From Methylotenera versatilis 301 (GTDB lineage Bacteria; Pseudomonadota; Gammaproteobacteria; Burkholderiales; Methylophilaceae): a stretch of 64,000 bases of DNA. Below, in pieces: positions 1-64,000 of this stretch. The stretch is taken from contig NC_014207.1 in assembly GCF_000093025.1 (NCBI RefSeq), positions 1,736,001-1,800,000 of the forward strand, in the 5' to 3' direction. Within the stretch, counting starts at the first letter, position 1. Each line of letters opens with the position of its first letter. A program made the position numbers and the translations under genes. The notes beneath the pieces are model-generated. The model saw nothing but the letters and a program-made list of their open reading frames with translations. It was not told the DNA's origin and did no database searches.

Positions 1-638
1 TCTAATTGTCTTGCTAAAAAGCCTAAATACAGTGCGGTGGTAGCCCAAGCTTGGTTATTCCACTTATGCATTGCTTTGTTGTAATGCGGCAAACCAAACT
101 CAAACACATCGGCAAAACCATTTGCATATTGCCAGGCAATGCGGTCTTTATCCTGTGCTGAAGCCATCATCTCTAGCAAGCTCACAATAGAGGGTTCGTG
201 AACATCGTTGACGTTAGAGTTACCTAACCCTCCTGGATTTGCCAACACAATCGCTTGCCCAGTTAAAGTAGCGTCTTCCACAGTCAACTGACTTAAAGTG
301 AAACCCAAACGCTGCTGCAAATTTTGATTTGCGCCTTCGGAAATCTGATTAACATGTAAAGCTGCATGAATCAAAGGCGCACAGAGTAAAATGATACCTA
401 AATTAGTATTCATCCCTACTGCCATTTGCGTGGCTTTTACTGATTGAAATATCCGCTCGCCCACACTTAAGTTGGCTTGGGCGATAACTGCTGCCGAAGC
501 ATCCGCGCTCTTGATAAAATCATGTATTCTCATACCATGACCATCGGCAAACACATGTACGTTACCTGGCTTTAATGCCTCTAGCTCAGCCATGCAGGCA
601 CTTCGATAGGCATGCGCTAATTTTGCTGAAGTCAACAT
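1..638 (-). CDS. CitG-like protein of the H4MPT cluster (C-terminus cut by window edge)
   Basis: The visible 212 residues resemble the triphosphoribosyl-dephospho-CoA synthase (CitG/MdcB) family: an N-terminal ELEALKPGNVH segment, a helical body with GMNTNLGIILL, and NPGGLGNSNVNDV. CitG-type enzymes join dephospho-CoA and ATP. In methylotrophs a homologue usually called Orf5 lies in the H4MPT gene cluster and is thought to act in H4MPT or methylofuran cofactor synthesis, with no settled reaction. The ATG at 638 overlaps the stop of the upstream RimK-like gene by 7 nt, indicating translational coupling in one operon. The frame is open to base 1, so the gene continues outside the window. Family call is firm; the cofactor role is inferred from context. 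Confidence 0.8.
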   Translation of the reverse strand, partial: MLTSAKLAHAYRSACMAELEALKPGNVHVFADGHGMRIHDFIKSADASAAVIAQANLSVGERIFQSVKATQMAVGMNTNLGIILLCAPLIHAALHVNQISEGANQNLQQRLGFTLSQLTVEDATLTGQAIVLANPGGLGNSNVNDVHEPSIVSLLEMMASAQDKDRIAWQYANGFADVFEFGLPHYNKAMHKWNNQAWATTALYLGFLARQL

Positions 639-1531
639 TGTGAAATCTCTAATTTACAGAAAAAATCATCGACTAATAATTGTGCAATATCAACCTTAGA
701 CACACTCTGCAAGCCTTTCCAGGCTGGTACACTATTGACTTCCAAGACATAATATTCACCCGAAATAGACTGAATAATATCAACACCACAATAATCAATG
801 TCAAGTGCTAAGGCGGCTTGTATAGCTAGCGTTGTCATCTCGTGATTGGCATCTAGCTGAACGCTTTCACAGCGACCACCTGCCGCAACGTTATTTACCC
901 AACTACTCCCTATGCGCCTCATGGCTGCGACCACTTTGCCATGAATAACAAATACGCGATAATCATGCGGCGCATCGCCAGTTTCAATGAATTGCTGAAA
1001 ATAATAGACGCCATCGACAAATTGCTGCATAGGCACTGGTAATGGTTCATTGGCTAATAGCTTGCGAACACCCAACCCTTGAGAACCAAACAAGGGTTTT
1101 AAGACTAAAGTTTGATTATTTTGATGGGCGATTTGACGAAAGCTTTCGACTTGCGCTTTGGACTCGCTGACCCAAGTTGCGGGTGTAGCCACACCATTTT
1201 TCTGCAACAAAAAGCTAGTCATCGCTTTATCTACGGTACGCTCAATAGCTTTGACATCGTTATAGATATTGACTTTGAGCATAGACAGCATGTGTAAAAC
1301 GTTTAAACGCGTAATCACTTGCTGCATGGTGCCGCCAGAAACACCGCGGACGAAAACCGCAGGTGGCAGAGTGTCGAAATTGGGGATTTGAATACTAGGC
1401 TGAGCGCCATTCAAATTGATGACACAGTCTTGCAACGAGACGTAAACTGCTTCTACATTATGTTTAGCAAAAGCTTCTTTTAAACGCGCGCCATGCCAGC
1501 CTGGGTCATCAGTAAAGATTGGGATTTTCAA
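632..1531 (-). CDS. RimK-like ATP-grasp ligase of the H4MPT cluster (Orf9-type)
   Basis: A 299-residue ATP-grasp protein of the RimK/glutamate-ligase group. KPLFGSQGLGV is the glycine-rich nucleotide-binding loop, DYRVFVIHGKVVAAMRR the central strands, and VLEVNSVPAWKGLQ near residues 265-280 carries the acidic and Asn metal ligands. RimK relatives add glutamate or other amino acids to a carboxylate; the archaeal relative MptN adds glutamate to tetrahydrosarcinapterin. A side-chain ligation on the bacterial H4MPT analogue is therefore plausible but is inference. It lies 20 nt downstream of mch and overlaps the CitG-like gene by 7 nt. Confidence 0.82.
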   Translation of the reverse strand: MKIPIFTDDPGWHGARLKEAFAKHNVEAVYVSLQDCVINLNGAQPSIQIPNFDTLPPAVFVRGVSGGTMQQVITRLNVLHMLSMLKVNIYNDVKAIERTVDKAMTSFLLQKNGVATPATWVSESKAQVESFRQIAHQNNQTLVLKPLFGSQGLGVRKLLANEPLPVPMQQFVDGVYYFQQFIETGDAPHDYRVFVIHGKVVAAMRRIGSSWVNNVAAGGRCESVQLDANHEMTTLAIQAALALDIDYCGVDIIQSISGEYYVLEVNSVPAWKGLQSVSKVDIAQLLVDDFFCKLEISQC

Positions 1532-1551
1532 AACAACTCACTACATAAAGA

Positions 1552-2535
1552 CTAATCTCCGAATGATAGCGCAATTAAGTCTGCGTTTAATTGACCACCT
1601 TCAAAAACTTTGCCTGTTTGTAGATTAGTCACTGTCACCTTAGCAGGGCTAAACAACATGGCATCAATTTTATAAAAATCCATATTGTAAAATTTAAAGA
1701 CTTGCGCAAAGGTTTTGCCATAGTCTTTAGATGAACTACTAGGTAAATTTAAGGCAAGCTCTGCAGCCGCAGCGTCTTCACAACGTACCTGCAAGCTTAC
1801 TTCACCGCCAAACAAAATCGCATCATTGGTGCGACCCATCGCCGTCATAAAGTCTTTAGACACAGGCGGTAAAACGGCTACACCTGAACCGCTGACAATA
1901 TTTTTTAGGGGAAAGTGAATAGTATGTGCTTTATGAAGTGCCACCTCTAAAACGCGACCAACGATTTGCACAACGCCAGCGATACTGGTGGTTGGTGTAA
2001 GAATAATCGTCAGATCCTCTGCTGAAACTTGTGTATCACGCACAATCTTATCAATGACTTCCATTGGCGGAATTTTGTCAGTTTCCAGCACGATGCAAGT
2101 GCTATCAGCGGAATCTTTATAGGCTAGCTCTTTAAACAAATCTTCACGCTGCGCCAATGCGCGTGCAGGGCCAGAACCTAATGAGAAGAACTTTTCATGG
2201 CTCAACGCCCAACCTGCGTATTGGCTTGCCAAACAGGCCAGTACTGGTTGATTTGATGTCACGGCAATCGCCTCAGTGAAACCAGCAAAGCGATTGTCTG
2301 CTTGCAAACTGACCTCACCTAGCCCGCCCATACAAATCTCTGCAATCAAGCGCCCCGCTTCAGCACAGCCTGCATGCTGAATCCCTGCATCGACAATCGT
2401 ACAGCCAGAGGCATGAATAGAAATGCCAAGTTGCAAAACATCAGCCTGCGCAAGCAATTGCGTGACAATAAGGTTAGCGCGCTGATTCACGCTGATTGAA
2501 TTAGCACTCACATCCATCGTATTATTTTGAGTCAT
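1552..2535 (-). CDS. mch: Methenyl-tetrahydromethanopterin cyclohydrolase
   Basis: This 327-residue protein matches the length of Mch. The enzyme reversibly hydrolyses methenyl-H4MPT to formyl-H4MPT in the cytoplasmic formaldehyde oxidation pathway. Recognisable family segments include HASGCTIVDAGIQ, SLGSGPARALAQ (residues about 120-130), CIVLETDKIPP, and GRTNDAILFGGEVSLQV. Its start overlaps the end of the ATP-grasp Orf7-like gene by 14 nt, and the RimK-like gene follows after 20 nt, so it is inside the cofactor/C1 operon with mtdB. No missing key segment was seen. Confidence 0.95.
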   Translation of the reverse strand: MTQNNTMDVSANSISVNQRANLIVTQLLAQADVLQLGISIHASGCTIVDAGIQHAGCAEAGRLIAEICMGGLGEVSLQADNRFAGFTEAIAVTSNQPVLACLASQYAGWALSHEKFFSLGSGPARALAQREDLFKELAYKDSADSTCIVLETDKIPPMEVIDKIVRDTQVSAEDLTIILTPTTSIAGVVQIVGRVLEVALHKAHTIHFPLKNIVSGSGVAVLPPVSKDFMTAMGRTNDAILFGGEVSLQVRCEDAAAAELALNLPSSSSKDYGKTFAQVFKFYNMDFYKIDAMLFSPAKVTVTNLQTGKVFEGGQLNADLIALSFGD

Positions 2536-3631
2536 GAAGCAGCTCCCTCTTTAATATTTTAGTTTTTTGTAATACTAATTGCTGTGCAGCAGAAGCATCT
2601 TGTGCTTCCGCAAACACGGTACAAATAGGTTCGTTCTCAGCAATTTTAATGCTTTCATTTTCAAAACTTGGTATATCTGCAACCCAATCTGGCCAACTAA
2701 AATCTACTGGGATATTAAGCACCTGATCCGCATATAAAATCAATTCTGCTTTAGATGTACTCATTTTGGCTAGGTCAAACTCGTTAGATACCTTTACAAA
2801 CTCACCACTAATAGCTCCTATGTGCAATTGCAGCAAATTTGGATAGAGGTTAAAAGTTGCACTCAAACGTGGGTTCAACTCTAATATCCACAACTTTTCA
2901 CCTTCAAGCACCGCATCAAGGCTATTAATACCTTTTAAACCCAACGCAGCGGTTAACTTTCCAGCCGCTTCAACAAATTGCTGCTGCACCTGTAGAGGCA
3001 ATACTACATTGCTAACTGCACCTGCAAAACGATACGGCATTTCAAGTGTAGGTGCGCAAAATTGTTGATTAAAACCTATGACTGTCGCTGCTTTCCCATC
3101 CGCTACAAACAACAACGAAACAGCCACACCTTCAATTTTTCGCTGAAAATAATCGCCGTCTTTGTACACTGAAGCTGGCTTTACATGGGCACCACCAGTG
3201 CTAAATAAACTTTTTGCCAGCCAATTATTGGCGTCATCTGGCACGTTCAACTGCACCTCGGGATGCACGATACTCAAATCATCTAGCAATCTAAAGAAGT
3301 CAAAACTTCTTGCTATTTGCAATGTTTCGGCTGAATTACCTAACACCCTTACACGCGTTGCAACCCATGTCAGCAAGGCAGGTTTTGTATCAAATAAGCT
3401 ACCATAAACAAAACAGCAATCGTCATCTATCTCTATTTGCGAAAACTGATGTTTAAAATCAACTTCATCAACTCCATTTTCGCCAAATTTAACCTTAAAG
3501 CATTGTTCAGCAAGCACTTGTGTGTCTACGTCAGCAAAAGCATCTAAAGTAATTACACGGAAAGCTTGCTCATACGCGGCTTGCACATACCCGCGCGCCG
3601 AAATCGCCGCGATAATAAGCTTTTCTTTCAC
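2522..3631 (-). CDS. ATP-grasp protein of the H4MPT cluster (Orf7-type)
   Basis: A 369-residue protein with an ATP-grasp core: the N-terminal half holds the preATP-type domain, STGGAHVKP (about residues 145-153) looks like the phosphate-binding loop, and WILELNPRLSATFNLYP (about residues 248-264) contains the E-x-N-P-R metal-binding motif of the fold. Orf7 homologues are standard members of H4MPT clusters in methylotrophs and probably ligate an amino acid during H4MPT or methylofuran synthesis; the archaeal MfnD ligase is a comparable enzyme. The substrate cannot be read from the sequence. It lies between mtdB (36 nt gap) and mch (14 nt overlap). Confidence 0.78.
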   Translation of the reverse strand: MKEKLIIAAISARGYVQAAYEQAFRVITLDAFADVDTQVLAEQCFKVKFGENGVDEVDFKHQFSQIEIDDDCCFVYGSLFDTKPALLTWVATRVRVLGNSAETLQIARSFDFFRLLDDLSIVHPEVQLNVPDDANNWLAKSLFSTGGAHVKPASVYKDGDYFQRKIEGVAVSLLFVADGKAATVIGFNQQFCAPTLEMPYRFAGAVSNVVLPLQVQQQFVEAAGKLTAALGLKGINSLDAVLEGEKLWILELNPRLSATFNLYPNLLQLHIGAISGEFVKVSNEFDLAKMSTSKAELILYADQVLNIPVDFSWPDWVADIPSFENESIKIAENEPICTVFAEAQDASAAQQLVLQKTKILKRELLHDSK

Positions 3632-3667
3632 GCTAATTATTTAGGCAGTTAATTATTTAGGGGCTAG

Positions 3668-4561
3668 TTATCCTAAACTACGCGCCATTTCAAATGCCGC
3701 CATAAACTCTAAATAGCAAGGTTTATCAGCTGCGAGCATTTGATTAAGCAAATTATGTTGTGTTGTGTATTTCAAATTACCAATCGCCAATGCGCCTATG
3801 CCTACAACTTGCGTCCCTTCAATCACCACACCATCTGCCATCACATCAACGCCTTCTGCACCTGTAGGAGCTACTGCATTGACATCAGCAATCACTTTTA
3901 AGGTTTTTGATTGCGCTATTTGCTGAATGGTGACAACACGAATGCCGGCTGCAGCTGCACACAACACTACGTCAGCAGTATTTACGATGGCTTGTTTTGC
4001 ATTTTCATTAGTGCCGTCGGCAAAACCGATTCTAGTACCATAACGCTGATTGTAACCATCCGCTTTTTCACGGACTTCATCTACTGTTTTGTGTCCGACT
4101 AGAATGGCTTCTGCGCCTAAATTCGCTGTAATAACCGCGACACATCCACCAACAGGGCCAGTTGCGCCAAATATGGCAACTCGCTTACCCGCTAAATCCG
4201 TATGAAAATGTTTTTTAAGTTGCAATTCCACCTTGGCAACCATCGCTGCTGCAGTAGTAAAAGCACCCGATGGGTCAGCAAATACCGAAATTTCGAATGG
4301 TGGAAACATGGCTTTTTCTGCTGCGCCTAGCATATCCATGGCTAAATCAATATCGCGTCCACCTATAAATATAGACTCGCGCTTAATACCTGATGGACTT
4401 CGTGAAAAAATAGCATCTTGCGTTAAACCAACCACCTCAGAAAGCGCGACGTTGGTGTAAGGGATAACTTGGTCAAATCCTGCATCTATAGCCATGTTCA
4501 CATCAAATGGACTGGCATTCTTAGCAGCAGTGATTAAATGTAAAATACTATCTTTTTCCAT
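3668..4561 (-). CDS. mtdB: NAD(P)-dependent methylene-tetrahydromethanopterin dehydrogenase
   Basis: MtdB oxidises methylene-H4MPT to methenyl-H4MPT in formaldehyde oxidation. The Rossmann loop GATGPVGGCVA (about residues 130-140) and the family signatures SPSGIKRESIFIGG and FADPSGAFTTAAAMVAK are present. I placed the start at the ATG at 4561 (297 residues, the usual MtdB length, beginning MEKDSILHLI). A start 29 codons further upstream would overlap the beta-RFAP synthase-like gene and give an atypical N-terminus. The 49-nt gap to the upstream gene contains a tandem TTTGGTGC repeat. The gene is followed by the Orf7 and mch genes, which catalyse or support the next step. Confidence 0.94.
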   Translation of the reverse strand: MEKDSILHLITAAKNASPFDVNMAIDAGFDQVIPYTNVALSEVVGLTQDAIFSRSPSGIKRESIFIGGRDIDLAMDMLGAAEKAMFPPFEISVFADPSGAFTTAAAMVAKVELQLKKHFHTDLAGKRVAIFGATGPVGGCVAVITANLGAEAILVGHKTVDEVREKADGYNQRYGTRIGFADGTNENAKQAIVNTADVVLCAAAAGIRVVTIQQIAQSKTLKVIADVNAVAPTGAEGVDVMADGVVIEGTQVVGIGALAIGNLKYTTQHNLLNQMLAADKPCYLEFMAAFEMARSLG

Positions 4562-4574
4562 GATCTCGGCTTCT

Positions 4575-4605
4575 CTAAAATTTGGTGCTCTAAAAAATTT
4601 GGTGC
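4575..4605. repeat. Tandem TTTGGTGC-containing repeat between mtdB and the beta-RFAP synthase gene
   Basis: CTAAAATTTGGTGCT (4575-4589) is followed directly by CTAAAAAATTTGGTGCA (4590-4606). On the coding strand each reads GCACCAAATTTT. The same decamer recurs at 5686-5695 upstream of the cluster. It may be a regulator-binding site or a chance duplication. Confidence 0.5.
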
Positions 4606-4610
4606 ATATA

Positions 4611-5591
4611 TTAAGCTGTGAGTATTTCAGAGCCATTATTGTTGGCACTACATATTTGCCATGTTAAGTTAGGTTCAGTAAATTTCATTTTGAGTTCTAG
4701 CATGGTTTTCTGCGCCAGTTCTTCATTTTCAAATACAGCAAATCCAGTTGGTCCCCATGAACTCTGCCCATAACAAGCCACACCCAATGTTTCCAAATGC
4801 TGCAAAACTGCACCAACATACTTGCTAGCATAACGCCCACCTTGGGCAGGCGCAAAATAATCTCCAACATGCATTTGCAACTCTCTAATACTATACCCAA
4901 ATGCCGTTAAATCTTTTTCCACCATTGCTGGCATCGCCTGCATCAACACACTGCGACATAAATGTGCTGCTAGATTTTCTGGAAAAATAGGTAATGTTTT
5001 AAATGCAGCCAACTCCTCTTCACCATGAATTCCTGGCTGATTATTATCTAGTATAAGCAATATTCGCCAATCTTCCGGAAAATCATAACGTGCAATTAAT
5101 GGGGGCGCTTTACTTGCATGCGAACTAGCCACATGAGAAACACGTCCCCCATCAATTAACAATCCACCTTGATCAAATGCAGCAATACCAATACCAGAGC
5201 GACCACCGCGACCTGTCAATTCAGCTATCTGCGCCGTATTTAAATTCAAACTATATAATTGACTGATCGCTGTACCAATCGTTAATGCAAACTGCGTACC
5301 AGAGCCCATACCTGCATGCTCTGGCATAGTTTGCTTGATAGCAAGGTTCACTGCGCCTGTAATATTGAGTTTAGCAATCAATAGACGTGCAATCTCTTCA
5401 GCACGATGACTTGCAAAACCACTAACACAAAGCTTTTCAGAGCGCATCGCTGATAGCTCAATGCTAGGGGCAGCTAAACTTAAGCCTATACTTCCAAATT
5501 TACGCCCTAAGCCACCATGCAAGTCAAAAAAACCCATGTGTAATCGAGCCGTGCTCTTAACAGTAATTTCAGTAAAATTGACTAGCGACAT
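4611..5591 (-). CDS. beta-ribofuranosylaminobenzene 5'-phosphate synthase-like (beta-RFAP synthase)
   Basis: A 326-residue GHMP-fold protein. beta-RFAP synthase joins 4-hydroxybenzoate or 4-aminobenzoate with PRPP in the first committed step of (tetrahydro)methanopterin synthesis. Visible family marks are TARLHMGFFDLHGGLGRKFG at the N-terminus, the GHMP glycine loop HAGMGSGTQFAL (about residues 91-102), GRGGRSGIGIAAFDQGG and QSSWGPTGFAVF near the C-terminus. It is Orf4 in the usual methylotroph naming. As the first gene of the minus-strand H4MPT group, it is divergent from ppsA across a 240-bp region holding two inverted repeats. Confidence 0.9.
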   Translation of the reverse strand: MSLVNFTEITVKSTARLHMGFFDLHGGLGRKFGSIGLSLAAPSIELSAMRSEKLCVSGFASHRAEEIARLLIAKLNITGAVNLAIKQTMPEHAGMGSGTQFALTIGTAISQLYSLNLNTAQIAELTGRGGRSGIGIAAFDQGGLLIDGGRVSHVASSHASKAPPLIARYDFPEDWRILLILDNNQPGIHGEEELAAFKTLPIFPENLAAHLCRSVLMQAMPAMVEKDLTAFGYSIRELQMHVGDYFAPAQGGRYASKYVGAVLQHLETLGVACYGQSSWGPTGFAVFENEELAQKTMLELKMKFTEPNLTWQICSANNNGSEILTA

Positions 5592-5685
5592 AACTTTTTC
5601 ATCAGTTCATTTTTCTTATTAATTCAGATGTTAGTGAAGGCTTCATGCATCATTAATGCCTATGTATTTTAGCTGACAGTCATGC

Positions 5686-5714
5686 AATTTGGTGCGTAAA
5701 GACAAGCACCAATT
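5686..5714. promoter_or_regulatory. Inverted repeat in the divergent mptG-like/ppsA region
   Basis: AATTTGGTGC (5686-5695) and GCACCAATT (5706-5714) face each other across 10 nt. The arm-to-arm centre spacing of about two helical turns fits a dimeric regulator site between the divergent H4MPT operon and ppsA. No regulator can be named. Confidence 0.4.
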
Positions 5715-5760
5715 AAACTTTTTAGCCTCAAGCGCTTATTTTCAGGTGACAGCGCTTCGT

Positions 5761-5786
5761 TATTTAGGCAAAATGTAACCTAAATA
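5761..5786. promoter_or_regulatory. Perfect 8-bp inverted repeat upstream of ppsA
   Basis: TATTTAGG (5761-5768) and CCTAAATA (5779-5786) are separated by 10 nt and lie 46 nt before the ppsA ATG. The position suits an operator or leader hairpin; it is not followed by a T-run, so it is not a terminator. Confidence 0.4.
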
Positions 5787-5831
5787 TTAAACCAAAATTA
5801 AATCTCCCGTTCGAACATCTAAGGAACTATC

Positions 5832-8204
5832 ATGTCAGTCCACGTTATTCCATTTGAAAATCTCAGAAATATAGACGTACCTTCAGTCGGCGGTAAAAAC
5901 GCTTCGTTAGGCGAGATGATTTCGCAGCTATCAGCAAAAGGCGTGCGCGTGCCAACTGGCTTTGCAACCACAGCAGATGCGTATCGTGAGTTTTTAGCGC
6001 AAAATGGTTTAGACGTTAAAATTAACGCAGCACTTGATGCTTTGAATGTGGATGACACACAAGCCCTTGCCATTTGCGGCAAACAAGTGCGTGACTGGAT
6101 TATGGCAGCGCCCTTCCCAGCCGCGTTAGACAAAGCAATCGCTGAAAACTATGAATTGCTCACAGCTAAATCTGGCAACGGCGCAACTTTCGCCGTGCGT
6201 TCATCTGCAACGGCAGAAGACTTACCGGACGCTTCATTTGCTGGTCAGCAAGAATCATTTTTAAACATCCAAGGTTTAGATAATATTCTGCACGCGATTA
6301 AAGAAGTGTTTGCTTCTTTATACAATGACCGCGCGATTTCATACCGCGTTCATAAAGGCTTTATTCATGCAGATGTAGCGCTATCAGCTGGTGTGCAGCA
6401 AATGGTGCGTAGTGATATTGGCTGTGCAGGCGTGATGTTCACGATTGACACTGAGTCAGGCTTTAAAGATGTTGTGTTTATCACTTCATCATATGGTTTA
6501 GGCGAAACTGTGGTGCAAGGTGCAGTGAACCCTGACGAGTTCTATGTGCACAAACCAACGCTAGCACTTGGCAAACCATCTATCGTGCGCCGCACGATGG
6601 GCTCTAAACTTATCAAAATGGTATTCTCAGATGCAACACGTGCAGGCAAAAGTACGCACACGATTGAGGTTGACTCTGCTGATAGCGATCGTTATTCATT
6701 ATCAAATGAAGATGTGCTTGAATTAGCACGTTACGCCATGACGATTGAAGCGCATTATGGCTGCCCAATGGATATTGAATGGGGCAAAAACGGCGTTGAT
6801 AACAAGCTATATATTCTGCAAGCGCGTCCTGAAACGGTGAAATCACAAGAGTCATTAAACAATGTGACTGAGACTTTCAAATTAAACAAACATAGCGAAA
6901 AACCATTAGTCGTTGGTCGCGCTGTGACGCAAAAAGTTGGCGTTGGTCCTGTACGTATTGTGCTAGATCCAGCAGATATGCACTTGGTACAACCAGGTGA
7001 TGTACTAGTTGCCGACATGACAGACCCTAACTGGGAGCCTGTGATGAAGCGCGCTAGTGCTTTGGTCACCAATCGTGGTGGCCGTACTTGCCATGCGGCG
7101 ATTATCGCTCGCGAACTTGGTATTCCAGCGATTGTAGGCTCTGTTAATGCAACTGATGTATTACGTGAAGGTGAAATCGTTACAGTTTCATGCGCTGAAG
7201 GTGAATCAGGTTTTGTATACCATGGTGCAATTGAATTTGATGTTAGCAGCCAAGCGACCGCATCACTTCCTCCAGCACCTTGCAAAATCATGATGAACGT
7301 TGGCAACCCAGACATGGCGTTTGGTTTTGCAAAAACACCAAATGACGGTGTAGGTTTAGCGCGTTTAGAGTTCGTGATTAACAATATGGTTGGCATACAC
7401 CCGAAAGCCATATTAAACGTTGATGCGATGCCACAAGCTATACAAAAAACAATTAAGAATCGCGCTCGCGGCTACGCTTCACCTAAACAATTCTACATTG
7501 ATAAAGTGGCTGAAGGCGTGGCAACTATTGCTGCAGCATTCTATCCAAAACCAGTGATTGTGCGTACTTCTGATTTCAAATCAAATGAGTATAAAAAATT
7601 GGTTGGTGGCGAGATTTACGAACCAGATGAAGAGAACCCAATGATTGGCTTCCGTGGCGCAGCGCGTTACATGGCAGAAGACTTTAAAGAGTGCTTCGCT
7701 ATGGAATGTACAGCCATGAAAAAAGTACGTGATGAAATGGGATTAACCAACGTTGAGCTAATGATCCCATTTGTACGTACGCTTGCTGAAGCCAAAGCCG
7801 TGACTGAAATCATGGCGGCGAATGGTCTTAAACGTGGTCAAAATGGCCTGCGTTTAATTATGATGTGCGAAATCCCATCAAATGCCATATTAGCTGAACA
7901 ATTCCTTCATTATTTTGACGGCTTCTCAATCGGCTCTAACGACCTTACCCAGCTTACATTGGGTATGGACCGTGACTCAGGCATTTTGGCTGACGGCTTT
8001 GACGAACGTAACGACGCAGTGAAAGAGCTCATCAAAATGGCGATACATACCTGCAACCGTCTAGGTAAATACGTAGGTATTTGCGGTCAAGGCCCATCTG
8101 ACCACCCTGACTTTGCGGAATGGTTAGTGGCTGAGGGCATCCAATCAATGTCATTAAACCCAGACACAGTGGTAAGCACTTGGCAAAGACTGACAAAAAA
8201 ATAA
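5832..8204 (+). CDS. ppsA: Phosphoenolpyruvate synthase (pyruvate, water dikinase)
   Basis: The 790-residue length matches PpsA, which makes PEP, AMP and phosphate from pyruvate and ATP in gluconeogenesis. The N-terminal ATP-binding domain contains [20 protein letters not shown] (about residues 119-138). The swivelling phosphohistidine domain has [18 protein letters not shown] (about residues 416-433), whose His is phosphorylated. The C-terminal PEP/pyruvate barrel has [16 protein letters not shown] and the terminal CGQGPSDHP segment. An AAGGA ribosome-binding site lies just before the ATG. The regulatory protein gene ppsR follows after 27 nt, a common pairing. Confidence 0.97.
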
Positions 8205-8231
8205 CTAGTTAAAACAAAAAAGGTTGCTGTA

Positions 8232-9038
8232 ATGCTAAAACGCACTGTATTTTTCATTTCAGATGGTACTGGTATTACAGCAGGCGCCTTGGGTAAGTTA
8301 CTGGAACATTTTCCAGGGACCAATTTTACCCAAGTGCGCTTACCTTTCTCTGATACCTTAGATAAAATCAAACAAGCGCAAGAAGATATTCTAAATGCGG
8401 CTGAAGAAGATGGCGGTCGCCCAGTGGTGATTATGTCTTTAGGTAACATAGAGTTACGCAATACCTTAAAGCAATCTAACGCTTACTTCATTGACCTGTT
8501 TAATACGTTTATCGACCCACTAGGCTTAGAGTTGGATCAGCAACCTCTGACAGGTGCGGGTATTGCACATAGTGTGATGGGTACCAAATACAATGACCGA
8601 ATGGAAGCTGTTAACTTCACACTGAACCATGATGACGGCATGACTAACTCTGGGTTAGAAGAGGCACAAGTCATACTAATCGGCGTGTCGCGTTGCGGCA
8701 AAACCCCTACTAGCGTTTACCTTGCAATGCAGTTTGGTATTAAAGCAGCTAACTACCCATTGATTCCAGAAGACTTTGAACGAGGTTCTTTGCCTGCTGT
8801 GCTGCATAAACATTTAGACAAGATATTTGGTCTCACCATTAAGCCAGAGCGCCTTCATGCGGTGCGCAATGAGCGCAGGTCTGGTAGTTTTTATGCATCA
8901 CTAGATAACTGCCGTAAAGAGATTGCGACAGCTGAAGATTTGATGCGGAGCGCTGGCATTACTTGGGCAGATTCAACCAGTCGCTCAGTTGAAGAGCTCT
9001 CCGCTATCATTATGGAAAAAACGCGTAAACACGTTTAA
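8232..9038 (+). CDS. ppsR: PEP synthase regulatory protein (bifunctional kinase/pyrophosphorylase, PSRP)
   Basis: A DUF299-family protein of 268 residues that inactivates PEP synthase by ADP-dependent threonine phosphorylation and reactivates it by Pi-dependent dephosphorylation. The P-loop-like GVSRCGKTPTSVYLA (about residues 151-165) is the family's nucleotide-binding signature, and the N-terminus FFISDGTGITAGALG is conserved. It is downstream of ppsA with an AAGG ribosome-binding site, so the target and its regulator are probably co-transcribed. A rho-independent terminator follows at about 9066-9092. Confidence 0.95.
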   Translation: MLKRTVFFISDGTGITAGALGKLLEHFPGTNFTQVRLPFSDTLDKIKQAQEDILNAAEEDGGRPVVIMSLGNIELRNTLKQSNAYFIDLFNTFIDPLGLELDQQPLTGAGIAHSVMGTKYNDRMEAVNFTLNHDDGMTNSGLEEAQVILIGVSRCGKTPTSVYLAMQFGIKAANYPLIPEDFERGSLPAVLHKHLDKIFGLTIKPERLHAVRNERRSGSFYASLDNCRKEIATAEDLMRSAGITWADSTSRSVEELSAIIMEKTRKHV

Positions 9039-9065
9039 AAAATCTGTTTCATAAAATTAGCTACA

Positions 9066-9092
9066 AAAAAAGGCGCTCAATGCGCCTTTTTT
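9066..9092. terminator. Bidirectional rho-independent terminator
   Basis: AAAAAAGGCGC (9066-9076), a 5-nt loop, then GCGCCTTTTTT (9082-9092). It lies between convergent ppsR and the glutathione peroxidase gene and has an A-run and a T-run, so it can serve both strands. Confidence 0.9.
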
Positions 9093-9113
9093 ATTGATCT
9101 TTCAAACTTGCGG

Positions 9114-9644
9114 TTATTTCAAACCTGGTTTTATCTTACCTAAAATCTCAGCGGACTCTGGTGTTACTTCGCTACTGTAAGCGTACACATTTTTACCACC
9201 TGGCAGAATCACATATTTATAAAAATTCCATTGCGGCTCTTGGCCTGTTTTAGCGATTAACTGCTTATAAAATGGGTTGGCATTTGCACCTGTAACAGAG
9301 CTTTTAGTCATCATAGGAAACTTCACCGCATAAGTTAATTTGCAGAAATCACCGATTTGCTTATCGTTCCCAGGCTCTTGCCTAAAATCATTAGAAGGAA
9401 AACCTATCACCAACAAGCCTTTGCTTTTATATTGGCTATACAAACTTTCAAGCGCTTCAAACTGTGGTGTGAAACCACATTTACTCGCCGTGTTCACGAC
9501 TAAAATAGGCTTATCCTGATAATCACACAGATTTATTTTCTCGCCTTGCAACGTTGTGAGTTGATGGTTGTAAAGATCTAAACAAGCAGCATTAGCCATA
9601 TGTGATGCTCCAAATAGTAGAGCTGAAATTAGAGTTTTTTTCAT
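9114..9644 (-). CDS. Secreted glutathione peroxidase-family protein
   Basis: A 176-residue thioredoxin-fold peroxidase. The motif NTASKCGFTPQFEALESLY (about residues 51-69) carries the peroxidatic Cys where animal enzymes use selenocysteine, and GFPSNDFRQEPG and WNFYKYVI supply the other conserved Gln and Trp/Asn positions. The N-terminus MKKTLISALLFGASHMANA looks like a cleavable Sec signal peptide, so it probably removes lipid or hydrogen peroxides in the periplasm, likely with thioredoxin-like rather than glutathione reductant. It appears monocistronic. Confidence 0.9.
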   Translation of the reverse strand: MKKTLISALLFGASHMANAACLDLYNHQLTTLQGEKINLCDYQDKPILVVNTASKCGFTPQFEALESLYSQYKSKGLLVIGFPSNDFRQEPGNDKQIGDFCKLTYAVKFPMMTKSSVTGANANPFYKQLIAKTGQEPQWNFYKYVILPGGKNVYAYSSEVTPESAEILGKIKPGLK

Positions 9645-9739
9645 GTGAAATCGCCTAGTAAAATTTGTGTCTAAATTATGATTTTAATTAAAGTTAACAA
9701 CCATATTTCTGACTAGACAACTGCAATTTCGTTCTTCAT

Positions 9740-11098
9740 TCAGATAAAACTTAACATAAGCCCAATCAAAGAATACGCCAGAATCAGCTTAATAATACTG
9801 ACTTTAAACTTAAACAGTGCCATAAAACCCACTATAGCTAAGGCTAACGCAATCCAATCTATATGCATTACAGATTGATTAGGCATAAAAACATGTACGG
9901 CAAAAAATAAGGCCAAACTTAAAATCACCCCTACCACAGCCGCTGTAATGGCAGTAAGGGGCGCAGTAAACTTTAAGTTGTTTTGTGTGCTTTCAATCAG
10001 TGGTGCGCCCAAAAAGATAAATAAAAATGATGGTAGAAACGTAAAAAATGTAACCACGCTAGCAGCTACGACACCTGATAGCAAAAGGCTATCAACACCA
10101 AAAACATGTTGCGTCCAACCACCCACAAAGCCTACAAACGCAACCACCATAATAAGTGGGCCTGGTGTAGTTTCACCCAAGGCTAAGCCATCTATCATTT
10201 GCGTGGCCGTAAGCCAATGATAATGGTCAACCGCTCCTTGATACACATAAGGTAATACCGCATAAGCGCCGCCAAAAGTGAGCAAAGCCGCCTTGGTGAA
10301 GAACCAACCCATTTGCGTGAGTGTCGCTTGCCAGCCATATACCAACATTAACAAAATCATCGCGAGTATCCATAAAGCGATGCCCACCACAAACACCTTA
10401 AGTAAATGTTGGAAGTTGAATTTTGCATGCGCTGGGGTAGGCGTATTATCATCAATCACGGCCTTACCATAGCTTTTTTCAGAAGCCTGATGCCCACGGC
10501 CTGCAATAAATGTAGCGGGTGAGTATTTACCACCTATATAACCTATTAAAGCTGCAAACAACACGATTAATGGAAAAGGTAACCTGAATAAAGCTATCGC
10601 CACGAAAGCAGCTAGAGAAATCAACCATAACCATTTATTTTTTAAAGCACGGCTGCCAATTCTATAAGCGGCAAATAGCACAATCGCTACCACCGCAGGT
10701 TTAATGCCGTACATTACGCCTGCAACCAAAGGCTGGCTACCGAACCGCAAGTAAACATAGGTAAGGGCAATTAGAATAAATAGCGAAGGCAATACAAACA
10801 GGCAACCTGCAATCAACCCACCCCAAGTGCGATGCATCAGCCAGCCTATGTAAGTGGCTAGCTGCTGGGCTTCAGGACCTGGCAACACCATACAATAATT
10901 TAATGCGTGTAGAAAACGCTTTTCAGAAATCCAGCGTTTTTTCTCTACCAAATCGTGATGCATAATAGAAATTTGCCCTGCTGGCCCACCAAAACTAATA
11001 AAACCGAGCTTTAACCAATACCAAAAAGCCTCTTTAAGCGTTGGTGCGACAGGCGTATCTTCATTAGCTAATGGCTGATTGTTATTATTGTGACTCAT
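9740..11098 (-). CDS. chrA: Chromate efflux transporter, ChrA (CHR) family
   Basis: A two-domain (long-chain) ChrA of 452 residues in the inner membrane, exporting chromate by proton motive force. The first half has FGGPAGQISIMHHDLVEKKRW and CMVLPGPEAQQLATYIGW; the second repeats the pattern as FFTKAALLTFGGAYAVLPYV and GLALGETTPGPLIMVVAFVG. About ten to twelve hydrophobic segments are visible. I chose the ATG at 11098 because GAGG lies 7 nt upstream; a GTG five codons earlier lacks this. No chrB regulator is adjacent, so inducible chromate resistance is not shown. Confidence 0.92.
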   Translation of the reverse strand: MSHNNNNQPLANEDTPVAPTLKEAFWYWLKLGFISFGGPAGQISIMHHDLVEKKRWISEKRFLHALNYCMVLPGPEAQQLATYIGWLMHRTWGGLIAGCLFVLPSLFILIALTYVYLRFGSQPLVAGVMYGIKPAVVAIVLFAAYRIGSRALKNKWLWLISLAAFVAIALFRLPFPLIVLFAALIGYIGGKYSPATFIAGRGHQASEKSYGKAVIDDNTPTPAHAKFNFQHLLKVFVVGIALWILAMILLMLVYGWQATLTQMGWFFTKAALLTFGGAYAVLPYVYQGAVDHYHWLTATQMIDGLALGETTPGPLIMVVAFVGFVGGWTQHVFGVDSLLLSGVVAASVVTFFTFLPSFLFIFLGAPLIESTQNNLKFTAPLTAITAAVVGVILSLALFFAVHVFMPNQSVMHIDWIALALAIVGFMALFKFKVSIIKLILAYSLIGLMLSFI

Positions 11099-11232
11099 GC
11101 TTGACCTCAACACTTGGTGGATTTGAATTGGCTAAATACACGTTTCAGAAAAATGTCTGAACAGGTATTATCTGATTTTATCTTGATTACACTAATCTCA
11201 ACACATTTTCTCAGCAAATTTTAAGGTCACTT

Positions 11233-11610
11233 ATGTTCAGTAATTTAAAAAGTTTATTAAAGTATGTCGCGTGGATAGTGATTATCCCGATTACTCTTTT
11301 TGCACTGTACACTTGGGCAAGCGTAAACTGGGTTTACTCTTCCGGCGAGCGCGCAGGCTACGTACAAAAATTCTCGCTAAAGGGTTATGTATGCAAAACT
11401 TGGGAAGGTGAAATCGTTCTAGTCTCAATGCCGGGTACTCAAGCTGAAAAGTTTCTTTTTACGGTTAAAGACGATGCGATCGCAAAAATGGTCAATGACT
11501 CATTGGGAAAACGTGTAAAACTTAGCTATGAAGAGCATAAAGGTATTCCAAGCTCTTGCTTTGGCGAAACAGCGTACTTTGTTAAAAACATTAGTGTTTT
11601 AGAGAAATAA
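11233..11610 (+). CDS. Small membrane-anchored hypothetical protein
   Basis: A 125-residue protein with one hydrophobic segment near residues 11-31 (VAWIVIIPITLFALYTWASV) and a mostly polar remainder, probably periplasmic or cytoplasmic-face anchored. The body contains GERAGYVQKFSLKGYVCKTW, two cysteines (about residues 54 and 109), and ends VKNISVLEK. A good AAGG site precedes the ATG by 5 nt. Similar proteins occur widely in proteobacteria and are sometimes mislabelled 6-phosphogluconate dehydrogenase; no dehydrogenase motif is present. greB starts 3 nt after its stop, suggesting one transcript. Confidence 0.7.
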   Translation: MFSNLKSLLKYVAWIVIIPITLFALYTWASVNWVYSSGERAGYVQKFSLKGYVCKTWEGEIVLVSMPGTQAEKFLFTVKDDAIAKMVNDSLGKRVKLSYEEHKGIPSSCFGETAYFVKNISVLEK

Positions 11611-11613
11611 CCT

Positions 11614-12120
11614 TTGCAAAAGAAACCAGTATCAGACGAAAAGAATTACATCACCCCAGAAGGCCACGCGGCAATTGAGGCTGAGTTTACCGAGTTACTC
11701 AAAGTTGAGCGACCCGCACTAGTCAAAGTGGTTTCTTGGGCTGCAGGCAATGGTGATAGGAGTGAAAACGGCGATTATATCTACGGTAAAAGACGCTTGC
11801 GACAAATCGATAGCCGCTTACGTTTTTTAATGCAACGTATGGATTTAGCGGTTATTGTAGATCCCGCCGCACAGCAAGGTTTAGAGAAAGTATTCTTCGG
11901 CGCATGGGTGACCTTATTTTCGCTTAAAGACGACACTGAACACACTTACCGTATCGTTGGTAAAGATGAGTTACAACCGTCACTAGGCTACATTAGCTGG
12001 GTTTCTCCACTGGCTCGCGCCCTACTTGGCAAACAAATTGGCGATATAGTGAAAGTCAGCGTACCCGCTGGCGAAGAAGAATACGAAATCATCGACGTTC
12101 AATACAATCCGCCCAGCTGA
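11614..12120 (+). CDS. greB: Transcription elongation factor GreB
   Basis: This 168-residue protein binds RNA polymerase's secondary channel and stimulates cleavage of backtracked RNA. The N-terminal coiled coil holds NGDRSENGDYIYGKRRLRQI (about residues 46-65) with the acidic tip residues; the C-terminal FKBP-like domain includes ISWVSPLARALLGKQIGD. The YIYGKRRLRQID form separates GreB from GreA. The start used is a TTG at 11614, 3 nt after the preceding stop; no better ATG is available before the conserved region. Confidence 0.93.
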   Translation: MQKKPVSDEKNYITPEGHAAIEAEFTELLKVERPALVKVVSWAAGNGDRSENGDYIYGKRRLRQIDSRLRFLMQRMDLAVIVDPAAQQGLEKVFFGAWVTLFSLKDDTEHTYRIVGKDELQPSLGYISWVSPLARALLGKQIGDIVKVSVPAGEEEYEIIDVQYNPPS

Positions 12121-12131
12121 GTCAGCACCAA

Positions 12132-13223
12132 ATGAACCAACACGTAGCTAAACGCTGGGATGTTTTTTGCCGTATCGTAGATAATTTTGGCGATATTGGC
12201 GTGTGCTGGCGCCTCAGTCAGCAATTAGCGCATGAACACAATTTACAGGTTAGGTTATTCATTGATGATTTAGCAGTCGCAAGTCACATCATTCCTGATT
12301 TAAATTGCGAACTCAATTCTCAAGTCATCAACCATGTTGAAATTCTCAATTGGCAAAGCGCAGATACTATTCAGCCTGCAGATGTTGCCTTAGAAACTTT
12401 TAGTTGTGAGCTTCCTGCCAACTATCTGGCTGCAATGCAAGGCAATACAATATGGGTAAATTTGGAGTATTTATCTGCTGAATCTTGGGTGGCGGAGTTC
12501 CATGCGAGAAGCTCCAACAATACCAAACCAGCACGACATTTCTTCTTTCCAGGCTTTACCGAAGCCACGGGCGGCTTGATTCGTGAAGCTGATATTTTTC
12601 AAAAAAATCAGCTGATTGCAAGTCAGCAGCCACCGGAAAGCGACGCAATAAAAGTATCTCTATTCTGCTACCCGCATGCGCCCATAGCTGACTTACTTAA
12701 TGCCATGGCAGAATCAAATCAACGCGTAGATTGCCATATACCAGCAAGTAGCATTTTGCCTCAGGTTGCTGATTTTTTTAAAATAAATGCCATTGAAACG
12801 GGCTCTATACTCAATAAAAAAAATCTAAATTTACATGTAGTGCCATTTTTAAGCCAAGCAGAATACGACCAGTTACTTGCGGGTTGTGACATCAATTTTG
12901 TACGTGGTGAAGATAGCTGGATACGCGCTATTTGGGCAGGCAAGCCCTTTATCTGGCAGCCTTATTTACAAACAGAAAATACTCACGTGACCAAACTAAA
13001 TGCTTTCTTGGATTTGTTTTACGCAGACTGCGAGTCTCATGTCAAAGCTGCTGTCTATAAGATACATTCAGCTTGGGTTATGGGCAATATCACAACCGAC
13101 ATATGGCAAAACTATTTAGATACCCTTAATACCACAAAGTCATTTACCTTCACCAAAGCAAGTCAATTAGCGACACAAAATGACCTAGCCTCTAAGTTGG
13201 TGATTTTTTTGCAAAAATTGTGA
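12132..13223 (+). CDS. earP: EF-P arginine rhamnosyltransferase EarP
   Basis: A 363-residue GT-B glycosyltransferase that transfers rhamnose from dTDP-rhamnose to Arg32 of EF-P, which EF-P needs to relieve polyproline stalling. Family marks are WDVFCRIVDNFGDIGVCWRL at the N-terminus with the catalytic-region Asp residues, and FVRGEDSWIRAIWAGKPFIW (about residues 256-275), the nucleotide-sugar site. The adjacent downstream efp carries Arg32, the required acceptor, so the call is well supported by context. It starts 11 nt after greB. Confidence 0.96.
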   Translation: MNQHVAKRWDVFCRIVDNFGDIGVCWRLSQQLAHEHNLQVRLFIDDLAVASHIIPDLNCELNSQVINHVEILNWQSADTIQPADVALETFSCELPANYLAAMQGNTIWVNLEYLSAESWVAEFHARSSNNTKPARHFFFPGFTEATGGLIREADIFQKNQLIASQQPPESDAIKVSLFCYPHAPIADLLNAMAESNQRVDCHIPASSILPQVADFFKINAIETGSILNKKNLNLHVVPFLSQAEYDQLLAGCDINFVRGEDSWIRAIWAGKPFIWQPYLQTENTHVTKLNAFLDLFYADCESHVKAAVYKIHSAWVMGNITTDIWQNYLDTLNTTKSFTFTKASQLATQNDLASKLVIFLQKL

Positions 13224-13236
13224 GTTAAGGTATAAT
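13209..13236 (+). promoter_or_regulatory. Sigma-70-type promoter for efp
   Basis: TTGCAA (13209-13214) and TATAAT (13231-13236) are 16 nt apart and lie over the earP stop codon, 46 nt upstream of the efp start. This would allow efp to be expressed above the level of earP. Confidence 0.65.
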
Positions 13237-13281
13237 TCGCGACTTTATTATTTAACCAATTTCAATCAGTAAGGCAATCTC

Positions 13282-13842
13282 ATGAAAACAGCTCAAGAAC
13301 TTCGCGCCGGTAACGTTATTATGGTCGGCAGTGACCCATTGGTCGTAGTTAAAGCCGAATACACTAAATCTGGCCGCAGCACAGCTGTGGTAAAAATGAA
13401 ATTTAAAAATTTGTTAACAGACACGCCTAGCGAAACTATCTACGGCGCTGGCGACAAATTTGAAGTGGTTGTACTTGAGAAAAAAGAAGCCACTTATTCT
13501 TACTTTGCTGACCCTAGCTATGTATTCATGGACGCAGACTACAACCAGTATGATGTAGATGCTGAGTTCATGGCTGACGCGCTTCCTTACCTTGAAGATG
13601 GCATGGCTGTTGATATTCGGTTTTACAATGAGAAACCAATCTCTGTAGAGCTACCAACAACAGTGGTTCGTGAAATTACTTACACTGAGCCAGCAGTTAA
13701 AGGCGATACATCAGGTAAAGTAATGAAACCGGCTAAAATTGCTTCTGGTTTTGAATTCCCAGTACCGTTATTTTGCGCACAAGGCGACAAAATTGAAATC
13801 GATACACGTACTGGCGAATACAGAAATCGTGTATTGAAATAA
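13282..13842 (+). CDS. efp: Translation elongation factor P (arginine type)
   Basis: A 186-residue EF-P that binds between the P and E sites and promotes peptide bond formation at consecutive prolines. Arg32 lies at the tip of domain I in the segment [19 protein letters not shown], the hallmark of the EarP-modified class. The three OB/KOW domains are complete, ending with the signature [14 protein letters not shown]. It is preceded by earP and its own likely promoter, and followed by a terminator at 13881. Confidence 0.98.
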
Positions 13843-13880
13843 TGCATCAATAATTTTTTCTAAGAGAAAATTTACAATTA

Positions 13881-13905
13881 GGGAGCAAACGAGCTCCCTT
13901 TTTTT
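13881..13905 (+). terminator. Rho-independent terminator after efp
   Basis: GGGAGC (13881-13886), a 6-nt loop, GCTCCC (13893-13898), then seven T residues (13899-13905). Confidence 0.9.
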
Positions 13906-13997
13906 ATGTCCAAAAGAACATATTCACGTTAATATACCAAGTCACTCGAAAATAAATCTAGAGTAATAAATCTAGTAAAAAATGGTTGGAGAATGTA

Positions 13998-14675
13998 ATG
14001 AACGACAAACAAATGGTCGCTTTACAGGCCGCAAAGTACGTTAAAAGTGGCATGCTTGTTGGTTTAGGCACTGGCTCTACAGCCAATTATTTCATAGAAG
14101 AGCTCGCACGATTGCAGCGTGAAGAAGGTCTAAAAGTCACTACCGTAGCCAGCTCAACGATCAGTGCCATCACCGCACAATCACTTAACTTACCTATCGT
14201 CGCTTTAGAACAGATCAGCAGCATCGATTTATATGTTGATGGTGCGGATGAAATCACGCCTGACATGACTTTGCTTAAAGGTCGAGGCAGTGACTTGGTT
14301 AAAGAGAAATTGCTTGCCAGAGCCGCTAGCAAGTTTATTGCTGTGGCTGATGAAAGCAAGCTTGTAAGTCATATTGGCCAGAACTTTGTGATCCCAATTG
14401 AGGTTATTCCATTTGCTTGGCAACTCACTAAGAAAAGCCTAGAGGCAGCAGGTGCAAAAGGCAACTTACGACCTAACGCAGCAAAAGATGGTTTTTGGGT
14501 GACCTCTCACGGCAGTTATGTGCTCGACATGACGTTTGATAGATCACTAGATGCTAAAACACTGAATGATTTAATCAGCAATACGCCTGGTGTTGTTGAA
14601 CATGGTATTTTTTATGGCTTAACAGATGCGGTATTTATTGCAGCCAACGGTCTTGTAAGCGAGCGTTGGATTTAA
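13998..14675 (+). CDS. rpiA: Ribose-5-phosphate isomerase A
   Basis: A 225-residue isomerase interconverting ribose 5-phosphate and ribulose 5-phosphate; in a ribulose-monophosphate-cycle methylotroph it also serves regeneration of the formaldehyde acceptor. Signatures are GLGTGSTANYFIEEL, DLYVDGADEITPDMTLLKGR with the catalytic-site Asp residues, and KFIAVADESKLV. I chose the ATG at 13998 because GGAG sits 6 nt upstream; an in-frame TTG four codons earlier overlaps that site. It follows the efp terminator and ends 10 nt into the region before the MltF-like gene. Confidence 0.96.
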   Translation: MNDKQMVALQAAKYVKSGMLVGLGTGSTANYFIEELARLQREEGLKVTTVASSTISAITAQSLNLPIVALEQISSIDLYVDGADEITPDMTLLKGRGSDLVKEKLLARAASKFIAVADESKLVSHIGQNFVIPIEVIPFAWQLTKKSLEAAGAKGNLRPNAAKDGFWVTSHGSYVLDMTFDRSLDAKTLNDLISNTPGVVEHGIFYGLTDAVFIAANGLVSERWI

Positions 14676-14683
14676 TTTACGCG

Positions 14684-16144
14684 ATGCGTATATACAGTAA
14701 AACAAGTGCTATTCAGTTTAGCCATTTGATGCGCTTGTCTTTTTTTGTGTTGATTAGCTTGTTCATAACGGCTTGCGATTCATCCAATAATCAATCAAAA
14801 CAAGCAAACAACGCAAAGAAGCAGGCGGCACTGAATAGTCATGAGCTGGTTTTTGTCACACATAATGGCCCTGCTACTTACTATCTCAATGGTGATAATG
14901 AATATGCTGGCATCGAATATGACTTAGCGACTTTGTTTGTAAAGAAGTACGCTCCAGAGTATCAAATCAAGTTTTTATTGGTCAACAGCATCAGCGAAGT
15001 CATCCCTACGCTACTTAAAGGTCAGGCAAATATTGCCGCTGCTAACCTCTCTGTGACGCGTCTTAGAAAAGAGCTTGTCCAATTTTCCAAGCCGTATCAA
15101 GAAACCCAACAGCAGCTTATTTACGATAACGAAACTAATGATAAGCCGAGAAATTTAGCCGCAATAGTGGACAAAACCATTGCGGTACCAGTAGGTACAA
15201 GCTTTGCCGAGCGCCTTAGCGAGATTCAAAAAGATCAACCCAAATTAAAATGGCAAGCTTTACGCCAAACCAACTCTGAACTACTGTTAGACCAAGTAGC
15301 AAATGGCGTTTTAGATTTCACAATTGCAGATAGTCATTTGGTTGCCATGATGCAAAACTATTACCCGAACTTGTCTGTGGGTATGGCCTTAGGCAAGCCA
15401 GAAAATATTGCTTGGGCTTTGCCAAAAAATGCTGACCCGCAACTGGTTAAAAAGGTAAATAAATTCTTTGAGCAGATCCGCAAAGATGGCACATTACGTA
15501 ATTTGTTAGACCGTTACTACGGCAGCAGTAACCGATTGAATACACAAGACATTACGGCTTTCCTTAAGCTATCAAATAGCCTGCTGCCTAAATACCAACA
15601 TCTATTCAAACAAGCGCAAGAAACTACAGGCATTGATTGGCGCTTACTTGCAGCCGTGAGCTATCGTGAATCGCACTGGAATACATTTAATACTTCGCCC
15701 ACTGGCGTGCGCGGTTTAATGATGCTCACGGAAAGTACCGCAGACTTAATGGGTGTGACTGACAGGCTGGATCCAAAACAAAGCGTGCCAGCAGGCGCCA
15801 AATACATTGTAAAGATGATAGAAACGGTACCAGAACGCATTCCAGAACCAGACCGCACGTATATGGCTTTAGCGGCTTATAACATTGGCTATGCGCATGT
15901 TGAAGATGCCAGAGTGCTGGCTAAACGTTTGAATTTAAACCCAGACCGTTGGGCGGATATTAAAAAGACGCTGGTCATGCTAAATGACCCAGAATACTAC
16001 ACCACACTCAAATACGGCTACGCCAGTGGTGGCGCACCCGTGATTTTTGTTGAGTCTATCCGTAGCTATCAGCGCATTTTAGAGCGTTACCAACCTAGCC
16101 ATACACCTAACAGCAATACATTTAAAATTGCGCAGGCTGATTAA
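14684..16144 (+). CDS. mltF: MltF-like lytic transglycosylase lipoprotein
   Basis: A 486-residue cell-wall enzyme with two parts. After a lipoprotein signal ending FITAC (Cys near residue 31), a periplasmic substrate-binding fold (type 3 family, about residues 50-285) includes GIEYDLATLFVKKYAPEY. A C-terminal SLT domain (about residues 300-450) has WRLLAAVSYRESHWN, with the catalytic Glu in YRES, and GVRGLMMLTESTADLMGV. It should cleave murein to 1,6-anhydro products at the outer membrane. The start could be ATG 14684 or ATG 14729; neither has a strong ribosome site and both keep the lipobox. Confidence 0.9.
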   Translation: MRIYSKTSAIQFSHLMRLSFFVLISLFITACDSSNNQSKQANNAKKQAALNSHELVFVTHNGPATYYLNGDNEYAGIEYDLATLFVKKYAPEYQIKFLLVNSISEVIPTLLKGQANIAAANLSVTRLRKELVQFSKPYQETQQQLIYDNETNDKPRNLAAIVDKTIAVPVGTSFAERLSEIQKDQPKLKWQALRQTNSELLLDQVANGVLDFTIADSHLVAMMQNYYPNLSVGMALGKPENIAWALPKNADPQLVKKVNKFFEQIRKDGTLRNLLDRYYGSSNRLNTQDITAFLKLSNSLLPKYQHLFKQAQETTGIDWRLLAAVSYRESHWNTFNTSPTGVRGLMMLTESTADLMGVTDRLDPKQSVPAGAKYIVKMIETVPERIPEPDRTYMALAAYNIGYAHVEDARVLAKRLNLNPDRWADIKKTLVMLNDPEYYTTLKYGYASGGAPVIFVESIRSYQRILERYQPSHTPNSNTFKIAQAD

Positions 16145-16146
16145 GT

Positions 16147-17436
<1,290 letters not shown>

Positions 17437-17451
17437 CTATTTTCTAAATTT

Positions 17452-18786
17452 CTATTTTTTAGCTTTTTTTGCAAGTTCGCGCTTATCCAAATCCCTTAAG
17501 TGCGCCAATTTTTCCGTAATTTTACCTTCTAAGCCACGCGGTGTGGGCATATAAAATTGCGGAACGGTATTTTTATCATGCAAATCATCTGGAAAATAAT
17601 CCACGCCTGCAGCATAGGCTTCTGGTTCATGATGTGCATAGCGGTATTCTTTGCCGTAATCTAAGGCTTTCATCAGCTTGGTTGGCGCATTTCTTAAGTG
17701 CAATGGTACTGGGCGTGATTTATCTTGTGCGACAAAGGCTTTAGCTTGATTGTAGGCGTTATATGCGGCATTACTTTTAGGTGCAACAGCCAAATAAATC
17801 ACCACATTAGATAACGCCAGCTCACCTTCTGGCGAACCTAGTCGCTCGTAAATCTGGCAAGCTTCAATTGCCATGCCTTGCGCGCGCGGATCCGCTAAGC
17901 CAATATCTTCAATGGCCATACGAACGATGCGTCGACCTAAGTATAAGGGATCTGCACCGCCATCTATCATGCGTAAGAACCAGTACAAAGCTGCATCTGG
18001 GTTTGAGCCACGTACAGATTTATGTAACGCGGAAATCTGGTCGTAAAACGCTTCGCCGCCTTTATCGAATCTGCGTAACTTGCTCGCCATGGTGGTCTGC
18101 AAAAAGGCTTCATCAATCTCGGTGACGCCAGCACCTTCAGCAGCATTAAATAAGCCTTCAACAAAGTTCAGTAAGCGTCTTGCATCGCCATCGGCATAAG
18201 CCAACACTTGTTCGCGAACGTCGTCAGCAAGTTTGACATTTTCAGCAACTAATTGCTGAGCGCGATCTAGTAACAACGATAACTCAGCCTCAGATAAGGC
18301 ATTGAGTACAAAAACCTGCGCACGGCTTAATAAAGCGCTGTTTACTTCAAATGAGGGATTTTCAGTGGTTGCACCAATAAAAGTGATTAAGCCACTTTCT
18401 ACAAACGGCAAGAATGCATCTTGCTGTCCTTTGTTAAAGCGATGCACTTCATCCACAAACAATATAGTTTTACGACCATGTTGCTGCAAGATAAGCTCAG
18501 CGCGCTCTACAGCCTCACGAATGTCTTTAATGCCCGATAATACGGCAGAAATAGGGATGAAATCAGCCTCTGCGGTATTGGCAATTAATCGGGCTAAAGT
18601 TGTTTTGCCTACACCAGGTGGTCCCCACAAAATCATGGAGGGCAACTTGCCCGATTGAAATGCCAGCCTCAGTGGTTTGTTAGCGGCCAATAAGTGCGAC
18701 TGCCCAACCACTTCATCAAGAGTTTTAGGGCGCAAGCGCTCGGCTAGCGGCGCTTCTGGCTGATTTGGTGTGAATAAGTTAGTCAA
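17452..18786 (-). CDS. rarA: Replication-associated recombination protein A (AAA+ ATPase)
   Basis: A 444-residue AAA+ protein of the RarA/MgsA/WRNIP1 family acting at stalled forks. The N-terminus LAERLRPKTLDEVVGQSHLL is clamp-loader-like; Walker A is GPPGVGKTTLARL, Walker B ILFVDEVHRFNKGQQDA, sensor 1 FIGATTENPSFEVNSALLSR, followed by the family's C-terminal tetramerisation region KSVRGSNPDAALYWFLRMI. It sits between lolA and serS. Confidence 0.96.
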   Translation of the reverse strand: MTNLFTPNQPEAPLAERLRPKTLDEVVGQSHLLAANKPLRLAFQSGKLPSMILWGPPGVGKTTLARLIANTAEADFIPISAVLSGIKDIREAVERAELILQQHGRKTILFVDEVHRFNKGQQDAFLPFVESGLITFIGATTENPSFEVNSALLSRAQVFVLNALSEAELSLLLDRAQQLVAENVKLADDVREQVLAYADGDARRLLNFVEGLFNAAEGAGVTEIDEAFLQTTMASKLRRFDKGGEAFYDQISALHKSVRGSNPDAALYWFLRMIDGGADPLYLGRRIVRMAIEDIGLADPRAQGMAIEACQIYERLGSPEGELALSNVVIYLAVAPKSNAAYNAYNQAKAFVAQDKSRPVPLHLRNAPTKLMKALDYGKEYRYAHHEPEAYAAGVDYFPDDLHDKNTVPQFYMPTPRGLEGKITEKLAHLRDLDKRELAKKAKK

Positions 18787-18897
18787 AATGCAATGAGCCT
18801 ATTACGAGACTCAATCAAATGAAGACAAGGCGAAGAGTGCAAATGGCACGGCAAGAACCATACAACGCAGTATTCATTTGTTTGCGGCACGGGATTA
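18787..18897. other. Intergenic segment with imperfect inverted repeat between lolA and rarA
   Basis: CAAATGAA (18816-18823) and TTCATTTG (18873-18880) flank a 49-nt segment that itself has GTGC-N5-GCAC at 18837-18849. No T-run follows. It may be a processing or attenuation structure; nothing else is visible. Confidence 0.35.
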
Positions 18898-19515
18898 TTA
18901 CTCACCAACAACATCAACGCCAGGTGGTGGCTTGAATAAAAAGCTCTTTGGCTCAATCACAGGATTATGCACGACGTTGCTAAATAAGATTTTGGTTTGA
19001 TGGCCAAAGCTGTCTATCATGTCCATTTCTTGCAACACATCATTTTTAAAAGCTAATGATATTTTATTAAAGCCAGTATCAGAATCTTTAGGATTCGTAC
19101 TTACCCAATCAAGACCATCTTTACGAAATGCATTTACTAACTTAAAGTTTTTATCTAGGCTATCGTCACCTGCTAAGAGTGCTGCAGGGCTTGAGCCTAG
19201 CGCTTTACTTAACTCACGCACTGAAACTTGCGCCAACTCTGTATCGTACAGCCACACTTGCTTGCCGTCACTGATGATTTGCTGTTCAAACGGCTTATGA
19301 TAATCCCACCTAAATTTATTCGGACGTTTTAACTGCATTTCACCATAGACTTCTTGAATTTTCTGCCCTTGTTTATCCGTGACGATTTGATGAAAATCCG
19401 CTTTAACCGCGTGTGTTTCATCATAAAACTTTTTAAGGCTAGACACGCCATCGGCATTAGCGGCTAACGGCAGTATTAACAGACAGCTCAATAATGCAGC
19501 TTTTAATTTATTCAT
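18898..19515 (-). CDS. lolA: Outer-membrane lipoprotein carrier protein LolA
   Basis: A 205-residue periplasmic chaperone that takes lipoproteins from LolCDE to LolB. A Sec signal peptide ends near ANA (residues 19-21). Conserved segments include KADFHQIVTDKQGQKIQEVYG, RPNKFRWDYHKPFEQQIISD and KQVWLYDTELAQVSVRELS (each shortened here), typical of the open beta-barrel. It is encoded directly after ftsK (30 nt), as in many proteobacteria. Confidence 0.95.
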   Translation of the reverse strand: MNKLKAALLSCLLILPLAANADGVSSLKKFYDETHAVKADFHQIVTDKQGQKIQEVYGEMQLKRPNKFRWDYHKPFEQQIISDGKQVWLYDTELAQVSVRELSKALGSSPAALLAGDDSLDKNFKLVNAFRKDGLDWVSTNPKDSDTGFNKISLAFKNDVLQEMDMIDSFGHQTKILFSNVVHNPVIEPKSFLFKPPPGVDVVGE

Positions 19516-19545
19516 TTAATTCCTTATTTGCTTTTTTGGATGTAT

Positions 19546-21861
19546 TTAGGAATCGTGATGCGGCACTAATACTTCACGATTACCATTGCTCTGCATGGCT
19601 GATACTAGGCCTGCACGTTCCATGTCTTCTATGAGTCGCGCAGCACGGTTATAACCGATGCGCAATTGACGCTGCACGCCTGAAATGCTGGCGCGGCGAG
19701 TTTTAAGTACAATGCCAACAGCTTCATCATAGAGCGGATCAACCTCTGAACCACCGCTCGAGCTGGAGCCGCTATCAGCAAAGTCTGCACCGCCCTCTTC
19801 AGCCTCATTACTTAGGATACCCTCAATATAGTTTGGTTCACCTTGCGCTTTGAGGTAGTTCACCACCTTGTGCACTTCTTGATCAGACACAAATGCGCCG
19901 TGGATACGCACAGGGTAACCTGTGCCAGGTGGCATATACAACATATCACCCTGCCCCAATAAGGCTTCCGCGCCCATTTGATCTAATATGGTACGCGAGT
20001 CAATTTTGCTGGAAACTTGAAAAGAAATTCGCGTAGGCACGTTGGCTTTAATCAAGCCTGTAATCACGTCCACAGATGGACGCTGCGTCGCAAGCACCAA
20101 ATGAATACCAGATGCGCGTGCTTTTTGTGCTAAACGGGCAATCAACTCCTCCACCTTCTTGCCTACCACCATCATTAAATCTGCCAACTCATCAATCACC
20201 ACCACAATCAACGGCATTTCCATTAATGGTTCAGGATCATCTGGCGTTAAGCTAAATGGATGCGGTATTTTTTCACCTGTTTTTTCCGCATCTCTAATTT
20301 TTTGATTGTAACCCGCTAGATTACGTACACCTAAACTAGACATCAATTTATAACGGCGCTCCATCTCAGCCACACACCAATTAAGCGCATTTGCAGCTTG
20401 ACGCATATCGGTCACCACAGGGGCTAGTAAATGCGGAATACCTTCATAGACGGAGAGCTCAAGCATTTTTGGGTCGATTAAAATCATACGCACTTGACTA
20501 GCATCAGCCTTATACAACCAGCTTAAAATAAGCGCATTAATCGCCACAGACTTACCTGAACCCGTAGTACCCGCAACCAGCACGTGCGGCATCTTTGCCA
20601 AATCGGCCACCACAGGTTTGCCCGAAATATCTTTACCAAGTGAAATTGCCAGTGGTGACTTCACATCGGCATAAGCTTGGCTGCCCATAATTTCAGATAA
20701 ATAGACAATTTGGCGTTTAGGGTTAGGGATCTCTAAACCCATACAGGTTTTGCCCGGAATCGTTTCAACTAAACGCACACTCACAACAGAAAGTGCGCGC
20801 GCTAAATCTTTAATTAAATTAGTGACTTGGCTACCTTTTACGCCAGCGGCAGGTTCTAACTCAAATCGAGTAATCACAGGGCCAGGCTGTGCCGTGAGCA
20901 CTTTAACTTCAATGCCGAAGTCCATTAATTTGCGTTCAATTAAGCGCGATGTAAAGTCTAGAGTTTCAGCTGACGGAAGCTCGACCATGCCAGAAGGATC
21001 ATCAAGCAAATGCAAAGGTGGCAGCGCTGAGTCTGGCATAGAGTCAAATAACGGCGCCTGCTTCTCTTTTTGTACACGCTCACTTTTTGCGACTTCTAAA
21101 ACTGGTGGCTCAATAAATACTGGCTCACGTGCTTCAACACGTTTACGCTCGGTTTGTACAAACTCAGTACGTTCTTGCTCAACTACTTTGCCAGCTTGCC
21201 TATCTTGTCTATCTTGCCATTTGAATTTTAGGTATTCATAGCTTGAAATGATTGCGCCGCCCAATTTCTCAGTGATCATAATCCACGACCAGCCAGTAAA
21301 TAAGCTAAAGCCCACTACAAACATTACTAACAGCAACATACTAGAACCCGTGTAGCCAAACAGGCTACGTAAACCAGTATCCAAGGCTGTGCCTAGCATG
21401 CCGCCACGCGCATCTGGCAACATTGCTGGCAAGTTAACAATATGTCCAGCCTCCAATGCACATGAAGCTACAAGTAATAAAGCAAATCCAATAAAATTAA
21501 ACAGCAAAAATGGTCTTTCACTTTGGTTAACCGCTTCTAATTTTAGGTAAACAAGCCACATGGCATAGAACGCCAGAATCGCCCACCACCAAGCTGAAAG
21601 ACCAAATAAAAACAGTAATAATGCAGAAATCTTTGCACCTACATAGCCACCAGCATTATGTATTAGCGTATTGTTCGTAGATAAGTTAAACCAAGATGGA
21701 TCTTCACGATGATAAGTAAATAGAATCACCGTAATAAAAAGCCCTGCTAATACTAAAATTAGCCACCAAGCTTCTTTAATCAGCGTTGTGCCTATCACAT
21801 GCGACTGGCTCACTTCTGCCTCACGGCGAGCATTGACAGGAGTTGATTTTTTGAAAAACAA
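19546..21861 (-). CDS. ftsK: DNA translocase FtsK
   Basis: A 771-residue septal DNA pump. About four to five transmembrane helices occupy residues 25-205, followed by a short charged linker (about 205-280), much shorter than in E. coli. The motor has Walker [18 protein letters not shown] (about residues 428-444) and Walker B-type [14 protein letters not shown], and [23 protein letters not shown]-terminal winged-helix gamma domain ([21 protein letters not shown]) reads KOPS sites and activates XerCD. It leads the ftsK-lolA-rarA-serS block and is divergent from dps. Confidence 0.96.
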
Positions 21862-21990
21862 GATAGTCGAACCTTACAAATTTTTAACGTCAAATTTAAT
21901 TATAGCAGTATCAAAGTCGCTTGGTAGCTAATACAATACTAATCTAATTCTAAACCTATCTACACTTACATTTCTACTAAGGAAACCATC

Positions 21991-22455
21991 ATGGATATCG
22001 GCATCAAAGAGAAAGATAGAAAAGCGATTGCTAAAGGTTTATCACACCTTTTGGCGGATACATATACCTTGTATCTAAAGACGCATTATTTCCACTGGAA
22101 TGTGACAGGGCCAATGTTTAACACCCTGCATTTGATGTTTGAAGCACAATATACCGAGCTTGCATTAGCTGTAGATTTAGTGGCAGAACGTATACGCGCA
22201 TTAGACGTTTACGCGCCTGGTACGTACCGTGATTTTGCAAAACTATCGTCTATTAAAGAGTCTGAATCAGTGCCGAAAGCGCAAGACATGATTGCAGAAT
22301 TGGTAGCAGGTCATGAAGCAGTTTGTCGCACAGCACGCAGTGTGTTTCCTGCAGCAGATGCAGCTTCAGACGAAGCAACCAAAGATTTGTTAACGCAACG
22401 TCTGCAGTTGCATGAAAAAACAGGTTGGATGCTACGCAGCTTGCTTGAAAAATAA
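21991..22455 (+). CDS. dps: Dps-family DNA-protection ferritin
   Basis: A 154-residue four-helix Dps protein that oxidises and stores iron and shields DNA from peroxide. The ferroxidase motif [22 protein letters not shown], split between His, Asp/Glu residues at about 33-60, is intact, and [14 protein letters not shown] matches the family. AAGGAAA precedes the ATG. trxB follows after 53 nt, linking two oxidative-stress functions. Confidence 0.94.
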
Positions 22456-22493
22456 GCCAATAAACCCAATATAGCTCAAACAACACTTATTAA

Positions 22494-24063
<1,570 letters not shown>

Positions 24064-24074
24064 ACGATTACATC

Positions 24075-24278
24075 ATGACCACTCAAGACGATAACTTAGA
24101 CGATGAAGTCATCTGCACATGCAGTGGCACTACGCGCGCCAAAATTAAAAAACTGTTTAATGAAGGCATGGATATGGAAGCTATTTCCAATTGGTCTGGC
24201 GCCCTTTCAGGCTGCGGCGGCTGCGAATGGGATGTTGAACAGTATTTGAAAGAGTTGGCTGAGCAGAGAGTAGAGTAA
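24075..24278 (+). CDS. BFD-like [2Fe-2S]-binding domain protein
   Basis: A 67-residue protein with the cysteine spacing of bacterioferritin-associated ferredoxin-like domains: ICTCSGTTRAKIKKL (C-x-C) and LSGCGGCEWDVEQYL (C-x-x-C), enough to bind one [2Fe-2S] cluster. It lies 11 nt after the Smr gene. Its partner may be a ferritin or reductase; the nearby dps is a tempting but unproven link. Confidence 0.82.
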   Translation: MTTQDDNLDDEVICTCSGTTRAKIKKLFNEGMDMEAISNWSGALSGCGGCEWDVEQYLKELAEQRVE

Positions 24279-24372
24279 GTTCAGTCACTATTGTGCGCCA
24301 AGGCAACGGTGAGCCAAGCCCATATAACGTAAAAAATTACATTAATTTTCAACGGAAAAGGAGAGCAACATC

Positions 24373-24813
24373 ATGACAGGCACTGTTCGTCTTCACCGAG
24401 TACTTAAAGCGCCACCTGAACGCGTATATCGAGCATTTACTACGCCTGATGCCATGGCCAAATGGATTCCTCCTTACGGCTTTACCTGCAAGGTTCACCA
24501 CATGGAAGCTAGACTTGGCGGGACATTCAAAATGTCATTCACCAACTTCACAACGCAACACAGTCTTTCGTTTGGTGGTGAATATCTTGAGCTCGTACCA
24601 AACGAGCTTCTTAAATATACCGACAAGTTTGATGACCCAAATCTGCCGGGAGTCATGCAGGTTACAGTTATACTTAAGCAGACTTCCTGTGGCACCGACT
24701 TAAGTGTCACGCAAGAGGGGATTCCTGACTTGATTCCTGTAGAAATGTGTTATCTCGGCTGGCAGGAATCGCTTGCACAGCTGGCAATGCTAGTAGAGCC
24801 AGAAATTCCTTAG
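24373..24813 (+). CDS. SRPBCC/AHSA1-family protein
   Basis: A 146-residue START-like hydrophobic-pocket protein: the N-terminus RLHRVLKAPPERVYRAFTTP, the motif MAKWIPPYGFTCKVHHME, GGTFKMSF, and the C-terminal helix CYLGWQESLAQLAMLVEPEI match the AHSA1 (activator of Hsp90 homologue-like) group. GGAG precedes the start. Such proteins bind small hydrophobic ligands; the ligand is not apparent. Confidence 0.85.
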   Translation: MTGTVRLHRVLKAPPERVYRAFTTPDAMAKWIPPYGFTCKVHHMEARLGGTFKMSFTNFTTQHSLSFGGEYLELVPNELLKYTDKFDDPNLPGVMQVTVILKQTSCGTDLSVTQEGIPDLIPVEMCYLGWQESLAQLAMLVEPEIP

Positions 24814-24851
24814 CTAACTAGGGTGGGTAAGAAGTTGTCTCCCTACTTCAT

Positions 24852-25331
24852 TTATAAGCCTAACTCGCTCAAACTCGCATGCTCATCAGGCCTGCGACCT
24901 AATGACCAAAAGAATTTACGGTCAGTTTCTTTTATTGGCAAATCATTAATGCTGGCATAGCGTAATTCCATTAAACCATTGGCATCAAATTGCCAGTTTT
25001 CGTTGCCGTACGAGCGAAACCAATTGCCAGCATCATCATGCCATTCATAAGCAAAACGCACGGCGACACGGTTACCATCAAATGCCCATAGCTCTTTGAT
25101 TAATCTGTAATCATGTTCTTTTGCCCACTTTCGGGTTAAAAACTCGACGATTTCAGGACGCCCTTTTGGAAATTCAGCGCGGTTGCGCCATTGTGAGTCA
25201 AAGGTATAGACCATTGACACACGTTGTGGATCACGGCTGTTCCAGCCATCTTCGGCCATGCGCACTTTTTGAATGGCGGTTTCACGGGTGAATGGTGGGA
25301 TTGGTGGACGAGTTTCTATATTGGTGGTCAT
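24852..25331 (-). CDS. DUF1348 / NTF2-like (SnoaL-fold) protein
   Basis: A 159-residue protein of the DUF1348 family: [40 protein letters not shown] segment, and [20 protein letters not shown] followed by [20 protein letters not shown]. The fold is a cone-shaped NTF2-like pocket; no specific reaction is known to me. The ATG at 25331 has AAGGA about 8 nt upstream and was preferred over an ATG nine codons earlier. Confidence 0.85.
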
Positions 25332-25373
25332 GGCGCAAGTCCTTACTATAAATTCCAAAACGCTATATTACCC

Positions 25374-25447
25374 GTCATTCTGAGCATAGCGAAGAATCCA
25401 GAATCTAAGTCACAAAAAACTGGATTCTTCGCTATGCTCAGAATGAT
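25374..25447. repeat. Long inverted repeat (REP/MITE-like hairpin)
   Basis: Two 28-nt arms (25374-25401 and 25420-25447) match at 27 positions across an 18-nt loop. The ends read GTCATTC on the left and GAATCCAG inside, so the element begins and ends like the neighbouring element at 25488-25514. The arrangement is typical of dispersed palindromic repeats found between genes in proteobacteria. It lies between the DUF1348 gene and the ABC exporter gene. Confidence 0.85.
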
Positions 25448-25487
25448 GATGTTGATATTAAGTTGCCTACAAAAAATTGCGCCTCGA

Positions 25488-25514
25488 CTGGATTCCCGCC
25501 TACGCGGGAATGAC
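25488..25514. repeat. Short palindromic repeat with ATTCCCGC/GCGGGAAT core
   Basis: CTGGATTC opens and GAATGAC closes the element; the core is ATTCCCGC (25492-25499), CTAC, GCGGGAAT (25504-25511). The core resembles the dRS3 repeat family of Neisseria (ATTCCC-N8-GGGAAT). The outer ends are shared with the long inverted repeat just upstream. Confidence 0.8.
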
Positions 25515-25526
25515 GAAGTAAAAAAT

Positions 25527-27365
25527 TTACTCACCTAAGAAACCACCACTCTGATGTGCCCATAGGCTTGCATACAGACCACCTTGTTTGAGCAGTGCTT
25601 GGTGATTGCCCTCTTCTACGATTTTGCCTTCATCTAAAACGATGAGTCTATCCATCGCTGCGATAGTTGATAGGCGGTGCGCAATCGCCACGACTGTTTT
25701 ACCTTTCATCAAATTATATAGACTTGCTTGAATCGCTTGCTCAACCTCTGAATCCAAGGCGCTGGTAGCTTCATCTAACAATAAAATCGGCGCATCTTTT
25801 AACATGACTCGCGCAATGGCAATACGCTGACGCTGCCCGCCAGAGAGTTTGACCCCGCGCTCGCCGACGTGTGCATCGTAAGCTGTGCGCCCTTTTGCAT
25901 CTTGCAGCGATAAAATAAAATCATGCGCTTCAGCACGTTTGGCAGCACTAATCATCTCGGCCTCTGTGGCGTCGGGGCGGCCGTATAAAATATTGTCGCG
26001 CACGCTTCTATGTAAAAGCGACGTATCTTGCGTGACCATACCGATGTTCTCACGGAGACTATTTTGTGTGACACGATTCACATTTTGACCGTCAATCAAA
26101 ATACTGCCACTTTCTACCTCATAAAAACGCAATAGTAAATTAACAATGGTTGATTTTCCCGCTCCAGAGCGACCGACCAGCCCTACTTTTTCACCTGGCT
26201 TAATATTTAATTGCAGGTTCTTTAATAGCGCTTGATGTCCATCATCCAACCCTCGACCATAGTTAAAATTCACCGAATCAAACTTAATTTCGCCATGCGC
26301 TACTTGTAACGGTTTAGCATCGGCTGCATCGCTAATATTATTGTGCATCGTCAGCGTGTTCATGCCATCTTGCACTGTGCCAACTTGCTCATATAAAGAC
26401 GTCATTTCCCACATGACCCAGTGCGAAATACCGTTTAGACGCAGTGACATAGCAGTTGCCGCTGCCACGCCGCCTACAGACACTTGGCCTTTGCTCCATA
26501 AATATAGCGCACTTAAACTGGTGGCAATAATCAGCAACATATTCAGAGCATGATTGATGATTTCCACCATGCTCACCAATTGCATTTGCGCATGCACGGT
26601 GCCAATAAACTCTCGCATAGCATCTTTTGCATAAGCGCCTTCGCGTCCTGCGTGGCTAAACAACTTGACTGTGCTGATGTTGGTGTAGGCATCTGTAATA
26701 CGCCCTGTCATTAAGCTACGTGCATCGGCTTGCATGCGTGATGTTTTGCTTAAACGTGGCACAAAATAACTTAAAGAAGCGACGTAAGCCGCCAACCAAA
26801 CTAAGAATGGAATGGCGATGAGCGAGTTAAAATACGCCACTATGCCCACCATGCTGCCAAAGTACACCAGAACATACACCATAATATCGGCCACAATAAA
26901 CCACACATCGCGCACTGCCAGCGCAGTTTGCATGACTTTTGCAGAAACACGGCCGGCAAACTCATCCTGGTAAAAACTCATGCTTTGATTCAACATTAGG
27001 CGGTGGAAATTCCAGCGCATGCGCATAGGAAAATTAGCTGCCAATGTTTGATGCTTAAACATGGTCTGCATCACTATAAAGAATGTACTCAAGATTAAAA
27101 TAATCGCCAAAGCGCCTAATTCTGTCATGTAGTTTTGCCATAACAGATCTTTTGGCACGTTGCTTAGCCAATCGACAATTTTGCCCATCATGGCAAACAA
27201 AGCTGCTTCAAATGCAGCGATTAAGCCTGTAAAAATTGTCATGCCCAACAGGTATGGGCGTAAACCGTGCGTGCAACTCCATGCAAACGTCCAAAAGTTT
27301 TTGGATGGCGTGGTGATGAGTGTGTCGGGGAAAGGTGAAGCTAGGTTTTGAAACCATTTAAACAT
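25527..27365 (-). CDS. ABC exporter, fused permease and ATPase (MsbA-like)
   Basis: A 612-residue half-transporter. Residues about 30-330 form a six-helix type-1 exporter domain, and the C-terminal nucleotide-binding domain has Walker A GRSGAGKSTIVNLL, signature LSGGQRQRIAIARV, Walker B ILLLDEATSALDSE and H-loop AIAHRLSTIAAM. It would act as a homodimer or with a partner half. The substrate, lipid or drug, cannot be told. It is downstream of ispD-ispF with a 90-nt gap and ends next to the palindromic repeats. Confidence 0.92.
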   Translation of the reverse strand: MFKWFQNLASPFPDTLITTPSKNFWTFAWSCTHGLRPYLLGMTIFTGLIAAFEAALFAMMGKIVDWLSNVPKDLLWQNYMTELGALAIILILSTFFIVMQTMFKHQTLAANFPMRMRWNFHRLMLNQSMSFYQDEFAGRVSAKVMQTALAVRDVWFIVADIMVYVLVYFGSMVGIVAYFNSLIAIPFLVWLAAYVASLSYFVPRLSKTSRMQADARSLMTGRITDAYTNISTVKLFSHAGREGAYAKDAMREFIGTVHAQMQLVSMVEIINHALNMLLIIATSLSALYLWSKGQVSVGGVAAATAMSLRLNGISHWVMWEMTSLYEQVGTVQDGMNTLTMHNNISDAADAKPLQVAHGEIKFDSVNFNYGRGLDDGHQALLKNLQLNIKPGEKVGLVGRSGAGKSTIVNLLLRFYEVESGSILIDGQNVNRVTQNSLRENIGMVTQDTSLLHRSVRDNILYGRPDATEAEMISAAKRAEAHDFILSLQDAKGRTAYDAHVGERGVKLSGGQRQRIAIARVMLKDAPILLLDEATSALDSEVEQAIQASLYNLMKGKTVVAIAHRLSTIAAMDRLIVLDEGKIVEEGNHQALLKQGGLYASLWAHQSGGFLGE

Positions 27366-27455
27366 GTGTGTTCAATTCAAGTAAATTTGTTTCATTCATC
27401 TAAGTACCTATTCAGATACTCCAACTAAAGTAGAGTAAGAAGAGCTAAAACAGGT

Positions 27456-27935
27456 TTAGTTCTTAACTATAGTGCAAACCGCCTCTGCCGCAATGCCTTC
27501 GCCGCGACCAGTGAAGCCTAGTTTTTCTGTAGTGGTGGCTTTAACATTAACTTGTGTCACGTCAACATCGCAATCTGCAGTAATATTGGCGCACATTTGT
27601 GCCGTGTGTGGTGATAACTTTGGCGCTTCGCAAATCACAGTCGCATCAATATTATTCACCACATAGCTTTTAATTTTTAATAGGGCAACGACATGACGCA
27701 ATAATTCCCTTGAATCTATGCCTTTAAACTTATTATCACTCGGTGGAAAGTGTTTACCTATGTCACCCAGCCCAGCCGCGCCTAGCAAGGCATCGCATAT
27801 TGCATGCAGCAAAACATCTGCGTCAGAATGCCCATCCAAGCCTTTATCAAAAGGAATCTCTACCCCGCCAATAATGCACTTTCTACCTAGCACTAGTTGG
27901 TGTACATCTAACCCATGGCCGATACGCATATTCAT
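27456..27935 (-). CDS. ispF: 2-C-methyl-D-erythritol 2,4-cyclodiphosphate synthase
   Basis: A 159-residue MEP-pathway enzyme converting CDP-methylerythritol phosphate to the cyclodiphosphate. GHGLDVHQL (about residues 6-14) gives the Asp and His zinc ligands, [19 protein letters not shown] the third ligand region, and [20 protein letters not shown] the CMP-binding end. The start may be Met1 or Met3. It follows ispD by 25 nt, the usual pair. Confidence 0.97.
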
Positions 27936-27960
27936 GTTTTCATCAATTCTTTTATTAAGA

Positions 27961-28653
27961 CTATGTTAGAGACTGACTGTCTAGCAATGCCGTCAGCACT
28001 ACTAAATCTTGCGGATAAGTCACTTTAAGATTCCGCAATTCACCTGTTACCAATTTAGGTTTCAAACCCAAAGCCTCAATCGCTTCAGCCTCATCCGTTG
28101 GCGTGCCGCTAAATTCAGCTAGCGCTTTTTTTAGCGTGACATAGCGAAACATTTGTGGTGTTTGCGCCTGCCATAAATCATTGCGCGGAATAGTCGCCGA
28201 AACCCGCTGATCATCACCTGCACGCTTCAAGGTGTCCGCCAAAGGCATCGCTAACAAGCCGCCTACGGCATCATTTTCAAGTGTGTTTATCAATTGATTT
28301 AGCAAAAGATTACTTAAACCTGGTCGCGCTGCATCATGTACCAAAATCCAATCGTCATCCTCAACTTGGTTCTGAATAGCGTTTAAACCATTCAAAACTG
28401 TACCTGCGCGCGTATCAGCGCCGCAATAATGTACTTGCAGTTTGCTACTGGAATGCAGATAAGTACTACGCCAATGCACATCTTCATTATTAATTAGAAT
28501 ATGTATTGTGCTGATTCTAATTGATTGATCAAACACTTTGATGACATGCTGAATTAATGTTTTGCCATGCAAATTTAAATACTGTTTAGGCGCATCTGCC
28601 CTCATGCGACTGCCATTACCAGCTGCAGGAATAATCACATGAAAACGCGCCAT
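27961..28653 (-). CDS. ispD: 2-C-methyl-D-erythritol 4-phosphate cytidylyltransferase
   Basis: A 230-residue nucleotidyltransferase making CDP-methylerythritol. The N-terminal [20 protein letters not shown] carries the CTP-binding Gly/Arg/Lys residues, [13 protein letters not shown] the catalytic Asp region, and [16 protein letters not shown] the acceptor site. I chose the ATG at 28653 (MARFHVII) since it gives the usual length; a further ATG at 28698 would add 15 untypical residues. No clear ribosome site distinguishes them. Confidence 0.95.
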
Positions 28654-28774
28654 ATTTAAAGTGGAGATAGTTGAATTGTCATGCCTAGATTTTAACATAG
28701 TGAACCAGCATTAGACTGGAACTAATACTGGGGCAGGAGAAGAAAAAGTCGAATTTTCAACAGCAACGATTTTA

Positions 28775-28790
28775 AGGCACAAATTTTGCA
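28775..28790 (+). promoter_or_regulatory. Sigma-54 promoter upstream of the EpsA-like regulator
   Basis: AGGCACAAATTTTGCA fits TGGCAC-N5-TTGCW with one mismatch (A for T at the first base) and exact GG-N10-GC spacing. The predicted start site is near 28801, about 29 nt before the ATG at 28830. Confidence 0.7.
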
Positions 28791-28829
28791 TAGCTGTTAT
28801 TAATAGCACTAACTTTGAGTCAATTTAAA

Positions 28830-29675
28830 ATGTTAATGAACGCGAAAACGCCTGTCGAACACTCATTGCAGCACATTAAAAATGATAATAAATATAGAAA
28901 AAATCAAAATCCCATAGAGCCAAATTTATCTGAAAAAATATTTTCGATTATTGCCTCTTCATACAGCATTAATAAACATATTGATTTTTATAACTGGCTA
29001 CAAACCAGTGTGGCTGAGGTTTTACCGCATAATATGCTACTGGCTTGCTGGGGTGATTTTGATAGCAACTCGCAAAAATTTAACTTTAATTATGATGTCT
29101 CTTCCAATTTAGCGAACATCCGCACTCAAGCTTTATTTGATTCCCCAGAAAAAACTGATGCGCTTATGCGCCAGTTACACAAGACTTGGTCGGCTAATCA
29201 TTGCCGATGGCTGACTGTCAATAATCTTGACAATGTCGATGGAAATGACGAAATCAAATCAAAACTTCCCGACATATTTAACGAATTTAAATCATTACTC
29301 GTCTACGGTTTAAGTGATTTGCGCGCGAATAACGATTGTCTATATGTTTTCTTTAGTACAGATTCTACGTTTAATGTACAAGACTCATTAATGGGACTGC
29401 TAATGCCGCATATTGATAACGTACTTAGAAAAATTCAACACATTGAACCAGTAGACGCTTCGGAAGCTGAAAGTGTATCCGTGATCAAATCGTACAATCT
29501 GAGTGTGCGTGAATTAGAAATAATAGATTGGGTAAAGCAGGGTAAGACTGATAGCGAAATCGCAATGATTTTGTTCATCAGCCAAAATACAGTGAAAAGT
29601 CATCTGAAGCATGTTTTTGAAAAGCTAAACGTCTCAAGAAGAGCGCAAGCTGTCGCTAAATTAAGCTATAGCTAA
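28830..29675 (+). CDS. LuxR-family regulator resembling EpsA (PEP-CTERM/exosortase-associated type)
   Basis: A 281-residue protein with an N-terminal domain containing DFYNWLQTSVAEVLPHNMLL, ACWGDFD and YDVSSNLANIRTQALF, which recalls the EpsA group of regulators found with exosortase and exopolysaccharide loci, and a C-terminal LuxR helix-turn-helix: LSVRELEIIDWVKQGKTDSE with SQNTVKSHLKHVFEKLNVSR. There is no receiver domain, so it is not a classical response regulator. It has its own sigma-54-like promoter. A TTG at 28815 is a possible alternative start. The EpsA link is by remembered similarity and needs a search. Confidence 0.75.
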   Translation: MLMNAKTPVEHSLQHIKNDNKYRKNQNPIEPNLSEKIFSIIASSYSINKHIDFYNWLQTSVAEVLPHNMLLACWGDFDSNSQKFNFNYDVSSNLANIRTQALFDSPEKTDALMRQLHKTWSANHCRWLTVNNLDNVDGNDEIKSKLPDIFNEFKSLLVYGLSDLRANNDCLYVFFSTDSTFNVQDSLMGLLMPHIDNVLRKIQHIEPVDASEAESVSVIKSYNLSVRELEIIDWVKQGKTDSEIAMILFISQNTVKSHLKHVFEKLNVSRRAQAVAKLSYS

Positions 29676-29711
29676 GGTTACCGCACCAAATTAATGGTAC
29701 GTGTAACCTTA
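29673..29711. terminator. Bidirectional hairpin between convergent regulator and amt1 genes
   Basis: TAAGGTTAC (29673-29681) and GTAACCTTA (29703-29711) pair perfectly, and ACCA/TGGT inside the loop extends the structure. It overlaps the regulator's stop codon and separates it from the convergent ammonium transporter gene. There is no T-run, so efficiency is uncertain. Confidence 0.5.
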
Positions 29712-29723
29712 AACCATGAACAG

Positions 29724-30926
29724 TTAATCTTCTGCACTAGATGCAATTTTGTGTATGCTCAAATCTGCTCCGTCAAACTCTTCTTCCTGACCTAAACGGA
29801 TTCCAATGAGCTTCTTGAGTGTGCCGTAAACCACCGCACCGCCAATGAGCGCAATAACAACACCCAAGCCTGTTCCTAAAAGTTGTGACATAAAACTAAT
29901 GCCATCGACACCACCACCTGTGCCTCCAAGCGCTTTAGCTCCGAAAATACCTGCAGCAATACCACCCCAAGCACCACACAAACCATGTAGCGGCCATACA
30001 CCTAGGACATCATCAATTTTTAAGCGGTTTTGTGTCAGTGTAAAAGCCCAAACAAACAATATGCCTGCAACGCCACCAGTCACCAATGCGCCTAGAGGAT
30101 GCATAACATCTGAACCCGCACACACTGCAACTAAGCCAGCTAATGGACCATTATGCACAAAGCCTGGGTCATTTTTACCCATCACTAAAGCCGCCAATGT
30201 GCCGCCAACCAGCGCCATAAGTGAGTTAACTGCGACAAGCCCAGAAATACCTTGAATTGATTGTGCTGACATCACATTAAAACCAAACCAGCCAACAGTG
30301 AGGATCCATGCGCCTAGTGCTAAAAATGGAATATTTGAAGGTGGATGAGCATGTAAACGACCGTCTTTGCTATAGCGACCTTGGCGAGCACCCAATAAAA
30401 CTACAGCAGCAAGTGCAATCCAGCCACCCATCGCGTGAACGACCACGGAACCTGCGAAATCATGAAACTTAGCGCCAAATGTAGTTACAAGCCAATGTTG
30501 AATGCCAAAATGGTTATTCCAGGCGATACCCTCAAAAAATGGGTAAACAAATCCTACAATTAAAAAAGTGGCTGCAAGTTGTGGGTTGAATTTAGCGCGC
30601 TCAGCTATGCCACCAGACACGATGGCGGGAATGGCTGCAGCAAAGGTCAAAAGAAAAAAGAATTTAACTAAGCCGTAGCCATTTTTCGCGGCTAATACCT
30701 CTGCACCACTGAAAAAATTAATGCCGTAAGCAATGCTATAACCTATAAAGAAGTAAGCAATGGTCGATACTGAAAAATCCACCATGATTTTCACTAGCGC
30801 ATTTACTTGGTTTTTCTTACGGACGGTACCCACTTCTAAAAATGCAAAACCCGCATGCATAGCAAGCACCATAATGGCGCCTAATAATACAAACAACACG
30901 TCATTTGACGAAACTAATGCTTCCAT
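29724..30926 (-). CDS. amtB: Ammonium transporter (Amt/MEP/Rh family), copy 1
   Basis: A 400-residue polytopic inner-membrane channel with about eleven helices: LLGAIMVLAMHAGFAFLEVG, NHFGIQHWLVTTFGAKFHDFAG with the first pore segment, VVHAMGGWIALA containing the central-pore His, GWFGFNVMS, and WPLHGLCGAWGGIAAGIFG with the second His. It lacks the long N-terminal extension of the second copy and has no glnK beside it. Upstream are a sigma-54-like promoter and two NtrC-type palindromes, so it is probably the nitrogen-starvation-induced transporter. Confidence 0.94.
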   Translation of the reverse strand: MEALVSSNDVLFVLLGAIMVLAMHAGFAFLEVGTVRKKNQVNALVKIMVDFSVSTIAYFFIGYSIAYGINFFSGAEVLAAKNGYGLVKFFFLLTFAAAIPAIVSGGIAERAKFNPQLAATFLIVGFVYPFFEGIAWNNHFGIQHWLVTTFGAKFHDFAGSVVVHAMGGWIALAAVVLLGARQGRYSKDGRLHAHPPSNIPFLALGAWILTVGWFGFNVMSAQSIQGISGLVAVNSLMALVGGTLAALVMGKNDPGFVHNGPLAGLVAVCAGSDVMHPLGALVTGGVAGILFVWAFTLTQNRLKIDDVLGVWPLHGLCGAWGGIAAGIFGAKALGGTGGGVDGISFMSQLLGTGLGVVIALIGGAVVYGTLKKLIGIRLGQEEEFDGADLSIHKIASSAED

Positions 30927-30973
30927 TTCTCAATTTCCCCTAGAGTTTTCTAAAAAAATATCTAGGAAAATAA

Positions 30974-30989
30974 AGCAAATAGCGCGCCA
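30974..30989 (-). promoter_or_regulatory. Sigma-54 promoter for ammonium transporter 1
   Basis: Read on the minus strand, TGGCGCGCTATTTGCT matches TGGCAC-N5-TTGCW with one mismatch at the fifth base and exact GG-N10-GC spacing. The predicted start is near 30963, about 37 nt before the ATG. Confidence 0.75.
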
Positions 30990-31042
30990 ATACTTAAGCC
31001 ATTGATTTTAAGAGCTTATTAGTTTGAAAGCGGAGATGGAAG

Positions 31043-31057
31043 GCACTTAAATAGTGC
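31043..31057. promoter_or_regulatory. NtrC-type enhancer site 1
   Basis: GCACTTAAATAGTGC has the GCAC-N7-GTGC form of NtrC sites and is fully palindromic at both ends. It is centred at 31050, about 87 nt upstream of the predicted sigma-54 start. Confidence 0.72.
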
Positions 31058-31072
31058 TAGCCGTGGTGCATC

Positions 31073-31087
31073 GCACTATTTAAGTGC
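31073..31087. promoter_or_regulatory. NtrC-type enhancer site 2
   Basis: GCACTATTTAAGTGC is a second GCAC-N7-GTGC site centred at 31080, 30 bp (about three helical turns) from site 1, as in glnA-type enhancers. It is also the exact inverse complement of site 1, so the pair could form a 15-bp hairpin and act as terminator of the upstream hypothetical gene. Confidence 0.7.
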
Positions 31088-31117
31088 GAAATTGAGAATA
31101 ATCACTTGATATATTGT

Positions 31118-31810
31118 TTAGAGTAGGATGTTCCCTGAGCCATCTTTCAGCACCATACTACTTGCATCAGGATTACCAATCCAAAAATGATAAAACTCAC
31201 GCACAACCACTAAAAATAAGCGTCGATTATTTTTAATATTGAATAGCGGTAATGTCAGATCAACAGCCGTTCGATAAGATTTATGATTTTTGACTGGTGC
31301 ATTTTTCAAACGTACCAAGATAATTTTTGCCAGTTTAACGCGCGTATCGACCAAAGATTGCTCAGAACCCTCTTGGCGAAGCGCTTGTGCGTAGGCTTTT
31401 AATGGCCAATTTTCAGACGCATCAAATTTTTCAGTAGCTAAACTTTCCATCAACAACTTTAATGACGTTGGCAATGGCTTCCATTGCAATGGCGTAATGT
31501 CAAAGCCTGGGTTAATATTTAAAGCTGCAATGGCTTTAATATCCTCTTTCCAAAATGGATAAAACTCACGTGCCGCAGTCAAACAGTCATGCCAATCATC
31601 GGTAGGCACTGTTTCCATCAACGGCTCTACTGCATCGCGATACTCATTTCCATCTAACTCTTTGCCTGCAAGATTCACAATCAGCTTTTCTAAAAACTGT
31701 GAACGTCGGAGAAGCGCCGCACTAACAGCGCCCTTAGTCTGCAATAGCCTCAAATAAGCCCTGACGGCTTCATCCTCACGTGTTTGATCCATTAGATTGC
31801 AATTCTTCAT
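31118..31810 (-). CDS. Hypothetical protein with an internally duplicated domain
   Basis: I do not recognise this 230-residue soluble protein. Residues 16-87 and 137-210 are related: VRAYLRLLQTKG aligns with LKAYAQALRQEG, and REFYPFW with REFYHFW at the ends, with similar helical spacing between. This suggests two copies of a roughly 73-residue helical domain. There is no signal peptide or membrane segment. The start at 31810 is the first ATG; Met7 (31792) is an alternative. It lies upstream of the NtrC sites and is transcribed toward ammonium transporter 1, but a functional link is not shown. Confidence 0.7.
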   Translation of the reverse strand: MKNCNLMDQTREDEAVRAYLRLLQTKGAVSAALLRRSQFLEKLIVNLAGKELDGNEYRDAVEPLMETVPTDDWHDCLTAAREFYPFWKEDIKAIAALNINPGFDITPLQWKPLPTSLKLLMESLATEKFDASENWPLKAYAQALRQEGSEQSLVDTRVKLAKIILVRLKNAPVKNHKSYRTAVDLTLPLFNIKNNRRLFLVVVREFYHFWIGNPDASSMVLKDGSGNILL

Positions 31811-31960
31811 ATTGACTTCATAAAACTATATCTGATATGCGGTAGCTTTAGCTTACAATTCAACATAATAATCGACTTTATTTTAAGTACAAATAATTTA
31901 AATCATCGATAACGACATAAACGTTACCAATTAAAAGTAAAAATTAAGAAAGAACACCGC

Positions 31961-32275
31961 ATGGAAATTGCACTATTAGCCATCATTATTGGCATGGCTT
32001 GGTTTTGGCTTGATAGCATGGACAAGCGAGAACGCGCCGTTTTATTAGGTCACGAACTCGCTTCTCGATTTAATCTACAGTTACTTGATGAAACTGTGGC
32101 ATGTAGCAAATTATGGCTTGGACGTAATAGTCGCGGCCACGTGAAGTTTTTACGTACTTATGAATTTGAAGTCAGTGCGAATGGTGCTGATAGACTACAT
32201 TGCCATTTGATTTTACTCGGAAATCAACTTGGTACTTGGCATATCCCACCATATCAGCAAGCTTTTAATGATTGA
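31961..32275 (+). CDS. DUF3301-family membrane-anchored protein
   Basis: A 104-residue protein with an N-terminal hydrophobic helix (IALLAIIIGMAWFWLDSM-type, residues 2-20) and a conserved cytoplasmic part, KRERAVLLGHELASRFNLQL, LDETVACSKLWLGRNSRG and LRTYEFEVSANGADR. These features match DUF3301. No function is known for the family. It stands alone between divergent and convergent neighbours. Confidence 0.82.
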   Translation: MEIALLAIIIGMAWFWLDSMDKRERAVLLGHELASRFNLQLLDETVACSKLWLGRNSRGHVKFLRTYEFEVSANGADRLHCHLILLGNQLGTWHIPPYQQAFND

Positions 32276-32303
32276 GTAACGATTGGGTTTTTAAGTCAAA
32301 AGA

Positions 32304-33053
32304 CTAAAACTCATACTCAACCTGCATTCTAAAGGTGTTATTAGGTGCAGCGTCGCTCACACCAAATAGCAAGGCGGCATTATATTTTATCGCTTGCTTA
32401 TTCCCCACTGACACCTTACCAAATACTGCAGGTCCAAACCTGTGGGTTTGTTCAGATGTAGACGTCCAATCATTCCACTGGCCCATTTCTCCCATTCCCT
32501 GCAGACCAAGCTCAAATGATGGTTGCAAGCGATACTTAGCTTGCCATTGGTAGCCCATTTCAGTAAATCGACTTTCATCAGCATCATTTGGACCAAATTT
32601 ACGCTCAAAAAGAACGTTAGCATTAAGCTGTAGCTTGCCAAATTCTGTTTGAAATAATGGCCCAAACTTAAATTCATAAGGCTCGTTATTATTACTGGTT
32701 GGCGCTTCAAATTCTGTAATTAAGCCGATTTCTATCGGATATTTTCCAGTCTCAGTCAGTTGAAATTTGTTTTCCCACTCTGCTATAGTCAAGCCTTCTC
32801 CAGCCTCACTTTCACGTTTTAGATAAACTTCTGTAAACCAAAAGTCATTAACGCCATAGCCGAAACCTAGCGAGGTCACATTTTGTCGAGACCCATCCTG
32901 CAGCTTTGCTGTTCCGAATTTAAAATCTATTTCTTTTTCACCCTGCTCTACCATTGGGGTGTAGACATAATCTGCCGAGCCCGCCAGCGCTTCACTCATG
33001 TACAATGCACTCATTAACATACTAAAACCAAAAGTTAACTTACATCTCTTCAT
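32304..33053 (-). CDS. Predicted outer-membrane beta-barrel protein of the iron-uptake operon
   Basis: A 249-residue exported protein: signal peptide ending SEALAG (about residues 19-24 from MKRCKL), then alternating amphipathic strands such as KEIDFKFGTAKLQDGS and GFGYGVNDFWFTEVYLKRES, and a C-terminal MQVEYEF with terminal Phe, the usual BAM recognition signal. I chose the ATG at 33053 because GGAG lies 9 nt upstream; a TTG five codons earlier overlaps that site. It follows the FTR1 permease by 19 nt, so it is probably a porin-like or accessory outer-membrane member of the Fur-controlled operon. Confidence 0.78.
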   Translation of the reverse strand: MKRCKLTFGFSMLMSALYMSEALAGSADYVYTPMVEQGEKEIDFKFGTAKLQDGSRQNVTSLGFGYGVNDFWFTEVYLKRESEAGEGLTIAEWENKFQLTETGKYPIEIGLITEFEAPTSNNNEPYEFKFGPLFQTEFGKLQLNANVLFERKFGPNDADESRFTEMGYQWQAKYRLQPSFELGLQGMGEMGQWNDWTSTSEQTHRFGPAVFGKVSVGNKQAIKYNAALLFGVSDAAPNNTFRMQVEYEF

Positions 33054-33072
33054 TTCAAACAACTCCAATTAT

Positions 33073-33888
33073 TTAAATCTTTTTGTGAGCACTTTTCGCC
33101 CACTTCATTCCAGTAAGAATCAAAAGCAATACGGCAACATAAAACATGACTTGCATGCCAGATGGGCGCGCATCATAGCCAATCAAGCTATGCAGCAGCA
33201 TTCCAAACAAACCATTTTCAGGAATGAGTCGTGAGGTATCCCACAACGGAGATGCCATACTTGGCAACAAATCAGCTTGTATTAAAAATCTTGCGGCTGT
33301 TGATGCCATTCCTGCCGCTAGCAGCAAGACCAATGTTGCGGTTGTGGCAAAAAACCATCGCATCGGAACTCTTAATAAACCTGCATATATCGTGTAACCA
33401 ACAACAACACCCATGAAGGTGCCTATGAAGCCACCGATTAACATGTTGCTTAAAGTGTCACTGCCAGATGCCGCAATCCCATAGAGAAAAAGAACTGTTT
33501 CCGAACCTTCTCGCAACACAGCTAAACCTACAACCAACATTAAAATAGAACTCTCACTACGTCCTTCTCGTATATTGTTGCCTACATTGCGTGCATGCGC
33601 CGCAAGCTCTGCGCCATGCGTAGACATCCATATGCTATGCCAAGCGAGCATCACTACAGCTAAGCCAAGCACAATTGCATTGAACAACTCCTGACCAATA
33701 CCACTTGCAAATTCAGCAATGACGTCTGTAGAAGCTGCAACAATTGCAGAACCCAATAAGCCAAACATTAAGCCTGCGAATAACCAATAATTGCGCTTAG
33801 GCACATCCCGCGTCGCTGCAGAGACGATACCAATAATAATAGCGGCTTCAAGAACCTCTCTAAACACAATGACTGCTGTTCCAAACAT
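33073..33888 (-). CDS. FTR1-family high-affinity iron permease
   Basis: A 271-residue inner-membrane protein with about seven helices. Two REXXE iron-binding motifs are visible, REVLEAAII near residue 10 and REGSETVLFLYGI near residue 125, as in EfeU/FTR1. It should import ferric iron, fed by an oxidised iron-binding partner. The cupredoxin gene is 14 nt upstream, and the operon is preceded by a Fur box. No Dyp-type peroxidase (EfeB) or large EfeO is present nearby. Confidence 0.93.
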   Translation of the reverse strand: MFGTAVIVFREVLEAAIIIGIVSAATRDVPKRNYWLFAGLMFGLLGSAIVAASTDVIAEFASGIGQELFNAIVLGLAVVMLAWHSIWMSTHGAELAAHARNVGNNIREGRSESSILMLVVGLAVLREGSETVLFLYGIAASGSDTLSNMLIGGFIGTFMGVVVGYTIYAGLLRVPMRWFFATTATLVLLLAAGMASTAARFLIQADLLPSMASPLWDTSRLIPENGLFGMLLHSLIGYDARPSGMQVMFYVAVLLLILTGMKWAKSAHKKI

Positions 33889-33902
33889 AATATTCCTCAG
33901 TA

Positions 33903-34220
33903 CTACTTAGCGACAATCACGCCTTGTGCAGTTGCTTGGTTAAACTCACCAATAAATGGATAGCGGCCTGGCTTTAAAGGTCCAATGTAGATTTTAATGG
34001 TGCTATTTCCAGCAACCACTTTTTCCCGATTAAGGGTATAGCTCTCAAACTCTTCGGGACTTGCATCTTTATTAACTACAAACAGTTTAACTTTCTCACC
34101 AGCAGGCACTACCAATTCTGCAGGCTCGAATTTGTGGTCTTTAATGACTAAAGTAAATTCAGTTTCCGTTGCATATCCAACCAAGGGTGTTAATAGTAAA
34201 ATTGCGTATAAAAATTTCAT
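33903..34220 (-). CDS. Periplasmic cupredoxin-like protein of the FTR1 operon
   Basis: A 105-residue secreted cupredoxin-fold protein: signal peptide of about 17 residues, then FTLVIKDHKFEPAELVVPAG and VNKDASPEEFESYTL, close to EfeO N-terminal domains and FtrB. The C-terminal segment reads RYPFIGEFNQATAQG, with Asn where many relatives have His (FH-x-D/E-TA), so a classic copper site may be altered. The start at 34220 has an AAAGA-type site; an upstream ATG would lie inside the Fur box. It is the first gene of the iron operon. Confidence 0.83.
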   Translation of the reverse strand: MKFLYAILLLTPLVGYATETEFTLVIKDHKFEPAELVVPAGEKVKLFVVNKDASPEEFESYTLNREKVVAGNSTIKIYIGPLKPGRYPFIGEFNQATAQGVIVAK

Positions 34221-34247
34221 ACTAGATTCTTTCAATAAGCTTAGATA

Positions 34248-34270
34248 CAAATGATAATAGCTATCATTTG
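34248..34270. promoter_or_regulatory. Fur box
   Basis: CAAATGATA (34248-34256) and TATCATTTG (34262-34270) form a perfect 9-bp inverted repeat with a 5-nt centre, closely matching the Fur consensus GATAATGATAATCATTATC. It lies 28 nt upstream of the cupredoxin start and also 53 nt before hslO, but the iron operon is the natural target. Confidence 0.85.
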
Positions 34271-34322
34271 CGCTTGCAATAATTATTAATGTTATTTTTC
34301 ATCTAAATGTTAAAATGCAGGC

Positions 34323-35228
34323 ATGAAAACACACCAAGACACACTGCAACGTTTCTTATTTGAAAACACGCCCGTCCGTGGCAACCTAGTCAATCTCACG
34401 CAAACATTACAACAAGCGCTGAATAAACAGCATCTGCCTACAGGTTTGCGAAAAGCACTTGGCGAGCTAATGGCAGCCAGCGCCCTGCTCGCAGCGACAC
34501 TTAAGATGGATGGCTCTTTGGTGATGCAGATTCAAAGTAAAGGCGCGTTAAAACTCTTAGTTGTCGAATGTAACTCAGATGTTGGCAGCACTATAAAAAT
34601 GCGCGCCACGGCTAAATGGGGTGACGGAGTAACCGATAATCAGAATTTGTTTGAGCTAATCGAGCAAGGTCAATTTATGATTACGCTAGACCCAAAAGAT
34701 GGGCAAGCGTATCAAGGCATCGTGCCAATAGAAGGTGACAGCATTAGTGCGGTATTGGAAAACTACATGATGCGCTCTGAGCAAATTGATACCAAAATCT
34801 GGTTAAGTTGTGATGGCGAGTCTGCCGCAGGCATGCTGATACAAAAATTACCAGAGACCATGAATCAAGAAACGCAGATACATGATGAAGATATTTGGAA
34901 TCGTGTAGGCTATCTAGCTGGCACAGTGACTGATGAAGAGTTACTTAACTTGCCTACTGAAACACTAATTACACGATTATTTCACGAAGAAGATGTGCGC
35001 CTGTTTGAATCTAGCATCACACAATTCTTTTGTAGTTGCACACGCGAAAGTGTCTCTAATATGTTGCGCATGTTAGGCGATGAAGAAATTAATAGCATTA
35101 TTGAAGAGCAAGGGAAAATTGAAGTGAACTGCGATTTTTGTAATGCACATTACGCCTTTGACAAGATAGACGCAGCGCAACTCCTAGTGACTGAAGCTGC
35201 TGTCATCACTAGCCCTAAAATTCACTAA
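34323..35228 (+). CDS. hslO: Redox-regulated chaperone Hsp33
   Basis: A 301-residue cytosolic holdase activated by disulfide formation. The zinc-binding cysteines are FCSCTRES (C-x-C, about residues 237-239) and CDFCNAHY (C-x-x-C, about residues 271-274). The N-terminal domain includes TGLRKALGELMAASALLAAT and KDGQAYQGIVPIEGDSIS. It appears monocistronic. Confidence 0.96.
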   Translation: MKTHQDTLQRFLFENTPVRGNLVNLTQTLQQALNKQHLPTGLRKALGELMAASALLAATLKMDGSLVMQIQSKGALKLLVVECNSDVGSTIKMRATAKWGDGVTDNQNLFELIEQGQFMITLDPKDGQAYQGIVPIEGDSISAVLENYMMRSEQIDTKIWLSCDGESAAGMLIQKLPETMNQETQIHDEDIWNRVGYLAGTVTDEELLNLPTETLITRLFHEEDVRLFESSITQFFCSCTRESVSNMLRMLGDEEINSIIEEQGKIEVNCDFCNAHYAFDKIDAAQLLVTEAAVITSPKIH

Positions 35229-35270
35229 ATCATTAGAGAGTTGCCTAAGCTGTGGTTAGTTACACAGAGA

Positions 35271-35762
35271 CTATCTACACATCATAGGTAGAAACTCTGG
35301 GGCAACATTAGTTTTATTCTCGCCTTTCACTGTCATTTTATCAGGTGCTTTAGCGTTACCACACACCCATGTGACTGGTACGATTTGAGACTCCTCAATT
35401 ACCGCAGGGCGCATTGACAAGACTTTACCTATAATTTTTGAATGGGCTTTATTGCCAAAAGTCATATGAATAGCGCCGTTTTTTACTTCAACCGAACTGA
35501 TCAAATTACTCACAATTTTATCTGCATCAGGCAATCCAGCTTCTTTATTATCAGCGGGTAATGTTTTAGTCAGCTTCCATGCTGCCGCAATAGGCTCTTT
35601 CACAATATCAGCCAATGGCAACGCTGCATTGATTTGTTCTTTAACAATACGACCCAAGCTGGAAGGTATGGCTATCATCGCCAAGATTGCAATAATCGCC
35701 ACGACTACCATCATTTCGATAGCAGAAAAACCAGCTTGCTTAGACTTTAATTGATTACTCAT
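35271..35762 (-). CDS. Type IV pilin-like protein
   Basis: A 163-residue prepilin. The leader ends KQAG and the mature chain starts FSAIEMMVVVAIIAILAMIA, with the Glu at mature position 5 and the long N-terminal assembly helix. Two C-terminal cysteines (TWVCG and MMCR) can close the D-loop of major pilins. Its ATG overlaps the TrmH methyltransferase stop (ATGA), an unusual partner. No other pilus genes are in the window. Confidence 0.85.
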   Translation of the reverse strand: MSNQLKSKQAGFSAIEMMVVVAIIAILAMIAIPSSLGRIVKEQINAALPLADIVKEPIAAAWKLTKTLPADNKEAGLPDADKIVSNLISSVEVKNGAIHMTFGNKAHSKIIGKVLSMRPAVIEESQIVPVTWVCGNAKAPDKMTVKGENKTNVAPEFLPMMCR

Positions 35763-36544
35763 AATGCCTGCCGTTTGCGCTCAAATAGACAAATAGCCGC
35801 TGCAGCGCCCGCATTAAGCGACTCCACAGAACCAAACTGGCTCTCTGTCATAGGAATAGTAATACTTTTATCCGCTGCAGCGATAGTTTGTTTTCTCAAG
35901 CCTGCACCTTCATTGCCAATCACGAACGCCGTTGCCTGCGTTAAATCTTGCGCATATAGCGACTCGCCATGCATAGCAGTTGCATAACTATTGCCATTAA
36001 AATTATCTAACTCAGCAATTAAGTTAGCACGTTCTACAATTGGCAATACAAATTGTGCGCCCTGCCCGCCACGTAAGGCTTTTGGTGACCATGCGTCAGT
36101 ACAACTCGTACTCAGATAGACGGCTTCTACACCTGCCGCTGCCGCTGTGCGCAACATGCTGCCCAAATTACCTGGGTCTTGAATATCTTCTAGCATCAAC
36201 GCAAACTTAGGTTGTTCTGGCGCAGTTAATTGTGGAATTTTAACCAACGCCAAAATACCAGTAGCACTTGCAACAGGCGTTAGCTCAGCAAACATCAAGG
36301 TCGGCAACATGATGGTTGGGATTTCAGTCAAGGTTTGAATCAACCCAGTCGCTTCGATGCTGCTTTTGCCTTCTGGAATAATGATCATCACTGGCTCGCC
36401 AAAAGTAGCCATATACGCTTCTATTAAATGCACGCCATCTAATAAGGTTTGTCCTTCACTACGACGCTCACGTGAGTTATCAGCTAATTTTTTAAGCTGC
36501 TTAAAAACTGAGTTGTCGCGCGAAATGATATGTTTGAATGACAT
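35759..36544 (-). CDS. SpoU/TrmH-family RNA 2'-O-methyltransferase
   Basis: A 261-residue SPOUT enzyme with an N-terminal substrate-binding domain (about residues 1-95) and a knotted SAM-binding domain. Motifs: 1 LEDIQDPGNLGSMLRTAAA with catalytic-region Asn and Arg, 2 FVIGNEGAGLR, 3 IPMTESQFGSVESLNAGAAA. The rRNA or tRNA target position is not evident. It overlaps the downstream pilin gene by 4 nt. Confidence 0.92.
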   Translation of the reverse strand: MSFKHIISRDNSVFKQLKKLADNSRERRSEGQTLLDGVHLIEAYMATFGEPVMIIIPEGKSSIEATGLIQTLTEIPTIMLPTLMFAELTPVASATGILALVKIPQLTAPEQPKFALMLEDIQDPGNLGSMLRTAAAAGVEAVYLSTSCTDAWSPKALRGGQGAQFVLPIVERANLIAELDNFNGNSYATAMHGESLYAQDLTQATAFVIGNEGAGLRKQTIAAADKSITIPMTESQFGSVESLNAGAAAAICLFERKRQAL

Positions 36545-36689
36545 AGAACAATTGTTTACATATTAAAAATGACAGTTTAACTGAAACTCACTTGTGAGCG
36601 CATAAGGATTACAGTAAATTAGCTAAGTAGATAGAGTTTAAAATAATTATTAATCTACATTTAAACACTTATAAATTTCAGGAGGCAAT

Positions 36690-37379
36690 ATGTCATTAAC
36701 TAAGCGTTCTGTTGCAGAATTAATTGGTACGTTTTGGTTGGTTTTAGGTGGTTGTGGCAGCGCTGTATTAGCGGCTGGCATTCCAGATTTAGGCTTAGGT
36801 TATCTAGGCGTATCATTCGCTTTTGGTTTAACGGTGGTCACCATGGCTTACGCGATTGGCCATATTTCAGGCTGCCATTTAAACCCTGCCGTTTCAATTG
36901 GCTTGGTGGCTGGTGGACGCTTTAAAGCCAGCGAATTACCTCACTATATTATCGCGCAAGTGCTTGGTGCGATTCTGGCGGCACTACTGATACGCACCAT
37001 TGCCAGCGGTGCTGAAGGCTTTTCAGGTGGCTTAGCCTCAAATGGCTTCGGCATACATTCACCGCATGGCTACAGCATGATGGCAGCACTAGTCACAGAA
37101 ATTGCAATGACGGCGATGTTCTTGTTCATTATCATGGGAGCAACTGACAAACGCGCACCGGCAGGTTTGGCACCGCTCGCCATTGGTTTTACACTGACGC
37201 TCATTCACATGATTAGTATTCCAGTCACCAACACCTCAGTGAACCCAGCACGCAGCACTGGCCCGGCTTTGTTAGAAGGCGGAATTGCACTTAGTCAACT
37301 TTGGTTATTCTGGTTAGCACCTATTATTGGTGCGGTGATTGGGGCTTTGCTATACAACTTTGTTAGCAAAGAAGATTAA
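36690..37379 (+). CDS. aqpZ: Aquaporin Z
   Basis: A 229-residue water channel with six helices and two NPA half-helices, HLNPAVSIG (about residues 64-72) and [16 protein letters not shown] (about residues 184-199, Arg of the selectivity filter included). The narrow-filter pattern is that of AqpZ rather than a glycerol facilitator. AGGAGG is a strong ribosome site. Confidence 0.95.
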
Positions 37380-37422
37380 TTAAAAAATTATCTCACTAGC
37401 AACATTCAAACTGCAGCCACTT

Positions 37423-37450
37423 AAAAAGCCTACAATAAGTGGGCTTTTTT
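37423..37450 (+). terminator. Rho-independent terminator after aqpZ
   Basis: AAAAAGCC (37423-37430), an 11-nt loop, GGCTTTTTT (37442-37450). An alternative pairing of GCCACTT with AAGTGGGC is nested in the same segment. Confidence 0.7.
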
Positions 37451-37473
37451 ATAGCTAACGTTATAATGCACGC

Positions 37474-38211
37474 ATGGCTAAAAAACTAAAATCAAAACTT
37501 CCGCTTGAACGCATTATCTGCAACCAAGGCTTTGGCGCGCGTAAGCTGTGCCGCATTCTAATTCTCAATCAAGAAGTCACCGTCAATGGTGAAATTTGCG
37601 ATGACCCTGATGCAGTTTTTGATACTGAAAATCTGCAATATACGGTAAAAGGCGAAGCGTGGGATTATCGCGAAAAATCTTACTTGATGCTGCATAAACC
37701 CAGCAATTACGAGTGTTCACATAAGACCCAGCATCATCCAACTATCTATAGTTTATTGCCACATCCGTTGGTAGTGCGCGATGTGCAATGTATAGGCAGA
37801 TTAGATGAAGACACTACCGGGCTGATTCTCATTTCAGACGATGGTCAGTTTATTCATCGTATGAGTTCGCCTAAACATAAAGTGCCTAAAGTCTACGAAG
37901 TGACTTGTAAGCACCCAATGAGCGATGAACAAATCGCGCATATTTTAAAAGGTGTGCAATTAGTCGATGAAGATGCGCCGATTGCTGCCCTTGCTTGTAC
38001 TCGCATTACTCAGAATATTATCCACATGACGCTGGCTGAAGGTAAATATCACCAAGTCAAACGCATGGTCGCCGCCATTAGCAACCGCGTGGAAGGCTTG
38101 AAGCGCATTCAAATCGGTGAGGTAAAGTTGCCTGATGACTTGGCTGTTGGCGAATGGCGTTGGCTGACTGAGTCAGAATTAGTGTCTCTAAACAACTCAG
38201 AAAAAGCTTAA
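37474..38211 (+). CDS. RsuA/RluB-family rRNA pseudouridine synthase
   Basis: A 245-residue protein with an N-terminal S4-like RNA-binding domain (about residues 10-60: LERIICNQGFGARKLCRIL) and a catalytic domain whose GRLDEDTTGLILISDDGQF holds the nucleophilic Asp. The C-terminal EGKYHQVKRMVAAISNRVEG matches RsuA, which modifies U516 of 16S rRNA; RluE/RluF-type targets cannot be excluded. Confidence 0.88.
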   Translation: MAKKLKSKLPLERIICNQGFGARKLCRILILNQEVTVNGEICDDPDAVFDTENLQYTVKGEAWDYREKSYLMLHKPSNYECSHKTQHHPTIYSLLPHPLVVRDVQCIGRLDEDTTGLILISDDGQFIHRMSSPKHKVPKVYEVTCKHPMSDEQIAHILKGVQLVDEDAPIAALACTRITQNIIHMTLAEGKYHQVKRMVAAISNRVEGLKRIQIGEVKLPDDLAVGEWRWLTESELVSLNNSEKA

Positions 38212-38259
38212 GCTAATAATGTTTAATTGACTTTTTACTCAAAAGAATAGGTTTATAAA

Positions 38260-39192
38260 GTGAAAAAATTATGTGCTTTTCTCGGCTTACTCGCGGTTAT
38301 TTTTAGTAGTCAAAATGTGAATGCACAAACCTTACGAGAACGTATTGCCGAGAGATTGGCGTACCGTCAGCAAGTAGATGAAATAGAGCAAGAAGATGGC
38401 GATAATAAGACCTTCAATCCAGAAAATGCCACAGTGCAACGCAACATCAGCTATGGCGCAGATGGCGCGCAAAGTTTAGATGTTTATATTCCGAAAAATG
38501 CACATAACGCGCCAGTAGTATTGATGGTGCATGGTGGCGCTTGGCGCGTAGGTGATAAAGCCATGAATCGTGTGGTGGAGAACAAAGCCAATAGATGGTT
38601 AGCTAAGGGCATCATTTTTGTTTCTATCAATTACCGCATGTTGCCAAAAGCTGATCCGCTTACGCAAGCCAACGATGTGGCATTAGCACTGGCAAAAGCA
38701 CAATCTCTGGCGCCAACTTGGGGTGGTGATGCTAAGCGCTTTGTCCTGATGGGACATTCAGCAGGCGCGCATTTAGTGGCACTCATTACAGCTAACGCTA
38801 ACATTGCAAAACAACAAGGCGCTCAGCCATGGCTAGGCACCGTGATGCTCGATAGTGCAGCCTATGACCTTGAAAAAACCATGTCATCCAAACACCTACC
38901 TTTTTACGACAAAGCCTTTGGCAACGATAGCGCCTTCTGGAAAAGTGCTTCGCCTAGTTATCAACTCTCGCAAAAAACCATACCTATGCTAGCGGTTTGC
39001 TCAACCACAAGAAAAGACAAACCGTGCATGCAAGCAAATGCTTTTATTGAGAAAGCGACTAAGTTTGGTACACAGGCAAACGTTTTTCCTGTAGCTATGT
39101 CTCACAAAGAGATTAACGAAAACTTAGGCTTACCAAGTGATTACACCGATAAGGTTGAATCTTTTATGCGCTCACTTGGACTACCACTGTAG
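38260..39192 (+). CDS. Secreted alpha/beta-hydrolase (esterase/lipase family)
   Basis: A 310-residue hydrolase with a Sec signal peptide (MKKLCAFLGLLAVIFSSQNVNA). The oxyanion motif HGGAWRVGDK (about residues 91-100), nucleophile elbow MGHSAGAHLVA (about residues 166-176), and a late His (MSHKEINE) outline the catalytic triad of the hormone-sensitive-lipase/BD-FAE type. Substrate unknown. The start is a GTG at 38260 since the next Met is within the mature region. The lipocalin gene follows after 41 nt. Confidence 0.87.
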   Translation: MKKLCAFLGLLAVIFSSQNVNAQTLRERIAERLAYRQQVDEIEQEDGDNKTFNPENATVQRNISYGADGAQSLDVYIPKNAHNAPVVLMVHGGAWRVGDKAMNRVVENKANRWLAKGIIFVSINYRMLPKADPLTQANDVALALAKAQSLAPTWGGDAKRFVLMGHSAGAHLVALITANANIAKQQGAQPWLGTVMLDSAAYDLEKTMSSKHLPFYDKAFGNDSAFWKSASPSYQLSQKTIPMLAVCSTTRKDKPCMQANAFIEKATKFGTQANVFPVAMSHKEINENLGLPSDYTDKVESFMRSLGLPL

Positions 39193-39233
39193 CCTCACGC
39201 ATTAGAAACTAAACTTAAATTATAAAAATATTA

Positions 39234-39806
39234 ATGAAAAAACTTCTTATTTGGCTTGTAGCTCTTTCACTCACGGCATGCATGGGCGCACCTGAAAATG
39301 TAAAGGTGGTTGATAGTATTGATGCAAATCAGTACCTTGGCACTTGGTATGAAATTGCCAGACTAGACCATTCATTTGAACGTGATTTAGAAAAGGTCAC
39401 AGCAACTTATAGCTTGCGTGACGATGGTGGCATTAAAGTCATCAATCGTGGCTTTAATCCCAAAACCAATGAGTGGAAAGAAGCAGAAGGCAAAGCTTAT
39501 TTTGTTGATCCACCCAATGCCGATAAAACCAATACAGGCAAGCTTAAGGTATCATTTTTCGGACCATTTTACGGCGCTTATAACATCATGGTGTTAGATA
39601 AACCATACTATAACTATGTGATGGTTTGTGGACCTGACAAATCATATTTTTGGATACTTTCTAGAACCCCACAACTCACCTACCCAATTAAACAACATTT
39701 GATTGCGCAGGCTAAAGAGCTCGGATTTGATACAGAACAATTAATTCACGTTGTACAAAGTGCTGAAATCATCAATTACAAAGCAGGACCGCATGTGAAT
39801 AAATGA
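39234..39806 (+). CDS. blc: Outer-membrane lipocalin lipoprotein
   Basis: A 190-residue bacterial lipocalin: lipoprotein signal ending LSLTACMG, then the lipocalin motif YLGTWYEIARLDHSFERDLE and NRGFNPKTNEWKEAEGKAYF, FFGPFYGAYNIMVLD and YFWILSRTPQL. It likely binds lysophospholipids or other lipids at the cell envelope. It follows the secreted esterase, which could be functionally related. Confidence 0.93.
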   Translation: MKKLLIWLVALSLTACMGAPENVKVVDSIDANQYLGTWYEIARLDHSFERDLEKVTATYSLRDDGGIKVINRGFNPKTNEWKEAEGKAYFVDPPNADKTNTGKLKVSFFGPFYGAYNIMVLDKPYYNYVMVCGPDKSYFWILSRTPQLTYPIKQHLIAQAKELGFDTEQLIHVVQSAEIINYKAGPHVNK

Positions 39807-39852
39807 GACGTAACCTATAATCACTTTCATGACTAACGGATTGTTTGTTACG

Positions 39853-41985
39853 CTAAGATTTACTAAGCTGGTTTTGAAGTAAGGCTTCAAACTCAATTGC
39901 AGGTATAGGTTTACTGAAGTAATAACCTTGTAGCTCATCACAACCAATCGATTGTAAATAATCGTGCTGGAAACGCGTTTCTACGCCTTCTGCAATCACC
40001 TTCATGCCTAAGCTTTGTCCAAGCACAATAATGGCTTTAAGGATGGCAGTATTCGCTGGATCATTCTCAAGATTGCTGACAAAAGCTTTATCGATTTTTA
40101 GTCTATCTATTGGAAAATCCTTTAGATAAGCCAAACTTGAATAGCCTGTGCCAAAATCATCGATGGCAAGCTTAATCCCTATGGTTTTTAGGGCATGAAG
40201 TGTTTGTATAAATTTTGCAGCATCATCAATTAATGTGCTTTCAGTAATTTCCAGTTCAAGACAATCTGGATCCAGGTTGGTAAGCTCTAAAGTATTTTTG
40301 ATAGTCTGTGCAAGATTAGGCTGTTTAAATTGTCGAGGTGATACATTGACCGCAATGGGAATGGGTCGTCCCATTTTTTCTTTTAACTCTTTGGCTTTTT
40401 TACAAGCTTCAATAAGCACCCATTCACCGATACTCTCAATAAGTCCAGTCTCTTCCGCAATATGAATGAATTTAACAGGCGGAATCAGTTCACCTTCAGG
40501 AGTTTGCCAGCGAATTAAAGCCTCGGCACCACTAATAAGACCGGTTGCAAAATCTACCTTAGGTTGATAATGCAGTAAGAGCTCACCGTTTTCAATTGCA
40601 AGCCGTAAGCGGTACTCCATTGTCACGCGCTCAGTTAACGCTTCATTCAGCTCTTGCGTGTAAATCTGATAGTTATTACGTCCAGCTTTCTTAGCTTTAT
40701 ACATGGCAGTATCAGCATTTTTAAGCAGCGTATTCGGCTCGATACCATCATCCGGATAAATACTGATGCCTATGCTAGAGGTAACAACGTAATCCAGCTC
40801 ATTAATGACGCAAGGCGCGGCAACAGCAGTCAGTACGCGCTGCATACTGATTAGGACGTCATTCACATTTTCGATATTAGTCAGCAGTATTACAAACTCA
40901 TCGCCTCCCAACCTCACTACAGTATCAACTTCACGAATACAGCTAGAGAGTCGTTTAGACATAATCAATAGCAACTGATCACCTACCTCATGCCCCATAC
41001 TGTCGTTGATGAGCTTGAACTGATCAAGGTCGACAAAGGCCACAGCCATTTTATTTTTGTAACGATCTGCAAAGTTGATAGATTGCTGGAGCCTATCATT
41101 TAGCATATAGCGATTAGGTAGACCAGTCAGGCTATCGTGCTTGGCTTGATGCTCTATTTTATGGTCGTAGTTTTTACGCGCGGTAATATCCTCAACCGTA
41201 CCTTCGTAATAGAGTAAGTTTCCAGCTTTGTCATGCACCATGCGGGCATTTTCAGAAATCCAGATCGTACTATTATCTTTTTTATACACTAATGATTCGA
41301 AGTTATGCACGCTTTGATTGGCTAACATCGCTTGCACAAACTCTTCACGACGACCAGGTGTCACATAAAGCTGTTGCTGAATATTGTTAAGAACACTAAT
41401 CAGTTCTTCAGGAGAGCTGTAGCCGTATATCTTGGCTAGTGCAGGATTAACAATCAGATAGTGCCCGTTTGGCGATGTCTGAAAGATCCCTTCAATCGCA
41501 TTCTCAAAAATAGAGCGATAGCGAAATTCTGCATCATGCAATGACTGTTCAGCAGCCTTACGTTGTGTAATATTCTGGATAAAGCCTTCTATCGCATGAA
41601 CCTTACCCTTTGCATTGTAAATCGGGTTACCTCGTTCACATACCCATATAATGTCAGTGTTTGCATGACGTATACGATACTCAACTTCGAAGCGTTTACC
41701 TTGCTTAACGGCTTCATCAATAGCATATCTAACTAACGCTCGATCATCCTTAAAGATAATTTCCTCATAAGAAACTAAATTATTGAAAATTAAATCATCG
41801 GGAAAATAACCCGTTAAATCTTTGCATCCATCACTTACATAAATCATGGTCCAGTGCTGATCATAAAGATTGCAATAAACTAAACCTTCCAGATTATCCA
41901 CAAGCGTATCGAGCATGCGCTGACGATCATGAACAAATGCATCAATGGAGATAAGAGATTTAGTTGTTGGTGATGGCAATTTCAT
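39853..41985 (-). CDS. PAS-PAS-GGDEF-EAL signalling protein
   Basis: A 710-residue cytosolic protein, probably a bifunctional c-di-GMP enzyme. Two PAS/PAC units occupy about residues 28-140 and 150-270. The GGDEF domain follows (HDSLTGLPNRYMLNDRL, active site VRLGGDEFVILL), then the EAL domain (EALIRWQTPEGELIPP, ELEITESTLIDD, AIDDFGTGYSSLAYLKDFPI, AEGVETRFQHDYLQSIGCDE). Both catalytic motifs are intact, so synthesis and breakdown of c-di-GMP are both possible. No membrane segment is seen. A sigma-54-like promoter lies upstream on its strand. Confidence 0.93.
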   Translation of the reverse strand: MKLPSPTTKSLISIDAFVHDRQRMLDTLVDNLEGLVYCNLYDQHWTMIYVSDGCKDLTGYFPDDLIFNNLVSYEEIIFKDDRALVRYAIDEAVKQGKRFEVEYRIRHANTDIIWVCERGNPIYNAKGKVHAIEGFIQNITQRKAAEQSLHDAEFRYRSIFENAIEGIFQTSPNGHYLIVNPALAKIYGYSSPEELISVLNNIQQQLYVTPGRREEFVQAMLANQSVHNFESLVYKKDNSTIWISENARMVHDKAGNLLYYEGTVEDITARKNYDHKIEHQAKHDSLTGLPNRYMLNDRLQQSINFADRYKNKMAVAFVDLDQFKLINDSMGHEVGDQLLLIMSKRLSSCIREVDTVVRLGGDEFVILLTNIENVNDVLISMQRVLTAVAAPCVINELDYVVTSSIGISIYPDDGIEPNTLLKNADTAMYKAKKAGRNNYQIYTQELNEALTERVTMEYRLRLAIENGELLLHYQPKVDFATGLISGAEALIRWQTPEGELIPPVKFIHIAEETGLIESIGEWVLIEACKKAKELKEKMGRPIPIAVNVSPRQFKQPNLAQTIKNTLELTNLDPDCLELEITESTLIDDAAKFIQTLHALKTIGIKLAIDDFGTGYSSLAYLKDFPIDRLKIDKAFVSNLENDPANTAILKAIIVLGQSLGMKVIAEGVETRFQHDYLQSIGCDELQGYYFSKPIPAIEFEALLQNQLSKS

Positions 41986-42033
41986 TTTTTGTAGATTAGT
42001 ACCATATAGAATCCATAAATTTTTACTTTAAAA

Positions 42034-42049
42034 AGCAATATTTATGCCA
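42034..42049 (-). promoter_or_regulatory. Sigma-54 promoter for the PAS-GGDEF-EAL gene
   Basis: On the minus strand TGGCATAAATATTGCT matches TGGCAC-N5-TTGCW with one mismatch and exact GG-N10-GC spacing; the predicted start is about 37 nt before the ATG. Confidence 0.7.
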
Positions 42050-42278
42050 CACATGATGATGAATGTAAGTGATGTCTTTATTGTTATAACTTAAAGGTAT
42101 GGCGCCAATACTTAGAGCATTAGAATTAATCAGCAAGTCAACATTTAGCGATTAAGTTCACTTTATAGGTGCGTCTATTTCAGAATATGCACCAAAGTTA
42201 AGCTGTTTGAATCAATTAACAATACCTGACAATAGCCAAACATATAGACAATCTGCAACAACACTGCATTTTTTGTGC

Positions 42279-42294
42279 TGGCGTGCATTTTGCT
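42279..42294 (+). promoter_or_regulatory. Sigma-54 promoter for the Cache/CheW gene
   Basis: TGGCGTGCATTTTGCT matches TGGCAC-N5-TTGCW with two mismatches (fifth and sixth bases) and exact GG-N10-GC spacing. The start would be near 42305, about 50 nt before ATG 42355. Confidence 0.6.
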
Positions 42295-42354
42295 TATCTG
42301 TATTTGAGAAATTCTATTTGTATCTACCACTACAATAATTTTACGGGTATGCGC

Positions 42355-44928
42355 ATGAGCCAAATTACTACGATTCAGCTTGATAATTTTCTCCCTTACA
42401 TGAGAGATGTCATTCGTTGTGAACAATCATTGCATGAGTTAAATCTGATGTGGCGGATGATTGAGTCTTCGGCAAAAATGAACTGTCCAACCGAAGCTAA
42501 AAGTATTCTACCTACGATGGCAGCAACTCGGGCTGGCTTTAATCGGCTAGAAAAAGAACTTGTCTTAAGCTTAGTGCAAGAAAAAGTTGCTACTGTGTTG
42601 AGTGAAATAGGTACCAAAGCGCAATATGTCATTGATATTTTGGTACGAAATCTTTATGAGCGTACTGCCGATGTAGGATTTCTAGCTACGGATAACGAAT
42701 TATGTGAGTTTGTTGCAGGTATATCAGGCAATGATGAGCTTATTCGCGCGCGTTTACGTGCCTACAGAAAAAAATACACTGTCTACGATGAAATCATTTT
42801 ACTAGATATAAATGGTAATGTTTTAGTACAAATTAATGATGAAACCCCTATTGAAGGCAGCTTAGACCCTCTTATTAAAGAAACATTAGCTTCAGATCAA
42901 TATGTCGAAACCTATCGCGCTTCTGACCTACGCCCTAGCAAAAATAAAGCGTTGATTTACTCTAAACGTATGCGACATCCTCACACTGGCGAAGTTATTG
43001 GCGTGTTATGCCTATGCTTCGATTTTGTTGAAGAAATGGCGAGTATTTTTAAATCACATGGCGACCCTTCAGAGCGATCTGTCATGTTGCTGCTTGATAG
43101 CGATAATTGCGTCATAGAATCTAGCGATAAGATATGGGTTCCTGTCGGTGCTGTAGTGCCAGTCAATGATGATATGCAATCAAACTTAAAAGTATTTAGT
43201 GGTCGTAAGTACTTGGTGAGTACCTTCACTTCCGATGGTTATCAAGGCTATATGGGGCCAAAAGGTTGGCAAGGCCAAGTGATGATTCCTGTAGACATTG
43301 CTTTTACTGGCAAGGAAACCAATACTTTAAAGACCTTAGACCCCGTCGTAGCTGAAGGCCTGCTTTCACATGCACAATCTTTCTGCCCGCCACTCTTTGA
43401 AGTCATGAATGCTGCCTCGACCATACGACGCGTGGTGTGGAATGGGCAGGTAATGACGGCAGGACAAAGCGGTGAGTTACTGAAATTAAAAACTGTTTTA
43501 GATCAAATTAGTGAAACGGGTACCCGCAGCAATGAATTGTTCGCTCAATCTATTAATGATCTATACGAAACCGTGCTCGCTTCAAGATTGCAAGACTCAG
43601 AATTTGTGTCCCATCTACTGGTTGATTTACTTGACCGCAATCTATATGAGCGTTCAGATGACTGCCGTTGGTGGGCTGTTACGCCAGAATTAAGAGCGGC
43701 GCTTGCTTCACAAACAATCGATAGCAAAACGGTCACTCAAATTACCGATATTCTCGAATATATCAATTCGCTATACACCGTCTATAGCCGAATATTTGTG
43801 TATGACAATACTGGTTGCATTATTGCCAGTACAAACCCAATGGAAGCTAGTGACTCAATCATAGGCACAAGAATAGACGAAACTACGCTTGCTCAAGTAA
43901 TGTCATTGCGTACAGAGCAACAGTATTATGTATCCCCTTTTGTAAATGACGCACTTTATAGCAATGCACCAACATACATCTACCATGCGGCCATTATGGC
44001 GCCAAACGGCAACTCTGTAGTCGGTGGTATTGGGATTGTATTTGACTCATCTACTGAATTTTTTGCCATGTTGCAGGGCGGTATTACAGAAAAAGAATCT
44101 GTGACTGCTTTTTATATTGATAGACAAGGTCTAATCATTTCGAGCACTGACCCAACTCGCCCTGTAGGCACCATGTTGGAGATTGATACTGATTTACTTA
44201 CCTTGCCCAATGGCAAAAGTACCTCTCGTATTGTGATACATGACGGACATTACTCAATACTTGGATGTAGTGTATCTAATGGCTATCGAGAATTCAAAGT
44301 CACAGATGGATACAAAGAAGATGTCATCGCTGTGGTTTATGATTCATTCGGAGAAGTGCGTAGCAGTTACAGCTCTGGCAACAACTCAGCATCAATTATT
44401 GATGTATCAATGACTCAATCAGCAGACCCTGAATTCGCAACATTCTTTATTGATGGTGGGCTGTTTGCAATAGAGGCTGAATATATACTTGAGGCACTGC
44501 CAGCATCTGAGGTTTCTCGGGTGTCTATCGGTAGTGGTTCAGAACGTGTAGGCGTGCTGGCCATACAACATGAAAACGAAGGGAAAACCTTTGCCTGGGT
44601 ATTCGACCTTGGATTTTTACTCAGCGGAAAACTTACCGTAGTTGATAGCAACAGCCAAGTGATTGTGATTGAGTATCAGCAACACAAAATTGGCCTACTG
44701 GTGGGTGCCTTACATTCCGTAGCTCAGTTTAATGAAAGCCAAGTGACGCCCACGCCGCTTGCAGTCAATAGAGACGGCGTATTAATCAAACAGATCATCA
44801 AGGCGAATAGTGGAAGACTTCTGATTCAAGCGATTGATATTCAATATCTGCTTAACATGCTCAGCAATCCATTTGAAGCAGTCGGTGATGATAAAAAAAT
44901 TGCATTAAGAATAGTTAACGGGAACTAG
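42355..44928 (+). CDS. Soluble double-Cache, CheW-like chemosensory protein
   Basis: An 857-residue protein without any transmembrane helix or methyl-accepting coiled coil. It holds two related sensor units: residues 83-220 and 413-565. NLYERTADVGFLATD (89-103) corresponds to NLYERSDDCRWWAVT (419-433), YTVYDEIILLDINGNVL to YTVYSRIFVYDNTGCII, and GVLCLCFDFVEEMASIF to GGIGIVFDSSTEFFAML, as in Cache-type folds. A third, partial sensor-like segment follows (570-660). A CheW-like domain closes the protein (about 683-825: ATFFIDGGLFAIEAEYILEA). It may couple a cytoplasmic ligand to CheA. Start at ATG 42355 (or 42349). Confidence 0.8.
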   Translation: MSQITTIQLDNFLPYMRDVIRCEQSLHELNLMWRMIESSAKMNCPTEAKSILPTMAATRAGFNRLEKELVLSLVQEKVATVLSEIGTKAQYVIDILVRNLYERTADVGFLATDNELCEFVAGISGNDELIRARLRAYRKKYTVYDEIILLDINGNVLVQINDETPIEGSLDPLIKETLASDQYVETYRASDLRPSKNKALIYSKRMRHPHTGEVIGVLCLCFDFVEEMASIFKSHGDPSERSVMLLLDSDNCVIESSDKIWVPVGAVVPVNDDMQSNLKVFSGRKYLVSTFTSDGYQGYMGPKGWQGQVMIPVDIAFTGKETNTLKTLDPVVAEGLLSHAQSFCPPLFEVMNAASTIRRVVWNGQVMTAGQSGELLKLKTVLDQISETGTRSNELFAQSINDLYETVLASRLQDSEFVSHLLVDLLDRNLYERSDDCRWWAVTPELRAALASQTIDSKTVTQITDILEYINSLYTVYSRIFVYDNTGCIIASTNPMEASDSIIGTRIDETTLAQVMSLRTEQQYYVSPFVNDALYSNAPTYIYHAAIMAPNGNSVVGGIGIVFDSSTEFFAMLQGGITEKESVTAFYIDRQGLIISSTDPTRPVGTMLEIDTDLLTLPNGKSTSRIVIHDGHYSILGCSVSNGYREFKVTDGYKEDVIAVVYDSFGEVRSSYSSGNNSASIIDVSMTQSADPEFATFFIDGGLFAIEAEYILEALPASEVSRVSIGSGSERVGVLAIQHENEGKTFAWVFDLGFLLSGKLTVVDSNSQVIVIEYQQHKIGLLVGALHSVAQFNESQVTPTPLAVNRDGVLIKQIIKANSGRLLIQAIDIQYLLNMLSNPFEAVGDDKKIALRIVNGN

Positions 44929-44944
44929 ATAATATTGATGACAA

Positions 44945-44979
44945 GATGAACGCCTGTACTGCAGGTGTTCATCTTTTTT
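44945..44979 (+). terminator. Strong rho-independent terminator after the Cache/CheW gene
   Basis: GATGAACGCCTG (44945-44956), a 5-nt loop, CAGGTGTTCATC (44962-44973) with one G-U pair, then six T residues. It isolates the downstream gene, which has its own promoter. Confidence 0.92.
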
Positions 44980-45027
44980 CATATCAGGAGCAAACCTCTT
45001 GACAAAAAAAGTCGACACGTTAAAGGT

Positions 45028-45043
45028 TGGTACAGACTTTGCT
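45028..45043 (+). promoter_or_regulatory. Sigma-54 promoter for the 249-residue hypothetical gene
   Basis: TGGTACAGACTTTGCT is a full match to TGGYAC-N5-TTGCW with GG-N10-GC spacing. It is 36 nt upstream of the ATG at 45079 and lies just after a strong terminator, an ideal promoter position. Confidence 0.82.
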
Positions 45044-45078
45044 TAATAAAAATACTATTAGTATTTAAAGCTTATTAA

Positions 45079-45828
45079 ATGATCAAAAATCAGAATGTCG
45101 AATCGACCACCACTCAAAACTCAAAACAAAACTCTATTTATTTAGGTTTGCAAAGTGTATTAACTGAACAAGAAGCAAATGAAGTCATTGAAAAGTGGTC
45201 GACCTATTTCAAAGGTACAGGATCAATATTCAATGGACTAAATAGTTTTGCAAAAGAAGTTTGTCAAACCTATGGCATTGCAGACCAACAACGAGATCTA
45301 TTAAGAGCTTTACACCGTGCATTACTCCACGGAGACAATGATGTGAGTGCAAAAGGGCTCAAAGACAGTACACGGAACAAACCATCGATTGAACCAGCTA
45401 TTGAATCGGCTACTGAATCAAGCACTGAATTGGACAATAGTGTCTACACTGCACTATTTAGCCACCAAGCGATCAACACCCCGGAATTTCTAACATTTCA
45501 GAGCTTACTTCTAAAAATTCTAGATTTATTGGAAAAGTTTGAAAATGGTATAAGCCAGAAGTTAAATCCCTTCTTAATAGAACTGATTCACAGCATGCCT
45601 TGGTCTGAAGGTCAGCAGAATCAGCTTCTATCGCTCATCAATACTGGCAAAACCATACAGTTGCGTACCTATATGCCTGATCAACTTAAGTCATTTTTAA
45701 AACATTTGCGCTCTTGGGTAGAGGCTGAAATAGGTAGCACTGAAGCAGCGAAGGTGATGAACGAAGCGATTGAGGCTGTTAAAAGTCAGCCTGAAAACCT
45801 CAACTACAATGTTAAAAAGTTTCTATAA
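45079..45828 (+). CDS. Hypothetical protein between the Cache/CheW and amt2 genes
   Basis: I do not recognise this 249-residue soluble protein. It has two helical regions (about residues 20-90 and 128-249) joined by a Ser/Thr/Glu-rich linker (IEPAIESATESSTELD, about 108-123). There is no signal peptide or membrane helix. Notable segments are LTEQEANEVIEKWSTYFKGT and WVEAEIGSTEAAKVMNEAIE. It has the best sigma-54 promoter in the window, and lies between a chemosensory protein and an ammonium transporter, so a role in nitrogen-linked signalling is a guess from context. Confidence 0.72.
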   Translation: MIKNQNVESTTTQNSKQNSIYLGLQSVLTEQEANEVIEKWSTYFKGTGSIFNGLNSFAKEVCQTYGIADQQRDLLRALHRALLHGDNDVSAKGLKDSTRNKPSIEPAIESATESSTELDNSVYTALFSHQAINTPEFLTFQSLLLKILDLLEKFENGISQKLNPFLIELIHSMPWSEGQQNQLLSLINTGKTIQLRTYMPDQLKSFLKHLRSWVEAEIGSTEAAKVMNEAIEAVKSQPENLNYNVKKFL

Positions 45829-45842
45829 GATAATATTTAATA

Positions 45843-45858
45843 AGGCATATTTTTTGCT
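45843..45858 (+). promoter_or_regulatory. Weak sigma-54-like promoter for ammonium transporter 2
   Basis: AGGCATATTTTTTGCT keeps GG-N10-GC spacing and a perfect TTGCT but differs from TGGCAC at two positions. It is about 98 nt upstream of the ATG at 45956. Confidence 0.45.
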
Positions 45859-45955
45859 TACATTAAACTATATAACAATATCTAAAACTAATTTTATAGT
45901 TCAAATTGTTAATTTTAATCCATCAAAAATAGTAAATACTTAGGAATTAAAACTT

Positions 45956-47458
45956 ATGTACTCTAAAAATAGAAGTCTATGGATTTGGCTTTTTGTTGTA
46001 GTCATCAACATGCTGGCAGTTTCGGCATATTCAGAAACAACCACTCCTGAAATAAACGCCAATCCAGAACCTGTGGCTGCAAGCCCTGTTTCTCCAGCGC
46101 CAATATCAGATACTCCTGAACTGACACCTCCACCATCTTACATATCAGAGCAGACTACTCAACCAGTGACTCCTGTAGCAGAAGTAGCTCCTGTAGCCCC
46201 TGCTGCAGTAGTTTATACAAAACCTTACTCAGTTGGTTTTGATAAAATCAACTCGGGTGACACGGCATGGATGTTATCTTCCACAGCACTGGTTTTGTTA
46301 ATGACAATTCCAGGACTAGTCTTGTTTTACGCAGGTATGGTGCGTAAGAGAAATGTGCTTTCTACAGCGTTGCAAAGTTTTGCCATCTGTTGTTTGGTAA
46401 GTGTCATTTGGATACTGATTGGTTACACGATTGCATTTACACCGGGAACAACGCCCTATCTCGGTGGTTTAGATCGTCTAATGCTATCTGGTCTTGGCTA
46501 CGTTAAAGCGACCAGTCAGCTGACAGTCAGTCATTTAGCACCGACTATTCCTGAATCAGTATTTGTCATGTTTCAAATGACATTTGCAATTATTACTCCA
46601 GCGCTGATTGTTGGCGCCTTTGCCGAGCGCATGCGTTTTACAGCAATGCTGTTGTTCATGACACTTTGGTCGATATTTGTTTACGCACCAGTGGCTCACT
46701 GGGTGTGGGAGCCATCAGGTTTATTTGCTTCTATGGGTGTATTAGATTTTGCCGGCGGAACAGTCGTTCATATTAATGCAGGTGCAGCGGGTCTCGTTTG
46801 CGCCTATGTGTTAGGCCCTAGAGTAGGTTATGGCAAAGTGCCTTTTATTCCGTATAACCTAGTCTACACACTGGTTGGCGCATCACTGCTATGGGTTGGT
46901 TGGTTTGGCTTTAATGCAGGCTCCGCGTTAGCCGCAGATGGTCGTGCAGGCATGGCTATGCTGGTGACACAAGTAGCGGCAGCTATGGCCGCATTAACTT
47001 GGATATTGATTGAATGGTTAGTTAAATCAAGAATCACTATGCTGGGATTCGCATCTGGGGCAGTAGCTGGTCTAGTTGCAATTACGCCCGCTTCTGGATT
47101 CGTGAATGTGAGCGGAGCATTAGCTATTGGTGTTGCTAGTGGTGCACTTTGCTACGTGGGCGCTACCAGCCTCAAGCGCTTATTAGGTGCCGACGATGCA
47201 TTAGATGTATTTGGTATTCATGGTGTAGGCGGCTTAGTTGGTGCAGTCTTGACGGGCGTCTTTGCGGATAAAGCGATAAGTGGTCTGGACGCGAATGTCG
47301 CGTTACAAGCTGTAGCGGCATTTAGCACCTTGGCATATAGTGCAATAGCAACTCTGATTATTTTGAAAATTGTAAATCTATTGGTTGGTTTACGTGTTGA
47401 TGCTGAAGATGAGCACGATGGACTTGACCTAACTCAGCACGCAGAGAGGATATTGTAA
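45956..47458 (+). CDS. Ammonium transporter (Amt family), copy 2, with proline-rich N-terminal extension
   Basis: A 500-residue protein. Residues 1-25 look like a signal peptide (LWIWLFVVVINMLAVSAYSE), 26-90 are a Pro/Ala/Thr-rich periplasmic segment, and the rest is an eleven-helix Amt core: LLMTIPGLVLFYAGMVRKRN, GAFAERMRFTAMLLF, WSIFVYAPVAHWVWEPSG, GGTVVHINAGAAGLVCAYVL with pore His, GWFGFNAGSALAADGRAGMA, and FGIHGVGGLVGAVLTGVFAD with the second His. The N-terminal extension resembles those of some actinobacterial and betaproteobacterial Amt proteins. Its stop and the next start overlap as TAATG. Confidence 0.92.
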   Translation: MYSKNRSLWIWLFVVVINMLAVSAYSETTTPEINANPEPVAASPVSPAPISDTPELTPPPSYISEQTTQPVTPVAEVAPVAPAAVVYTKPYSVGFDKINSGDTAWMLSSTALVLLMTIPGLVLFYAGMVRKRNVLSTALQSFAICCLVSVIWILIGYTIAFTPGTTPYLGGLDRLMLSGLGYVKATSQLTVSHLAPTIPESVFVMFQMTFAIITPALIVGAFAERMRFTAMLLFMTLWSIFVYAPVAHWVWEPSGLFASMGVLDFAGGTVVHINAGAAGLVCAYVLGPRVGYGKVPFIPYNLVYTLVGASLLWVGWFGFNAGSALAADGRAGMAMLVTQVAAAMAALTWILIEWLVKSRITMLGFASGAVAGLVAITPASGFVNVSGALAIGVASGALCYVGATSLKRLLGADDALDVFGIHGVGGLVGAVLTGVFADKAISGLDANVALQAVAAFSTLAYSAIATLIILKIVNLLVGLRVDAEDEHDGLDLTQHAERIL

Positions 47459-47820
47459 TGGCAGAGACTTTACATAGCACTGAAAAGGTTTCAGTAGCCG
47501 CGCTGATTAGCGTGATACTCAGGCGTAAAATAAGTCGAACCATTGATATTAAATGGCTCGTTGAAAATGAAGTTTACGCCAAAAATATTATTGCGCTTTC
47601 TCGCGAACAAGGACTAACTGACCTGAATGAATATGTCGATCATTTTGAAATGCTGATGTTCGGAAAGCTATCTACTACGCCACCAGCAGTAGAAAACACT
47701 AGCGCTACTAAAAATGAATCGACAGCTTTCAAAAAAACACTAACGCCATCTTTTGAAGAAGAGGATGAAGGTGCGAGTGAGGTCATCGATACACATAAAT
47801 ATGTAGGTGGCATAAGGTAG
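47458..47820 (+). CDS. Small hypothetical protein translationally coupled to ammonium transporter 2
   Basis: A 120-residue soluble protein whose ATG overlaps the transporter's stop by one base (TAATG). The first 65 residues are helical (VSVAALISVILRRKISRTID, VEYVDHFEMLMFGKL-like), followed by a Thr/Ser-rich linker, an acidic stretch FEEEDEGASEV and a C-terminal THKYVGGIR. It is not a GlnK/PII homologue: no T-loop sequence is visible. A transporter-associated role is inferred from coupling only. Confidence 0.7.
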   Translation: MAETLHSTEKVSVAALISVILRRKISRTIDIKWLVENEVYAKNIIALSREQGLTDLNEYVDHFEMLMFGKLSTTPPAVENTSATKNESTAFKKTLTPSFEEEDEGASEVIDTHKYVGGIR

Positions 47821-47825
47821 AGCTT

Positions 47826-47866
47826 CACCGAGTTGAGAGTTGACAAGGTTAAAACTTTACTCGGTG
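47826..47866. terminator. Hairpin after the amt2 operon
   Basis: CACCGAGT (47826-47833) and ACTCGGTG (47859-47866) are perfect 8-bp arms around 25 nt that include further partial pairing (AAGGTT with AAACTT). No T-run follows, so it may be a weak or rho-dependent end. A direct repeat of TTGGTGCAA lies at 47904-47912 and 47923-47931. Confidence 0.4.
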
Positions 47867-48024
47867 TTAGGCAGTCCATATTGGCAAAGTAACAAGCAAC
47901 ATATTGGTGCAAGCGTGATATGTTGGTGCAACTGTAATGTATAACTTGCTCGCTTTTTGCTGTCTCTGAGTGTCTCAAAGCTAACGCATCTAAACAACCA
48001 AGCCTTAATTACAGCTTATTAAAC

Positions 48025-48888
48025 TTAATTGATTGGACTTAGTTTATAACCAGCGTCTTTTAACCTAGCGATTAAACCGCCTTTACCCGCTAAGTGTGAG
48101 GCGCCAACTGCAACGAATACGCTTTTGTTCTTAGCTTCCTCCGTAATGCGTTGCGCCATTACCACATTACGCTCATCCAATAACTTAGAACGCATTTTTG
48201 CCCACAAGGCAGGCGGTAACATGCCGCCTGTAATTTTTTCGTCTAGGGCAGCCACTTTGTTACTATCCCCCGCTAAATAAGCCGCCATTAATGATTCAAA
48301 ATCACGCTCTTTCTGCTCTGGACTGCGCTTTAACACTGCTCTTAACATCGTTAGTTGTTCATCGCGACTAAAGCTATCCATCACGCCAAAATGTTCTTTC
48401 GTATCTTCAATCCCGATTACTTCTTTACCAAGATCTTCAGACTTAGTCATAAGTAGATTATCTTGCGCGAAAGGTGTGAGGGGTTTAGGTGAATCAAACA
48501 CTACAGCAAGTAACCATGGCTTCATATGGGTTGCAGCGTCACGGTGCATGACGTGAAATTCAGCTAAGGCATAGACCTTATCAAGCTCGGACTCGGTTAG
48601 CATGTTTTTCAAGTCGCCATCTGGCATCATGAATACGCTACGGTCATTGGGTGCTAACGTTTCCATCATAAACTCATCAACTGATGCCAGCGCATTATCA
48701 ACGGCTGGTGAGAAGTTTGTTACACGGTTGTCGTCGGTATGCATGGTACCGAAAAGGTAATTGGTTTTACCTGTGGGCGATTCAACTTTCCAGAACAGTC
48801 CCTGTTCAGCGCAAGCATTGGTGTTAGCAAGCGCTAAAAAACCAAACGTGAGAAAAGCGCTTAACAGCCGTTTAAATTGCAAAATCAT
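48025..48888 (-). CDS. TraB/GumN-family secreted protein
   Basis: A 287-residue protein with a Sec signal peptide (about residues 1-27) and TraB/GumN motifs: LFWKVESPTGKTNYLFGTMH near the start (the GTxH motif) and VFVAVGASHLAGKGGLIARL near the end (GxxH). The family is a predicted metalloprotease-like fold related to Tiki and plasmid TraB. It follows ygiQ on the same strand with a strong inverted repeat between them. Confidence 0.88.
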   Translation of the reverse strand: MILQFKRLLSAFLTFGFLALANTNACAEQGLFWKVESPTGKTNYLFGTMHTDDNRVTNFSPAVDNALASVDEFMMETLAPNDRSVFMMPDGDLKNMLTESELDKVYALAEFHVMHRDAATHMKPWLLAVVFDSPKPLTPFAQDNLLMTKSEDLGKEVIGIEDTKEHFGVMDSFSRDEQLTMLRAVLKRSPEQKERDFESLMAAYLAGDSNKVAALDEKITGGMLPPALWAKMRSKLLDERNVVMAQRITEEAKNKSVFVAVGASHLAGKGGLIARLKDAGYKLSPIN

Positions 48889-48897
48889 AAAGCCACC

Positions 48898-48943
48898 TTA
48901 AAGTATTAGGAGTGTGAGCAATCAAATACCCCTAATACTTTAA
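48898..48943. terminator. Perfect 13-bp inverted repeat between ygiQ and the TraB/GumN gene
   Basis: TTAAAGTATTAGG (48898-48910) and CCTAATACTTTAA (48931-48943) pair across 20 nt. It is 18 nt after the ygiQ stop. No T-run is present, so it may be a processing hairpin or regulator site rather than a terminator. Confidence 0.45.
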
Positions 48944-48961
48944 CTTAACCGGCAAGAGCTA

Positions 48962-51100
48962 TTAGGAATATTTGCGTTTGACTTCTGACACACGTCTAGG
49001 TCGAATAGTTCTTTCAAGCTTTTCACCCCGCACTGTAGTAATCGGCTTGTTCGAAAGTGGTTGCCAAGCAGGAATCAAATGCTGCTTGCCGTTACCAATT
49101 AAATCTTCGCGACCCATTTTGATTAATGCCTCACGCAGCATTGGCCAGTTGTTAGGGTCATGGTAGCGAATAAACGCTTTATGCAATTTACGCACATTGC
49201 CCGCTTTTGGAATTGGCACATTGTCAGAATCTGCAGTGACTTTGCGCAATGGGTTTTTGCCTGAATGGTACATCGCCGTGGCCATTGCCATTGGTGTGGG
49301 CGTAAAGGTTTGTACTTGATCTAACTTAAAGTCGTATTTCTTCAGCCAGAGCGCTAAGTTGAGCATGTCTAGTTCTGTGGTGCCCGGATGCGCTGCAATA
49401 AAATATGGAATCAAATACTGCTTCTTACCTGCTTCAGCACTAAATTTTTCAAACATGGCTTTAAATTCATCATAAGCATCCATACCGGGCTTCATCATTT
49501 TACTGAGTACATTCTCTTCAGAATGTTCAGGAGCGATTTTTAAATAGCCACCCACATGATGTTGCACTAACTCTTTGACGTATTCAGGCGACTTCACTGC
49601 AAGGTCATAACGCACACCACTGCCGATTAAAATCTTCTTAACACCTTTAATGGCACGTGCCTTACGGTATAACTGAATCAAGGCCGTGTGGTCTGTGTTC
49701 AAGTTTTCACAAACGCCAGGATAAACACAGCTTAACTTACGGCAGTTTTTCTCAATGGTCTCTGATTTACAAGCAATCCGGTACATATTGGCCGTTGGAC
49801 CACCGAGATCTGAAATCACACCAGTGAAACCATCAACTTTATCGCGAATCTCTTCAACCTCTTTCAAAATTGATGCTTCACTACGGCTTTGAATGATGCG
49901 ACCTTCGTGCTCTGTAATACTACAAAACGTACAGCCGCCAAAACAACCACGCATGATATTCACACTAAAACGTATCATTTCCCATGCAGGGATTTTTGCA
50001 TTTCCGTAGGCTGGATGCGGCTTACGCGCATATGGCATATCGTAAACGTAGTCCATCTCTTTGGTGGTAAGAGGAATCGGCGGTGGATTGAGCCACACTT
50101 CTCTATCGCCATGCTTTTGCACTAAAGCGCGCGCATTGCCGGGGTTAGCTTCCAAGTGCAACACACGTGAAGCATGCGCATATAACACTGGGTCTTGGGC
50201 GACAGCTTCATAATCTGGCAAACGAACAACCTGTTTAGCGCGATCTGCTTTAGGCTTACGTACGATTTCAATTGCTTTCGTGCCTTCAGGCAAAGCTGGC
50301 TTGGCATTGTTTTCGTCTGTGGCACAACTTGCATCAGCCTTACCCATTTTCATTTCATATGGGTCAACATGCTTTTCAACTGTGCCTGGGCGATCTAGTT
50401 TTGTGCTTTCAATCTCGCTCCAACCTTCTGGAATCTTCTTACGCAAAAAAGCAGTACCGCGAATATCTTGAATATCCGCAACTTTTTCACCTTTAGCGAT
50501 GCGATGACTTAACTCGATTAAAGCGCGTTCAGCATTGCCGTAAAGCAAAATATCCGCCTTAGAATCTATCAACACACTGCGGCGGACTTTATCGCTCCAG
50601 TAGTCGTAATGCGCAATACGGCGCAAACTGGCTTCTATGCTACCAATCACCAAAGGCACATCTGAATATGCCTCACGACAGCGTTGCGAGTAAACTAGCA
50701 CAGCCCTATCAGGACGCTTATTTGGCGCAGCATCTGGTGTGTAAGCATCATCACTGCGAATTTTTCTATCCGCCGTGTAACGATTCACCATGCTATCCAT
50801 ATTGCCAGCAGTCACACCGAAATACAGGTTAGGCTTACCTAGTGCTTTAAAAGCATTGGCATTTTGCCAGTCTGGCTGGGAGATAATACCCACGCGAAAA
50901 CCTTGAGCCTCTAGCAAACGTCCGACTAAAGCAATACCAAAGCTCGGATGATCGATATAAGCATCACCAGAAATCAAAATAATGTCGCAGCTATCCCAGC
51001 CAAGTTCGTCCATCTCGGCACGAGACATAGGTAAAATCGGCGCAGCACCAAACCGCTTCGCCCAGTAAGGGCGATAGCTGTGAATGGGCTTTGCGAGCAT
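48962..51100 (-). CDS. YgiQ-family radical SAM protein
   Basis: A 712-residue protein. Residues about 25-215 form the N-terminal YgiQ domain ([40 protein letters not shown]), and the radical SAM cluster motif [17 protein letters not shown] (C-x3-C-x2-C) lies near residue 395. A C-terminal DUF3362-like tail follows ([20 protein letters not shown]). The reaction is unknown. I chose the ATG at 51100; a TTG six codons upstream is possible. Confidence 0.92.
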
Positions 51101-51214
51101 TGTTGTGTATTGTTCCAAGGTATTCGCTACAAATTTTTAAGTTCGGGCATTTTACGCGCTAATCGTATGATTAAGAAGCTTTTTTTACAAAAACCTTGCT
51201 AAAATTAACCCTAT

Positions 51215-51565
51215 CTAAATTAGGTCTATACCAAACTGTTTTACCAACAAGGCAAATAGTAAAAAAGTGACGATGGTAAATATCACACAAGATACCAATG
51301 TCAGCACAAAACCCCATTTAGGCAGCAAGTAAGGGAAAAGCAAAAACATGGGCAAAGTTGGCAACACATACCAAAAAGTATAGTACGCATGGTTAGCAAT
51401 TTTACTAGTTGGCTGATGCTCAACATACAGCCAAATCAGCGTGAGTACTGTCACCAATGGCAGAGCAGCAATCAAACCGCCAAGTTTATCGCTGCGCTTG
51501 GCAAACTCCGACACCATGACTACTACGCCTGCTGTGATTAAATATTTAAAAATAATATATTGCAT
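51215..51565 (-). CDS. DUF3147-family small membrane protein
   Basis: A 116-residue protein of four hydrophobic helices with SEFAKRSDKLGGLIAALPLV in the first loop, the conserved DUF3147 region. Function unknown. It ends the apparent operon with the multicopper oxidase (12-nt gap) and the TolC-like gene, so it may belong to a metal-handling group. Confidence 0.85.
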   Translation of the reverse strand: MQYIIFKYLITAGVVVMVSEFAKRSDKLGGLIAALPLVTVLTLIWLYVEHQPTSKIANHAYYTFWYVLPTLPMFLLFPYLLPKWGFVLTLVSCVIFTIVTFLLFALLVKQFGIDLI

Positions 51566-51577
51566 GACAACTCCTGA

Positions 51578-52969
51578 TTAATGTCCAGCATGGCCTGTAG
51601 GTTTGCGCACCTGTACTTCTACCGCAGCTTTTTCATCGGTCGCGGATTGCCTTGGCGGTTCTGGCGCATCGCCAACAAACTCATAAGCCAGAGTACCTTT
51701 TGGAAATTGATAATGTCCGGGGTCTTTGTAGTCACCTTTCGCTAAACCTTCACGAACTTTTAAGGTAGAAAACATACCACCCATATTAACATCGCCAAAC
51801 TGCCCTTTACCCGTCATCATCGGCAAGGTATTTTCTGGTAATGGCATCGGCATCATCGCCGCCATATCGCTCATTTCCGCCATGCCCGTTTCGCCCATTG
51901 CCATATAATCTGGCACTAAATTACTAATTTTATCGACTAAATCTCCCTGCTGAACACCTAGCAAGGTCGGTACTTGGTGCCCCATCGCGTTCATCGTGTG
52001 ATGACTTTTATGGCAATGGAAGGCCCAATCACCAGGGTTATTTGCCACAAACTCAATCGCGCGCATTTGCCCTACGCCAATATCTGTAGTCACTTCCGGC
52101 CATCTTGCTGTAGGCGGTACCCAACCGCCATCGGTACCTGTCACTTGAAACTCGTGACCATGCAAATGAATTGGATGATTGGTCATGGTGAGGTTACCCA
52201 CACGGATACGCACTCGGTCATTTTTGCGCACCACAAGCGGGTCTATACCTGGGAATGCACGACTATTCCATGTCCATAAATTAAAATCCAGCATCGTATT
52301 GATTTTTGGAGTGTAGCTTCCGGGGTCAATATCATAAGCATTCAGCAAAAAGATAAAATCTCTATCTACAGGCATGAATTTAGGATTTTTAGGGTGCGTG
52401 ACCCAGCTACCCATCAGCCCCATCGCCATTTGTGTCATTTCATCAGCGTGTGGATGATACATAAAGCTACCCGCACGTTTAGCTTCAAATTCATACACAA
52501 AAGTCTTACCGGGCGCTATTGCAGGCTGAGTTAAACCACTCACCCCATCCATGCCATTGGGTACAGGTTGTCCATGCCAATGCACACTGGTTACTTCGGG
52601 CAGCCTGTTTGTTACAAAAATACGCACCTTATCGCCCTCCACCACTTCAATGGTCGGGCCTGGGCTTTGACCGTTGTAGCCCCATAAATGCGCTTTCATA
52701 CCAGGTGCAATTTCACGCACAACTGGCTCTGCCACTAAGTGAAACTCTTTAACGCCGTTATTCATACGCCAAGGCAAACTCCAGCCATTCAAGGTCACCA
52801 CTGGGTTGTAAGGTCGGCCAGTATCAGGGTGCAACGGTGTTTGTGTATTTGCGCTTTCTGCTGAAACAATTTCAGGCAAAGCCGCCATTGCAACCTTGCT
52901 AACGGTGGATGCTGCGATGCCAGCACCTGCTAATTTAAAAAAGTTACGTCTACTTAAAAAGTCGTTCAT
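51578..52969 (-). CDS. Tat-exported, Met-rich multicopper oxidase
   Basis: A 463-residue periplasmic oxidase with a Tat signal SRRNFFKLAGAGIAAS. Copper motifs: HWHGQPVPNGMDG, YHPHADEMTQMAMG, HPIHLHGHEFQVTG and HCHKSHHTMNAM with the type-1 Cys and axial Met. Between the last motif and the C-terminus lies a Met-rich stretch (about residues 370-420: MAEMSDMAAMMPMP), as in copper-tolerance oxidases such as CueO and CopA. Likely substrate is Cu(I). It follows the TolC-like gene; AGGA lies 8 nt before the ATG at 52969, with 52975 an alternative that overlaps that gene by 4 nt. Confidence 0.9.
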   Translation of the reverse strand: MNDFLSRRNFFKLAGAGIAASTVSKVAMAALPEIVSAESANTQTPLHPDTGRPYNPVVTLNGWSLPWRMNNGVKEFHLVAEPVVREIAPGMKAHLWGYNGQSPGPTIEVVEGDKVRIFVTNRLPEVTSVHWHGQPVPNGMDGVSGLTQPAIAPGKTFVYEFEAKRAGSFMYHPHADEMTQMAMGLMGSWVTHPKNPKFMPVDRDFIFLLNAYDIDPGSYTPKINTMLDFNLWTWNSRAFPGIDPLVVRKNDRVRIRVGNLTMTNHPIHLHGHEFQVTGTDGGWVPPTARWPEVTTDIGVGQMRAIEFVANNPGDWAFHCHKSHHTMNAMGHQVPTLLGVQQGDLVDKISNLVPDYMAMGETGMAEMSDMAAMMPMPLPENTLPMMTGKGQFGDVNMGGMFSTLKVREGLAKGDYKDPGHYQFPKGTLAYEFVGDAPEPPRQSATDEKAAVEVQVRKPTGHAGH

Positions 52970-52971
52970 AT

Positions 52972-54333
52972 TCATTTTCCTTCTTTGCTGGCACTGCCAA
53001 TTAGTGACATCTGCAATGCAGTTTCTGCCAACCAAAATTCATTTAATGTTGCGATATAGCTATTCACACTTGCAACTTGCGCACGGGCATTGGCAAACAG
53101 CTCAAATGGGCTAATTAACATGCCGTTGTAACGCAGCTGATTCTCTTGTAATACTTTTTTACGCAGTGGAACGATTTCATCGCGATAATGTTTAGCTACT
53201 TCATAATTTGTCTGATAGCGGCTATAGGCTTCACGTATTTCCGATTGCGCATTAATCGCCAATTGCGCGGTACGATTCACCGCCTGCATGTAAGTCGCCT
53301 CAGCCTTCGCCACCTTCGCACTACCCCAGTCAAACAAAGGCAACTCGAATGATATATCCACGCCTTTTTTATAGGGATCGCCACGTCTACCCTCTAACAC
53401 TCTTGCAGGACCAATTTCTAGCACATTGATGAAGCGCGTAGTTTTAGTAAGCCCAAGTTGCTTAGCTAAAGCTTGCGTTTCTAAACGCATCGCTTGCAGA
53501 TCCAAACGTTGCTCAAATGCGGTTTTTTCGTAAGCATGCAATTCATCTATGGTTTGAGGTAAATCTGGCAGGCGTTTCTCTAAAACTAGCTGGTCTAAAG
53601 GTAGCGCAAGCAAACGCGACAATGCTTCATGCGCGCTGGTTTGTTGATTCTTTGAATTGGCATACTCAACAATTGCTTCTGCGTAAAAACTTTGCTCGGT
53701 CGCCTGCTCAAGCGCGTTCCAATTACCAGCCTTCACCATGCGATTTGCCAGCTCAGCGCTGGCTTCTGCAGACTCTTTGACTTGTTCGCTATAACTCAAA
53801 CGCTCATTTGCAGCTACAGCATTAAAATAGGCAAGCCGCGTTTCATGCGCTAAATTTAAAACATCAAGTGCGACGGATCGCTTGGTCTTTTCAAAGTTGC
53901 TACGCTCAATTTCCAACATTTTTGGCATGGTGACCAGCGAAAAAATGTTAAAAGTCAGCGCTTGTTCTATTTTGTAATCACCGTCATTTCTGGCATACAA
54001 CATAGAAAACTTAGGGTTTGGCAAACGCCCTGCTTGCACAACATCCGCTTCAGAAATACCTAGTTGGTAAAACGAAGCCTGTAAATCTTTATTATTGAGC
54101 AAAGCGAGCTGCACCGCGCTATCGGCATTCAGTGGTGTTTTTAATAGCTCAGCCACTCTATCGGCGACAGCTTTTTGTTCTGCCTCGGTTTTTGACCAAA
54201 CTATTTCTTGCTTGATATGCTCAGCACTTGTTTTTTTCACTCCATCAAAACCGCCGTCTTGAGAAAATGTCGCGCAACCACCGAGCGCCAAGCTGACTGA
54301 TACACAAGTGAGCATTATTCGGAAAAATTTCAT
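52972..54333 (-). CDS. TolC-family outer-membrane lipoprotein
   Basis: A 453-residue outer-membrane factor. A lipoprotein signal ends LALGGCATF. The two TolC half-repeats are visible: NSADSAVQLALLNNKDLQA-type entry, QAGRLPNPKFSMLYARNDGD, and QLRYNGMLISPFELFANARA in the second half. Heavy-metal efflux systems use such proteins, and the downstream multicopper oxidase suggests copper. No RND pump or membrane-fusion gene is adjacent. The ATG at 54333 has GGGG 5 nt upstream; a GTG two codons earlier is less likely. Confidence 0.88.
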   Translation of the reverse strand: MKFFRIMLTCVSVSLALGGCATFSQDGGFDGVKKTSAEHIKQEIVWSKTEAEQKAVADRVAELLKTPLNADSAVQLALLNNKDLQASFYQLGISEADVVQAGRLPNPKFSMLYARNDGDYKIEQALTFNIFSLVTMPKMLEIERSNFEKTKRSVALDVLNLAHETRLAYFNAVAANERLSYSEQVKESAEASAELANRMVKAGNWNALEQATEQSFYAEAIVEYANSKNQQTSAHEALSRLLALPLDQLVLEKRLPDLPQTIDELHAYEKTAFEQRLDLQAMRLETQALAKQLGLTKTTRFINVLEIGPARVLEGRRGDPYKKGVDISFELPLFDWGSAKVAKAEATYMQAVNRTAQLAINAQSEIREAYSRYQTNYEVAKHYRDEIVPLRKKVLQENQLRYNGMLISPFELFANARAQVASVNSYIATLNEFWLAETALQMSLIGSASKEGK

Positions 54334-54449
54334 ATACACCCCATCTATAGAATCAGGTCTTACTGTGTACGATCCACAATAAAACTAAAATTGATGACCT
54401 GCTCATCGCTTACAAATGCGCAAACGACGGGCAGGACAAAGCTTATGAG

Positions 54450-54815
54450 CTATGCGATGGGTGGTTTTTGAGGTTGAGCAGTGCTGGGGGAATGATAAAT
54501 TTCAACAAAGAGTGCTGTTGCAATCACCGTTTTTTGTAAAGCAGGAGAACTCAATGGAGCTTGCACCATCATTGAAAAGCAGGCAAAACAATGACCGCAA
54601 TCTTTACAGTTTGCATGCGCGTGCTGCTTTTCATGCGCTTGCTGAACAAGCTGTACTTCATGACAATGCTCAGCTTGTGCCTCTGCATGGCTAGGGGTAA
54701 CTTCTACGGATACCATCATGCCGCTTGCATAAACAGTTTCACTAATAAACAATGTCAACAAAAGCAACACGAATAATCTTAAAAGTTTATGTGATGACAA
54801 AGACATAGGATTCAT
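54450..54815 (-). CDS. Secreted His/Cys-rich putative copper-binding protein
   Basis: A 121-residue exported protein with a signal or membrane helix at about residues 11-30 (LLRLFVLLLLTLFISETVYA). The middle is rich in His and Cys: HAEAQAEHCHEVQLVQQAHE, HAHANCKDCGHCFACF with C-x2-C and C-x2-C spacing. This resembles DUF2946-type and other short metal-binding proteins near copper genes. It is 117 nt upstream of the TolC-like gene on the same strand, so it probably belongs to the copper group. Confidence 0.78.
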   Translation of the reverse strand: MNPMSLSSHKLLRLFVLLLLTLFISETVYASGMMVSVEVTPSHAEAQAEHCHEVQLVQQAHEKQHAHANCKDCGHCFACFSMMVQAPLSSPALQKTVIATALFVEIYHSPSTAQPQKPPIA

Positions 54816-54890
54816 TTAATCATAAAGGCTAAACAAGGTAAACTAACATTTAACTTCAATCAAATCGACCGTTAAATTCACACGAAATTT

Positions 54891-55592
54891 ATGAGCTACG
54901 CCTATTATCAATTGCCCAGCGGACGGGTCGCTAGTCTAGAGGATGACTGCGAGTTTCCGCCTTTATCTATGGCACTAAAAGACCCAAATGGTTTAATTGC
55001 GATTGGCGGTGATTTATCGGCAACACGTCTGCTAGAAGCTTATCAGCAAGGAATATTTCCATGGTTTAACGAGGACGAACCTGTGATGTGGTGGAGCCCA
55101 AGCCCACGCATGGTACTTTTTCCAGATGAGCTAAAAATATCAAATTCACTGAGAAAAACACTCAAAAAACAGCCTTTCGAGGTGCGCTTTAATACAAATT
55201 TTAGTGCAGTCATGACCGCCTGTAGCAATACACCTAGATTAGACAAAAACAATAACCCGGCAGGTACTTGGATTAGCCATGAAATGATAGCCGCCTATAG
55301 TGAACTTAACCGCTTAGGTTATGCCATAAGTATGGAAAGCTGGCTTGACAATCAATTGGTCGGTGGTTGTTATGGCGTTAAGATTGGGCACATGTTTTAT
55401 GGAGAGAGTATGTTTCATCATCTAACAGATGCTTCAAAAGTAGCCTTTGTGCATCTGGTAAGATACTTACAAACACAAAATGTTGGCCTGATAGATTGCC
55501 AGATGAAAACACCGTTACTCGCCAGCTTTGATGGACGTGAGATTGAGCGAGATCTTTTTATTCAACATCTAAAATTTTTGGTAAGCGCTTAG
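54891..55592 (+). CDS. aat: Leucyl/phenylalanyl-tRNA-protein transferase
   Basis: A 233-residue N-end-rule enzyme that adds Leu or Phe to N-terminal Arg/Lys. PNGLIAIGGDLSATRLLEAY, GIFPWFNEDEPVMWWSPSPR, GTWISHEMIAAYSELNRLGY and GGCYGVKIGHMFYGESMFHH match the family throughout. The bpt gene starts 1 nt after its stop. Confidence 0.97.
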   Translation: MSYAYYQLPSGRVASLEDDCEFPPLSMALKDPNGLIAIGGDLSATRLLEAYQQGIFPWFNEDEPVMWWSPSPRMVLFPDELKISNSLRKTLKKQPFEVRFNTNFSAVMTACSNTPRLDKNNNPAGTWISHEMIAAYSELNRLGYAISMESWLDNQLVGGCYGVKIGHMFYGESMFHHLTDASKVAFVHLVRYLQTQNVGLIDCQMKTPLLASFDGREIERDLFIQHLKFLVSA

Positions 55593-55593
55593 T

Positions 55594-56343
55594 ATGACAA
55601 TTCCATCAGAACCACCTCTAAGTAAGCTGCAGTTTTACGTCACCACTGGCTACACTTGTGGTTATTTACCCAATAAACTCGCGCAAAGTTTAATTGCCAC
55701 ACCGCAGCATTTAATTGACGCACATATATACAGCGGCCTGATTCAGCAAGGCTTTAGACGTAGTGGTAAGTTTGCCTACAGACCACATTGTGAAAGCTGC
55801 CGAGAATGCATACCAGTAAGAGTGATGCTAAATGATTTTGTGCCAAATCGCAGTCAGAAACGCGCGTACAAACACCACCAGAACCTCACCACCACCATTC
55901 TGCCTATTGCCTATCATGAAGAGCACTATGAACTATACGCAGCTTACCAAGCTGCACGTCATGCGGAATCTGAACAAAATCCTGAGCAAGAGTCAGAGCG
56001 AATTACAGAAATTGAAAAAATTGAGCAATATCAAAGTTTTTTATGCCAAACCAATGTAGAAAGTGTGATGGTCGAATTTAGAGAAAACGATCAACTTAAA
56101 ATGGTCAGTGTGATTGATATTGTGCTCGATGGCATCTCAGCTGTTTACACTTTTTACGACACTAGTGACCCGCACGCAAGCTTGGGTACTTACAACGTAC
56201 TTTGGCAGGTTGAATGGGCTAAAACGCTCAATTTCCCTTATTTATATTTAGGTTATTGGATTAGAGATAGCAAAAAAATGGCTTATAAACAAAATTATAA
56301 GCCTCTTGAAATGTTGATTGATGGTGAATGGCAGCTCATCTAA
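55594..56343 (+). CDS. bpt: Aspartate/glutamate leucyltransferase
   Basis: A 249-residue Bpt-type enzyme that transfers Leu to N-terminal Asp or Glu, widening the N-end rule. CGYLPNKLAQSLIATPQHLI, YRPHCESCRECIPVRV (Cys cluster, about residues 63-78), HASLGTYNVLWQVEWAK and YLGYWIRDSKKMAYKQNYKP are characteristic of the arginyltransferase (ATE) fold. It is coupled to aat, a common proteobacterial pair. Confidence 0.96.
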   Translation: MTIPSEPPLSKLQFYVTTGYTCGYLPNKLAQSLIATPQHLIDAHIYSGLIQQGFRRSGKFAYRPHCESCRECIPVRVMLNDFVPNRSQKRAYKHHQNLTTTILPIAYHEEHYELYAAYQAARHAESEQNPEQESERITEIEKIEQYQSFLCQTNVESVMVEFRENDQLKMVSVIDIVLDGISAVYTFYDTSDPHASLGTYNVLWQVEWAKTLNFPYLYLGYWIRDSKKMAYKQNYKPLEMLIDGEWQLI

Positions 56344-56351
56344 GCAATCTA

Positions 56352-57299
56352 TTAAACACCTCTAATCGCTTTTAGCTTTCCAACTTCTAATTGTAAGTTA
56401 GGTAAATTCAAGCAATCGCGCTCAGCTTTTGCACCTATCTCGGTCGGTTTACGTCCAAGTAATATCGGCAGCATATTTTTTGCAGGCACATTGTAGCCTT
56501 GCATTAACTCAAAGTGTCCAAATGACAACGGCGTCCAAGCTAACAAATCAAAAATATGGCTAAATAATCGCACGAAAATTTTAGGCGCAGCAATTTGCAA
56601 AGCACGCTTTTGGCTTGTTTGAGTGCGCAATTTAGTCAGATATTGTTCAATAGCAAAAACTTCGTTGCCTCCAAGCTCTATTACTTTTGGTAAGTTATCA
56701 AAATCCATTTGGCATAGATTAGCTACCGCCTCCCCCAAATCAGCCACTTGTAATGGCGCAATCAGACCTTCTGATTTCATCACAAACTGCACAGGCCATG
56801 TTGCCACCCTTCTAAACCATTTAGCACCATAGCCGCCAGCGCCGTCCAACAATGATGGACGAACTAAAATTGCTTGCGCACCACTATTTAAAATGCCTTG
56901 TTCACCTGCAAATTTAGAACTTATAAAACGGCTTTTTGCGAGATCTGTTAAACCTATCACTGAAATTTGAATTAATCGAACATTCATCTTGGCACAAGCT
57001 TGAGCTAAGGCCGCTGGTGCTAAATTATGCACCTTATCGTAAGTTTCACGTTTTGATTGAATACGTGATAGAAGATTTCTTTCATGCAAAATTCCCACAG
57101 CGTTCACGACAATATCAATGCCTTTCAATACTGGCAGCCAATTATCCACCAGCAACATTTCTTGCATGCGTATGCTCACCATATCGACACTCCCAGCTGG
57201 ATTACGGCTTCCTATCAACACATGAACGCCCTGCTGCTTAAGTTTTGCCACGATGCTGCTTCCTATAAAACCATTACCTCCCAACATAAGTACTTTCAT
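56352..57299 (-). CDS. NDUFA9-like/NmrA-like NAD(P)-binding protein
   Basis: A 315-residue extended short-chain dehydrogenase-like protein. The N-terminal VLMLGGNGFIGSSIVAKLKQ is the atypical Rossmann loop, DIVVNAVGILHERNL, RSFISSKFAGEQGIL-like segment and LVRPSLLDGAGGYGAKWFRR follow complex-I NDUFA9-related proteins. The catalytic Tyr-x3-Lys is not seen, so enzymatic activity is doubtful. The ATG at 57299 has AAGGTGG just upstream. It is divergent from the GbsR-type regulator. Confidence 0.87.
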   Translation of the reverse strand: MKVLMLGGNGFIGSSIVAKLKQQGVHVLIGSRNPAGSVDMVSIRMQEMLLVDNWLPVLKGIDIVVNAVGILHERNLLSRIQSKRETYDKVHNLAPAALAQACAKMNVRLIQISVIGLTDLAKSRFISSKFAGEQGILNSGAQAILVRPSLLDGAGGYGAKWFRRVATWPVQFVMKSEGLIAPLQVADLGEAVANLCQMDFDNLPKVIELGGNEVFAIEQYLTKLRTQTSQKRALQIAAPKIFVRLFSHIFDLLAWTPLSFGHFELMQGYNVPAKNMLPILLGRKPTEIGAKAERDCLNLPNLQLEVGKLKAIRGV

Positions 57300-57409
57300 T
57301 TTATCCACCTTATAAAATACAAATCTATTATTTCTTTAATTTCTGTATTGACAGAAATATATGACGAATGAGATACTGTGTCAAATGGTATTTTTTAGAG
57401 GATATAAAA

Positions 57410-57976
57410 ATGAACACTGAAGCCAATATTGAATCAAACGAAAAAATACAATTAAGTGAGCTGGGCAATCAATTTATTTTGCATTGGGGTGAAATGGGCA
57501 CGCGCTGGGGCATTAACCGTACCGTGTCGCAAATACATGCATTTTTATACTTTATTGGCAAACCGGCGAACGCAGAACAAATTGCCGACACCTTACAAGT
57601 CGCACGTTCAAACGTCAGCAACAGTCTAAAAGAACTACAAAACTGGCACTTAGTACGCATCACTCACATGATGGGCGATAGACGCGATTACTTTGAAACA
57701 TCGCTCGATATTTGGGAGTTATTTCGCACGGTAATTACCGAACGTAAAGCACGAGAGTTCGACCCAACCGTACAGTTTTTAGAGCGCTATTTGTCAGAGA
57801 GTACATTTAACAACAATGAATTAGAAGCTAAAAAACGCGTTCAAGATATGCTGGAGTTAATGAAAACTCTGTCTATTTGGGGCGATGAAATGATTAAACT
57901 AAAACCAGAAACACTGACAAAAATTATGAAATACGGCGCAAAAATTCAAATGTTAATACGTGGCAACAACTCATAA
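57410..57976 (+). CDS. GbsR/MarR-family transcriptional regulator
   Basis: A 188-residue winged-helix protein. IHAFLYFIGKPANAEQIADT and LQVARSNVSNSLKELQNWHL form the helix-turn-helix and wing (about residues 47-85); the C-terminal half is a helical dimer region. GAGG precedes the ATG at 57410 by 8 nt, which rules out the longer reading. It is divergent from the NDUFA9-like gene and upstream of a DUF393 gene, so it probably controls both. Confidence 0.87.
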   Translation: MNTEANIESNEKIQLSELGNQFILHWGEMGTRWGINRTVSQIHAFLYFIGKPANAEQIADTLQVARSNVSNSLKELQNWHLVRITHMMGDRRDYFETSLDIWELFRTVITERKAREFDPTVQFLERYLSESTFNNNELEAKKRVQDMLELMKTLSIWGDEMIKLKPETLTKIMKYGAKIQMLIRGNNS

Positions 57977-57987
57977 GGGAAAACAAA

Positions 57988-58404
57988 ATGACACAAAACA
58001 TACAATTTCCACTGACTATTTATTACGACGCTTCTTGTCCACTTTGCGCCAGCGAAATGCACACCATTAAAGAGACTGATTTTGAGAACAAGTTAATTTT
58101 AGTGGATTGCTCAAACCAAGCATTCAATGAACCTGACTTTTGCCCCACCACCAAAGAAGTCATGATGGAGCGTATTCATGCGCAAGATGCTGCAGGCAAT
58201 TGGATTAAAGGAGTAGATGTGTTTGCAGTCGCTTATGGAGCTGCTGGATTTAGCAGTCTTGCCAAAATTTGGGGAAGTAAATCACTCAGGCCCATACTTA
58301 CCCGCGCCTATCCATTGATTGCAGATAATCGTCATTGGTTGTCAAAAACACCGGTCCCCTATCTATTAAATGGTGTTTTACGGTTCTGCGCACCTTCACG
58401 CTAA
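57988..58404 (+). CDS. DUF393 thiol-disulfide oxidoreductase-like (DCC) protein
   Basis: A 138-residue protein starting with the DCC motif YYDASCPLCASEM (D-x-x-C-P-x-C, about residues 13-20) that gives the family its name, then ADNRHWLSKTPVPYLL at the end. It is 11 nt after the GbsR-type regulator, likely one operon. Partner substrates are not known. Confidence 0.88.
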   Translation: MTQNIQFPLTIYYDASCPLCASEMHTIKETDFENKLILVDCSNQAFNEPDFCPTTKEVMMERIHAQDAAGNWIKGVDVFAVAYGAAGFSSLAKIWGSKSLRPILTRAYPLIADNRHWLSKTPVPYLLNGVLRFCAPSR

Positions 58405-58478
58405 GTAACTGTCGGTAACCAAAAATGCTACAATTCAGTTTTTTAACTTGTAGCATTTCTTCTGAAAACTTTTAACTT

Positions 58479-59351
58479 TTGAAAAAAATCGTCATTTTTG
58501 GTGTGGGTTTGATTGGTGGCTCTTTTGCGCTAGCGCTTAAAAAAGCCAGCGCAACGCATATAACAGGCATTGGCCGCAGTCAGGAAAGTTTGCAAGAAGC
58601 CCTAAAACTAGGTGTGATTGATGCGTTTTCTGATACACAAGAAGCCAACATCCATGCAGCACTTCAAGATACGGACTTGATAATGATTGCCGCACCAGTC
58701 GCACAAACAGCCAGCATCTTACAAAGCATCAAGCCGCACTTAAGCAGTAACACAGTCATTACTGATGCAGGCAGCACAAAGAGTGATGTTTTAGCGTGCG
58801 CAAAAGAAGTTTTAGGCGAGCAATTCAATCAGTTTGTCGGTGGGCACCCCATCGCTGGCGCAGAGAAAAGTGGCGTAACCGCTGCAATGTCTGATTTATA
58901 CGCAGGCAAAAACATTGTTTTAACCCCTACTGCAGAAACCAATAAAGACGGCGTTGCCGTAGTCGCTGAACTTTGGCGCACATGCGGTGCCAATGTAAGT
59001 GAAATGTCCGCTGAAACGCATGATGGTATTTTTGCCGCAGTGAGCCATTTACCGCATTTACTGGCATTTGCTTTAGTCGATGACATAGCCTCTCGCCCGA
59101 ATGCCGCACAGCTATTTAGCTTCGCCGCCAGTGGCTTTAGAGACTTCACTCGAATCGCAGGCAGCCACCCCGAAATGTGGCGCGACATTAGTTTAGCCAA
59201 CAAAACGGCTTTGTTAAGTGAGTTAGACGCTTACCAAAACGAGCTATCTCAACTCAAACAATTACTCACCAACGAAGATGGTGCTGGCTTACAAGCCCTC
59301 TTTAATCGCGCAAGCACCGCTCGAAATGCTTGGGCAAAAAATAGACAATAA
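58479..59351 (+). CDS. tyrA: Prephenate dehydrogenase
   Basis: A 290-residue enzyme of tyrosine synthesis that converts prephenate to 4-hydroxyphenylpyruvate with NAD(P). The Rossmann loop [15 protein letters not shown] (about residues 8-22), [33 protein letters not shown] and [20 protein letters not shown] are conserved. Start is TTG at 58479; no ATG exists before the Rossmann loop. It leads the tyrA-aroA-cmk-rpsA-ihfB order common in betaproteobacteria. Confidence 0.95.
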
Positions 59352-59361
59352 AGACATAAAA

Positions 59362-60642
59362 ATGGAACAACTCACCCTTCCCGCCAGCCATCAAGTTCAA
59401 GGCAATATCACGCTACCAGGCTCGAAAAGCATTTCAAATCGCACTTTACTCCTTGCCGCACTTAGTGAAGGTGCTACCGAAATTCGCGACCTATTAGCTT
59501 CGGATGATACTTCGCGCATGCTAGAAGCATTACAAACACTCGGTGTTAAGCTAGAAAATTTTGCTGAGAATGCATGGCGAGTAACAGGATGCGGTGGCAA
59601 TTTTCCAAACAAAAAAGCAGAAATATTTTTGGGTAATGCTGGTACAGCATTCAGACCACTTACCGCCGTCCTTGCTTTAGCAGGCGGCGACTATACGCTA
59701 TCTGGCGTACCTCGTATGCATGAGCGCCCCATCGGCGACTTAGTAGACGCACTAAAACAAGCTGGAGCTGATATTCAATACTTAGCCAACAGCGGCTTTC
59801 CACCGTTAAAAATAGCCGCTCCTAATATTGATTTATCCAAATCCATCAAAATTCGAGGTGATGTTTCCAGCCAGTTTCTAACAGCCCTGCTGATGGCGCT
59901 TCCGCTCACCAAGCAAAAAGCTACCATTGAGGTTGTGGGCGAATTGATTTCTAAACCTTACATTGAAATTACGCTTAATTTAATGGCGAAGTTTGGTGTG
60001 AATGTGCAGCGTGACGGTTGGCAAAGGTTTACTATTCCTGCGGATAGTCTCTATATCTCACCTAAACAGATCTTCGTTGAAGGAGACGCATCAAGTGCTT
60101 CATATTTCTTAGCAGCTGGTGCAATTGGTGGAAATGTACGCGTAGAAGGTCTAGGCGAAAATAGCATACAAGGTGATGTGAAATTTACTGATGCACTTGC
60201 CATAATGGGCGGAGAAATATCTTATGGCGAAAACCATATCACCGCGAATAAGGCAGCGAAAATTAAAACCATTGACTTAGATTGCAACCACATTCCCGAT
60301 GCAGCAATGACTTTAGCGATTGTCGCCCTATTTGCCCAAGGCACAACAACCTTACGCAATATCGCCAGTTGGCGCGTAAAAGAAACTGACCGCATCGCCG
60401 CGATGGCAACTGAGTTACGCAAAGTGGGTGCGATTGTAGAAGAAGGTGCGGACTACATTAAAATCACACCGCCCGCTCAACTTACCCCTAATGCGGTGAT
60501 TGACACTTATGATGACCACCGCATGGCCATGTGCTTTTCACTGGTTTCACTCGGTGGCGTGCCAATTACCATTAACGACCCTAAGTGCGTCAATAAGACA
60601 TTCCCTGATTACTTTGCGCAATTTGCAAGTATCGTAAAATGA
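59362..60642 (+). CDS. aroA: 3-phosphoshikimate 1-carboxyvinyltransferase (EPSP synthase)
   Basis: A 426-residue class I enzyme adding PEP to shikimate 3-phosphate. [19 protein letters not shown] (about residues 19-37), [20 protein letters not shown] (about residues 89-108), and [18 protein letters not shown] with [13 protein letters not shown] near the end are the substrate-site motifs. I chose ATG 59362, 10 nt after the tyrA stop, giving the standard length; an earlier in-frame ATG lies inside tyrA. Confidence 0.97.
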
Positions 60643-60656
60643 GTATAGCTAAATAA

Positions 60657-61322
60657 ATGAATCATTTCCCTGTCATCGCTATCGATGGACCTTCTGCATC
60701 AGGTAAAGGCACGGTCGCACAACTAGTTGCAAGCAAACTTGGCTTTAATTACTTAGATTCTGGTGCGCTATACCGCATTGTTGCGTTTGCAGCGCAGCAA
60801 GATAATATCCCTTGGAGTGACGCCTTAGCCGTTACTGCATGCACTAAAACGCTCAAAATTGAATTTATCAATGAGCAGGTTTTACTCAATAATCAAGATG
60901 TTTCCAACGAGATACGTACTGAAGAAATTGGTAAAGGCGCATCGCAAGTAGCTGTACACGCACCATTACGTGCAGCTTTAGTCGACATGCAACATAGCTT
61001 TTGCAAAGCACCTGGCTTAATTGCAGACGGGCGAGACATGGGAACCGTGATATTTCCAGAAGCAGAATTGAAAGTGTTTCTCACGGCAAGCACTGAAACT
61101 CGCGCCTTACGCCGCTACAAACAACTGCAAGGCAAAAATCAGCCCGCCAATTATGAACATATCCTGCAAGACTTAACGGAACGTGACGCAAGAGATAAAG
61201 GTCGTGCAAGTGCTCCATTGCTCATGGCTGATGACGCGATTTTGCTTGAAACGGATAATGTAGGTATTTCGGACGCAGTGGACTATATTTTGCAAAAATA
61301 CCAAATTCTGCAAAATACTTAA
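60657..61322 (+). CDS. cmk: Cytidylate kinase
   Basis: A 221-residue nucleoside monophosphate kinase phosphorylating CMP and dCMP. The P-loop is DGPSASGKGTVAQLVA (about residues 9-24), followed by LDSGALYRIVAFAA, LIADGRDMGTVIFPEAELKV and DLTERDARDKGRASAPL. It lies 14 nt after aroA and upstream of rpsA, its usual neighbour. Confidence 0.97.
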   Translation: MNHFPVIAIDGPSASGKGTVAQLVASKLGFNYLDSGALYRIVAFAAQQDNIPWSDALAVTACTKTLKIEFINEQVLLNNQDVSNEIRTEEIGKGASQVAVHAPLRAALVDMQHSFCKAPGLIADGRDMGTVIFPEAELKVFLTASTETRALRRYKQLQGKNQPANYEHILQDLTERDARDKGRASAPLLMADDAILLETDNVGISDAVDYILQKYQILQNT

Positions 61323-61395
61323 GTTTTTATACTGTTTTTATTAGAAAATTACTAATAAATTTAGTAAATAGTCTTTTATTTTTCAATGTTTTAGT

Positions 61396-61503
61396 TATAA
61401 TTCTATTCTTTGTAATTTTTAAGAATTTTTCGTCTGCGTTTTACATTAATTCGCAGGTTTTTTTAATCACCCCACTGCTAGGTGGGATTATTTTTTAGGT
61501 AAT
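61396..61503 (+). promoter_or_regulatory. rpsA promoter -10 element and structured leader
   Basis: TATAAT at 61396-61401 has no good -35 match. The leader that follows has two hairpins: CTGCG (61434-61438) with CGCAG (61452-61456) followed by a seven-T run, and CCCAC (61471-61475) with GTGGG (61482-61486) followed by an AT-rich run. The first has the form of an attenuator. The structures may serve S1 autoregulation, as the leader does in E. coli, but this is inference. Confidence 0.5.
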
Positions 61504-61511
61504 TTTATTTA

Positions 61512-63023
61512 ATGGCTTCTACTTCTAAATCTACTGCTTCACCGATGGAATCTTTTGCTGCGCTTTTTGAAGAAAGCTTAGCTCACCAAGAAATGCGTTC
61601 TGGTGAAGTGATTACAGCTGAGGTTATCTCAGTTGACCAAGATCACGTAATTGTTAATGCTGGTCTAAAATCAGAAAGCGTTATCGCTGCTGAAGAATTC
61701 AAAAACGCTCAAGGCGAAATCGAAGTTCAAGTTGGTGACTTCGTAAAAGTGTTAATCGAAAAATTGGAAGATGGTTTCGGTTCAACATTGCTTTCACGCG
61801 AAAAAGCAAAACGCATGGAAACATGGTTAGATTTAGAAGATGCGATGAACGAAGGCCGTATCATTAAAGGTTTCGTTAGCGGTAAAGTTAAAGGCGGTTT
61901 ACGCGTTTCTGTAAACGGCATCATGGCATTCTTACCAGGTTCATTGGTTGATGTACGTCCTGTAAAAGACACTACTCCTTTTGAAAACAAAGAATGTGAC
62001 CTAAAAGTAATCAAAATCGATCGCAAACGTAACAACATCGTTGTTTCACGCCGTGCGGTAATGGAAGTTAGCGCTGGTGCAGACCGTGATGCGTTAATGG
62101 GTACATTGGCTGAAGGCGCAGTGGTTAAAGGTATCGTTAAAAATATTACAGACTACGGTGCATTCGTTGATTTGGGCGGCATTGATGGTTTACTACACAT
62201 TACTGACTTAGCATGGCGTCGTGTAAAACACCCATCTGAAGTATTAACAGTAGGTGAAGAAGTTGAAGCGAAAATCTTGAAATTCGATCAAGAGAAAAAC
62301 CGTGTTTCACTAGGTATCAAACAATTGGGCGACGATCCATGGGTTGCATTAACACGTCGCTACCCAGTTTCAACACGTCTATTCGGTAAAGTTTCTAACT
62401 TGACTGACTACGGTGCATTCGTTGAAATCGAACCAGGTATCGAAGGTTTAGTTCACGTTTCAGAAATGGATTGGACTAACAAAAATATTCACCCAGGCAA
62501 AATCGCTCAATTAGGCGACGAAGTTGAAGTCATGATTCTTGAAATCGACGAAGCTCGTCGTCGTCTATCATTGGGTATGAAACAATGTAAAGCTAACCCA
62601 TGGGATGATTTCTCTGCAACACATCACAAAGGTGATAACGTTTCAGGTCAAATCAAATCTATCACTGATTTCGGTGTGTTTATTGGCTTGCCAGGCGGTA
62701 TCGATGGTTTAGTTCACTTGTCAGACCTATCATGGTCACAAACTGGCGAAGAAGCTATCCGCAACTTCAAAAAAGGTGACGAGTTACAAGCAGTTATCTT
62801 AGCAATCGATGTAGAAAAAGAGCGTATTTCATTAGGTGTTAAACAACTTTCTGCTGACCCTTCAGGCGCAAGTGCTTCAACTGAAGAAAAAACAGATGCT
62901 AAACCTAAAGCTAAATCTGCAAAAGCTAAAGATGCTGCACCACAAGTACCAAATGACGCAGCTTCTGCTGGTACAACCAACCTTGGTGCTTTATTAAAAG
63001 CTAAATTAGACAGCAAAAAATAA
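61512..63023 (+). CDS. rpsA: 30S ribosomal protein S1 (five S1 domains)
   Basis: A 503-residue S1. I count five S1 OB-fold domains at about residues 35-103, 117-185, 202-273, 288-360 and 377-447, then a Lys/Ala-rich tail of about 50 residues. E. coli S1 has six domains and about 557 residues, so one C-terminal domain is absent here. The last three domains have the strong pattern [40 protein letters not shown] and [21 protein letters not shown]1 binds mRNA and delivers it to the 30S. ihfB follows after 31 nt, the standard order. Confidence 0.95.
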
Positions 63024-63054
63024 ACTAAATAGTCAAGATAAAGGCACATAAAGC

Positions 63055-63336
63055 ATGACTAAATCTGAACTAATCACCTTGCTTGCTGAGCGCTTTCCGC
63101 AGTTGGTAGTAAAAGATGCGGAACTATCAGTGAAGGCGATTTTAGATGCAATGTCCGATAACCTCGCTACTGGCGAGCGCATCGAGATACGTGGCTTTGG
63201 TAGCTTTAGCTTAAATTATCGTCCACCACGTTTAGGTCGTAACCCTAAAACCGGTAGTAAAGTGCAAGTACCAGAAAAACACGTACCTCACTTTAAAGCT
63301 GGTAAAGAGTTACGTGAACGTGTGGACTTGGGTTAA
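63055..63336 (+). CDS. ihfB: Integration host factor subunit beta
   Basis: A 93-residue DNA-bending protein of the HU/IHF family. The C-terminal arm [20 protein letters not shown] with [20 protein letters not shown] carries the intercalating Pro and Arg residues, and its place after rpsA identifies it as IHF beta rather than HU. A terminator follows. Confidence 0.95.
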
Positions 63337-63585
63337 ATACCTAGCTTAAGCATCTGAATTAACTTCTAGTTTAAAGTATTAGTGTTTAAATAAAAAAACG
63401 GCAGCCTTTAGCTGCCGTTTTTTATTGCACATCAATTTTATTGTCTATCAGAAACAGCATTAGTTAAAGCGAACTATATTCAATTATTTAAGCTAAAATT
63501 ACACCTATGCAAAATTTGTGCAAATCAAGCCGCATGACGCAATTAAACATTCTATATAACCAAGCATTAGTAAAAGCGAAACCTC
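63337..63585. other. 249-bp region between ihfB and lapB, no lapA seen
   Basis: It contains the ihfB terminator (63393-63423) and AT-rich sequence. In many gammaproteobacteria lapA lies upstream of lapB; here only a 29-codon open frame (63508-63597) without hydrophobic segments is present, which I do not regard as a gene. Confidence 0.5.
63393..63423 (+). terminator. Rho-independent terminator after ihfB
   Basis: AAAAAACGGCAGC (63393-63405), a 5-nt loop, GCTGCCGTTTTTT (63411-63423). Confidence 0.93.
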
Positions 63586-64000
63586 ATGGAATTTGAATTT
63601 TGGTGGTTGTTAGCACTTCCCCTGTTTTTTAGCTTAGGTTGGCTAGCTGCCCGTGTTGACCTAAAACAACTGCTCGCTGAATCTACTGCGCTACCTGCTG
63701 CCTACTTTAAGGGTTTGAACTTCCTTATCACCAATCAACACGATAAAGCCATTGAAGCTTTCTCTGAGGCTGTTCAAGCAAACACAGACTCATTAGAACT
63801 GCACTTTGCCTTAGGAAGCCTGTTTAGAAAACGTGGCGAAGTCGACCGTGCAATTCATTTACATTTAAGCTTGTTAGATAAAAAGGATCTGGAGCCTCAA
63901 CAGAAATTGGCCGTTACTGCTGAGCTTGCACAAGATTACTTAAAAGCTGGCTTACTGGACCGCGCAGAAGAACTGTTTGAATCACTAGATGATGACAGGT
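63586..64000 (+). CDS. lapB: LapB (YciM)-type TPR protein, C-terminus cut by window edge
   Basis: The visible 138 residues begin EFEFWWLLALPLFFSLGWLA, an N-terminal membrane anchor, then RVDLKQLLAESTALPAAYFKG, and TPR units (KAIEAFSEAVQANTDSLELH, RGEVDRAIHLHLSLLDKKDL). LapB regulates LPS synthesis by directing LpxC to FtsH and has rubredoxin-like cysteines at its C-terminus, outside this window. Its place after rpsA-ihfB is the standard one. Confidence 0.92.
   Translation, partial: MEFEFWWLLALPLFFSLGWLAARVDLKQLLAESTALPAAYFKGLNFLITNQHDKAIEAFSEAVQANTDSLELHFALGSLFRKRGEVDRAIHLHLSLLDKKDLEPQQKLAVTAELAQDYLKAGLLDRAEELFESLDDDR

Follow-up and report, generated by a model that had tools for sequence, protein, structure and literature searches.

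The window that we analysed, a stretch of 64,000 nucleotides from the genome of Methylotenera versatilis 301, carries six sigma-54-type -24/-12 sites, each of them placed before a gene. The site AGGCACAAATTTTGCA (28775..28790, +) precedes the gene for an EpsA-like LuxR-type regulator (28815..29675, +; TIGR03020, 188.5 bits with a cut-off of 170). The ammonium transporter gene amt1 (29724..30926, -; PF00909) has the site TGGCGCGCTATTTGCT at 30974..30989 (-) and, beyond it, two exact NtrC-type boxes, GGCACTTAAATAGTGCT (31042..31058) and CGCACTATTTAAGTGCG (31072..31088). Two further sites lie in the region between a pair of divergent genes: TGGCATAAATATTGCT (42034..42049, -) precedes the gene for a PAS-PAS-GGDEF-EAL c-di-GMP enzyme (39853..41985, -; domains from Pfam, GGDEF and EAL motifs present), and TGGCGTGCATTTTGCT (42279..42294, +) precedes the gene for an apparently soluble protein with a double dCache and a CheW domain (42355..44928, +; PF02743, matched as one stretch, and PF01584). 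This Cache/CheW gene is separated from the next one by a terminator-like hairpin with a T-run, read by eye at 44945..44979 (+). There follow an uncharacterised 249-residue protein, modelled as all-helical (45079..45828, +; site TGGTACAGACTTTGCT at 45028..45043, +), a second ammonium transporter, amt2 (45956..47458, +; PF00909; site AGGCATATTTTTTGCT at 45843..45858, +), and an uncharacterised 120-residue protein with the C-terminal motif [KR]Y[VI]Gx[IL]R (47458..47820, +), whose start shares 1 nt with the stop of amt2. All six 16-mers are found exactly where the sequence-only reading had placed them, and keep GG-N10-GC and TTGCW within a TGGCAC..TTGC context.

The loose sigma-54 pattern is by itself no evidence, because TGGCACG-N4-TTGCW with up to three mismatches gives 122 matches in the window and 123.6 in shuffles. 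Matches equal to the six also occur within genes, at 5286(-) and 38499(-), and the features that discriminate are orientation and intergenic position. These were assessed with an approximate RpoN matrix and with a threshold of 12.4 that was chosen after the sites were known, just under the weakest of them (12.5). At this threshold, the 4,972 promoter-oriented intergenic strand-bases of the window hold six sites, compared to an average of 0.11 (at most 2) in 400 dinucleotide shuffles; the within-gene rate predicts 0.30, a Poisson P of about 7e-7 on that rate. A chance origin of the six is unlikely, and the comparison with random DNA that the sequence-only reading had named as a possible refutation comes out in their favour. 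The sole other intergenic match of at least 11.5 in the window, at 63508(-), lacks the GG and has no same-strand gene nearby, so the claim that the window holds no comparable site elsewhere stands. Genome-wide, TGGCRY-N5-TTGCW occurs 66 times versus 12 for the reversed pattern, and 10 of the 30 occurrences examined for location are intergenic. The stretch is a cluster within a larger set of sites, not the whole regulon.

The expected conservation in relatives was also borne out, to different degrees for different genes. Sites of at least 12 bits precede amt1 at all 30 loci fetched in the genus (our own included), and the GGDEF-EAL gene has one in 10/10 Methylotenera-type orthologues that are divergent to Cache/CheW. 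For Cache/CheW orthologues, 53 of 69 have an upstream site of at least 9 bits, versus 109 of 907 other, neighbouring genes. The 249-residue family carries a site of at least 12.6 bits within 420 nt at 7/8 loci and the EpsA-like genes of the genus one of at least 11 bits at 18/28, the window locus being counted in both. The amt2 site recurs at 5/7 loci: it is identical in three of three close relatives, and of four other cassettes two show one between the 249-residue gene and amt.

The genome encodes RpoN (PF04552, 2.1e-66) and NtrC (TIGR01818, 700.3 bits; cut-off 558.6). Its clear sigma-54 activators number eight. Consensus sequences for NtrC and sigma-54 are given in passages of PMC8743547 and PMC3224663. 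An NtrC box combined with a sigma-54 site occurs three times in the genome and never in the reversed control. The genes concerned are amt1, one for an NMT1-type binding protein, and one for an ANTAR regulator with an NMT1_2 binding protein gene behind it, gene kinds that would be expected for nitrogen acquisition. At amt1, one or more exact boxes are present at 27 of the 30 loci and begin 67-99 nt upstream of the site; 20 of the 30 carry two boxes 30-31 bp apart, and three have no exact box. Conserved boxes at enhancer distance are therefore present at this gene, which is distinct from the P-II/amtB operon located elsewhere in the genome.

A further NtrC-type box (42157..42173) lies between the divergent promoters, at enhancer distance for both genes. 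It has one core mismatch here, because of which the composite pattern misses this pair, and is exact in several relatives (for example L014, L017-L020 and L071). Across 11 sequences, the invariant columns number 8/17 in the box, 6/7 in the NtrC half-site-like TGCACCA (42188..42194), 9/16 in the GGDEF-EAL site and 11/16 in the Cache/CheW site; together this makes 34 of 56, versus 10 of 310 in the rest of the intergenic region. In the wider set, an exact box lies within 400 nt at 19/69 Cache/CheW loci, leaving 50 with none in that range, versus 33/907 neighbouring genes. The NtrC-type boxes at amt1 and at the divergent pair, conserved in relatives, thus point to control by nitrogen limitation. 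A scan of the 300 nt that precede each of the EpsA, 249-residue and amt2 sites of the window, allowing one mismatch, found no such box, so that another activator is likely there. PrsR, the controller of PEP-CTERM sigma-54 promoters, was considered for EpsA and rejected, since none of the eight clear activators reaches the 502.6 bits that TIGR02915 needs (best, 409.1).

Neither Pfam nor NCBIfam has a family that matches the 249-residue protein, and none of its 31 homologues bears an informative name. Its gene is the first of a conserved three-gene cassette, together with those of an ammonium transporter and the 120-residue protein.

The Cache/CheW gene most likely starts at one of two ATG codons, 42349 or 42355, its relatives beginning with MSQI or similar. 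A GTG at 42283, which overlaps the sigma-54 site, is the less likely start. The CheW domain scores 40.2 bits with PF01584 (cut-off 23.5), the protein is internally duplicated (E 3e-16), and the best fold matches of its AlphaFold2 model include CheW structures (2qdl, 2ch4) and dCache domains of the DctB/PctA type. Pfam finds dCache and CheW only, with no MCP signalling domain. By Kyte-Doolittle alone there is no clear membrane helix; the most hydrophobic 19-residue segment (mean 1.82, residue 215) coincides with a strand in a modelled dCache unit. A GGDEF-EAL-type gene adjoins the gene at 30 of the 69 loci, a PAS-type one in divergent or convergent orientation or a co-oriented upstream one of another type. 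Where the Cache/CheW gene has no site of its own and a long gene lies upstream on the same strand, 9 of 10 loci show a site of at least 9 bits around the start of that leading gene, and the five such genes that were scanned are all GGDEF-EAL; seven of the 69 loci have no site before either gene. The double-Cache/CheW protein with its sigma-54-type promoters is, judging from these loci, a conserved unit across Betaproteobacteria.

We consider it probable that the six sites are genuine sigma-54 promoters served by at least two activators, NtrC acting under nitrogen limitation at amt1 and the divergent pair, and a different one at EpsA and the cassette. If instead NtrC served all six, the boxes at EpsA, the 249-residue gene and amt2 would have to be too degenerate or too distant to be seen. 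An ammonium transporter such as amt2 is a natural NtrC target, and one-mismatch boxes do occur upstream of the 249-residue gene in L182-L184 (downstream of the sigma-54 site in L182 and L184), and in L181 and L011 they precede amt. Moreover, some expected targets go unmarked by the box: the P-II/amtB operon has a strong sigma-54 site (18.3), but the preceding 345 nt hold no box even when one mismatch is allowed. A single regulon is nonetheless doubtful: exact boxes are found at none of 28 EpsA-like loci and none of eight cassette loci (scanned over 420 nt before the 249-residue gene), in contrast to amt1, and other sigma-54 activators are at hand in the genome. That some of the sites, the less certain amt2 and EpsA ones, fit a loose consensus by chance and are not promoters seems to us quite improbable. 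The strong matches within genes speak for it, as do the amt2 site, which has the lowest score and begins with A, the loss of the GG from the 249-residue site in L012, and the EpsA-like loci of 52-59% identity, only two of ten of which have a site (L114 and L118, in the latter 315 nt away; L115 offers only 39 nt to scan). Against this, 11 of the 13 EpsA-like loci of 42-50% identity have a site of at least 12 bits, 77-105 nt before the match, and the amt2 site recurs as described above.

The Cache/CheW protein may be a nitrogen-starvation adaptor, made only under active NtrC, that uses its Cache units to sense a cytosolic metabolite and plugs into CheA arrays, or directly into its GGDEF-EAL partner, to reset taxis and c-di-GMP by nitrogen status, a suggestion that we put forward tentatively. 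Another possibility, one we would not bet on, is that it works outside a CheA array, as a metabolite sensor that partners the GGDEF-EAL enzyme encoded next to it, with the CheW fold as docking surface. The varied arrangements of GGDEF-EAL-type neighbours and the lack of an MCP signalling domain by Pfam fit this, and so does carrier G051, whose CheA is of the long type only. However, CheA is present in 32/32 carrier genomes sampled from the 69 loci and in 15/15 carriers of the genus (19/37 non-carriers, a comparison confounded by phylogeny and genome size), co-occurrence not being contact.

Returning to two or more activators, nitrogen limitation would lead phosphorylated NtrC to occupy the paired boxes upstream of amt1 and the conserved box midway between the divergent genes, and thereby to open sigma-54 RNA polymerase at each of the three promoters concerned. 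This would supply the cell with the amt1 transporter, the c-di-GMP enzyme and the tandem-dCache protein, which is expected to attach through its CheW domain to a CheA array or to an enzyme partner; for this protein we infer the cytosolic location, the docking on CheA and the ligand, as we do promoter activity, nitrogen induction and the direction of the c-di-GMP change. Ammonium capture would thus be coupled to motility or attachment, with nitrogen hunger feeding into c-di-GMP and chemosensory control, and the cassette and the EpsA-like regulator would use sigma-54 with another activator. The sequence-only reading had proposed one RpoN group joining nitrogen supply, c-di-GMP and chemosensory-type signalling. 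With RpoN encoded, sites that recur in relatives at the corresponding genes, and NtrC-type boxes at three genes, such a joining through RpoN and NtrC is plausible. The six are probably not a single group with one activator, as the 300 nt scanned before the EpsA, 249-residue and amt2 sites hold no such box, and there is probably one sigma factor with at least two circuits.

What began as a promoter observation may extend, in Methylotenera-type and other Betaproteobacteria, to a conserved link that ties nitrogen status to both c-di-GMP and chemosensory signalling. Two uncharacterised conserved parts emerge as well, Cache/CheW with its GGDEF-EAL neighbour and the three-gene cassette. If the link is real, deletion of a single gene should alter swimming or attachment once ammonium runs out. 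If the protein is an adaptor, Betaproteobacteria would possess a conserved signalling module that puts a sensor fold, normally extracellular, to intracellular use.

From the parts of the literature considered, the E. coli-type NtrC/sigma-54 regulon is alike in its TGGCAC..TTGC site, its palindromic upstream NtrC boxes and an ammonium transporter as target. It differs in that a c-di-GMP enzyme and a Cache/CheW protein, with one central box for both, are among the candidate targets here, and in that amt1 is not in the P-II/amtB operon. The CheW adaptors and dCache chemoreceptors share the folds seen in the model; here, two dCache units and one CheW are combined in a single protein, without an MCP signalling domain or a clear membrane helix. 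Another betaproteobacterial NtrC, that of Burkholderia cenocepacia, has a positive effect on motility genes and EAL-domain genes according to passages of PMC5491218, in whose main text 'cache' and 'chew' occur 0 times; none of the 69 Cache/CheW loci comes from a record titled Burkholderia. In Azoarcus olearius, AmtE is an ammonium transporter fused to GGDEF/EAL domains, with expression enhanced 36-fold (PMC8467165), and likewise joins ammonium transport and c-di-GMP turnover under nitrogen control. In M. versatilis, by contrast, these are separate genes joined by their promoters, with a chemosensory-type protein in addition.

All six sigma-54-type sites claimed by the sequence-only reading were found at their exact coordinates, each with GG-N10-GC and TTGCW: 28775 (+) before an EpsA-like regulator, 30974 (-) before the ammonium transporter gene amt1, 42034 (-) before a PAS-PAS-GGDEF-EAL gene, 42279 (+) before the divergent gene for a double-dCache and CheW protein (Cache/CheW), 45028 (+) before a 249-aa gene and 45843 (+) before amt2, also an ammonium transporter gene. 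Consensus matches are frequent throughout the window (1,736,001-1,800,000 of the single-contig, 3.06 Mb genome), and intragenic ones score equal to the best of the six; what distinguishes the six is their intergenic place and their orientation towards a gene start within about 100 nt. The 4,972 promoter-oriented intergenic strand-bases hold these 6 sites, versus 0.11 in shuffled DNA (maximum 2, 400 runs) and 0.30 expected at the coding rate. Since our RpoN matrix is approximate and the score threshold was chosen after the sites were known, we put weight mainly on relatives, where the sites recur before the same genes. The six sites are real and recurrent. Elsewhere in the window, the intergenic TTGCACAAATTTTGCA at 63508-63523 (-) lacks the GG and has no same-strand gene near.

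For Cache/CheW, whose nearest named records are from Methylotenera, recurrence was scored over 69 orthologues; Methylotenera, Herbaspirillum, Noviherbaspirillum, Curvibacter and Thiobacillus are among the genera represented. A site of at least 9 bits lay within 250 nt of 53 of them, compared with 109 of 907 other genes at the same loci (odds ratio 24); at 12 bits the counts were 31/69 and 30/907. Among the 16 site-less loci we scored ten having a long same-strand upstream reading frame, and nine carried a site of at least 9 bits from 300 nt before to 60 nt after the start of that frame. In locus L060 the site falls 8 nt within the longest upstream frame, with a gap of 272 nt from the end of this gene to Cache/CheW; in L061 and L063 the site is some 200-240 nt away. 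Adding these nine to the 53 direct cases, up to 62/69 loci could possibly lie in a sigma-54 unit.

The EpsA-like site (at least 11 bits in 18/28 loci) is unevenly spread: it was present in 3/3 loci at 87-100% identity, 2/10 at 52-59%, 11/13 at 42-50% and 2/2 more distant ones. Seven of eight loci carry the site of the 249-aa gene: besides the window itself these are L010, L011 and, in other genera, four cassettes. In L012 the GG is lost. The amt2 site is identical in 3/3 close relatives, and in two of the four other cassettes a site stands after the 249-aa gene and before amt. The 249-aa family occurs in 8/150 family genomes. Because the order 249-aa, amt, 120-aa (a three-gene cassette, 45079-47820 in the window) is kept in four other genera amid differing neighbours, three adjoining secA and one elsewhere, these genes seem, from gene order, to travel as one unit. 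No Pfam family was found for the 249-aa or the 120-aa protein; the C-terminus of the latter reads [KR]Y[VI]Gx[IL]R here and in the other cassettes (L181-L184). Upstream of 249-aa relatives at L007 and L009, the common stretch GTGCACCAGATA(A/T)G(A/C)GCTATCGC, which follows the sigma-54 site and precedes the gene, is possibly a leader element.

The genome encodes eight clear sigma-54 activators, one of which, above the cut-off, is NtrC. The amt1 site scores at least 12 bits in all 30 loci fetched from the genus, ours counted, and two GCAC-N7-GTGC (NtrC-type) boxes lie upstream of it at 31042-31058 and 31072-31088. At least one exact box starts 67-99 nt upstream of the site in 27/30 amt1 loci, and 20/30 carry two boxes spaced 30-31 bp; L102 has a single box with a mismatch, and L104 and L106 have none in that range. 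Genome-wide, the box plus site composite occurs three times versus 0 for the reversed pattern, and across 52 genomes of the genus 96 times (summed rows, some intragenic) versus 2. Our three composites stand before amt1, before the gene of an NMT1-type binding protein, and before an ANTAR regulator gene that has one for an NMT1_2 binding protein next downstream (the last two at G000:C1:2461515 and 2936151 of this genome; L216, L217), targets that fit nitrogen acquisition. Counting against the NtrC-box reading, the genome's P-II/amtB operon has a strong sigma-54 site and no box at up to one mismatch. The EpsA, 249-aa and amt2 sites show no box (one mismatch allowed) in the 300 nt upstream. Two further loci of this genome, L173 and L164, have intergenic sigma-54-type sites before a GGDEF-EAL gene and a gene with a type IV pilin-like N-terminal methylation motif. 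At 33073-34250 an FTR1-type iron permease adjoins a cupredoxin-like protein.

The GGDEF-EAL site was present in 10/10 divergent Methylotenera-type orthologues. When 11 intergenic sequences were aligned, 44 of 366 columns were invariant, and 34 of these lay in the 56 columns formed by both sigma-54 sites, a box in the centre and the half-site TGCACCA. The central box, which has one core mismatch in this genome, is nearly equidistant from the two sites (105 and 107 bp), suggesting one enhancer common to both promoters.

The GGDEF-EAL protein retains both its GGDEF and EAL motifs. The first half of Cache/CheW is internally duplicated (E 3e-16); Pfam reports one dCache stretch plus the CheW domain, and the structural model (mean pLDDT 73.5) matches DctB-/PctA-type sensor domains and CheW. 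Hydropathy revealed no clear membrane helix, the top 19-residue mean (1.82) coinciding with a strand of the modelled dCache unit. A GGDEF-EAL-type gene is a neighbour at 30/69 Cache/CheW loci, some of which sit on short contigs. The PAS-type orthologue is divergent in Methylotenera and convergent downstream in Thiobacillus and others; alternatively, a different GGDEF-EAL-type gene lies upstream on the same strand (5/5 scanned proteins GGDEF-EAL, three with GAF above the Pfam cut-off). Several Curvibacter and Rhodoferax loci have an amt 5-9 kb downstream, adjoined in L072 by a P-II gene. CheA was present in 32/32 carrier genomes sampled from the 69 loci and, within the genus, in 15/15 carriers versus 19/37 non-carriers, a comparison confounded by phylogeny and genome size. 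Genomes G069 and G040 carry a second, 35% identical Cache/CheW paralogue.

The sequence-only reading had joined all six sites into one RpoN group linking nitrogen supply, c-di-GMP and chemosensory-type signalling. The NtrC-type boxes support such a link, at the level of sequence, at three of these sites; the idea that all six form one group is not supported. The Cache/CheW module was not described in the literature searched. Nitrogen control has been linked with c-di-GMP before, through Azoarcus AmtE (PMC8467165), B. cenocepacia NtrC (PMC5491218) and PII in Azospirillum (PMC7646526).
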